Part shown: one piece after another, positions 1-64,000 of the stretch
Layout of the letters: each line of letters opens with the position of its first letter
Numbering within the stretch: position 1 is the stretch's first letter
Assembly: GCF_964355755.1 (NCBI RefSeq)
Contig: NC_092678.1
Coordinates: forward strand, 4,622,922-4,686,921
DNA from: Antedon mediterranea
Taxonomy: Eukaryota; Echinodermata; Crinoidea; Comatulida; Antedonidae
DNA length: 64,000 nt
Direction: 5' to 3'
The notes under the pieces: model-generated
Databases searched by the model: none
What the model was told of the DNA's origin: nothing
The model's input: the letters and a program-made list of their open reading frames with translations, nothing else
Translations under genes and position numbers: made by a program

Positions 1-3000
1 AAATGACTGACTCCACTGTAATCTTGCTACATGGGTGGTCACACAACAGGTTAATTGTTTTGCTTGTAACTGTAGATCACAAAACAATTTACAAATGTAC
101 TAAAAGCGTCCAAAGTGCTTTTGACTTTTCACAACTTCGCAAATAAAGTATATTCAGCATGTAGTATAGCAATATGAAAAACAAACAAACAAAACTTTTT
201 ATTTAAAGGAGAATTTGAGATCTGTTTTATTAATAATTAATGATAAAAGATAGAACAATATTTTATCAAGATATCATTATCAAGTTTATGATAGATACAG
301 TTATCAAATTTCATAAATACTATAGATATTATTTTTAAATGATGAACTATTCCTTGTTCAGTCGTGTTTGATATAATATATAACTACTATGTATTTAAAA
401 ATACTGTATCTTTTAAACTAAGGAATATTAATGGGTAACATGATCAGTAAGAATCAAATCACCTATTAAGTTTAAACGTGGAGATATTTTAGTGAACGTA
501 AATGTAGAACACTAAACCTATTAAGAACATTTAAGATCCATTAGACCAAACTTGATGTTTACTGAGAAATCTGAGATGTTACTTTGCTCTTTCTTGGATT
601 TTGATTGTCAAAATCCAGGTTTTTTAACACTATGTTTTTAACAAAACCTTTCTCTCATTCACTTCCTTTTCAATTGAGTATCCTTTTAGACCCTATTAGT
701 GACATCACAACCCATTGTGCATTCTAATTGGTCAATATTCCAGGTGTATTATGACATCATAATCCTACCAATAGTCAGAAAACCACTCATGCAGAAAGTC
801 TACTAAGCTTTGTCAATCATGATGCTGTTTGTTAGGGTGAAAGGTCGTTAGGAACAGTAGGCGTGCATTCCAAAGGTTTGAGTGTTTCTGAAGGGCGAAT
901 GGTTGACTAGAGGGAAAAATCGGAAATAACTATCCATTGTACAAACCACACATGTAGGATATACTGTATTTGGAGAACAACCGGAATTCATATTTCCTTT
1001 AATGTTATTTACCTAGTATTTTGGAATTACTACTATACACTAGACTATAGTAACAGAATTATTAGCAATACAGTATACTGACTGTATTCCACCAAACTTG
1101 TGTCTTGCTTGGATCTTATTCTTGTATGTCATTGTTAGTCTTTTATGGAATAATACAAACAAACTGAAATTGATGCTTTAGTCCAAAAGGTTAGTAGTTG
1201 TCTAGTATATTGATGCTACGTTTGTGGTAAGTTAATTGATTGTATACCCATTGTATACCACAGAAAAATGAATTTATCTGGTGATTCCAAGTTTGGAAGT
1301 AAGCACTGTAAGTGTACTTGTTACTGACTTTAATACCTGTAGATGGACTATCCCCTGTAGATTTTATTATAAGTTTTGTATTGTTTCAAGTAAGTCTGTT
1401 TCGAATAATGTGCTTAATTTTGTTTGTACACCAGACTCCAAGGTCTAAACATGTTGAACACCTTTGTCCACATAGTAAAATGTTTACTTTTTTATCTTAT
1501 TCTGATCTCAAATCCATTTATGACTTATTGAAATCAAAAACGTTGTACTGTATTACATAGAACCATTGCCAGAAAGAGGGTTTGTAATGTGTTTTCTATA
1601 TTCCATTATTCACATGCAGTAAAAAGCATACATTATTTTGTTATTATATTTTTAGTGTACAGTATTATTGACTAACCTTTCACGCTTTCTTCTGTACTGT
1701 ACTGAAATTAATTATATACAGACAAACTATTATTAGCGGAAAAGCATGAAGTCTATGTGATGTTCTTGTGATTGTCTTAAAACCACTATTTTTAATGATA
1801 TACGGTGTTTGTCTAAGTACTTTATCTTCCTGTTGAGTCAATTTGTAATTATGCAGGTTTTTCTACTACCTGTGTAGTATGTCAGATTTGATAGTTTCCT
1901 TCTTTGGAATCTTACACCACCGCGTGGTGCTTAAAATATCCTGTAAGTGATGATCATGTTGTTTGTGTATTCTTATCAAATGAGCGCACTAAATTAAGCG
2001 ACTTATAAATCATATCAGAATAAGAAGATAAATGTAATTTGCAAATTCAACTTTGGCTCGACTAACATTTGTCATTGTCATGCGAAGAAGAAGCATTTTT
2101 AATAATGTTCTTCTCTAAACGATATTCAAAATATAAATTACTTTAAAATAGTATAATTAGAAAATAAGAAAGAAAACGATTGTTAATCTTAAAGTTTAAT
2201 TACTGTAGTTTGGAACATTGTAAAGTGAGATGTTTCATCATTTTGGAAACATCAATTCTATTGTAGAATTACAATGTTTAAAGGTTTGATGGACAAATAA
2301 ATACTTTTTCAATTTTGGAAAAACATGGTGTTCAGCAAACTTTAATCCGAAATTCAAATACCTCAACATTTATGATTATCCATCAATTGTTAAATTACTC
2401 TTTCTATCAATTTCTTTTAATTTAATCCTTCCGTTTAATGAATAGAACAATTAATTGTCCAATAAGTACTGTAAGGTCAAAGTTCTTGCTCAAAGATTAT
2501 AGAGGTGTTAAATGCAATTGTGTCGATGTCCAAAAGTCCTTTTTAAAATAATACGACAATGACAGTATAATTATGGAGGACTTAATTCATTAAAGTTGTA
2601 CTAAAACCAAATAGCTGTGGCCAGCAATTTGCGTCAGTACTGTTGCGAAGAAAGCCCTCTATTGTTAAAATACTGTAACCCAGAATACTGTAGTTTGGTC
2701 AAAGTGCTACAAGTTGCGACAAAAGGACACATTGAAATTAATTGTGAGTTAGAATTTAACCTTAATTAAAAAAATAAAAATATTGTTTGGAGGTCTAACT
2801 GTAGATATGCTGGCAGTAACGTTCATTGTTATTTTATGTTGTTGAAGGTGAAAGTTGCAGCAGTGGTAACAAGTTTAGAAATGAAAATGAATCTCCATTT
2901 ATATGCACAAAAAGGAATCAAAATTTGTTTCTACAGTATTTGTATGTTGAAGGTGAAACGATAACCAGGAATTCTCCATTTATATGTACAGTAAAGTACA

Positions 3001-6000
3001 AATTAAAGTAATCACAAGTTGTTTAATGTTTTGTTCTTTAGTACAATATACTGTTGTAGAAAGATTGTTATTCCCAAAGCTAGTAAGATAATATACTGGT
3101 GTGTATGGTTTTATACCAGTGAGGCAGCAAGAGTGGGGTCACCAATTGTTTGCTGTGTAGATTTTATGGATTACAGTACTGTATTAAGAAAGGCCAGACA
3201 ATTAACAGGTGCTGTGCTATAGGAAACTCTCTGTTGATAATAATAGGTCTCACTGGTCTGTCCATAATAATACTAGTAATACAGTACCAGTATTGAATTG
3301 GTTGCTTTTACAATTCTTTCATATAATTAGTTATCCGCTTAGTAGCGGATAACTCCTTGTAATCGTCCTGTTTCATCATATTTTTTTTTTTTTTCTGTAT
3401 TATACTTATTTCCTTCCGTCATTTTTGTGCGTCGCGTTTCTCTAAAACGTGTAAACAGAACATATCGTAACTTTGTCAACATATCGACATTTACGTGAAC
3501 TTGTGCACCTCCTATTTTTGAATGACGTCAGAGTTGCGCAACGTGACTTACGCGCGATTTTATGAATTTCAATGATTGATCATAGACTGAAAACCAAACA
3601 TAATTTTGTTTTGACACTTTGTGAAAATTTAAGTTACATCAAGCGCAAACTTTCTATGGATTAAAAATAGCATCTTTCACAAAAAGTTACGCGCGCACGC
3701 GCGTTTAAAATTTTAGAGTGCGAAAAATCAACTTCTAATCAACTTTCTATGCGTTTCATGTCATTTTGAGCATGTCAAAAATTCCCACGCGCGCGAAACT
3801 TTTTACGCACGCGGTGCACACGTAGCGTTAAAAACATGCTTTTTTCGCGTGATTTATGTTTTTTCAGCCTTTTATAGTAATGTTACCAACTTTTAAACAA
3901 TTTCGACTTAAAATTACGTCATACGAGCACGTCGAATTAAATAATTTGCACGCGTTTCTGATGAAAAAGTTTAAAAATTCGTCAAAATTATGCCTATTTT
4001 TAAACAGTCATAGATTCTAAACTACATGGAGAACTTTTTTTTAATTACATATTCTGGAAGTTGATGAGTTGTAGATATCGAATCATGCATTAATATGGCT
4101 AACCGGACATTGTGACGTCATCGTATGGCCACGCGAATATAAAATATAGGATTTTTGTCTCTTTCGTCATAGCTTATCACATTTAATAGAGCGCATCTCC
4201 ACTTATTCGTTGTCCATTTTCACCCCGATTTTAATATATTCTAGGTCAGTCAACTATCTTTTGCATGAATAAAAATGTTTTTAATTTTTTTAACGTCATC
4301 ATGCCTAAAAATTTAAATTACGTTGGTCATTAATTTCATCTTTACAGTAAATTTTAATCTGTTATAGCTCGTAAGAATAAAATGTGATAATCACGATTAA
4401 AACGTTTTCAGGAAGCTATTGTATTGTAGATACAAAATCATGTGAAAATTGTGCCAATCGAATGTTGTGACGTCATCATATGGCCAGTTAAATACAAAAA
4501 GTCGTATTTTCATCTTTTGCGTTATATTTCATTACATTTAAAAGAACGCGCATCAATATTTCACGTATTCAAATTTCTACTACACGTTAATATGTTGTTG
4601 CTGAGATAATTTCATTCTGAAATTTCTACTTTTGCATTTCATTTTGAAACCGTCAAGATGTTAAAAATTACAATAAAATACGGGTCCCGTAATTTCACCT
4701 ATTTTACACTGTTTGTGATATGTATACAGATTGTACCGTGTATACTATGTATATGACACAAAATAACAGAATTCAGAAATAACAACATATCATATTCTTC
4801 AGTTCAGGTCATAATGCCTTAATATTTTTCTGTGTGCAATATTCTAACGTATGACGTGCACGTGGCGTTTGTCGAGCGGATAACTAACTCGTCAAAGTGA
4901 CGAGTTTCATGTCTAGTTATTTATTTTCTTTACTCTGAAAGCTGAGCTATAGTTACAATGCACTACACTAGCTTGATGATGCATAGTGATATTTAATTGG
5001 TGAGTTTCTTTGAAAATGATGTCTCCAGTTTTGCAATAACCTCTCTAGGTTTCTCTATTCTAGTTTTGATTCAACTATAATTTAATTTGAATATGGCATC
5101 AAAGAATGTTAGGTAATCCATTTCTGGACCACTAATCCGCATAAATCCTCAAGTGCTACTAATCCCTCACAGCTTTATTCATCCGTGAACATGACTTAGT
5201 CGGGACAAAATGTGATCCTTCGAAAAGGTTTTTCATCACATTTTAGTATTCACATAGATTGAGTGGATCAATCGGATTATCATGATTCGTTGAATCAAGG
5301 AGATTAAAGTAACGCCTATCTACAGTACACTGTGATTTACTCGTTGAAAGTGTCGGCATTTTTGTTCCTAGAGAGTCCTATAAGAGCCTGTAGATTCTGA
5401 TGCTGTTAATGTGTTCAGGATACTACATTATGTTGCAACTGCAGACTTGCTTCTCTCTCTCTCATCTGTTTTACAAGATAACTCAATTTTGTCTCTGATC
5501 TTCAATTAATCCTTCTGTTAATCTCCTCAATTAATAATCTGCAATAATTCGGTGTTAGTCAGCTACAGCTTCATTTCTTCATTTCTGTACCTACAAACAA
5601 ATCTCTACAATTTACAGAAAATAGGAAGAATTTTATAAAAAGTAAAAATAAAGGTCGGTATTGCTTGAGAAAATTAGCTTCTAAAATCCATATTGAAGGA
5701 ATAATAGTCCTGATTTGGTTTGTATATGCCCCATGAGGACGCCAATTCTGTTAGTGACCCATGAGGCAGGCAATTTGGTGTAGTTGATTTCCTTTTCTCT
5801 GCCATGGTCTTTCTGACAGTGTAACAATTGATTTATCCATTCCTTAAGAACAAACTACATTAAGCTGCTGTGCTGTGTAAATCAGTGTTTGCCTACAAAC
5901 TTTACGACCATGTAAAAATATTTTAATATGGGCAACTGTTACAGTAGTTTAATAGTGGTAGCGAAAATGTATTGCAATTTTGTAAAATATTTCTAGACTA

Positions 6001-6789
6001 TAAAACATAACATTATTTTATTACCAAAAAATGTATTATAAATAACATTACAGAGCAATTTTACACATTTAAATTGTTTGGCAACATTATTAATGTATGC
6101 TGAAATAACTTTAAATTTATATGTTCCAGTCAAAACAAGTTGACAGATCTTTTATTGTTTAATGCAATAACGTACCTGTATATATATATTTTAAAACCAA
6201 AAGCCAAAACACCCGGATGAGTCATGCTAATTAATTATTTGACAATATGTTGTTATTTGATAGAAGAAAACAATAGGTGAGGTCATTCAAATCCCCCTTT
6301 TGTCATGCTTACCTTCAGTCTGTTGTTTTGTGGAAATTACTTGTATGTAGAAATAACAATATTCATATTCACTTTCTGTTGAGTTCAATAGTATTTTATA
6401 GAAAGTGCAATCTTGTTGTAGAACGCAACTAAAACCTACTGGTTGCTTTTCTATTGCGGATATTCTGTCACATGACAATTTTTATTTTAGATTTCATTTT
6501 ATGGAGTAAAATCTATTTGTTGCATGTATTTTACAGTTATAATTATTTGTACTGTGCGAGTAAGCGGTAAGTTTATAATCTTTGGATGTTTGATAAGGGA
6601 AGAATTACAAATTATGTTATATATTGCATTATGCTGTTAGACGCTCTGCCTTCATGTTTTAGTCAAACGTTTCGTTTCTTTTTCTGTCAACTTTGCGTTA
6701 TATTTTACTTGGATGGTCATGTACAGCTTTGCTTTTTGTGTATTTCTGTATGGTTTTATTTAATTTGATGTTTTCTTTATATCTTTTAG
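1..6789. other. Intron of the FRMD4-like gene (5' exons outside the window)
   Basis: No exon could be recognised here. The first identifiable FERM exon starts at 6790 and needs two upstream codon bases, so this stretch is read as intron, with the F1/F2 FERM exons before position 1. I looked for the sequence expected just before the first exon (the end of the FERM F2 lobe) and did not find it. The stretch is AT-rich. It contains one 1.6-kb repeat element (3329-4915, listed separately) and otherwise no structure I could name. The short open frames in it have no recognisable similarity. Confidence 0.6.
3329..4915 (+). mobile_element. Non-autonomous element with terminal hairpins (Helitron/HINE-like candidate)
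   Basis: The left end carries a hairpin made of GTTATCCGC and GCGGATAAC (about 3330-3353). The right end repeats GCGGATAACT (about 4876-4885), followed by a second perfect hairpin with AACTCGTCA and TGACGAGTT arms and a 3-base loop, then CTAG and T near 4912-4916. The interior is rich in ACGCG words and has no long ORF. Parts recur in inverse orientation at 11216-12055, and the right part recurs near 56956-57030, so this is a dispersed family. A hairpin shortly before CTAG-T is what Helitron 3' ends look like, and short inverted end motifs fit Helentron-associated elements. The class is an inference; the repeat nature is seen directly. Confidence 0.6.
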
Positions 6790-9700
6790 TTACATGCAAT
6801 TGGTGGAAAGTTTGCCTACGTATGGAATTCACTATTATGAAGTTAAGGATAAAGCAGGAATACCGTGGCTGTTAGGGTTAAGTTATAAAGGCATCGGACA
6901 GTACGATCGTTTGGACAAAGTCACACCTAGAAAAGTAAGATACACAATATCAACCATTTTATACAAACTGTTGTTCACAATAGGGGGAGCTTTCAACTTT
7001 CAATAATCTACAGTACTGTAATGCATTTTGACTGTCTCAAACTGTTTCAACGTCTCAATGTCCATTCATGTGCAGTGAATTTACATGGCATAGATCTTTA
7101 GCCATTGCCTCACGACGAATACTCCCTAATTATACTTATACTATAAAGTTAAATTAGTCAACAATTAACTTTTCCAATCTAAGCAAAATTAATATTACAT
7201 AGATACAGTACAGTAGTTAAGGAAGCTAAAACTTTCCCAAAACTGTGTACAGTATGATGTGCTTTACCGCAAACCTAATTCGTATCCTCATACATTTATA
7301 ACATCATTCCTTCTATTTCCTTTCTTTGAATAATCATGATCGCAATTATTAATTGACCTTTAACCTTTTCAGGTTTTTCCTTGGAGGCAGTTACAGAACA
7401 TCTACTTCAGGGAAAAGAAGTTCTCAATTGAAGTTAACGACCCTAAAAGGTAAGCAAATGCGGTGCTGGTAAACGGCAAATGTTAGTTAATTGTCATCCT
7501 TATGTACGCTGCTATAGACACACAGTCTATAGCAATGTACATAATCAACTATATATGTAAAGAAAGCCAATTTAAACAATTTCAGCAAACTTTAATGAGA
7601 CAATATTCATTTGTTTTGAATAAAACGTATTGCTTAGTGGAATGGATAACAGATTATTTACAGTAATATGTGGGGGAGGAGAGGGGGAAAGGTACAATAG
7701 GAGAAGCATGTCTGATGCATTTTGACTGTTGCATTTTAATAATATTAACATATTTTGTGCTATGTTTGAGTATACCGTATTGCAGAGGACCTATTATTAA
7801 CCAATTTTTATAACTAAGTGAGAACACTAATTGGGAAAATAGTTCCCTCAAATGTTGATTGAAGTAACATCGCCCTCAGTGGATTACTGTATTTAAATAT
7901 CTGACTACTCCTGATAATACTGTAGAATGCCAGTGTGGTGTTAACATATTAATAGCATACTATACTGTACAATGTGCCTTGTCATTGGCGTAAGAATGAC
8001 TATAGTCATATAATCATTTGATAATTATGCAGTCAAGTTAAGCTTTAGTATAATTAAATTTCACCGAATTTGTTTCTTATCTCGTCCTTTGATGATATAA
8101 CAACTGTGTATATTAGGCAGTTACCCACAGTAATCACATGGATGCAGTCTAATATTACTTCTTTCGATTCCTAATCTTCTACGCTCCGTCTTTCTCAGAG
8201 GATCTCAAAGTCAGGCCAGTCATTTACTGTACGACCAGCCCCTTCAGGACTCGCCAGATAACGTTGACGATCCATCAGAATCTAATTCCGACTTCGTTCA
8301 GTAAGTCATAGTCTCTGTGCAGACTGTTATTAGTTGTGCATGATTGTCACAAACTAACACCACCAATTGCCAACCAACGCAGCAGTTTATTTTAATTTTG
8401 TTTTCAGTTTGTAGATAAAATACTGTATTAATTTTGAGATTTTAGCATTGATCACTCCTTTTTAAATGCACGATGCATTAACTTCACTAAAACACATACA
8501 TGTATTACTTTTTAATTTTGCAAAGAAATGTTTTGTTTTGCTTGTTACGATTTTATTTTTTTGCAGTTACTCACCATTTTGAATGCTTGTTTGCCAACAG
8601 CCTTGTGAATTTTCTTGCACCATTATTTTATTATGATAATGATAATGATAATACTTCAATTATGATGATGATAATGATGATTATAACATGAAGATAGCAG
8701 TGTTTGGAATGGTGATAGCAATTGTAATCATAATTATAATAATGATAAGATGATGTTGATAAAAATGATTATAATGATGATGACAATGATTATAATTAAT
8801 GGAAAGAGGAAATTAACAGATAACAATAGAATGGTCAGTAACTGTACATGGGTCATTCCATGTCAAATCAACAAGATTTTTAAAAAGTTCCTGCTCCACC
8901 ATCTTGGATTTTGGCAAAACTTCTCGAAATTGATCCACTATGTGAAAAACCAACTCAACAAAAAAAATTAACCATAAAGAATCCAAATACCAGTTTTACA
9001 GTGTTACCTGCAAGCAAGGCATAATAATTTGTTAATTTATATATTTGATTTTGTTATAATAGGGTGTCTTTAAAAGTTTAATTTGTTTTTTATTTATAGT
9101 CATTAAACATGCATGCATGTACACCTGTAGTTACTCTAGATTTCTGCATTATTTCTAATAATAATATTTAATTTTCTTCATTCATTTCCTAAAGTTTCTT
9201 CACACAATGTTATTTTATTTTCCTACATTATTAATTTATTTCAATATCATGTTTACTTAAAATGTATTATTTAAATCTACAATAATCCATTTTATAATTT
9301 TTCTACTGTGTAAATAAGAAACGCTTTTGTAAAAATAATAAAGAAATTTATTGTTATTATTATTTTATGCCGTTATAGTTTTGCTTTCTATATTTTTCAT
9401 TGTTATTTTTATTTTCAATTTCCACAGAGGATCAACAACTAAACGGCCTTTCGGTTCCAGCAATGTTATCGTACACGCCTGGTATGGCACGCCAGTTTTG
9501 ATCAAGTCTATTTGGAGTATGGCTATAAACCAACATCAATTCTACTTGGATCGAAAACATAGCAAGGTGAGTGTGAAGGGTCTAAAGCTCTGTCTACACT
9601 ATCAAACTTTACAGTACTGTACAGTATGTGACAAAAAAAATGTGATGTGCCCATATATTTAAGGATACAGTATCTCTACCATATTTTGAAACATCATACT

Positions 9701-12700
9701 AGTTTGATAGTGTAAACAGAGCTTAAGCTATTCTGAACAGGAATAATAGGGTACTTTCTTGGTGTCTTGTGAACATTCAGCTGGGCAGAAGTTTTAAAAA
9801 GAACTTGAGTTTAGTTGTAGGACAAATAGAATATGGCGTCCAAATATCACAACATGGGCTTAGCCGAACAAATAGAAAATGGCATTCAAATATAAACTAA
9901 ATTGTAGGCCTGTAGGCCACCCAATCTGCCTCACTAAAACCGATGGTTTTAAATAATGTTTGGTTGTTTAAAAGACTTCTGGATGGCACGTTGGCTTAAC
10001 CCATCTAACTCCCCTTCACTCCAATCTCCATCCATATAATGATTAGCGATACTAAAACATATCTAAAATGTGTAGGCAAATTCTTGCATACAGTATTATA
10101 TAACATACTTCCTACAGCTTATCTTCAATAATGATGTTAATAATATTCCAATAAAAGAAAGGGTAAGTAAACTTTGAAAAGTGGCTTAACGTTGATGCTC
10201 TTTTACGGCAGTTGCTATGACGATGTAATAGGATATAGAGATGGTATAATCTTGAGATTTTGAAATAATCTCTAAGGATTCTGCGGCAATGCTTGAATAA
10301 AGAAATTGTAGCAAAGTTATTGGGTCAATTATTGTAATATTCTGTACACAGATGCAGTACAACATCGCTGAGAGATCCTGAGTGCTATAGAAAAACTGTG
10401 CAGGGTAGTGTTATGTAATACTAAATTATAAATTATTTTTCTCAGTATAATTTTGTTATGTTATATGCTAATAATAAATAATAATATTCTCTTTTGTTTT
10501 ATAACCTTTGATGTCAATCACTTTTTCCTTCCTCTTAACTCTTAATAAAATATTACAGGATATATTCAAAGTACATTAAATTAATTCCTTGTTCCTGTGA
10601 AGTTTATCAAATTACTAAATGAACAACTTGAACAAGTCAGCCACAATAACATAACAATTTGTTGCATGACAAAGAATCAGGGTGCAGTAGATCCAAGATT
10701 TCTAAAATGGAGAAAGACTGATTTGAACAGTTAGCGCTGAACTCCATGGATCCTGCCCTAAAAATATTTCATAGTTTACTGTAAAAATTAAATTATCACT
10801 GAATAAAGATATTTTGGAATTTGACCCAAAAATTACTATCAAACCACAATATCACGTAAACCATACAGTACTCCTGAAGAAATGTTAAATAACATTCAAT
10901 TGGCAATCTTAATTTGTGTGAAGTGCGGTAACCATTTCATTACAATTTTGCGTAGAGACGCTTGATATTTTACGATGTTTGCTCATACTTAACCGACATC
11001 TACTGTGCCTTAACGTCTAGAATTTATTAGCTATTTATTCTCGTGAAATAATTAATTTCAACTTGGTCTGGATTTGAAATATGGATCTATTTTTTATTCC
11101 AATCTACTGTAGCATTATTATAAAGATGCCGATGATGACCATTAAGGTCTAAGATATAGCATATATCTCATTTCTTAACAGATTCTTCAAGTTTTAAAAT
11201 TTACAGACAGTATTAAAATATCGAAATGGAATACGTATAAGCGAGATGCGCTCTATTTAATGTGATGAGCAATAACAAAAGAGACAAAAATCCTATATTT
11301 TACATTTGTGTGGCCATACTGTACGATGACATCATAATATCCAAGGGGTAAAGATTCTGCATGAATTCATATCTACAACATATCTGCTTACATATTAAAT
11401 TAAAAACATTGGGGGTCATGGATGATCCTGAGGAGCTATAATAGATTCAAAATAGGCATAATTTTGACAATATTTGTCACTTTTGCAACTAAAACGCATG
11501 CAAATGATCTAAATCGACGTGTTTGTATGACATCATTTTAAATTGAAATGATGTCAATCTTTTTTAAAATGACTAGGAAAGGCTGTAAAATCATAATTCA
11601 AGAGAAAAACACATGATTTTCATGCTCCTTGCGCACCTTACGCAAAAAATCTTTCGCGCGCGTGGACATTTTTGACATGCTCAAAATGTCATGATCAGCT
11701 TAATTTTGCGCATTTTGAAATGTTAAATGCGCGTGCGTGCGTAACTTCTTGTGAAACATGCCATTTTCAATCCATAAAAAGTTTGCCCTTGATATGACTT
11801 TAAATTTTCACCAAGTGTCAATTCAAAATTACTTTTCGTTTATAATCTATGATCAATCATTGAAATTCATAAAATCGCTCTTAACACACGCTGCTAACAA
11901 AATTTTCTTGCACATCTACAGCTACTGTACAGGTCAATCTTATGACAAAGTTATGCAATCTTATGTTGACCATAATTAGAGATACGCTGCGAACAAGAAT
12001 AGAAAAAAAAAATATCCTGACAATAACAAGGGGTTATCCGCCAAGTGCGGATAACCAATGATGGGAAATAAGTTTTACATGTGATAGAAAATTATAATTA
12101 AGAAGAAAAAAGTTTTCAATAAATTTTATAATCTTACAATTTTCCTTTTTTTCAGATGCAACATCCGATGTCTAGAAGCTTTAGTCAAATTGCTTCTGAT
12201 TTAACGCAAAGCACACCCTCTATAACATCAAATAATTCCGATATGACTAGTGAGACAAGCAGCAGTACAAATAGCTTAACAATTCAAAAAGAATTGAAGG
12301 CTAATCCATGTAAGTTACTTTTTAATTGTTATTGTATTGAATTTGACGGGACAAGAATGAAGAAGAATATTCCGAACAACACTCGACACTAATAACTAAA
12401 TGAAAAATTGATTAAAATTGGTTTTTTGTTGTTGTGTGATGATTAGAATTCACCTTAAATTCATTCTTGCTGTAAATTATTCATTAAGAAGAGAGATGTC
12501 AAGGGTTACCTAGATACTGTACTTCCCCTTGAAACAACGACCCTCTTTCGTAAATATTCAAATTATTGTGCGAAATGTTCAATCTGGGAGAGGTGACAGT
12601 ATAATCTCATAACAGTACCAGTTATTAATTTAGTTCCTATAATACTGTATATATTTTGTCATAGAACTACAGTATTTCAAAATTATTTTTATTTTTTAAC

Positions 12701-15700
12701 CGAATTTGAACTCTTAACTTGTGTAGTGTGTTTAGTAGTGCAAACTGTGATGTGAAAATGAATAGTTCCTGGTTTGATACCCATCTTGGAACAGTTCCTG
12801 GTGTTGACACTTAAATTGAAAGTAGATATTTAACGAGTACTTAGAATCCTAATTGGAATCTTAGATTGTGAAATGATATCAATCTATTTTGCCAAAGTGG
12901 ATTCTTTAGTTGCAAGATGCTTAGACGACCGGGTATATTTTATGCATTATTGAGGTCTGTTACAGACAACTAGAAAGCACATTGAGAAAGTTGCTTATTA
13001 GACAGGGTTTATCTTATTTATGTCTGAAAGTAAACGGTAAGTTTAAAACCTGGATAGGAAGTTTTAGGAACTTAACACTCTATTCGTGTTTATTGATTCT
13101 TGGAAAGTTCGCTACCGTACTTTTTGACGAGTTTTTGAAGAGTTTTGACATTACCAGTTTATTTTGTTACCATAAATTATTATATTATTTTTCTTGTAGT
13201 GAATGCAGATATGGTTGCAATGAGTGCAAAAGCAGAGCAGGACATGGTGTCCGCACTACAAGCGAGAAAAGCAGCTCTTGAAGAACGACTAAAATCAAAA
13301 CAAGAAGAGTTTAAGAAGATGTGTCTTAGAGAAGCAGTAAGTAAACTTAAATATGACTTTTTAAAGTTTATTAAGTGAGACTTAAGCTCTGTCTACACTG
13401 TAAAATTATTTTGACAAAAGAAATGTGATGGGCACAAATATGGTAATGATATGCTCAAATATGGTAGTGATATGACATCGTGTCCATATATGAGCACATC
13501 ACAATTTTTGTCACATAAAGTTTGTCTGGCTAAGTTGAGCATTTCCAATCTTTAACCCCGGCTTTCAGAGTTTTATATTGTCGAGGCAATTGTCTTTCAT
13601 TTATTGTTGATCATAGAGAAAGTTAGCGTGATGTATATTTGAACATTTTATGTTTTCATTTTCTCAGGAAATTTTAGGGGAATTACCAGCAGATTATCCA
13701 AAGGAACCTGGAGAGACGTTACCTGTTATCAGAAAGAGAGTCGGAACAGCATTCACTTTATCTGCTAAATTAATGAATGGAAGTACAGAGGTATTGAATC
13801 AGTTATTTATATCATAAACTCACACTAATGATAATTAAGCGTGTTTGTATAAAGTGCAGCTATGTACATAACACTTAAGACAATCCTATAGAAAACAACT
13901 AAAAATATACTGGGTATGCAAGATTTTATCAGATTTGTTACTTTTTTTTGCAGGAGGACTTTAGTAAAGAGCTTGCACAGATGGAGAAAGAACATGAGAT
14001 TCAGAGTAACATATGCAAGGCCGCTCTACGACTCTCATGTGATCCATCTCTGAATAAAAAATCTCGCAAAATACGCAGAGAAAATTATAAATCAGCTTTA
14101 CAAAAGGTAATAATTTATCTCAATCAATCAAAATGTTAACATTGTCATTTCTATAATGCCTTTACAAAAGCCAAGGGCTTTAAAAGAACCGATTATCAAA
14201 TGTATTTGTTTCAACAATGTAAACATGTTTGTCTTAAACATTGTTCTATTTCTATCAATTAAAATTTTGGGGGCATAAAGTTATTTAGAACAGTGCATTA
14301 CAGTGTGATATATAATTGTTGCGTTTATTTTTACACAGTTGGAAGAAATAGAAGGAAAATTGAATGAAAGTAGACTGGAACATGGACTGGATCCGATCTC
14401 ATCACAAGGTGTAAGCAACAGTTACAACACTTTGCCACGAGCAAGCAAGACTCCACCAATGTCACGAACGCATAATGTTAAGGGAATGAAAGCATTGAAA
14501 AGCGAGTCTGAAAGGGGGCGTGCAAAGACCACTGAGAGTAAAGGCGTACGTGCAAGGTCGAAATCGATGCCACGACCGCACTTGAACGGAGGTTTGACAT
14601 TGCCGTCTCCTTTAAGATCACGAAAGAGAGATGGTTCACTCCCGCGAGAATCTCCCCCCGGTGATATTGAATTTGATAATGAATTTCCCCAGCCACAGCA
14701 ATATTCCACACATAGTTTAGGAAGAGCTCCACGCAATCCTCACGGATTACCAGCTCATACAGCAAACACAGATAGAGGAAAGTTTAAAGTTAGTCCAGAA
14801 TACGCAGAGATCGGGCCACCACGGCAGCGAAGTGGTTCTAACAGTAAACAAAGATCAAAAACAATGGTAAATCAATACATTCCATCATCGCCTAGTAATT
14901 CCACCGCAAGACCAGTTCTACGTCAAAGCAATTCATTCAGGGGTAGTTCGAGCTCAAACTCGGATTTTAGTGATACTTCTTCTCGTAAACAAAGCGTTCC
15001 ATATGATTCACATCCTCAACAACTTAGCTACAGTTCATTGCCTCGACAGAAAATACATGCAGTTAATTATCAATCTACTAATACTTATAGTTCAGAGGAC
15101 GAACAACCGCGTATACGACAGCATGCTTCATCGATGTTTAACTTACAAACACAAAAAACTGAATACAATTATAGTGACGATGGTATTACTTATGAACAAC
15201 CTATCTCAAAAGTTCAAAGTCAATCTCCTAAGAAACACGGTTCAGTTGGTAATTTACGTTCAGATTACGCACCACCAGAACATTTAACCGATGAGACTGA
15301 TCAGTATCGACGTAATTCCCCTGCTCATAAAGACTATAGAGGGCACCATAACAGGCCACGTCAACCGAGATATGACCACAATGATCAGTCGAGGCATCTT
15401 TATGAAACTCGCGATGGGAATGGTGCCTATTCTTCAGACGACCAGTACTCCACAGGAAGTGGCGATAGAACTACCTCCTATAGAGGGGGCTATTCAAAAG
15501 ATATGCGATATAATTCACCCCAGCAATATCCACGAACTAATGTGCACGATGCACAGCACAGACGTGATTATTATGCTAGTGAGCAACATGAACAATATAG
15601 AGGGAGTACTCATAGTAGTCCTAATAGAGGGCGGTATCCACCACCGAACCAGAACTCGTGGCACCATGATCAACGGTCAAATTATGGCGATAATCAGTAC

Positions 15701-18606
15701 GACTACTATAACAACGGTCAAGCGTATTCAGATACTTACCATCATGGTACGCGACAGGATAATACGCAATATTATCAAGAAAACGGTGAAAATGGTCACT
15801 TTAAGGGATCAAGTTATGATGTACGTGCAGCTTATGCGTATCACTATCAGAGACAAAATAGCCATGAGGATTATTATAGTGACAGGTCATCGAACTATAG
15901 TGACCATTCAAGGGAGTATCTTGACCCTGCAACACCACATGCGGACAGACAGGGTAATTATGCTCACCAAACTTATCAGGACCAATATATAAATAAAGAC
16001 CCTCGGTTAAGAAACGATTACGCACCAAGGAATGATTACATGGCCAAACAGGAGTACCAACCACAGAATGATTACGTACCGTATCAACCGGAGCCGATGA
16101 TGGCGGACTCTGTGTACGCCCAGTCGCATCGTACAATAAGTGTTCAACAGTCGATACCTGAACCGCAACCTGCCGAGTTTAAAACGGCAACGACCATGAT
16201 TGTGCGACCTACAACGACATACAGTTCAAATTTAGTTGTAAGCAAGACCATGTACCAACCGGTAGCGAGAATGACGTGTGAACCGGTTGCGCCAGAACCG
16301 GCGGTATCCCATAGGTCTTCAAGTTCTAGCAGGTAGGTCACATGACCATTCTAAATATAATATAATATTTATAATATTAATTTGTTTATTTCTGGGTCAT
16401 AGCAACTTATATTAGCTTGGGTACATCGCATTTCATATCTATATATTAGTAGTATACTTATTTATCATAATATACATAACAACACGCTTACTGGGAATAA
16501 TATTATATCTTATGTCTGATGAACATTGGTTTTCATACAATGTTTTCCAGTGTACTGTTTTACTGTACAAATATTGAGAAAACATTAAACACAATTTAAA
16601 TGCTAAAAATTACATTAAAAAGTTATTGTATCACTTATTATTATTTATGATTTCTTTTGTTATGCAGGTTTTGAGTTTTTATTTATGTTTTATATTCTTG
16701 GATAATATTTGAGCAAATTTAATGGATTACCAATTAACTATTGCATAAATTTTCATAACCACCTCATTTGTTGCGTTGCCGAGTAAAGATCCAAAATCCA
16801 AAGTTCTTATTAAACAATAATTAAAATACCTAAATTATTATTTAGTTTGCTCAAATATTAAATTATTTTTGTTTACTTGTTTTTGTTGGGATATGTTTTT
16901 TGTTGTCATTTTTGTTTTTGTTTCCTTATTTGTTTTAATACTTCTGTTCTTTTGGTTCTTTTCATAATTTCTTTTAACAAATACAAAAACTTTTTTCGGT
17001 GTTTCTTTTACTTTTTTCAGTATTTCTTTACTTTAAATTTGTTTAAAGGTTACGATATTAATTCAGGCATATTTTAACTTTATAGAGCGTATATTATTTA
17101 TCAAAGAAAAAACAAATTAACTACCAAATTGAATTAAAGGACTTTTGCTAATTTTAAAAAAAATATAAATTAAATTACATTAATATTTATTCAGTTACTG
17201 AATATTTAATAAACTTGTTACCATTTCATTATTTAACACAATTCATATTAAATTTTCATTAACGCTTCTATATAATATAACCACCTGCCCCTTACTTAAC
17301 ATTGTGTACTTAACCCGATCTTAACATAACAATATGCGAGCTGTAATGCTCAATGTCACGCCATTATTCTTCTCTTTAATCGCATTAACAATTTCACCCC
17401 ATCGTCATCGCTATACACTTTATGTTGGTTTTCTGTTTGCTGTCGTTTATTCACTATAGCCTTAATTCATTCACCAATGTAGAAGATAAAGATTGCAGAG
17501 GAAATATTGAGCATGATGGGAGCATGACCTCCGACCCGGCAATGTAAGATCTCAAACTCACTTAAAGTACTCGCGTGTATAAGTGCTCCAAATAACAATT
17601 GTCTTCAAAAGTTTGGATCGGATTTATAAGACACAAATCCTTTTAAAAAACATATGTTTTCTAATGTTTAGTTCCCACTAGAGACGCAACTCAAGGACGT
17701 TAGCATCACAAGCGATAGATTATTTAAATCTGTCGCATGTCATTGGTCAACTTGCTTGAGTTGAGTTGCGTCTTTAGTGGGAACCAATCTTGAATGTAAA
17801 CATATGAACACTTATTCACGCGAGTATAATTTTTTTATCTTACAGCTTTCATATTTAATGCTTTTACTACAATCACTATTATATTTATATATATTTATTG
17901 GTATATTTTCTGCCTCCAATTAAGGACCATTTGAGGTGCTTATTGAACCATAACTTGGTCTTTGATTGGAGGAAGATTCTATATTGGCATAGCAGGTGGT
18001 GTTTGAGTTTAGCACTTTTATAATAAAGGCGTATATTTTATAATTTTGGTTTTTGGGAACATTGTTGTGTGTAAAATATGCATATCATGTTTTTGGTATT
18101 TTGGTTTTTATTTTTCTGGGATAATATAAAAAAAGTCTTCATGGTCAAAGTAAAACTTTAATAAAAAATTGTAAAATTTCTTAGTTCATGTAAAAATGTT
18201 TTTATTTATGAAATTATTAACTTTAAAATGTCTATCCTAGCCATAAATTAAACAAGTTTAAAATGCCGTCAAATAAGTAATATGAATTCTATAATAATAT
18301 ACCATTTTGGATGAAATATGTTTCTATTTTTATGCTTGAAATGGTTTTATTGTCAATTGGCTAATTGCTAACTTTCACAACAAAAAAAATATTCAAAAAA
18401 TACAATTACATCATAAAAGTTCCCTTACAGACATGTCCAATAAAGTTGTTTGTTTGTTTTGATATAGGATTCATGCAAGCCCAACGCCAGCATCATCCAG
18501 CGATGGCAGCCATTTAGAAGAGGATTCCGGTCTTGGAAACACACTCACCCCCGAGACAACGCTAGACGAATCTGCACGTAAAAAAGGTTCCAGTACTCTA
18601 GTATGA
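6790..18606 (+). CDS. FRMD4: FERM domain-containing protein 4 (FRMD4A/FRMD4B-like), 5'-partial
   Basis: Exons: 6790-6934, 7373-7449, optional 8199-8300, 9428-9566, 12156-12309, 13200-13336, 13668-13790, 13954-14106, 14339-16332, 18468-18606; phases agree throughout. About 1019 aa are in the window without the optional exon. The first exons encode the end of FERM F2 and the F3 lobe (VESLPTYGIHYYEVKDKAG, PWRQLQNIYFREKKFSIEV, ALIKSIW-like VLIKSIWSMA, QHQFYLDRK). Exons 13200-14106 plus the start of the next encode the coiled-coil CUPID/DUF3338 region (KMCLREA, RKRVGTAF, LDPISSQG), which in mammals binds cytohesins. The long exon is a disordered Ser/Tyr/Arg/Gln-rich tail. The protein ends in STLV, a class I PDZ-ligand pattern. 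In mammals FRMD4A/B link Par3 and cytohesin/Arf6 at epithelial junctions. Assignment to A or B is not meaningful in a non-vertebrate. Confidence 0.9.
8199..8300 (+). other. FRMD4: Predicted in-frame cassette exon inserted in FRMD4 FERM F3 lobe
   Basis: A 102-base stretch lies between TTTCTCAG and GTAAGT. It is open in the gene's phase and divisible by three, so it can be included or skipped without changing frame. It would add 34 residues (begins GSQSQASHLLYDQ, ends SNSDFVQ) between the conserved NDPKR and the GSTTKRPFG strand. It is acidic and Ser/Gln-rich. Vertebrate FRMD4 proteins go straight across this point. Both this exon and the next constitutive exon begin AGGATC, so either acceptor restores an Arg or Gln codon. 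It could also be a chance pair of splice sites. Confidence 0.5.
8630..8800. repeat. Degenerate GATAAT/GATGAT microsatellite
   Basis: An AT-rich simple-sequence tract in an FRMD4 intron, made of TGATAATGATAATGATAA, ATGATGATGATAATGATGAT and ATAATGATGATGACAATGAT blocks broken by short unique sequence. The short open frame over it is a by-product of the repeat. Confidence 0.75.
9583..9727. mobile_element. MITE family A, copy 1
   Basis: Inverted ends AAGCTCTGTCTACACTATCA on the left and TGATAGTGTAAACAGAGCTT on the right, about 145 bp overall, with a nearly palindromic interior (TGTGACAAA, GTGATGTGCCCATATAT). It starts about 16 bases after the 9566 splice donor. The ends run into TTAA on the right side. 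Three more copies lie at 13383, 27489 and 39975. Confidence 0.8.
11216..12055 (-). mobile_element. Inverted copy of the 3329-4915 repeat family
   Basis: Read on the minus strand this matches the 3329-4915 element. GGTTATCCGC-loop-GCGGATAACC (about 12035-12053) is the hairpin end, the interior shows the same ACGCG-rich words, and the far part contains the same AATATAGGATTTTTGTCTCT-type stretch and GAGCGCATCTC word. It ends inside the element relative to the longer copy, so it is truncated. The 73-aa open frame within it is not a gene. Confidence 0.75.
13383..13540. mobile_element. MITE family A, copy 2
   Basis: Begins TTAAGCTCTGTCTACACTGT just after the 13336 donor and ends with TTTTTGTCACATAAAGTTTG. 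The interior has the mirrored TGTGATGGGCAC and TGAGCACATCACA words. The right terminus has decayed (GGCTAAGTTGAGC). Confidence 0.7.
17670..17786. mobile_element. MITE family B, copy 1
   Basis: About 117 bp with inverted ends GGTTCCCACTA-type (GTTCCCACTAGAGACGCAAC on the left, GTTGCGTCTTTAGTGGGAAC on the right). The interior holds inverted ACAAGCGA and TCGCATGTCATTGGTCAA words. It lies in the last FRMD4 intron. Related copies are at 31572-31750 and 41070-41280. Confidence 0.8.
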
Positions 18607-18724
18607 CGACTGCTCATAATATTTGTCTTTAGGTACGAAAAATGTATTTCAAATATCGCTAAGAATGGAGCCACGACCTAAATGTTATACAGAAGTTTAC
18701 AGTTACAATTACTCACTGTACAAA

Positions 18725-19250
18725 TTAACACATTGACTGCCAAGGCATTTTCCATAATTTCTGTCCCAGTGCCAAGTCCCGTTTACATATTAAATTACAG
18801 TTTGAAAGTGTAACATCTGGTCACAGACTATCATGATGTCATTCAAAATACGATGGCGGGAAAAACCCCCATCCTCTGACCCACCCTATCATAGAGAGAT
18901 AAAAACAGTAAACCACACTGAATCATTTCATCCTTTATTATTTTTATTTACTATTAGCGCAATTTATGACATGTTTGAGATGATTATATTGAGTGTGAAG
19001 GCGCCATCGTATCAACCATATTCAATGCATGAGGGAATAAACACAAACAAACATATGACATTTATTTTTAGATTATCGTTTACGTACATCATTCATAAAC
19101 TGCCATGCGATAATTCCTGTTCCAATCACCACTGCCAGCGATTCTACATACAATACAAAAGTGCTACGATTTTGACGTAGTATTTTGTCTTGGCAAGTAG
19201 CGACACGCAATTTTTGACGTATAAATACGCCGTGGCAGTGAACGTGTTAA
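18725..19250. mobile_element. piggyBac-type MITE (TTAA ends) downstream of the FRMD4 stop codon
   Basis: Bounded by TTAACACATTGACTGCCA on the left and the inverse of TTAACACGTTCACTGCCA on the right; the TTAA tetranucleotides sit at both edges. TTAA target duplications and this type of short TIR are typical of piggyBac elements. The 526-bp interior has a 115-codon open frame with no recognisable similarity. If FRMD4 transcription ends at the AATAAA at 19259, the whole element lies in the 3' UTR. Confidence 0.75.
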
Positions 19251-19258
19251 TAGCAACA

Positions 19259-19264
19259 AATAAA
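19259..19264 (+). terminator. FRMD4: Candidate poly(A) signal for FRMD4
   Basis: AATAAA about 650 bases after the stop, followed by a T-rich, GT-containing stretch. It lies just beyond the right end of the TTAA element. No transcript evidence. Confidence 0.4.
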
Positions 19265-20261
19265 TTTACAATTTTGTTTTTTTTTGTTTTCATTTTAGAG
19301 TGTTGATGTCTTGTTGCAGCTCGGTACTGTTTGTGTTCTCAAGATCTGTAATCTTAACGATGTCTGCTTTTTCTATTTCGTTTTTGTGTATAAATTTGTA
19401 AATTATAAATTATTATATTTGAAAGTGTTTTGGTTCAGCAAATTATTTCTATTTAAAGAAGTTTAACTCATATGTATTCCTCTAAAATGGCTGAATATGC
19501 TTTGTGATTGGAATGGTATCCTAATCCAAATGTTACAATGTCTCATTTCCTTGTAAATCATTCCTCTCCCCATCCCCACTCTTTACCCTATGTAAGTTTT
19601 GTACTACTTGTTCATTCCAAGTTTCAATAACCAGAAGTAGTTGGTTTTTTAATGTCTATGTACACATATTCATCTAAGAGGAACATTTTTTATTTAACGT
19701 GTTGAAATTTAATTTGTTTAGTTTCAACCATTTTTATCAAATTTTATTTATGAATTTTGGTTATTTAGTATTATTTTGAGAGACTGATAACAAACTGCAC
19801 AAACTCTAGAATACATTCTGAAAATGTGTTTTAAATTTCTTTCTACTGTGTTTTTATTTTGTATGAAAATCACCCAAATTCAAAGCTTTAGCAAGACATA
19901 CATGTCCAGGGCACAATTAAGTACTTGCCTGTGTTGATGACTTGATAGCCTATTGTGACAAAAGAAGCCAGGAGAGTTGGGGTTGATCAACTTTTGAGCC
20001 TAACAAGAATTTAAGCCTAAAGTTACAATTGCTGTTTTAAAGACCAAATATGTTTTAAAATTGTGTGTGAAACTTAAGTAAAACTGTTAATTATTATTAT
20101 GCTATCATAATAAGTTGTATGATTTAATCTATTCTATAATTTGATTGGTTGGATAATAGTAATCTCATTATTCTATTGCCAGACTTATTGCCAGGTTGAC
20201 TGTCATTTTTATATCATTTTATAAAGTAGGGGGGAGACATTATATCATTATTATATACTCT
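19265..20261. other. Intergenic, nothing recognised
   Basis: AT-rich sequence between the FRMD4 end and the 35-bp minisatellite. No open frame with recognisable similarity and no clear repeat. Confidence 0.5.
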
Positions 20262-20816
20262 ACATGTTGCACTCAATTCAAGTGCCCCTCTACTCTACAT
20301 GTTGCACTCAATTCAAGTGCCCTTTTACTCTACATGTTGCACTCAATACAAGTGCCCCTCTACTCTACATGTTGCACTCAATACAAGTGCCCCTCTACTC
20401 TACATGTTGCACTCAATTCAAGTGCCCCTTTACTCTACATGTTGCACTCAATTCAAGTGCCCCTCTACTCTACATGTTGCACTCAATACAAGTGCCCCTC
20501 TACTCTACATGTTGCACTCAATTCAAGTGCCCCTCTACTCTACATGTTGCACTCAATTCAAGTGCCCCTCTACTCTACATGTTGCACTCAATACAAGTGC
20601 CCCTCTACTCTACATGTTGCACTCAATTCAAGTGCCCCTCTACTCTACATGTTGCACTCAATTCAAGTGCCCCTCTACTCTACATGTTGCACTCAATACA
20701 AGTGCCCCTCTACTCTACATGTTGCACTCAATTCAAGTGCCCCTCTACTCTACATGTTGCACTCAATTCAAGTGCCCCTCTACTCTACATGTTGCACTCA
20801 ATACAAGTGCCCCTCT
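20262..20816. repeat. 35-bp minisatellite, about 16 units, with 105-bp higher-order period
   Basis: Units run CTACATGTTGCACTCAAT(T/A)CAAGTGCCCC... with a 35-bp period. Two variants (CAATTCAAG and CAATACAAG) alternate in the order T-T-A in units 5-16, giving four exact 105-bp triplets; units 1-4 read T-T-A-A. Because 35 is not a multiple of three and the unit has no stop in any forward frame, all three forward frames stay open, which explains three overlapping open frames of 184-216 codons. There is no reason to call these genes. Confidence 0.9.
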
Positions 20817-21397
20817 AAATTTAGTAGTACTGCTGAAATCCCCTAGTGTGCTGTTTTTAATACACCAAATAGCATTCCAATCCCGTTGACTAAATTAAAT
20901 CAAAAAGTACTAAGTTTAGTAAAAATTAAGATTTCACGAACCAATCATGTCAAACAAGGTTTTAGTTGCTTATTATAAGAACACTTATCATTGGATGTTG
21001 CTATGTAATTTTTGGTTGGGTATCAACCAATCATGTTTCAGCATTCTAACTAGCGACTTCATTTGATTGGTTCTTGGTTGATAAATGTTTTCGAACTTTG
21101 CTGTCTTTCGTGATTTAATATATTTCAGCAACTAAAAGGCAAAATAATCGTTTTACTTTGCTATATAAAAAGCGACAACTTTTGTTCAAACACTACCATT
21201 TATAAGATAAATGGTTAAAGTTGTCTTATGATATTGGTGAAGTAATTTATAAAGAACATTAAGACATGTTCCATTACTTGAATGACCTTTTTAGTTCGTG
21301 AAAAGTAAGTTGAATTTAAATTTTAAAATGTCAAAACCGGTGCTTTGGATACAAAAACAGTAACAGACTTTTACTGTTTCTACTGTATAATTAATGT

Positions 21398-21492
21398 GTT
21401 CAGACTGTCTTTAAGAGTCTGTTCAGACTGTCTTTAAGAGTCTGTTCAGACTGTCTTTAAGAGTCTGTTCAGACTGTCTTTTAAGGGTTCAT
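21398..21492. repeat. 23-bp tandem repeat, about 4 copies
   Basis: GTTCAGACTGTCTTTAAGAG plus TCT repeats at 21398, 21421, 21444 and, altered, 21467, followed by a decayed copy (GGTTCATTCAGACTA). Otherwise unremarkable intergenic sequence. Confidence 0.85.
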
Positions 21493-22269
21493 TCAGACTA
21501 TAGAGTATTGTCTTTTCGAAGTAATTACGCATCGTGCATAAAAAACATGAACCTTTTTGTTTTGGGATAAAAACGGAGGTAGCCCTACTTATTAATCTAT
21601 AAATTGAAAAATCCCGAATGATGGGAGGGTCAAAATGAAAGCTGGTCTTTTATTAAAGTATTTGTTAAAGATGTATATTAACATGGTAAAATGATGTTGT
21701 AAGGTAAATTGTATTGAATTTTATAGCTGTTGTGCTGCTTGTGTCGTCGGCGGCGGGAGCAATGTATGTTAAATATTGGTCGATATTTTGTCCCGTCGTC
21801 GTACCTGTACAGAGAGTTAAATTGTTTAGCACACTGTGTGTGCGAACCAAATAAATAGATAATAATGATGATAACCATTTGTGGTTGAAATGTTTCTTTT
21901 TATTTTTACGATTGTTTTCTGCATTAACGATATTTTTCGTGGTACCACGATTACTTTAATTGCTCATGCTATACATCATAATTGTTTATGGCGATTATAT
22001 TATTAATGATCATATTAATTAGCAATGATAATGGTCAACAATATACTACTAAAATAAAAAGAATATTTATTAAGGTATTTTTATTATAAATTTAATAAAG
22101 AACGCGCTTTCTCATAAGGGCTTAAAATAAAGTGTGTCAATATTTATCCTAAATAAGTTATCCTAAATTCGTTCTGTACCTATACAGATAATATGATACG
22201 GTTTACTGTGGGCCTGCCATTATAATTATGATAATAATCTAGTATAAATTCAGTAATATTAATTAAATA

Positions 22270-22600
22270 AGTGAAAGTTATTGCATTCATTTTCAATATA
22301 TATTCAATAAACTTTATTGTCAAACTCATGAATGGCATTAAAATTGTCTAAAAACAGTGTCGCACAAACAGTAAAAAAGAATAAAATAACATAAAACTGA
22401 GAACAAGTTAAAAGAGGGTACAAAAAATACAAATTGAGTTAAAAATACAGCTAAAATACTTTTTACGTTTATCTTTTCCACGTTACATTAAAATGCCTCA
22501 TAGCAGATGGGAGAAAGGATCTACGTAGGCGTTCAGTGTTCCAGCGAGGATATGTAATGCAGCTTAACGTAATGTACTGGGTAAGGGGGTGGCTAACATC
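22270..22600 (-). mobile_element. 3' end of a non-LTR retrotransposon ORF2 (LINE), truncated
   Basis: The minus strand reads ...NTERLRRSFLPSAMRHFN then VTWKR and a stop (about 22480-22545). The RRSFLPSAxRxxN pattern is the usual C-terminal end of the reverse transcriptase ORF in CR1/L2-like LINEs. It is followed on the minus strand by AT-rich tail sequence to about 22270. No upstream RT domain is present, so it is a 5'-truncated copy. Confidence 0.6.
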
Positions 22601-22639
22601 TGACATAATAATTTATTTGTAAGTGCGTTGTTTTAGTAT

Positions 22640-22956
22640 TTAAAGATGTATTGTCCCCCCCAAAACATGAAAAATTTGAATAGGTTTTTTTGTAGTTTTA
22701 ATAAAGTTAATCACTTCCGTAGATCAAAAAAATGTTTACTTATAAAATAACATACTGAATGGTTAAATTCAACCAAAAATCCATTGACTGGCAGCCAATT
22801 TGAATATTGTTCTTAAAATTACAGTTTTTTCAGGTAAATAAATTTTGTTTAGATCCTATTTTTGGTCAAAGTGGATAACTACTGTGTGACATTAAAATGC
22901 CATATTCAACAAAAAAATTGTAAAAATTATTTTTCTTGGGGGCAATACATCTTTAA
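22640..22956. mobile_element. MITE family C
   Basis: Ends TTTAAAGATGTATTGTCCCC on the left and GGGGGCAATACATCTTTAA on the right form a terminal inverted repeat around about 317 bp of AT-rich sequence with no ORF. It ends about 340 bases before the HCFC1 start codon, so it may contribute promoter-proximal sequence. Confidence 0.7.
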
Positions 22957-23293
22957 GGAGTACTTTATGTTATTCTATGCTATAGAGGGCGGCCTATAGC
23001 CACCGTTTAAAATATAAACAGCGACCTCTATTTAGTTAATTGAATTTCACAGTGTTTGTGATGAATTTAGAAAAACTAAAAAACACGTTTAATTTACTTG
23101 TTTTCATAAATATTTTCAGTGGAATTAGTATATTATCTAAATTTATTTTTATATAATGTTTTAAGATAAAGATATATCTTATATTTTGGTATTTTTTATT
23201 AGTATAAATTAAATAACAGGAAAGAGGCTAGTAGGATTGTTTACTCCATACGGGTTCTTCGCGTCCCTCCCAGTATTGTGGGTAAGAAACAAC

Positions 23294-32786
<9,493 letters not shown>

Positions 32787-33381
32787 GATGATGTCGCTGA
32801 TTTGCTAAGTAACAATCTGTTCAACCAATCATGAACTTTTTACTTGGTTGAACAATTGATAAATAATTTGAATAGAATCAATTTCTGTAAATACTATGTT
32901 TTTAAAGATATAACTACTTATGTCAACGTTTCACTTTACCCTTTGCTGACATCATAACTGGAGTCAGTTCAGTATTATATTTTGTGATCTTCCTGGAAAT
33001 GTGTATCTCCCCCCCCCCCCCCCCCCGTTCTGGTAACAACCAACATGTTAATTTGACCTTTCAACCCACTACCAGTTTGGGGTCGCCTGAATTTGGTAAA
33101 CATTAAGATAAGTGATCAGCAATTTGATTTGGTTGAATTTCAAATTAATGTATGATAAATTGTAGGTTTTTTTAAGTGAGACTTATAACCTATTTGTAAA
33201 TAGTATTAACGACTTAGATTAGTAAACAGACATGTAAACAAAACGATTATCGAATGTCAATATCCTTGTTGTAAGTTGAGCTTTAGTCAACTGTGTTGGC
33301 TCAGTGTATAAAGGCTTATTTCACTCCCTTATTAAAAGGAGATAATATGTACAACTGTAGTGCTAATGATTAGTTACTGTA
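32787..33381. other. Proximal HCFC1 3' UTR / flank
   Basis: Non-coding sequence after the HCFC1 stop, with a run of C near 33010-33027. No AATAAA was seen here, so the transcript probably continues further. Confidence 0.4.
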
Positions 33382-33993
33382 AACTAGCTACATGAGGGAG
33401 GGTGTGATGACATCACTAGCTACATGAGAGTGTGATGACATCACTAGCTACATGAGGCAGGGTTTAATATGACATCACTAGCTACATGAGGCAGGGTTTA
33501 ATATGACATCACTAGCTACATGAGGCAGGGTTTAATATGACATCACTAGCTACATGAGACCGGGTGTGATGACATCACTAGCTACATGAGGCAGGGTTTA
33601 ATATGACATCACTAGCTACATGAGACCGGGTGTAATGACATCACTAGCTACATGAAGAAGGGTGTGGTGACATCACTAGCTACATGATAGTGTGATGACA
33701 TCACTATCTACATGAGGGTGTGATGACATCAATAGCTACACGAGAGTGTGATGTCATCAATAACTACATGAGGCAAAGTGTGATGACATCACTATCTACA
33801 TGAGGGTGTGATGACATCAATAGCTACATGAAGAAGGATGTGGTGACATCAATAGCTACATGAGAGTGTGATGACATCACTATCTACATGAGGGTGTGAT
33901 GACATCAATAGCTACATTAGGGTGTGATGTCATCACTAACTACATGAGGGTGTGATGACATCACTAGCTACATGAGGCAAAGTGTGATGACAT
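33382..33993. repeat. 28-34-bp minisatellite in the HCFC1 3' flank
   Basis: About 20 units built on GACATCACTAGCTACATGAG, with spacers alternating between GCAGGGTTTAATAT (34-bp unit) and AGTGTGAT or GGTGTGAT (about 28-bp unit). Variants with CACTATCTACA and CAATAGCTACA dominate the second half. No long ORF. If HCFC1 uses the AATAAA at 35128 this array is in its 3' UTR. Confidence 0.9.
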
Positions 33994-35127
33994 TCATTTT
34001 AGTACCTCAATGCTATAATGCCTGATTTTAGTTATTATTTTGTGCTTTTTTATGCAAGTTGCTTGTGTGTGAACCTGATCTGCATCTTCACATGGCTTGG
34101 TTTAACAAATAAGTCTATAGTACACCATCCTTATTATGGATAATGGTGATAATAATGGTGTATGTATGCACTGTGTCGTTTTTAGTGTTAAAAGATGATG
34201 ATTTGTAAATATTGTAAAAATATACTATTTTGGGGATTTCTTCTTAAAAGATGGCCATGGTTTTGAGTTTAATTAAAAGTATCCCCCAGTTTGTAGACAA
34301 TTCTTCTTAACAGTTTATTTTTCTATGTTTTTTTTTTTCGCTGACTGTAAGTGTAACATAAGGTCATTGGGTTATATTACAACAGACAATTGGCATTTTT
34401 TGTTTTCTATTTCTCTTAAGTACAGTAGTTGTGAATTGTTAAATATGTTTTCAAAATCAATTTGAATCGGATTGAGAAAACTTACTTTAAGAAAACTCTG
34501 GACACAAGACTGATACAGTACATCCATTGTTCATGCAAGTATAAGTATAATCTAATTCGTGCCAAATTTCGTACCAAGTTATATTTGGTACTTGTCCAAT
34601 TTACTGCCATAAGGTTGAACCGTGGTAACCATCCATTTATCGTAAATACCACATATACCACAAATATATTGTTTTTGTATTTAATATAAATCTCAATCTC
34701 ACTACTGTAACCTTTGACCTTTTGTAGAAGGTTGTTGATCAGCTTCTGTCTGTGTTTTGTAAATAGTGTTTTTTTCGCATTCTTATTGTAAAATATAAAA
34801 GTAGGTAAGGTAGATCCACTGTTTTTTAAAACTTAAAAAAATGAGGATGTTCTTTATGGAACAATGAGGTCAAAGGTGGATTTTCAGATTGATGACAGCA
34901 TTGTATCTCGTTTGCATGCAATACTATTTGGCGCAAGGATTTTTTGGAGGGGTTATTCTACGTTTCATTACCGAATTGGTAACCCTACTAGTACCCCTGC
35001 TATTGTTATTAAATGCTGTATACTATTATAACGTATTAATAGTCTCCTTTTAGAACATTGTTTTTGGTATTTTATTCAAAATATTCTCATCCAACTATAC
35101 AGTTAGGCTGGTATCTTGTGTATTTTC
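33994..35127. other. Distal HCFC1 3' flank, nothing else recognised
   Basis: AT-rich sequence between the minisatellite and the candidate poly(A) signal. A 75-codon open frame at 34462 has no recognisable similarity and is probably chance. Confidence 0.4.
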
Positions 35128-35133
35128 AATAAA
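35128..35133 (+). terminator. HCFC1: Candidate HCFC1 poly(A) signal
   Basis: AATAAA followed by a GT/T-rich stretch (TTGTGACTTTTGTACAATG). It is the first good AATAAA I found after the HCFC1 stop and implies a 3' UTR of about 2.3 kb. This is an inference without transcripts. Confidence 0.45.
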
Positions 35134-35366
35134 TACTCTTTGAGAGGGAATTGTGACTTTTGTACAATGTTTTATTTTTTGTAATGACAGATGAAAACAT
35201 AAAAATTAATAATTATGATCGATTGGTACGAGAAACTTAATTGTTAAAACTTAATTACTAGGCTACATATAAAAATATACATTTGCTTTAAATACTGTGT
35301 TTATAATAATAGTACTACACTAAAATTGTTTTTATATAATTATTTATGCTTTTTATATGCAGTGCT

Positions 35367-35431
35367 GATGGAAGAGCCAATTTGTTACGTAACAGATGGA
35401 AGAGCCAATTATGTTACGTAATCATCACGTG
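35367..35431 (+). promoter_or_regulatory. PXK: Duplicated CCAAT + TTACGTAA module upstream of PXK
   Basis: GATGGAAGAGCCAATT followed by TTACGTAA occurs twice in tandem (35367-35392 and 35395-35421). Each copy has a CCAAT box and a palindromic TTACGTAA (bZIP/PAR-type site). CACGTG, an E-box, follows at 35426-35431. The block is about 95-160 bases before the PXK start codon. A role as core promoter is inferred from motif and position. Confidence 0.5.
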
Positions 35432-35524
35432 AGATATTGTGTCACCGACCGATATTTTGCTGCCAACTTCGCGACGAGGCGCTAACTAAAGCATGGTGAA
35501 AGTTATGTTATTTAAATACTGAAA

Positions 35525-38500
35525 ATGGCAGTTTTTGAGAAAAAGAAGTCAACAAAAGTAACACTTGATGATACTGTTCCGTTGACATGTTTAATTGAAA
35601 CGGCACAAAATGTTCAAACACACACAGTAAGTATGTTTATTCCTCATAAAGTCCTAGGCCTAGCCTCTAGTCAGAGTCTCTTTTTATGACACGGGTCATA
35701 CTAATCTACGCCAGGCGAGTTCAGGCAGTGCGCAGGTTAGTATGACTCTGTGACACGGGCCTGACCTGATCTTGCTTTAGCTGTCAGTAATTCTTCCTAC
35801 ATGGTATAGGCTAAACTTATATTTCCAATGACTGTTTTTGTTTCAACTGTTTAAAACATACTGTTACATGAATTTAGAACATAGATAGGCCTAGGTCTAG
35901 GCTTGGGAAATTCCAAGTTTTTTTGCAGCAATTATTAATTTCTTTGCCCGGACCTAAGGCCTAGAGTAGAACATAGCTTAAACATTTTTTTTAATTATTT
36001 AGGATTATGTCATCAGAGTGCATAGAGGACCCTCTCTTGAAAATAGCTGGCAGGTATGTTTTACATCTATTTGTTAATAATATGCTTTATTTAAACACGA
36101 AAACTTGGCTCAACTAGGTAGCAGTTGTTTTTCTGCAAAGCCGTGTATAAAAACAAAAAGTTCACAAACAAAAATCTTACATTATACTGAAATATTAATA
36201 CTAATAAACAATCTTATTCTTAACTACTGTTTTTTGCTTAAAAATAACTACTGAATAGATTAAAAATAAAACTGGCAGGATATAATGTTTCCATTAAAAT
36301 AGGCCTACACATTAAATCTTTATAAAGTTGGCATAATTTGTTTTTTAAATAAAGAAATAGTTTGGACATTTTTAAGATATATAATTTAATATTAATAATA
36401 ATGGTAAAGAAAACAATTAAAAAAGAATTAAGAATATAAAATAAAGGGGACAAAACTTATTAATTGATATTAATTTCTTTTGCAGATAAACAGAAGATAC
36501 AGTGATTTTGTATTCCTGAATGACAACCTGAAGGTCACTGGCATAGAATTCCCACTGCCGCCTAAGAAAGTGTTCGGGAACATGGATCGTGAATTCATCG
36601 CGGAGAGACAGATCGGCTTACAGACTTACTTGAACGTACTCCTCCAACATCACATGGTATCAACTAGCTATTTCTTCCGCAAGTTTCTGGACCCTTCGAA
36701 TCACCCGCCAAATTTACATGGTATGATATATCATTATTTTTCATTTCAAATGCTAAATTAAACAATATTAAACAGCTTGATGAAACTGTCTTGAAACCAG
36801 AGGAAAATTTTTTAACTCAATATTAAAAATCATTTTTAAAATATATACTCGTAATTTTGCTAGGAACAAATTTAACATTAAAATTTTATCATGTAAATTT
36901 AGATTAGTATGTTTCTTGTTCTATCTTTTGGTTGAGAGTCAGTACATGTAAAAATACTGCTGTTGCTAAATTCTATACATTACATAGAAAATGACACTAG
37001 AAAACATTGTGTTTTTATTTGTTGTATTTTGTGTACTGTACCATTACAGTACATGTTCTGTGCTCATATTCAAACTGAATGCGAATCCATACTATGTACA
37101 TTTTATGCTTGAGTACATCATTTATTATTTAAATTTATAGCGTTTATAGAAACCTTTGAATCAGATTCTATGAATCGCATGTAAAACAGATAATAAAGAA
37201 AAGCCTTAGTGAGGTTTTAAAGGGATTAATATAGGTATTGATAAAATCCATAAGGTAATGTTATACATTGGGCCCATCCAGCCTGTATATGCCCCTTTCC
37301 CATAATTATAATGACATCTAAAGCCATTTACAGGGGCATATTAAGTGCAGGACACAGTGAAGTTACAAGCAGGGCATTCTAGAAGTCCTTAAGACCTTTG
37401 AGTTTCATTACAATATATATTTAATAGAGAAAATCGAATACAATACAATTGTGACTAAACGCAAAAAAATCTAACAGATAATGCATCTATTAATAATGCA
37501 TTTAAAGTCCCCAGGCAGGCAGTGACATTTACACATTTTAAATCAATCCCTAAATTACATTTAGTTTCAATATGGTGCATTTATTTGTTGAATGTGGCTA
37601 GCATGGAAACGTCCACATTTTTATCTTTAATTTAATTTGGAGTTTGGACAGAGAAAAACTAACAGTATATTAGTCATATTTGATTTATAATGTTTAAAAA
37701 TGTTTCTTCAACTTAAATATGTATTAAATGTTATTCATACTTAGTCATTAAATGTTTCAATTTCAAGTTTATTACTTTAGTAATTTTATTTGTTATTTCA
37801 AATGTTTACAGAAATGTTTTCATGTAGCCTGTTGGTTTTCTTAATGTATTGATCCAATAACTGACTTCCTAAGTCAAAGGTCATAACCTCAATTTGCCTC
37901 CAATATGGTTTTTCTATCGAGTCACTTCCCCTTGTAGCTTGCATGGTTATATTGCCTTATATGGAAGTTGTATTGTCTTATATAAGCATCAACTATGTAC
38001 GTACCTCAATAAAAATTGGAAACTGGGCAATTAGTAAAATAATATATTAATTGACATTCTCAAAAATCGCTGAATAACAAAACTATACTATTATTATATC
38101 ATACAGTACACACATGTTAAATCACTTGTCTTTGATCCTATGAACCTTTGATAAAGAATACATAATAATATTTCTTGACAATTAGTATAAAATATTAATT
38201 GACATTCTGAACAATTAATTAACTGAATAATAGGACAATACTGTTATATCATACAGTACACATGTATTTAATTACTTGACTGTGATCCAATCAAACTTTT
38301 GTGAAGAATACATAATGATATTTCTTGTGGTTTTTTTAAACAGAGGTTGCTCTACAACATGTTTCCATGTTTTTCCGATCAGAACCTCACTGGGAAGTGG
38401 TGGAACCACTGAAGGATATTGGATGGCGTCTCAGAAAGAGCTACTTTATGGTGCGCCCAAAAGATCAACCAAAAGTAAAACAGGTTCTTGCTTGGGTAAG

Positions 38501-41500
38501 TTCTTACAGAATCCATAATCTTTAGCTAATCCATTTATTAGCTAATCCAATAGCTACTGAACCTAATCCGATCTTTACCTAATCCAATCTTTTCCTAATC
38601 CATCCTTTACCTAATCCAATCTTTTCCTAATCCATCCTTTACCTAATCCAATCTTTCACTACTGTACAATCTTTAGCTTTTCTGTATATCAAAAAGTAAC
38701 TCCTGTTTTTTAAAATGTCATTGCAATTTTCAGAGTGATTTTGGACCAGATAAAACACTAGTGGACAAAGACTTAGTAGGGCTGATGAAGCTACTTCCAA
38801 CGTTACAACATCCATTCATTTATCCTGTGACATACGCATCAGCTAACGAATCAGGAGGACTCGCTATTCGAACATTCCATGCTACAGGCACACTACGTGA
38901 TTTCATCTGCAAGGTAATTCAGTTTTTGCTTTTGAATGTATTTGCTGATTTTTGTAGTATTACTATAGAGAGCTAACTAGGTGACCGTGAAGTGGTCCCT
39001 CTCCTTTATCTTTGTATTTTTTCCATAGATATACTATTAAACTACTAGAGAGTCAACTAGTTGACACCAAAGCGGTCCCTCCTATTATTACCATAGAGAT
39101 ACTGTACTATTAAACTACTAGAGAGTAAACTAGGTGACACCAAAGTGGTCCCTCCTATTATTACCATAGAGATACTGTACTATTAAACTAATAGAGAGTA
39201 AACTAGCTGACACCAAAGTGGTTCCTCTATATTATCTTTATATTATCTTCATAGAGATACTATTAAACAACTAGAGACACAACTAGGTGACATCAAAGTG
39301 GTCCCTCCTATTATTACCATAGAACTACTATTAAATTACTAGAGTCAACTAGGTGACATCAAAGTGGTCCCTCCAATTATTACCATAGAACTACTATTAA
39401 ACAACTAGAGACACAACTAGGTGACATCAAAGTGGTCCCTCCTATTATTACCATAGAACTACTATTAAATTACTAGAGTCAACTAGGTGACATCAAAGTG
39501 ATGCAGACAAGCTAGGAATGCAGCCTCTCCATTAGTGTCTTTGTATTATTTTATTTTGATATTTTGTTTGCAGGCTAAACCAAAGTTTCATTTTCTGAGA
39601 AAATACTGCAAACCAAAGTCTTTCACAGCTTTCAATCTGATGAACATAAAAACATATGGCCGACAAATCCTTGAGGTAAGGTTAATTTTTTCAAAAAGAA
39701 TATTAAATATATAAGAATTATTTTAAGAATTTTACACTAACATTTTCTACATATTATTAATCAATGATTTCTCTTTCTCGTGTACGTAGGCGTTAAAGTT
39801 CTTAAAAGAGAAAGGCTTTCCTTACGGCCACCTGCATGCATCAAACGTCATGTTAGAGGGAAACACCTGTCGTCTGCTAGATATTGAAAATAGTCTGCTA
39901 GGATTACCATCCTATTATAGGATGTATTTTACACAGTTTAAGAAGATTAATGTAAGTATATTAAGATATTTTTATGTAACAAAATAATGTGCCCATATAT
40001 AGACATGATGATGTCATATCAGTACCATATTTGAGCACAACACATTTTGTTACATGAAGTTTGATCGTGTAGACAGAGCTTAAGGTGTTCTAGAGTAGAG
40101 ATGTCTAGTAGGAGAAGGGTAATTTTGTATTCTATCAAAATCAAAACATTGATTCCGGTCAGTGTAATTCCAGCAATAATGTTGCTTTTGTATTTTTGAC
40201 AGACAATGGAAGCAGTTGATGTTTATTGTTTTGGACATTTACTTTATGAGATGGTTCAGGGTGAGCAACTGAATGCAGCAACCAAAGATGACTTTCCACA
40301 AACAATTTCTGCTCCAATTAGTAAGTACATTACACACTATCGTCAACAGTGGCGTAATGGCTATGAGCGCTCACTGGCTAAACCCAGGGGCTCCAGAGCT
40401 CAAAGGGCCCAAAGCATGAGCAGCCCAATGCAACTACCCAGCGTTGGAGGGCGCCTTAGGAGTGTTAAACCAGGGGCCTTTTCCACCAGTGTTACGCCAC
40501 TGCTTGCAGATTCTACAATTGACTTTGTACGCTTTCCCAATACTCTACTGGTAAAAATGTAACACATTGATTTATTGGTTTTATTTTAGAATCTGTTTTG
40601 GAATCAATTTTAAATACAGAATCCTGTAAAAGCAAATTACCTAGCATAGATGAACTGATAGCTGATCCGTAAGTTGTTAGTTCATTTGAATTGTTGAATA
40701 AACTAGGTCGTTTCAAACATGTTTTAGTCTTCATATTATTTAAACTTACTTATTGGTTGATTTTGTAACTATGGACATCCGTTTCAGAAATAAGAGTAAA
40801 ATGAACGAATGAATTAAAAGCAGTTAGCACACTTGTGAAAATATAATTTATTTGTCGTTTTATTTGCAGATTGTTTAGCGACGTACCAATGCCCGGAGGA
40901 GATCGTCCACAATTTAGAATTCCAAGTAAACTTAAAGAGTCTGTCAAGTTGTTTCAAGAAAATGGCATTGAGAAACGATTAAAAGAAGAACAGAAACAGG
41001 TATGTGATATTTGTCATTTGCAATTGTACTCTGCTCTGTTCCAAAATATGTGTATGGGTCTATAACACTAAAGCGTGGTTCCCACTAGAACGTGATTTAA
41101 CAGAGTGATGTATCGACGCAAGGTGCTGTATTGCGTAATCACAAGTGGGAACCGATGACGAAACAGTGCTGCAAACACCACAGTTTTGATTTCATGGGCG
41201 GGGGCGCAAACACAATTATCGGAAGGGCATTTTCTTATGTTGCGTAGTTTGCGTTGCATCGCTAGTGGGAACCACGCTTAAATACATTCAAGATGGCTAG
41301 GTACAATCAATAACTATATTATGATATTTTGTTTAAGTTACTCACTTTCACTATATCTTTAGATTTCATCGCATAGAAGAATTACAAAAGCACATGCCCA
41401 TCACAACTCAGCAGAGGAGAAGAAGAGGAGAAAGAAAGTGTCGATGAAAAAAAGGATGTCGGAACAAGCGCTAGTGGTAGATAAGACATCTGAGGCACCA

Positions 41501-44500
41501 AGTAATGGTACACTAAGCCCCACTCATAATGGTATGTAAGCCCCACCCATAATGGTATGTAAGCCCCACCCATAATAATAATATGTAGGACCCCCACCCA
41601 TATTAGTAGGTATGCTGTAGCGTTACTCGCCTACAGACCTTGCGATTCTAGGCCGATGATGTATGAGGCAATACATTAGTAAGGTATTCATATGCTGGCC
41701 TGGATGGTAGACCAACAACCTTATAATTTGGCTAGTTACGGATGTATCTGGGTAGGTGAATGTTATAACTGAGTGAGAACACATGTTACCTTTTATTGTG
41801 TGAACACAACTTTTATTGTGAATATAGGCTATCTTTCCTTTTTTTGTTTAGGTTCTGGTTCAACAACTCCGTCTAGTGCGCCAACATCGCCAGCCAGCTC
41901 CATCACTTCTCCAGGTAAAACTAATCTAATGGATAGGTCATTGTTTCTTTCTTTCTCTTACATACTGTACTACACACAGTAGGTGAACCTATTGATGCCA
42001 CTTGTCTGCTAATAGTACTGCCATTGCACAGACCAGAACTAGATTGTGTGTTGAGCAGTTGCGCCACATCGTGTGGTGTGTAGTTGTGCCACATTGTGTG
42101 CTGTGCAGTTGCACTACATTGTGTGCTGTGCAGTTGCGCTACATTGTGTGCTGTGCAGTTACGCGGCATTTTGTGCTGAGCAGTCGCACTACATTGTGTG
42201 CTGTGCAGTTGCGCCACATCGTGTGGTGTGCAGTTGCGCCACATCGTGTGGTGTGCAGTTGCGCCGCATTGTGTGCCTTGCAGTTGCGCCGCCTTGTGTG
42301 CTGTGCAGTTCGGCGCATTGTGTGCTGTGCAGTTGCGCGGCATTGTGTGCTGAGCAGTGGCACTACATTGTGTGCTGTGCAGTTGCACTACATTGTGTGG
42401 TGTCCAGTTGCGCCACATCGTGTGGTGTGCAGTTGCGCAGTACTGTGTGCCTTGTAGTTAAGCCGCACTGTGTGTTGTGTGCTGTGCAGTTGCGCGGCAT
42501 TGTGTGCTGAGCAGTGGCACTACATGTGTGCTGTGCAGTTGCGCAGTACTGTGTGCCTTGTAGTTGCGCCGCACTGTGTGTTGTGTGCTGTGCAGTTGCG
42601 CAGCATTGTGTGCTGTGCAGTTGCGCCACATTGTGTGGTGTGCAGTTGCGCAGCATTGTGTGCTGTGCAGTTGCGCCACATTGTGTGGTGTGCAGTTGCG
42701 CCACATCATGTGGTGTGCAGTTGCGCTGTATTGTGTGCCTTGTAGTTGCGCCGCATTGTGTGCTGTGCAGTTGCGCCACATTGTGTGCTGTGCAGTCGCA
42801 CTTCATTTCTGCTACTTTTCAGCTGAGTATCAATGTGCTAGATTTCCTGTTCTGTTGCGCTGACTAGTTCTAATACATCACTTAAAATCTTGTACAACTT
42901 GTACCTTTATTTTTCTCACATCCTCAGTTATTTAAAATATATATAATTGCATTTCTTATGGCATGAGCATGTTTGTTAATTGACCTATGACCTTAGTTAG
43001 ATAGATAATACTGACATTAATTTCACGAGTGTATACATAGTTTGAACGTTTTAATGTATAGAATATTTGAAATATGATGTATATACATTTCTCAGTAACA
43101 TTGTGTTAACATTAATGTTTTTTGTTACACATTAACTTTCAGAGAATCTTGATAATACAAATGCAGCCGATTGAAAGGCGATTTGGTTAGTGTTATTGCA
43201 TTAGGTCCGTTGTAATGCACTTTTATATGCATTTTGCACGTGTATTTGTGCGTGCATTTTGCACATGTATTTGTACGTGCATTTTGCACATGTATTTGTA
43301 GTCTGTAAAACAACGAAGAACAAAATAAGATCTTGCTTTCCAAGTTTAAATTTCACCCATTTGGGTATCATCTGGCAATCTAACCCGACTTGGCAATCTA
43401 ACCTGACTTGGCAATCTGGTTGACCTAGTCTGACCTGACTTTGCTATCAAGTTGACCTAGTCCAACCTGCCCTCTGACCTGTCGTATCAAGTGGGAAGCT
43501 CAGATCACAATTTGTTCTTCTTTCTACATATTGGTTGACAATCACGCTGGTTTCTTTTCTGCATTTTTCTTTTTGTCCTTTGAGTGTCTTCCATACTAAC
43601 GTGCAAAAGGTGTACTTGTACTAATAACTTGGCTATTTTAGTTGCTCTTCTATCTGCATGTTTCTAGCAAAATGTTAATGATTTTAAAGTCATTGATCAG
43701 TAGACACATCAATATAATATATAGTATTTTATATTGCAATTCATTAAACATTGATGTGTTTCATTTTTAATCTGGTTTAATTTACTTTTTGGATTTAATT
43801 TGATTACCAGTTCTGATTTTATATTTCTTATTAAAATACTGATTTTTTTTGCAGTAATATTAGTAATAGGTATTATTCTGTGGCATGAAAACTCCAATCT
43901 TTTTCTTCTCCGCTATCAAATGTTTTCTAAGCAAACAACATTTTTTTTTTCATTTGGAGACTTTGAGATCATTTCCTTCCCTTACTTTCTAATTATCTGG
44001 TTATTTCTTTTAATATTGCGTGATTAAATAATTCAAGTTCTGAATGAAACGCATTTTATCAAGTTTTGAATTTGCAATTATAAGAAGGAATTCTGATAAT
44101 GTAGTTTGTAAATTTGCATGCTAATGAGAAATTAAATATTTTCATTGTAGTATTTATTTTTAGAAAACAAAATCTAGAAGTTGTAGATAAATGGAGGCCT
44201 TTTGTGTTTTTGGAAATGAAATTTAAAAAAAAGAAAAGATAAATAGACCGATACTGATAATAAATAATAAAATAAGTTATATCATATGCTCCAAACAAAT
44301 CAACTATTTTGTTGTTAGAATATTCTTTAATTTTGTATATATTTTGAATAGCATACCTCTAGTAGTGCTGTACTAACGCTGCACATACTGTACAGGAGTT
44401 TGTGTTTTACTTTTAATCATTTTCAGTTTTTGCATTAAAATACTTTCGTCTTTTTGTTTAAATCTTACACTGCTTATCTAATACACATTTCTCTTTATTT

Positions 44501-44769
44501 TTAGAATATTAATTTATTTGAGATGTTACAAGCAAACTACCAACATTTCCATTTGAATAAATATTATTATTGTATCTCTAGGATCCGCAGTACCCTCACC
44601 ACCAATGGCACCGCCTCCACCAGTGGCACCGCCTCCCCCAACTTCTTCAGCTTCGCCTCAAACAAACGGATCAACTCCAAAGAGAGGTGCCCTGTTAAGT
44701 TCTATTCAAACGTTCAACGCTGGAAAGTTGAAAAAGACCGACACATGTATGAAAAACGCAGTTGGATAA
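35525..44769 (+). CDS. PXK: PX domain-containing kinase-like protein
   Basis: Exons: 35525-35626, 36003-36053, 36486-36720, 38344-38495, 38734-38913, 39574-39675, 39790-39951, 40203-40320, 40590-40668, 40870-40999, 41363-41531, 41852-41914, 44582-44769; total 576 aa (human about 578). Residues about 15-125 are the PX phosphoinositide-binding domain (ENSWQINRRYSDF, PLPPKKVFGNMDREFIAERQ). A kinase-like domain follows (PHWEVVEPLKDIGWRLRKSY, KTYGRQILEALKFLKEKGFP). The usual HRD and DFG motifs are replaced by GHLHASNVM and LLDIENS, so it is a pseudokinase, as in mammals. The tail is basic, then proline-rich (PPMAPPPPVAPPPP), and ends with a WH2-like RGALLSSIQTFNAGKLKK. In mammals PXK binds endosomal membranes, actin and Na,K-ATPase beta subunits. 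The exon 11 donor may be at 41531 or slightly upstream. Confidence 0.95.
38030..38331. repeat. Tandem duplication of about 150 bp at the 3' end of PXK intron 3
   Basis: Two adjacent diverged copies (about 38030-38178 and 38179-38331) share ATTAATTGACATTCT, ATATCATACAGTACACA, and GAAGAATACATAAT-ATATTTCTTG in the same order. The second ends about a dozen bases before the exon 4 acceptor. Confidence 0.8.
38519..38670. repeat. Short CTAATCCA-based tandem repeats in PXK intron 4
   Basis: TTTACCTAATCCAATCTTT and TTTTCCTAATCCATCCTTT alternate several times just after the exon 4 donor. Low-complexity, intronic. Confidence 0.7.
38985..39500. repeat. Approximately 65-75-bp minisatellite in PXK intron 5
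   Basis: About seven units each contain AACTAGGTGAC, A(T/C)(C)AAAGTGGTCCCTCC, TATTATTACCATAGA and TACTATTAAA. Unit length varies because the spacer between ACCATAGA and the next ACTAGAG differs. It fills most of the intron. Confidence 0.85.
39975..40083. mobile_element. MITE family A, copy 4
   Basis: Ends GAAGTTTGATCGTGTAGACAGAGCTTAA-type (right terminus at about 40083); the left side is partly decayed, starting near TTTTTATGTAACAAAATAATG. It lies in PXK intron 7, again close to a splice donor (39951). Confidence 0.7.
41070..41280. mobile_element. MITE family B, copy 3
   Basis: TAAAGCGTGGTTCCCACTAG on the left and CTAGTGGGAACCACGCTTA on the right, 211 bp, in PXK intron 10. The interior differs from the other two copies. 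Confidence 0.8.
42045..42800. repeat. 25-bp minisatellite (about 30 units) in PXK intron 12
   Basis: Units of the type CAGTTGCGCCACATTGTGTG plus CTGTG, with G/C at the CTG/GTG position and CGC/CAC changes. The array keeps two forward and two reverse frames open, producing several 90-150-codon open frames (Cys/Val-rich forward, Thr/Gln/His-rich reverse). These are repeat by-products, not genes, because the array is between two clear PXK exons. Confidence 0.9.
42801..44581. other. Rest of PXK intron 12
   Basis: AT-rich intron sequence. It includes three direct repeats of GTGCATTTTGCAC(A/G)TGTATTTGT near 43215-43290 and short CTGACTTGGCAATCTAACC repeats near 43375-43420. No exon recognised; open frames here have no known similarity. 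Confidence 0.5.
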
Positions 44770-45544
44770 ATCATGAATGTCAAACAAGAATACAGAAATG
44801 AATTATATTTTTGTGTGCTTTTATAATAATTGCATTGTCATCATTTGTAAGTAAGTGTTGGTTTGAAAGTGTTACTTAATTATCTTATAAATATAGAAAC
44901 TTAGCTAGGATAAATTATACTCAGTGTATAACGCAATAACTAATAGTATTGCAGCTAATGTATTTGGCAGTCCGTTTCTCTCGTGCCTGTCAAATTTATA
45001 TATACATATATTTTATAACTTGTAAATATACTGATGCAGTAGCTTTTGTCTTTACCGCAAATTCTGGTTAGAATTATTTCAGGATCCATTTTATATATTA
45101 AGAAATATTTTAGGATTTTGGCAAGAGTTTCAGATTATTATAGCATCTTTTGGTCATTCTTATAACATTTGAGGTAGGTAGGTAGGTGAATGCAGAAACT
45201 TTTTTAAATGATATAACAGTTTTCTCAACATCGTAATTCAGCCAACATCAAATGGCTATTTTGAAGTCGTGGATTTGATGTGCTGATAAACTATAAAATC
45301 TTGTACTTCACAATCTGTCCATTTTATGTTTTCTAGTCTGCTTATTCATTTTGGTGCTACAATCCCAAAATTATATTATGTATATCATCATATATATCAT
45401 GTACTTACAACCAAAACATACCTTATTTATATCTTGTTTCTATCTAATTCATAATTTTATATTCTATTCTAATACTGCAAATTAACTAATTTTTGTTTTT
45501 AATTGTATTAAATCATCTTTTTTTTTATTTACATCATCTTTGAT
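44770..45544. other. Probable PXK 3' UTR
   Basis: AT-rich sequence between the PXK stop and the first AATAAA at 45545. A short GGTAGGTAGGTAGGT run lies near 45175. Nothing else recognised. Confidence 0.45.
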
Positions 45545-45550
45545 AATAAA
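45545..45550 (+). terminator. PXK: Candidate PXK poly(A) signal
   Basis: AATAAA about 776 bases after the PXK stop, followed by a GT-rich stretch (GTATTTGTTTGTC). Convergent with the PDHB signal at 45841. Confidence 0.45.
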
Positions 45551-45840
45551 GTATTAAGTATTTGTTTGTCTAATGTACTGAAAATATGTTACTTTTTTGT
45601 TACACAGTACTTGATTGGCTTAATGATTGTATTATTATTTTGTATAGCATTGTATATAAGAATATATGATTCTATCTGTAACTATTAAATCAAAATCAGA
45701 TTTGTACATAATTTTTACTTTGTTTGAATGTTATAGATCATGTTTTAATTGTTGTGAGGGAAATGATAAAAACATTTTGTTTCTTTTACACATTTTCTCA
45801 ACAAAAAAAATGAAACACAATCGCCTCACTTATGACGATC

Positions 45841-45846
45841 TTTATT
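45841..45846 (-). terminator. PDHB: Candidate PDHB poly(A) signal
   Basis: TTTATT on the plus strand (AATAAA on the minus strand), about 155 bases beyond the PDHB stop. PXK and PDHB transcripts would end about 290 bp apart without overlapping. Confidence 0.45.
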
Positions 45847-46000
45847 CCGGATACTGTTGAAAAAAAATTGTAACATTGTACATGTCAAATAATTAATTGT
45901 TTTGGTGGAGAATGCTATATAAAATACACTAATTGCAGCAGTTTTAACACTCCACACTTCTATTTATACAGTTTTTAATTTATGATAAATAACTCTATTT

Positions 46001-47978
<1,978 letters not shown>

Positions 47979-48341
47979 GATTTATGGTATTTGTTCCGGG
48001 AAGCCTGGCACAAGAATGATTTTTTCCCTAGAAGAAAAATGGTTAAGCGCGCATGTAAAGCCTAGCCTACCAAAAGTTTCTCGCGTTAAGGATTAATAAT
48101 TTTAGAACGAGGCTGCAGAGTATGACCTTTTGAGTTTCGCAATACGGTCATCGAATCTGACCAATAGGAATGCAAGGAATTCCGTGACGTTCGATTTAGA
48201 AGACCGGTAGCACGCTCACCACCGTCGTCGGTGTTCTTGACTCTCAAAAAGTTCTTTATTTTATATTTTTCCGAATATAAACTGACCGATAATTGTGTCA
48301 GCCGGTTATCTGAGTTATTAGCTAAATATATCAAATTCAAA
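47979..48341. promoter_or_regulatory. Divergent promoter region shared by PDHB and SLC25A3
   Basis: Only 363 bp separate the two start codons, and these genes are transcribed away from each other. The interval is richer in CG dinucleotides than its surroundings. It contains CCAAT (GACCAATAGG, 48159-48168) and a CRE half-site TGACGT (48185-48190), and no TATA box near either start. A shared promoter is inferred from geometry; both products act in mitochondrial energy metabolism. Confidence 0.6.
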
Positions 48342-50749
48342 ATGCTTTCTTCTATATACAGTTCACTGAAAAGTGATTCTTTCAAGAATCCGTTTTCCTC
48401 AACCGCGAAGGCTAGCTCGCCGGTTGATCTTCTTGCGGGAGGAAGTGATGTTCCAGCCACAAGAAATATAGCTGCCGCTTCGACTGGAAGTAAGTTAGCC
48501 TAGGCTAGGTACACTAGGGTATGATGATGAATTTTTGCATAAACAATACCATAACCTTTGGTTTAAAGAGAACGGAGGAGGTTGATGTCATTCTAATCTT
48601 TAGTCCCTTTTTAATATTATAACCAAACTCACTTAGCAGACAGAACAGCAGAGTACAAAATAGTGGTGACATGAATGACTCACTAATTTTGTAAATACGA
48701 TTTCCTACTGCAGCTGGCCCAGGACAGGCCTTAGCTAGCTAGACCTGATACTGATAAAAAAAATAATAACTTTATAAGCATGTTATTTTTACCTCCATGG
48801 CATTACATAGAAATTTGTTCCAGAATTTTTTTTTTTTTTTAGGCACAGAGACTGTGGAGTGGATTATTATTATTTATTGAAATGTATCTTTTTTTTTTGT
48901 ATTAATTTATATAGATAGTTGTGAATTTGGTTCCTCTAAATATTATGCACTTTGTGGATTTGGTGGTATTCTTAGTTGTGGGCTTACACATACAGCAGTT
49001 GTACCTCTGGATTTGGTGAAATGTAGAATTCAGGTAAAGTATCTCCATACAGATGACAAGATTATTTTTGATTTTTTTTTCTGTAATTACTAGACCATTA
49101 AAAAAAGAGTAGTTGCCATAACACATTTTTAGATGTTCCAGTTTTCAATATCTCTTAGTTTTCCTGATTCAAATTTCATTATTCCCCTGTTTTATAATGA
49201 AAAAGGACATCATACATGTGCTTTAATAATAGGCAATTTGTCTAAAAAAATTGATATCTTTTTACTGTTTTACAAAGGCCCGTTTACCCATAGACAAAGT
49301 TTTTTTTAAAACCATTACTGATTCGGCCTGTGACATTTTCTTCTATGTTTCCCTTTTATTTTTCAGGTTGATCCAGACAAATACAAAAATGTGTTTCATG
49401 GATTCCGTACGACCTTGTCAGAGGAAGGTGTTCGAGCCCTTGGTAAAGGGTGGGCTCCAACCCTCATAGGCTATTCCATGCAGGGACTTTGCAAATTTGG
49501 CTTCTATGAAGTTTTTAAGATTACATACAGTAACCTTATTGGTGAGGTAATTATATTTGTATTGTTTGTATAATAATCACTGTTACCCCCAGTTAGTCTC
49601 CAGTTAGTTTTAACTCCAGCTACTAGTACTATAACTGGACAAGCTTAATACAGTCACCGCTTTAATTTTATTCTATTTTTTCATTAGGAAAATTCGTACC
49701 TGTACAGAACATCGTTATATCTGGCTGCAAGTGCAAGTGCCGAGTTCTTTGCTGACATAGCACTGGCCCCGATGGAAGCAGTGAAGGTTAAGATTCAAAC
49801 ATCGCCAGGCTGGGCTAACACTTTAAGAGAAGGCGTCCCTAAATTGATGAATTCTGAAGGCATTAGAGGGTAAGCCTAACAACTTTCAATTCAAAGCAAC
49901 TAAACCAAGCATAATTTCATAAAATCAAATATACTTTATTCATCATCGAAAAAGAATAAAGAAATAAGAAAAATAGGTTGATAAAAAAAAAATTCTAAAT
50001 TTTCTTCTATTCAGTGTAAGCCATGAGATACACACCATTATAGAATTTGATATTAATTAAATAATTGTTATTTTATATTTTAGATTCTACAAAGGACTTC
50101 CTCCTCTATGGCTGCGACAGATCCCATACACTATGATGAAATTTGCATGTTTTGAGCGTACTGTAGAGGCTCTGTACAAATTTGTGGTTCCCAAACCACG
50201 ATCGGAATGCACTAAAGGCGAACAGCTTGTTGTCACATTTGTCGCTGGTTATATTGGTAAGATTCAATTTCAACAAACTAAACAATAGGGACTTGTAATG
50301 TTGACAATGCCATGGTTAGAATCATTGTAGAATATTCACTGTTAATTTATAATACTCTTCATTTCCTTTTGTATAGCTGGTGTATTTTGTGCCATTGTTT
50401 CTCATCCCGCTGACTCTGTTGTCTCTAAGTTGAACAAGGAGGTCGGTAGCACTCCACTGCAAGCTGCTAAAGATCTTGGAATGGCTGGTAAGTACCACCG
50501 CCAGTACAATGTTCAAGAGGGACGCATGTCGATATTATGGCTTGATTGTGTGTTTGATGTGTTGAAACTGTTGTTTTTTTAGGTTTATGGAAAGGTCTAG
50601 GACCACGTATAATCATGATTGGTACGCTAACTGCCCTTCAGTGGTTTATTTATGATTCGGTCAAAGTATACTTCAGGTTGCCACGCCCTCCTCCACCGGA
50701 GATGCCAGAAAGCTTGAAGAAGAAATTGGCTGCCAAGGAATCGCAGTAA
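48342..50749 (+). CDS. SLC25A3: Mitochondrial phosphate carrier protein
   Basis: Exons: 48342-48489, 48915-49033, 49367-49546, 49688-49869, 50084-50256, 50377-50487, 50583-50749; 359 aa (human 362). A Ser-rich presequence-like N terminus is followed by three mitochondrial-carrier repeats, each with the Px[DE] signature ([32 protein letters not shown]). Strong family stretches include [77 protein letters not shown] and [16 protein letters not shown]. It imports phosphate with protons across the inner membrane for ATP synthesis. The start at 48342 gives a family-length protein; the frame is open upstream to 48231 but that start is less likely. Only one version of exon 3 was seen, unlike the 3A/3B pair of vertebrates. 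Confidence 0.96.
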
Positions 50750-51093
50750 ATTAACAATTGATGCATAATTGAAACACCTGCTGTAGTACTAAGTATAATA
50801 TAATATTCTTCAATTAACTATTTAACCAAAATATATAAAGAATTTGACAAACACTGCTAAAGTTAATTAAATATTCTTCTTATTATAGATGGACAGTAAT
50901 GATTTATTAAACTTTGTCACTAATATTTAAAGTAATCCAGTCCTCTTTGAATCTGCAAATTAGGTAGCATTCAGTCTTTGATGTGTTCATTTTAATAAGT
51001 CACCGTTACCAATTGTATATTTTAATCTGCAGTGAGTTGATGTAAACAAATTTTGGTTAAATTATTGTAACTGTGTACATCTCTACTTCATGG

Positions 51094-51099
51094 AATAAA
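51094..51099 (+). terminator. SLC25A3: Candidate SLC25A3 poly(A) signal
   Basis: AATAAA in TGGAATAAACAATT about 345 bases past the stop codon; a reasonable 3' UTR length. It lies just before the 43-bp minisatellite. Confidence 0.55.
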
Positions 51100-51194
51100 C
51101 AATTTATCAGATGTTGAACCTTATTTGAACTAATTTTTTATTTTTATTGCAATGACCATAGAACAAAAACTGTTTCTAAACCAACTTTAGGATA

Positions 51195-53335
51195 TATTCA
51201 TATTTCCATAATACTGAATCAATACCTTGTTTGACAAATTTTGCCTTTCATAATATTCAATCAATACCTTACTTGATGAAATTTTCCTTCCATGATGCTG
51301 AATCAATACCATTTTTGACGAATTTTGCCTTCCATAATATTGAACCAATACCTTGTTTGACGAAATTTGCCTTCCATAACATTGAATCAATACCTTGTTT
51401 GCCGAAATTTGCCTTGCATAATACTGAATCAATACCTTGTTTGACGAATTTTGCCTTCCATAATATTAAATCAATACCTTGTTTGGTGAATTTTGCCTTC
51501 CATCATATTTAATCAATATCTTGTTTGACGAAATTTGCCTTCCATAATACTGAATCAAGACCTTGTTTGACGAATTTTGCCTTCCATAATATTAAATCAA
51601 TACCTTGTTTAGAATGAAATTTGCCTTCCGTAATATTCATGAATCTATTTTTTGACGAATGTTGCCTTCCATAATACTGAATCAATACCCTATTATCGAC
51701 GAAATTTGCCTTTCATAATACTGAATCAATACCCTTTATCGACGAAATTTGCCTTCCATAAAACTGAATCAATACCCTTTATTGACGAAATTTGCCTTCC
51801 ATAATACTGAATCAATACCCTTTTATTGACGAAATTTGCCTTTCATAAAACTGAATCAATACCCTTTTATTGACGAAATGTGCCTTCCATAAAACTGAAT
51901 CAATACCCTTTATTGACGAAATGTGCCTTCCATAAAACTGAATCAATACCCTTTATTGACGAAATTTGCCTTCCATAATACTAAATCAATACCCTGTTAT
52001 TGACGAAATTTGCCTTTCATAAAACTGAATCAATACCCTTTATTGACGAAATTTGCCTTCCATAATACTGAATCAATACCCTTTTATTGACGAAATTGGC
52101 CTTCCATAAAACTGAATCAATACCCTTTTATTGACGAAATTTGCCTTCCATAATACTGAATCAATACCCTTTATTGACGAAATTTGCCTTCCATAATACT
52201 AAATCAATACCCTTTATTGACGAAATTTGCCTTCCATAAAACTGAATCAATACCCTTTATTGACGAAATTTGCCTTCCATATAACTGAATCAATACCCTT
52301 TTATTGACGAAATTTGCCTTTCATAAAACTGAATCAATACCCTTTTATTGACGAAATTTGCCTTCCATAAAACTGAATCAATACCCTTTATTGACGAAAT
52401 TTGCCTTTCATAATACTGAATCAATACCCTTTTATTGACGAAATTTGCCTTCCATAATACTGAATCAATACCCTTTATTGACGAAATTGGCCTTCCATAA
52501 AACTGAATCAATACCCTGTTTATTGACGAAATTTGCCTTCCATAATACTGAATCAATACCCTTTTATTGACGAAATTTGCCTTTCATAAAACTGAATCAA
52601 TACCCTTTTATTGACGAAATTTGCCTTCCATAAAACTGAATCAATACCCTTTATTGACGAAATTTGCCTTCCATAAAACTGAATCAATACCCTGTTTATT
52701 GACGAAATTTGCCTTCCATAATACTGAATCAATACCTTTTTATTGACGAAATTTGCCTTCCATAATACTGAATAAATACCATTTTATTGACGAAATTTGC
52801 CTTCCATAATACTGAATCAATACCCTATTATCGACGAAATTTGCCTTCCATAAAACTGAATCAATACCCTTTATTGACGAAATTTGCCTTCCATAATACT
52901 GAATCAATACCATTTTATTGACGAAATTTGCCTTCCATAATACTGAATCAATACCCTATTATCGACGAAATTTGCCTTCCATAAAACTGAATCAATACCC
53001 TTTATTGACGAAATTTGCCTTCCATAATACTGAATCAATACCATTTTATTGACGAAATTTGCCTTCCATAATACTGAATCAATACCCTATTATCGACGAA
53101 ATTTGCCTTCCATAAAACTGAATCAATACCCTTATTGACGAAATTTGCCTTCCATAATACTGAATCAGTACCCTATTATTGACGAAATTTGCCTTCCATA
53201 AAACTGAATAAATACCCTTTTTTGACGAAATGTGCCTTCCATAATACTGAATCAATACCCTTTTATTGACGAAATTTGCCTTCCATAAAACTAAATCAAT
53301 ACCCTTTATTGACGAAATTTGCGTTCCATATCAAT
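51195..53335. repeat. 43/44-bp minisatellite, about 50 units
   Basis: The unit contains CTGAATCAATACC, CTTTTATTGACGAAATTTGCC and TTCCATAA(T/A)A. Early units (51195-51650) use a different middle (TTGTTTGACGAATTT) and are more diverged; later ones are nearly uniform. At 52821-53083 a three-unit block marked by CCCTATTATCGACG repeats with a 131-bp period. Open frames on either strand are by-products. The array fills the interval between SLC25A3 and the BAP1-like exon. Confidence 0.92.
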
Positions 53336-53398
53336 ACTGGCCTCCCATTACATCATTCTCGTTGTTGTTTAAAATAATGATTTAAAATTCAGTGAATC

Positions 53399-53459
53399 AT
53401 GGAGATAGTGCCTATCAACATTTTGAACGAGAGGTGGTTAGAATTAGAGAGTGATCCAG
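53399..53459 (+). CDS. BAP1: First coding exon of a BAP1-like ubiquitin C-terminal hydrolase, 3'-partial
   Basis: ATG at 53399 opens a 61-base exon ending at a GTAAAA donor in phase 1. It encodes MEIVPINILNERWLELESD then P and the first base of Gly. NxxWLELESDPG is the start of the UCH domain in BAP1 (human has NKGWLELESDPG near its N terminus); UCHL5 has the weaker WCLMESDPG. The extra eight or so residues before it are unusual. The expected next exon (LFTLL-like) was not found to 64000, so intron 1 would exceed 10 kb and hold all following repeats. BAP1 removes ubiquitin from histone H2A and binds HCFC1 in mammals. The identity rests on about 12 residues. Confidence 0.55.
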
Positions 53460-53499
53460 GTAAAAATTGCTTATTTGTTTATTGATAATATTATTTTAA

Positions 53500-53900
53500 T
53501 GTAAAGCCAGGCCTATTTGAGCTAGGCCTAGCCTATATAGGCTAGCTAGGCTAGGCCCTAGGCCTACTAGCTAGTACTAGTAGGCCTACTACGGCCTATT
53601 TGAGCTAGGCCCAGGCCTGGGCCAGGCCTACTACTATACTAGGCTAGAGCTAGCTTTAGCTAGGCCTCCTAGAGGCTAGGCCTAGAGTTAGGCCTAGCTA
53701 GCCTAGGCCGCCCCTCCTAGCATAGGCTAGCCTAGCCCAGGCAGGCCTTCTAGTTAGGCCTGCCTGGCTGGCTGGGCTAGCTAGCTACTAGGCCTGGGCC
53801 GGAGGGTCTGCCTAGACTTAGTTTAGGCCGTCCTCCTAAATGGCTAGCCTAGAGGCTAGATTAAATTTGAAGAGATAACCTAGGCCTAGGCAAAGTTGAA
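53500..53900. repeat. GGCCTA/CTAGGC-rich low-complexity tract
   Basis: Dense, irregular overlap of AGGCCTA, CTAGCCTAGG, GCTAGCTAGG and similar self-complementary words; higher GC than the rest of the window. No fixed period. Shorter versions occur near 35650-35960 and 47590. Confidence 0.8.
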
Positions 53901-53927
53901 GAAAATGAGATTTAAAATGTCATTTTT

Positions 53928-53958
53928 TGGCCGCCAGATAATAATTATCTGGCGGCCA
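53928..53958. repeat. Perfect 31-base palindrome
   Basis: Two 15-base arms (TGGCCGCCAGATAAT and its inverse) around a single central A. The arm sequence CCAGATAAT is also the core of the 43-bp array at 54880-56862. Confidence 0.9.
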
Positions 53959-54075
53959 CCACATATTTAAGTAGTGTCCGGCAGATAATAACTTATACTT
54001 TATAGGCCTAGAGTTAATTATCTGTCTGACTCTGTATTGCGTGACCAACAAGTATGTCTATTGTTTGTGTGCGTT

Positions 54076-54670
54076 GACATGGCCCGGTCTGGTTATCAGA
54101 CAATCGGGACCCAGACGATCGGGCCCAAATCGTGAGACGATCAGGCCCAAATCTTGAGACGATCGGGCCCAAATCGTGAGACGATCGGGCCCATCAAGGG
54201 TGAAAGACGATCGGACCCAGAGACGATCGGGCCCAGACGATCGGGCCCAACAAACAAGACGATTGGGCCCAAAACATTCTTGGAAAACTTTTAATAAATA
54301 ACACAATAATAACAATCAAAATCAATCACATTTATTCATAAATCGAGAATAATTATTGGTAAGACATTCTTAAAACCAGTGTTGTTAGGACTTAAATAGG
54401 GGAAAATTATGATAAAATCAGAAAAAATCTAATTAACCTTTTTAATTAAAATCTTAATTACGCAAGAAAAGCACGACACTAGGACTAGGAATGAAAAATG
54501 ATGAAATGTGGCACATTATTTTATATAACACAAAAGACTATCGGGCCCAACGCGTATGACGATCTTGCCCAACGCTGAAGACGATCGGGACCACGTTTTC
54601 TGGGCCCGATCTTCTTGAGCCCGATCGTCCGTGGTCCCGATCGTCTGTTCCCCGCCTGGTCTACTATGTC
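54076..54670. mobile_element. Foldback-like element with inverted ends made of GACGATCGGGCCCA repeats
   Basis: The left end starts GACAT and carries about eight direct GACGATCGGGCCCA-type units (54100-54270). The right end carries the same units, first direct and then inverted (TGGGCCCGATC, GTGGTCCCGATCGTCT), and ends ATGTC. Perfect 17-base arms pair 54579-54595 with 54630-54646. The centre (54275-54535) is AT-rich without ORF. Long inverted ends composed of short tandem repeats are characteristic of foldback transposons; that class is an inference. The 85-codon reverse frame over it is a by-product. Confidence 0.55.
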
Positions 54671-54879
54671 AAGTTTGATCTTATTTTGAAGAGAAGAATA
54701 GGTTCTGATGAAGAGATGAGTTTTGTTATGAAATATTTATTTTTGTGCATTTGGTAGTCAAAGATAAATTACAAATTTTTAATAATTTTTTTAATGTCTG
54801 TGTTTAAAAAAAAAGTTAGGGTTAATTATATGACATATGCTTTTTAGGTCCCAGGGGCGCAAAATAAACTTAGGGGTCA

Positions 54880-56862
54880 CCAGATAATAAGCGGTGGATG
54901 CAAGATAATTAATTAGTGGACGCCAGATAATAACCGGTGGCTGCAAGATAATTAAGTGGCATCCACCAGATAATAACCGGTGGCTGCAAGATAATTAAGT
55001 GGTGGACGCCAGATAATAACCGGTGGCTGCAAGATAATTAAGTGGCATCCACCAAATAATAACCGGTGGCTGCAAGATAATTAAGTGGCATCCACCAGAT
55101 AATAACCGGTGGCTGCAAGATAATTTAGTGGCATCCACCAGATAATTTACCGCGGTGGATGCAAGATAATTTAGTGGCATCCACCAGATAATAACCGGTG
55201 GCTGCAAGATAATTTAGTGGCATCCACCAGATAATAACCGGTAGCTGCAAGATAATTAAGTGGCATCCACCAGATAATAACCGGTGGCTGCAAGATAATT
55301 TAGTGGCATCCACCAGATAATAACCGGTGGCTGCAAGATAATTTAGTGGCATCCACCAGATAATAACCGGTGGCTGCAAGATAATTAAGTGGCATCCACC
55401 AGATAATAACCGGTGGCTGCAAGATAATTTAGTGGCATCCACCAGACAATAACCGATGGCTGCAAGATAATTTAGTGGCATCCACCAGATAATAACCGGT
55501 GGCTGCAAGATAATTAAGTGGCATCCACCAGATAATAACCGGTGGCTGCAAGATAATTAAGTGGCATCCACCAGATAATAACCGGTGGCTGCAAGATAAT
55601 TTAGTGGCATCCACCAGACAATAACCGATGGCTGCAAGATAATTTAGTGGCATCCACCAGATAATAACCGGTGGCTGCAAGATAATTAAGTGGCATCCAC
55701 CAGATAATAACCGGTGGCTGCAAGATAATTTAGTGGCATCCACCAGATAATAACCGGTGGCTGCAAGATAATTTAGTGGCATCCACCAGATAATAACCGG
55801 TGGCTGCAAGATAATTTAGTGGCATCCACCAGACAATAACCGATGGCTGCAAGATAATTTAGTGGCATCCACCAGATAATAACCGGTGGCTGCAAGATAA
55901 TTTAGTGGCATCCACCAGATAATAACCGGTGGCTGCAAGATAATTAAGTGGCATCCACCAGATAATAACCGGTGGCTGCAAGATAATTTAGTGGCATCCA
56001 CCAGACAATAACCGATGGCTGCAAGATAATTTAGTGGCATCCACCAGATAATAACCGGTGGCTGCAAGATAATTAAGTGGCATCCACCAGATAATAACCG
56101 GTGGCTGCAAGATAATTAAGTGGCCTCCACCAGATAATAACCGGTGGCTGCAAGATAATTTAGTGGCATCCACCAGATAATAACCGGTGGCTGCAAGATA
56201 ATTTAGTGGCATCCACCAGATAATAACCAGTGGCTGCAAGATAATTAAGTGGCATCCACCAGATAATAACTGGTGGCTGCAAGATAATTTAGTGGCATCC
56301 ACCAGATAATAACCGGTGGCTGCAAGATAATTTAGTGGCATCCACCAGATAATAACCGCGGTGGATGCAAGATAATTTAGTGGCATCCACCAGATAATAA
56401 CCGGTGGCTGCAAGATAATTTAGTGGCATCCAACAGATAATAACCGGCGGCTGCAAGATAATTAAGTGGCATCCACCAGATAATAACCGGTGGCTGCAAG
56501 ATAATTTAGTGGCATCCACCAGATAATAACCGGTGGCTGCAAGATAATTTAGTGGCATCCACCAGATAATAACCGGTGGCTGCAAGATAATTTAGTGGCA
56601 TCCACCAGATAATAACCGGTGGCTGCAAGATAATTAAGTGGCATCCATCAGATAATAACCGGTGGCTGCAAGATAATTTAGTGGCATCCACCAGATAATA
56701 ACCGGTGGCTGCAAGATAATTAAGTGGCATCCACCAGATAATAACCGGTGGCTGCAAGATAATTTAGTGGCATCCACCAGATAATAAACGGTGGCTGCAA
56801 GATAATTTAGTGGCATCCACCAGATAATAACCGGTGGCTGCAAGATAATTTAGTGGCATCCG
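54880..56862. repeat. 43-bp minisatellite, about 45 units, with internal block amplification
   Basis: Each unit contains CACCAGATAATAACCGGTGG, CTGCAAGATAATT and (A/T)AGTGGCATC. Variants mark larger blocks: CAGACAATAACCGATGG occurs at about 55443, 55616, 55831 and 56005, that is, 4, 5 and 4 units apart, and CCGCGGTGGATGC occurs near 55150 and 56357. The minus strand is open for up to 141 codons (PPVIIWWMPLNYLA-type) only because the unit lacks stops in register. It lies in the presumed first intron of the BAP1-like gene. Confidence 0.93.
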
Positions 56863-56875
56863 ACAAGTAATTAAG

Positions 56876-56924
56876 TCTCTATTTTGTGTTTATATAGTAT
56901 TATACTGCAAACACAAAATAGAGA
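56876..56924. repeat. 16-bp-stem inverted repeat at the array edge
   Basis: TCTCTATTTTGTGTTT (56876-56891) and AAACACAAAATAGAGA (56909-56924) pair perfectly around a 17-base loop. It sits between the end of the 43-bp array and the repeat fragment at 56947. Confidence 0.85.
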
Positions 56925-56946
56925 ACTCACTATTTACCAAAATGTT

Positions 56947-57030
56947 ATTTTCTTCAGGTCATAATGGCATAATCCCAATGTTCTACCGTATGACGTACAC
57001 GTGGCATTTATCATGCGGATAAATATCCAA
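56947..57030 (+). mobile_element. Right-end fragment of the 3329-4915 family
   Basis: CTTCAGGTCATAATGGC, GTATGACGTACACGTGGC and ATGCGGATAA correspond in order to about 4800-4885 of the first element. The rest of the element is absent. Confidence 0.7.
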
Positions 57031-57080
57031 AGTATTCCAAGATTAATTAATATTATTAAATGTTATATTTTATATTTCAG

Positions 57081-57197
57081 CTTTTATGGAACAAGATAAT
57101 GAACACATGCAGTAAAAAAAATGGAAAATAAATGTACAAAATCCTGAATATAATGAAAATTCAGATGTTGAGAGTGAAAGCAATGAGGATGAGAGCG
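57081..57197 (+). pseudogene. Exon-like segment with one in-frame stop
   Basis: A TATATTTCAG acceptor and a GTAAGA donor bound 117 bases that are in phase with the BAP1-like exon donor at 53459. After ten codons (FMEQDNEHMQ) comes TAA, then the frame stays open for KKWKINVQNPEYNENSDVE and SESNEDES. The acidic Ser/Glu/Asp part looks protein-like but is not a BAP1 UCH sequence. It could be a terminal or poison exon of the host gene or a degraded transposon exon. I do not recognise the protein. Confidence 0.3.
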
Positions 57198-57589
57198 GTA
57201 AGAGTTTTTTGGTCATTTGTATGCAAAACCTTAAAATAAATAATGTTATTAGTTAAGGATTCTGTTTTAATCTCCAAATCGTACTAAATGTGAGGACTAA
57301 ATTTGTGTGTAGGCCTAACTAGTGACAGCTTGCATGCTGTGAGTAAAGTAGGCAAACACGGCAGCCTTTTTAGATACGATTTTACATACATCTTTCGGTT
57401 GTGTACTGTACTGACATTAATAAACATTAAACTGATGAGCACTTCTATCTACTCTCTTTTCTAAAACCAAGATTTATAAAATGTAAATATAACACAAAAT
57501 TGAAATATGAATTCTATCACTCAATCAATTAAGCCTCGCCAGTTTAGATAGATGGAATGAACAACCAAATGAACCAACACGTGTACGGT

Positions 57590-58270
57590 AATCTCTATTA
57601 GGTTCCAATTCTAATATTCCGAACCTAAAAATAATTAATGTTTGTACTGTATTTATAGCTTCCTTAGAATTTCGTCAACCACATCTAAACATGTTTTCAA
57701 CATCGTATGGACAAACACGACTTGATTGTAAAATTATATTCTTGAGTAGTTCTAATGTTCCCGACTTCAATGTATAGTGTTATGTATATTATATTTTTGT
57801 CCGTTTCCCTATACAAACTTTTTTCTACATCGACTTAGGTTTCAAAGTAATAAATGTTATGTTAATAGGTTGCGTAGAATTTCATTCACTCATCCCATCA
57901 AAACTTTCTTCCCACATGTTAATATATAAACAAATGAGATAATGACACGACTTCATTGCAGATTTAGGTTCCATTATCGCAAATGCATGTTGTTCCTGAC
58001 CTCAAAATAATTAGGGCTACATTATGTATTTAATAGGTTTCTTAGAATTTCTCTCACCGCCCCCATCCCATGAGATGATGACCTTATTGCAAAATTAGGT
58101 TCCATTATTGCAAATTCATGTTCTGTTTCCAACCTCAAAATAACTAGTATTATGTATTTAGCTTGCTTAGAATTTCACTCATCCCATCCAAACCTTTTCC
58201 CACATCATAATAAACAAACTAGATGACACAACTTCATTGCAAAATTAGGTTCCATTGCATTATGTTATAT
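57590..58270. repeat. Degenerate tandem repeat of about 130-210 bp, about 3.5 copies
   Basis: CTTAGAATTTC (or CGTAGAATTTC) recurs near 57663, 57872, 58041 and 58166. Each is followed by CATCCCATC-like, ACGACTTCATTGCA-like and TTAGGTTCCATTATTGCAAA-like stretches in the same order. The copies are diverged and unequal in length. Confidence 0.65.
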
Positions 58271-58369
58271 GCATTATCATGCACATAACTTTATTTATTC
58301 ATTTATTCTTTCCTTAGCACTATTTTGTCCGTCAATTTTTTAGATCAATTTCATCTAGTAATTAATCCT

Positions 58370-59560
58370 TATTGCCAGGAAATGATGTGGTTATATTTTC
58401 TCCCGCACCGGTAACCAATGTAGTTGATGCAAATATGGCGAGGCATGGTCAAACTTCCTACCACCATAGATGATCTTGGCAGCCCAGTTCTAAGCACGTT
58501 AAAGGTGATCAAGATCTGACCCTGGGGATCCGAGTAGTAAGGAGCCCTGGTTACTGCATAGTTTGGTGTCAAGTTTGGTGTTAATGTATCTCTGGATTTG
58601 TGAAATATTCCGGATATGGAATTTCAGGCTACTACAAAGTCAAAGTGTTTGTAAAGTTCCGAACATTGTCCGTTGGCCTAATGGTTTTGCCACACACCTG
58701 CAATATAATAGTTGGCATGTGACATTTGAGATGATGTGCGACAGCTACAAGGAACTCGGTCTCTTCATTTAACTTCAGCATGTTGGTACTCATCCATTGC
58801 TTCACTTCACTAATGCATTGCTTAGCCTCTGTAAACCAGCGTTTATAGATTCAGTATCCTTCGGCTCGAATGGAACGTATAGCTGAATATCATCAGCATA
58901 CATATGGTACTGAATACCATGTCTGTGTAATATCTGCCCAATAGGGATAGTGTAAAGAGTGAAAGCATACTGTACGGGCCCACAATAGAACCTTGAGGGA
59001 CTCCATACTTAAGTGTTTACAGATTTAGACTGACAACCATTGATGTTAACATTTGATGTCCTACCAGACAAATACGGCCGAAACCAATTAAGGACAGTGC
59101 CTTGAAAACCAAAACTATGACTTGGACCCTTAAGTAGGATTGAATGACTAACAGTATCAAAGGCTGCACTAAGATACAACAAGACCAACAATACACCTCT
59201 CCGCTGAGCAATGTTTTGCACGATATCACCCTTAACCTTCAGTAGAGCCGTCTCAGTGCTATGATGTGATCTGTAAGCTGACTGCAAAAGGGCACATGTA
59301 CTTATACAAGTAATTGCTAATGTTGATCATGGCAAACTTCTCAATTACTTTAGAGACAAATAATATATTGGACACTGGTCGATAATTAGATGGCTTATTA
59401 GAATCAATTAAAAGACTTTATGATAGGCTTACTTAATTGATATGGAAATACACCAGAATTCAAAGAAGCATTAACTATCTTGGTGATTTAGGAACAAGTG
59501 CTGATGGACTCTGTTTTGAGTGATACAGACCATGCAAACTTAATTTGGCAAGTTCACTTA
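58370..59560 (-). mobile_element. Degraded LINE reverse transcriptase (CR1/L2/RTE-like class)
   Basis: Read on the minus strand in order: SNKPSNYRPVSNI (near 59390), QSAYRSHHSTETALLKVKGD (59287 down), SAAFDTVSHSILL, GVPQGSIVGP, the catalytic YADDIQLYV (near 58890), and ARKFDH-like GGRKFDHASPYLHQLHWLPV (near 58430). These are RT core motifs of non-LTR elements. Frame shifts and stops separate the pieces, so the copy is dead. It lies in the presumed BAP1-like intron in antisense orientation. Confidence 0.85.
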
Positions 59561-60149
59561 ATTTGGCGTTACACCGGCTTTATCATCTATAATCGGTCTT
59601 ACCAATCCTGTTAGACCATTGCTATAAATCAGTCTTCGCTAAAACCGTGTACAGTAACAAATTGAGGGCATACTTTATGCGTACAGTACCAAATAAGGTA
59701 ATGTTCGCTCAAGCTTCCTCAATTCACAATCATAACAGTACGTACATTTCTACACGAGACAATCTATTCTAGGCTTATATTAGAATAAGATTATTATTAT
59801 TTGATTTAACACTTCAAATTTGTTCAGTTGGTCGTCTTTCACGATCAATAATACATATATGGAACAAAAACAGAGGTTTAGGACTGTTTTAAGACGCCAT
59901 CGAGTAGGTTTTAATTTGAAAGACTGATTACAGGTCTACCGCGGTATAGCAATGGTCTATAATAAAGACTACTTGTTACATCACAAATTATAGCCGGCTA
60001 TTAGCGGTAAGATCGTTTATAAACCGCTTAGCAATCCGCCCCAGAATTTTTGAACACCGGTATAGTTTTTTAAAACTTGCCATGTCATGCGACTACTATT
60101 ACTAAACGATTTTAGTTTCATTCGTTCAGGAATAGTAGCTATTTTCTTC
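59561..60149. other. Nothing recognised
   Basis: AT-rich non-coding sequence between the LINE remnant and the short MITE copy. No open frame or repeat I can name. Confidence 0.4.
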
Positions 60150-60275
60150 CAAGTTTTTAGTCGCATGCAAAGCGACTCTACAGCTCACTATGTCGGTCGG
60201 TTGGTCGGCCAGTCGGTTGGTCGGTAAACACTAACTTGAGCACACGACTGCAGTCATGTATATGGCCTTGTTTCT
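60150..60275. mobile_element. MITE family E, short copy
   Basis: Starts with a hairpin AGTCGC-loop-GCGACT in TTTTTAGTCGCATGCAAAGC, then CTACAGCTCACTATGTCGG and repeated GGTCGGTTGGTC, and ends GCACACGACTGCAGTCAT and ATATGGCCTTGTT. It matches both ends of the longer copy at 62281-62930 with the middle missing. Confidence 0.7.
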
Positions 60276-61381
60276 CATATTATTCATTCATTATTTTATT
60301 TAAAGTTATTGCATTCGTGCACGCCACATATAATCATGTCTTTTCCATAATTAATTTCAATTACAATGCTTTCGGTGGTGTCAGTAATTTTATTTAAGTC
60401 ATCCATTAATGTAAAAGATTAAATTTGACATAAAGCGCTACGCTATAATTTGAAATTAAGATGAAATTTTAAAGAAACATACAAATTATTATTCAACACA
60501 TGACCATTATTTAACTTCTGTCCGAACACACTGCTGTTTCAGAACATTCACATAAGTGGATTAGCGTAACCAAATAGCACAGGGCAGGGAACATATTACT
60601 TTCAGAGGCCAAGTAAATTCATAACTTGTTAACGGACAGTGATATGGACATACATATTGCACTAAAATGTCTCCACCTCCCTCCTCTCCGATAACACTAG
60701 GCTACGTTATATTGCTTCCTCAAGCTTTTACATATAGGCAATAGCTAAATGCAGGATTATTCGACCCAGGTGCGACAGGACCCATTACTAGGCCGATGTA
60801 TGTCTGACTAAGAGTAGCTTCTAATTCTGATTTTTTTATATGAAATATTGTGAAGTACATGATGCTAACATTATGTTTTTATTTTGTGGATTTTTAATTG
60901 TTCGTTTTGTGTCATTTCTTTTCAGGGGTGTAGGCCTAGGAAGTACAAACAAGGAGAATGAAGCTGCAATCATATTTACTTTCTTACGCCACCAGAAAGC
61001 ATACATTGTTTTTCATCTTAAAGACAAACGAGCACAAGACTTTCAACTAAGTCGCTGTTCTCCGATCAGAGCTGATGTTAATTTATATGAAATGCATTAT
61101 TTGAAGGTTTGCATGGCGAAATTGATTTTGGTTACGAGGACAATCAAGGCATATTGATCTAAACGTCAAGAAACTCAAAATAACGGACAAATAAACCAAT
61201 ATTAATCAATCACATTTGCGTATATACTGCATTGTACTGTAAAAGATGGTTCCCGTCCATATTGGACGGCCAACAACTAGTGTATGTTTAATAAAAAAAG
61301 TGTAAAATGGCTAAGTTCGACCCTTTTATTTGTCGACATGACTGGATACTAACACAAAATATGTAGCATAAATAAACAAGT
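60276..61381. other. Nothing firmly recognised
   Basis: Contains a 105-codon open frame (60840-61157) with a possible TTTTCAG acceptor at about 60925. Its translation (for example KENEAAIIFTFLRHQKAYIV) shows no family I know. Otherwise AT-rich non-coding sequence. Confidence 0.35.
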
Positions 61382-61457
61382 AGATGCCAAGTACAAGGGT
61401 TAAAGGTTAAATGTCTAACATTTAACCTTTCCACCTAACCTTGTACTTGGACATCTA
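61382..61457. repeat. Imperfect long inverted repeat (hairpin)
   Basis: AGATGCCAAGTACAAGGGTT and AAAGGTTAAATGT on the left pair with ACATTTAACCTTT and AACCTTGTACTTGGACATCT on the right around a 5-base loop. It may be a very short palindromic MITE. Confidence 0.75.
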
Positions 61458-61670
61458 AGGAGCCTGCATGTAAGTAGCCTGCATTTAGGTACTGATATCG
61501 TACAAAATTATTATTTTTTTATCTCTTCTGTGGCATTCACCACTATTTTTATTCATATTACCTCATATCTATTGTGCAATATAATCAAGAACAATTTATT
61601 AGATAAAATATTGGTAGAATTGGTTCATTTATATTTCTTTGTAAATAAATTTCTAATATTCTTCTTTCTC

Positions 61671-61842
61671 ATTGAAAGCATCGGCAGGATTAGCATTCAA
61701 AGCATCGGCGGTATTAGCATTGAAAGCATCGGCAGGATTAGCATTCAAAGCATCGGCAGGATTAGCATTCAAAGCATCGGCAGGATTAGCATTCAAAGCA
61801 TCGGCAGGATTAGCATTCAAAGCATCGGTAGGATTAGCGTCC
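61671..61842. repeat. 24-bp tandem repeat, about 7 copies
   Basis: Units of the form AGCATCGGCAGGATTAGC plus ATTCAA. As 24 is divisible by three, several frames on both strands stay open and give octapeptide repeats (KASAGLAF forward, DALNANPA reverse). No start context, splice site or similarity supports a gene. Confidence 0.85.
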
Positions 61843-62154
61843 ACAGCTTACGCTACAGCGTCTACTGCCATCTTATGTATTGCCATCGTATTTCTCCGGG
61901 TGAACTGTCGAGTACCTCCACATACACATCAGTTGTCACGGTCCCGTTCTCAAGCCTTTGGTTTTCTTGTTTCAATTTCTAAATTCTCTTTTAATTTGGC
62001 GGCTCGACATGGTATTTGCAGATCCGGCCATTGTGGTACACAACAGAGGAAGTTGCGTAGTTGATACTGAAATGAAGTTACACGGACTCGGGTCCGTAGA
62101 TAACCTGTTTATTCAACTCTACATGAGTGGGTGGGTTATTGATGTCACCATCTA

Positions 62155-64000
62155 ACATATCTTAATTATCTTCTTCACTGTTGGTTGTTTGAATTTTGCT
62201 TTGGTTGGTATGAATTGTGATGGATTTCTGGTTATGACTTTACCATCTCCTCTTGTTGCTGTTATCATGAATCCTTTGGTTTTTAGTCGCGTTCAACGCG
62301 ACTCTACAGCTTGCTATGTCGGTCCATAGAGATATCTCTGTGGTCGGTCGGTTGGTTGGTCTGACCTTATCTTGATATCAGTTTAATCTAGCTAAGTCAA
62401 TTTTTAACAGTATATTCCTTATGGCCAAGAATCGATGTGGTTATGTTTTCACGGTGCGCAATAAGAAATTACGCGGTCTACGCACAATTTAACGAAATCA
62501 CATTTGTAATCATATCGTCACAAGCATGAATCACAAATAAAATTTGGTACTAATAAATTTCAGGGCATAAATTATCATATGGTAATACAATTACGTGCGT
62601 AGTGCATGTAACGCATGCGTACGCGTGCTTAAAATTTTTCATTTTCGATGAAATAAGAGTACGTTTCAGGCAATTTTAAGCGTTTACAAAATTGCCATGA
62701 GTGCGCAGATTTTTGCACGCGTACTGCGCTTTAAATGTTAAAACGCACTCTTTTTGCCCGATTTCTGTTTTCTTGACTTACTTTTCAAATCGAAATGACG
62801 TTATACGAGCACGTCAAAAGTGACAGGCTACGCACGTGTAAATTAAATAAATATAAATGTTTTTAAACATTTTTAAAACATGTTCAGCAATTTGAGCACG
62901 CGACTGCAGCCATCTATATGGCCTTGTTAATATTGTGTAAGGTTGGTTCTCATATGGAGTTGTAGACTTGTACATCTCCCATCTGCATGTTTCTAGTAGT
63001 TGTTGTATGTAGGTTTTTGTCTCAATACATTTTCATCTTTTCTTTTGATGTGTCATCTTTATCGCTTATTGATTCTTCTTGTTGGTTTTCTTGTGGATCT
63101 ACAAGTATTTTGCTTGGTAACTTTGTGTTAAATTGTCTACCAAATAGTATTTCTGCTGGAGGTGGTCTTGTACTGGTGTGCTTTGTCGCTCTGTAGTTCA
63201 TCAGAAATATGCACAGTCCTTACTCCCATGGTAGTCCGTCTTCTTTGGCTGATTGCCTTTTTATATGTACGCATAAAACGCTCCGCTTCCCATTGGCTCT
63301 TGGCCATTCAGGTGTTATCTTCCGATGTTTAAATCCCATGTATTGTGAGAACTGTTTGAATTCTTCCCCATTGAATGGTGTACCATTATCACTCCTTATG
63401 ATGTTGGGTATACTGAACATTGATATGATAGTAGCTAGTTTGGGAATTACTGCTTTGAAAGATGTTAATATTTCAATCACTGGATATCTGGTATAATCAT
63501 CTGTTACGACCATGATGTAGTATCCATTTGGGAAATGACCACAAAATTCTTTGCTCAGAACTGTCCACCGTCCATCACTTTGTAATTTGGACTTCTTTAA
63601 CGGCAACTTCTTGTGCATCCTGTACACTCTTTAATCATCTCTTCTACTTGTTTATCTATTCTTGGAAACCATATATTCTCTCTCACTAAGCTCTTGGTTT
63701 TCACTACGCTTTGGTGTCCTCCTTGTGCTATAGAAATTGATTTCTTTTTGTAGCGATTCTGGTATTACTATTCTTGTTCCACAAAGTATGATTTTATTTT
63801 CTGGGCTTAGAGTTAGTTCTTCACGAACTTGATGATAAGCTTTCTTTGTTGATGCATTGATGTTCTCGTTGGTATCTTGAAACCATTTCTCATCTTGTAT
63901 TCGTTTACTGACCCACTGTAGTGTTGGATCAGTTTCTGTTTCTCTTTAGATTTCTTCTTTGGTCGTAGCTTCTCGTTCAGTTTGAGAATATCCTTGTATT
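62155..64000 (-). mobile_element. Ty3/gypsy retrotransposon pol (integrase region), degraded, extends past the window
   Basis: Minus strand, in order: an HHCC-type segment (REELTLSPENKI, CGTRIVIPESLQ; 63620-63900), the integrase core with WTVLSKEFCGHFPNGYY, VVTDDYTRYPV, IIRSDNGTPFNG and GFKHRKITPEWPRANG (63300-63600), then FLMNYRATKHTSTRPPPAEI and LFGRQFNTKLPSKI (63080-63210), and finally a piece matching the C-terminal tail (MITATRGDGKVITRNPS, 62200-62280). The core Asp and DNG residues are visible; the reading frame is broken after PRANGK and elsewhere, so it is inactive. The stretch 62281-62930 is a later MITE insertion. Protease/RT/RNase H would lie beyond 64000. Confidence 0.85.
62281..62930. 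mobile_element. MITE family E, long copy nested in the gypsy remnant
   Basis: Starts TTTTTAGTCGCGTTCAACGC with GCGACT hairpin and CTACAGCTTGCTATGTCGG, ends GCACGCGACTGCAGCCAT and ATATGGCCTTGTTAA. The interior shares words such as ATACGAGCACGTC and ACGCGTGCTTAAAATTTT with the 3329-4915 element. The gypsy pol reading resumes on each side, so it inserted after the retrotransposon. Confidence 0.75.

What the first reader, a model, noticed from the sequence alone, without database searches (positions are those of the whole stretch)
6790..53459. Conserved ancient gene neighbourhood matching human 3p
PXK (+) and PDHB (-) are convergent neighbours here, as they are in human 3p14. FRMD4 and a BAP1-like exon are in the same window, and FRMD4B and BAP1 also map to human 3p. 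HCFC1 and SLC25A3 are the only recognised genes that moved elsewhere in human. This suggests retention of a pre-vertebrate linkage block over more than 500 million years.
Basis: partly seen in the sequence, partly recalled or inferred. Interest (0 to 1): 0.6.

Follow-up and report, generated by a model that had tools for sequence, protein, structure and literature searches.

The report
Ancient chromosome shared with human 3p
This stretch of an echinoderm-like genome lies on a chromosome whose genes are still largely linked on human chromosome arm 3p and its whole-genome-duplication partners, and two tail-to-tail gene pairs appear to have stayed side by side since before vertebrates: a real but expected kind of deep conservation.

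Summary
The genes are real. The window carries FRMD4(+), HCFC1(+), PXK(+), PDHB(-) and SLC25A3(+) on a 26-Mb contig (C9); PXK and PDHB are convergent, 1.23 kb between stops, as in human 3p14.3. One item is wrong: the "BAP1-like exon" is a relic duplicate of BAP1's first exon; the intact BAP1 gene is 131 kb upstream of the window on the same contig. HCFC1 and SLC25A3 probably did not "move": C9 also carries homologues of Xq28, 12q23 and 10p genes, which fits vertebrate 2R duplication of one ancestral chromosome.

Flanking DNA adds BAP1, NEK4, ATG7 and VGLL4, all human 3p, with ATG7/VGLL4 again convergent. In a pre-chosen test, 11 of 14 scorable human-3p genes have their best match on C9 (7% of the genome) against 0 of 9 controls. 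Gene order is otherwise scrambled: a known ancestral linkage group plus two surviving adjacencies, not an intact block. The host is most likely an echinoderm (tektin-1 much closer to sea urchin than to mammals). Ordinary kind, good example.

The parts
6764..18603 (+). FRMD4 (single orthologue of human FRMD4A/B): FERM_C, CUPID and C-terminal exons; a further FERM exon lies upstream of the window at about -10.4 kb
   Evidence: Pfam CUPID/FERM_C; exon reading; single locus
23312..32625 (+). HCFC (host cell factor; orthologue of human HCFC1/HCFC2): Kelch exons and FN3 exons
   Evidence: Pfam Kelch_HCF and fn3; strong genome hits only here
35525..44769 (+). PXK (PX domain, kinase-like domain, C-terminal WH2), 13 exons
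   Evidence: spliced model 58% identical to human PXK recalled from memory; Pfam PX, Pkinase, WH2
46001..47978 (-). PDHB (pyruvate dehydrogenase E1 beta), convergent with PXK, 1,231 bp between stop codons
   Evidence: 76% over 327 aa; PDB human PDHB E about 1e-169; N-terminal exons and stops
44770..46000 (.). PXK/PDHB tail-to-tail intergenic segment with facing polyadenylation signals (AATAAA on + at 45545; on - at 45841)
48342..50749 (+). SLC25A3 (mitochondrial phosphate carrier), divergent from PDHB; 363 bp between start codons
   Evidence: 81% identical model; Mito_carr; CpG o/e peak 1.26 at 48000-48499
53352..53500 (+). Relic duplicate of BAP1 5'UTR + exon 1 + intron-1 start, preceded by a 42-44 bp minisatellite (51204-53330); not a BAP1 gene
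   Evidence: 78% to C9:4492066-4492198 and 73% to C9:1205783-1205915; alignment and absence of other BAP1 exons

Best explanation
The window is a piece of a chromosome (C9) descended from an ancestral deuterostome/bilaterian chromosome. In the vertebrate line that chromosome was duplicated twice (2R); the copies survive in human on 3p, Xq28, 12q23 and 10p, which now share out its genes. In this animal, most likely an echinoderm, it stayed whole while its gene order was shuffled by inversions. PXK-PDHB and ATG7-VGLL4 remain adjacent because tail-to-tail genes with close 3' ends offer almost no safe place for a breakpoint. Shown: gene identities, positions, strands, C9 enrichment. Inferred: 2R partition, host taxon, and the small-target reason for pair survival (the weakest step).
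For: C9 flanks hold BAP1, NEK4, ATG7 and VGLL4 (all human 3p) beside the window genes. Pre-chosen 3p genes: TKT, IMPDH2, PSMD6, SUCLG2, UBA3, ALAS1, SYN2, WDR82, FLNB, WNT5A, ARPC4 best on C9; CTNNB1, RPL15, RPL32 not; 11/14, binomial 1e-10. Controls 0/9. Xq28/12q23/10p set: GDI, G6PD, SEPHS1, HSP90B1 on C9; DKC1 and PAH not (binomial 4e-4). Two convergent adjacencies; under full scrambling of 300-1000 genes P(>=2 in an 11-gene stretch) is 1e-4 to 1e-5. Human order FLNB...PXK-PDHB-KCTD6-ACOX2 as listed in PMC8385949; ATG7, VGLL4, SYN2 together at 3p25 in PMC6888875. Linkage kept with scrambled order is the published pattern (PMC7269912; PMC11175523). Tektin-1: 606 bits to 8snb (sea urchin, from memory) against 410 to the next species.
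Against: No third lineage could be examined, so shared ancestry of the two pairs rests on one human comparison plus improbability. Human positions and strands are partly from memory. WNT5A and SUCLG2 belong to families, so their C9 assignments are best-hit only. The pair probability was computed after seeing the pairs. The reason for pair survival is untested.
Confidence: 0.85

Rival explanations
1. Chance: the genes came together independently in this lineage and in vertebrates.
For: Adjacent genes arise by chance at a low rate; only human is compared.
Against: 11/14 pre-chosen 3p genes on one contig against 0/9 controls; two adjacencies with conserved convergent orientation in one 290-kb stretch.
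Confidence: 0.03
2. The pairs are kept by selection for co-regulation: a genomic regulatory block, a shared insulator, or antisense 3'-end regulation between PXK and PDHB.
For: Facing polyadenylation signals within 1.2 kb; gene-dense bilaterian microsyntenies show higher coexpression (PMC8851819).
Against: No expression or chromatin data; both pairs are tail-to-tail, which the neutral small-target account predicts without co-regulation.
Confidence: 0.2
3. Assembly error joined unrelated pieces.
For: None found; the isolated BAP1-like exon could have suggested it.
Against: No N in the window or in the fetched flanks; the relic is only 78% identical to the gene, so not an assembly duplicate; C9-wide 3p content cannot come from a local error.
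Confidence: 0.02
4. The block is functional clustering of BAP1 with its partner HCF-1 (HCFC), with the rest bystanders.
For: BAP1 and HCFC are about 150 kb apart here and their products bind each other (from memory).
Against: They are on different chromosomes in human (from memory); many unrelated 3p genes share C9.
Confidence: 0.03

Closest known systems
Bilaterian/chordate ancestral linkage groups (Simakov et al. 2020, PMC7269912; deuterostome ALGs, PMC11175523)
   Same: Genes of one ancestral chromosome stay on one chromosome while order is scrambled; vertebrate copies are spread over several chromosomes by 2R
   Different: C9 was not assigned a published ALG letter here (supplementary gene lists not available); tested with a few dozen marker genes, not a whole orthologue set
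Conserved metazoan microsynteny (e.g. Wnt5-7 block, PMC8851819)
   Same: Adjacent unrelated genes kept over more than 500 My
   Different: That study requires blocks of three or more genes; here only two-gene adjacencies match human
2R paralogons / pre-1R chromosomes (PMC6193309, PMC8302630)
   Same: C9 carries homologues of genes now on 3p, Xq28, 12q23 and 10p
   Different: Ohnologue trees were not built

Membership tests
Ancestral linkage group (conserved macrosynteny) | Orthologues of one linkage group concentrated on one chromosome | tested here: met
   11/14 pre-chosen 3p genes on C9, controls 0/9
Ancestral linkage group (conserved macrosynteny) | Linkage kept although gene order is scrambled | tested here: met
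   3p markers spread from 1.1 to 25.8 Mb of C9 in non-human order
Ancestral linkage group (conserved macrosynteny) | Correspondence to a named ALG/CLG and presence in several phyla | not testable with these tools
   No other animal genomes held; supplementary tables not readable
2R paralogon of vertebrates | One invertebrate chromosome matches several human segments | tested here: met
   Homologues of Xq28/12q23/10p genes also on C9, 4 of 6
2R paralogon of vertebrates | Gene trees showing duplication at 2R | not tested
   No trees built
Conserved microsyntenic block (three or more genes) | At least three genes in close conserved proximity | tested here: inconclusive
   Two pairs conserved; BAP1-NEK4 adjacent here but about 0.3 Mb apart in human (from memory); SYN 0.65-0.85 Mb from ATG7/VGLL4 on C9
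Genomic regulatory block | Long-range enhancers of one gene inside a bystander | not testable with these tools
   No chromatin or conservation data for this genome

The most novel reading that the evidence does not exclude
Surviving half-billion-year adjacencies are biased towards tail-to-tail pairs with close 3' ends, so that PXK-PDHB and ATG7-VGLL4 mark a general rule about where animal chromosomes can break.
Probability: 0.25. Interest if true: 0.5.

Novelty: new member of a known kind. Interest (0 to 1): 0.35.

Why it matters
It places a specific human-3p disease-gene region (BAP1, PXK-PDHB, ATG7-VGLL4) on one ancestral chromosome and explains why HCFC1 and SLC25A3 sit on other human chromosomes: they look like survivors of sister copies made by 2R. 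The two convergent pairs are concrete test cases for why some neighbours resist shuffling.

Tried and rejected
Identifying the species from the mitochondrial genetic code: no COX1 in the contigs. Reading the window BAP1 exon as the start of a BAP1 gene: rejected. A literature report of PXK-PDHB synteny: none among the held open-access papers. Chromosome-number searches in genome notes did not name the species. KCTD6 was uninformative (large family); ACY1, ABHD6, MITF and FHIT gave no match at the search threshold, and only best candidates are scored.

Full report
What was checked. The window is G000:C9:4622922-4686921 in a 354-Mb assembly of 18 contigs; C9 is 26.05 Mb. The window has no N. FRMD4 (+), HCFC (+), PXK (+), PDHB (-) and SLC25A3 (+) are all real. 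PXK, PDHB, SLC25A3 and FRMD4 each occur at one locus in the genome, apart from weak family matches. PXK ends at 44769 and PDHB's stop is at 46001-46003, so the pair is convergent with 1,231 bp between stops and facing polyadenylation signals. PDHB and SLC25A3 are divergent with 363 bp between start codons, over a CpG o/e peak of 1.26 at 48000-48499.

The BAP1 exon. A search with the UCH domain family found BAP1, UCHL5 and a UCHL3-type gene elsewhere. The complete BAP1 is on C9 at 4492131-4497500(+), about 131 kb upstream of the window start. The window copy is 78% identical to the BAP1 5'UTR/exon 1/intron 1 start, its original ATG is TTG, and no other BAP1 exon follows within the window or the next 60 kb. 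A third copy is at C9:1205783. All three copies sit next to arrays of the same 42-44 bp minisatellite, so the duplication probably involved that repeat (inference).

The flanks. Reading 162 kb upstream and 60 kb downstream gave, from low to high coordinate: UGT(-), an SLC6 transporter (+), BAP1(+), NEK4(+; 73% over the kinase domain), a BORCS6-like gene, an amidase, a GPCR, ATG7(+; 60% over 681 aa, Pfam ATG7_N E 1e-104), VGLL4(-; Pfam VGLL4 E 2e-7, conserved METxLDVLSxAAS start and double TDU region), a CEP55-type gene, C-type lectins, then FRMD4 and the window. Downstream is rich in retroelements. ATG7 and VGLL4 are convergent, as in human 3p25.3 (strand from memory). BAP1 and NEK4 are both 3p21.1 in human (from memory).

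Is this more than chance? I chose human-3p genes before seeing their places here and searched them as concatenated fragments. Of 14 that gave a scorable match, 11 have the best match on C9: TKT, IMPDH2, PSMD6, SUCLG2, UBA3, ALAS1, SYN2, WDR82, FLNB, WNT5A, ARPC4. Exceptions: CTNNB1 on C2, RPL15 and RPL32 on C7. KCTD6 was left out because its many relatives make a best match meaningless; ACY1, ABHD6, MITF and FHIT gave no match. Nine control genes from other human chromosomes gave 0 on C9. C9 is 7.35% of the genome: binomial 1e-10, Fisher 3e-4. Of six genes from Xq28, 12q23 and 10p, four are on C9 (GDI, G6PD, SEPHS1, HSP90B1), two are not (DKC1, PAH). So HCFC1 (Xq28), HCFC2 and SLC25A3 (12q23) need not have moved: their human segments look like sister copies of the same ancestral chromosome, which is what 2R predicts. 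This step is inference; I built no gene trees.

Order. The markers are scattered over C9 from 1.1 to 25.8 Mb in an order unlike human, the published pattern of deep synteny (PMC7269912; PMC11175523). Against that background two adjacencies with conserved orientation in an 11-gene stretch are unlikely under full scrambling (1e-4 to 1e-5 for 300-1000 genes), though this was computed after seeing them. Human order around PXK-PDHB is as listed in PMC8385949, and ATG7, VGLL4 and SYN2 are listed together at 3p25 in PMC6888875. Synapsin is 0.65-0.85 Mb from ATG7-VGLL4 here.

Host. Tektin-1 from this genome scores 606 bits to PDB 8snb (sea urchin sperm doublet, from memory) and 410 bits to the next species, human or another mammal; this points to an echinoderm or a close relative. 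No mitochondrial contig was found.

Mechanism. Shown: gene identities, strands, positions, C9 enrichment. Inferred: one ancestral chromosome, whole here and split by 2R in human; pair survival because convergent genes with close 3' ends leave almost no harmless breakpoint. The rival, co-regulation, cannot be tested here.

Verdict. Observation partly confirmed, interpretation partly supported, kind already known, with two worthwhile test pairs.

Noticed in passing
window 51204-53500; C9:4490500-4492200; C9:1203500-1206000: BAP1 exon 1 with its 5'UTR is present in two extra diverged copies along C9, each next to arrays of the same 42-44 bp minisatellite (inverted at the real gene).
   Followed up: partly
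window 47978-48342: PDHB and SLC25A3, two mitochondrial-metabolism genes, are head to head with 363 bp between start codons over a CpG-rich spot: a likely bidirectional promoter.
   Followed up: partly
C9:23.450-23.457 Mb; C9:25.72-25.75 Mb; C9:6.80-6.83 Mb: SUCLG2-TKT, PSMD6-FLNB and SEPHS1-HSP90B1 matches lie within about 5-20 kb of each other on C9; these genes are far apart in human (from memory).
   Followed up: no
L005:2084-4883 (window coordinates -57.9k to -55.1k): CEP55-type protein with EABR, a TNIP/NEMO-like ubiquitin-binding coiled coil and a C-terminal zinc finger.
   Followed up: partly
window coordinates -49.3k to -42.6k (L006, L007): Tandem array of at least three C-type-lectin-like genes between VGLL4 and FRMD4, judged by eye.
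   Followed up: no
window 59009-59326, 63220-63945 and 64-124 kb downstream: Reverse transcriptase and integrase fragments; the downstream flank is largely retroelements.
   Followed up: no
window 20256-20817, 33383-33977, 42043-42796, 54878-56861: Several minisatellite arrays with 25-88 bp units between and inside genes.
   Followed up: no
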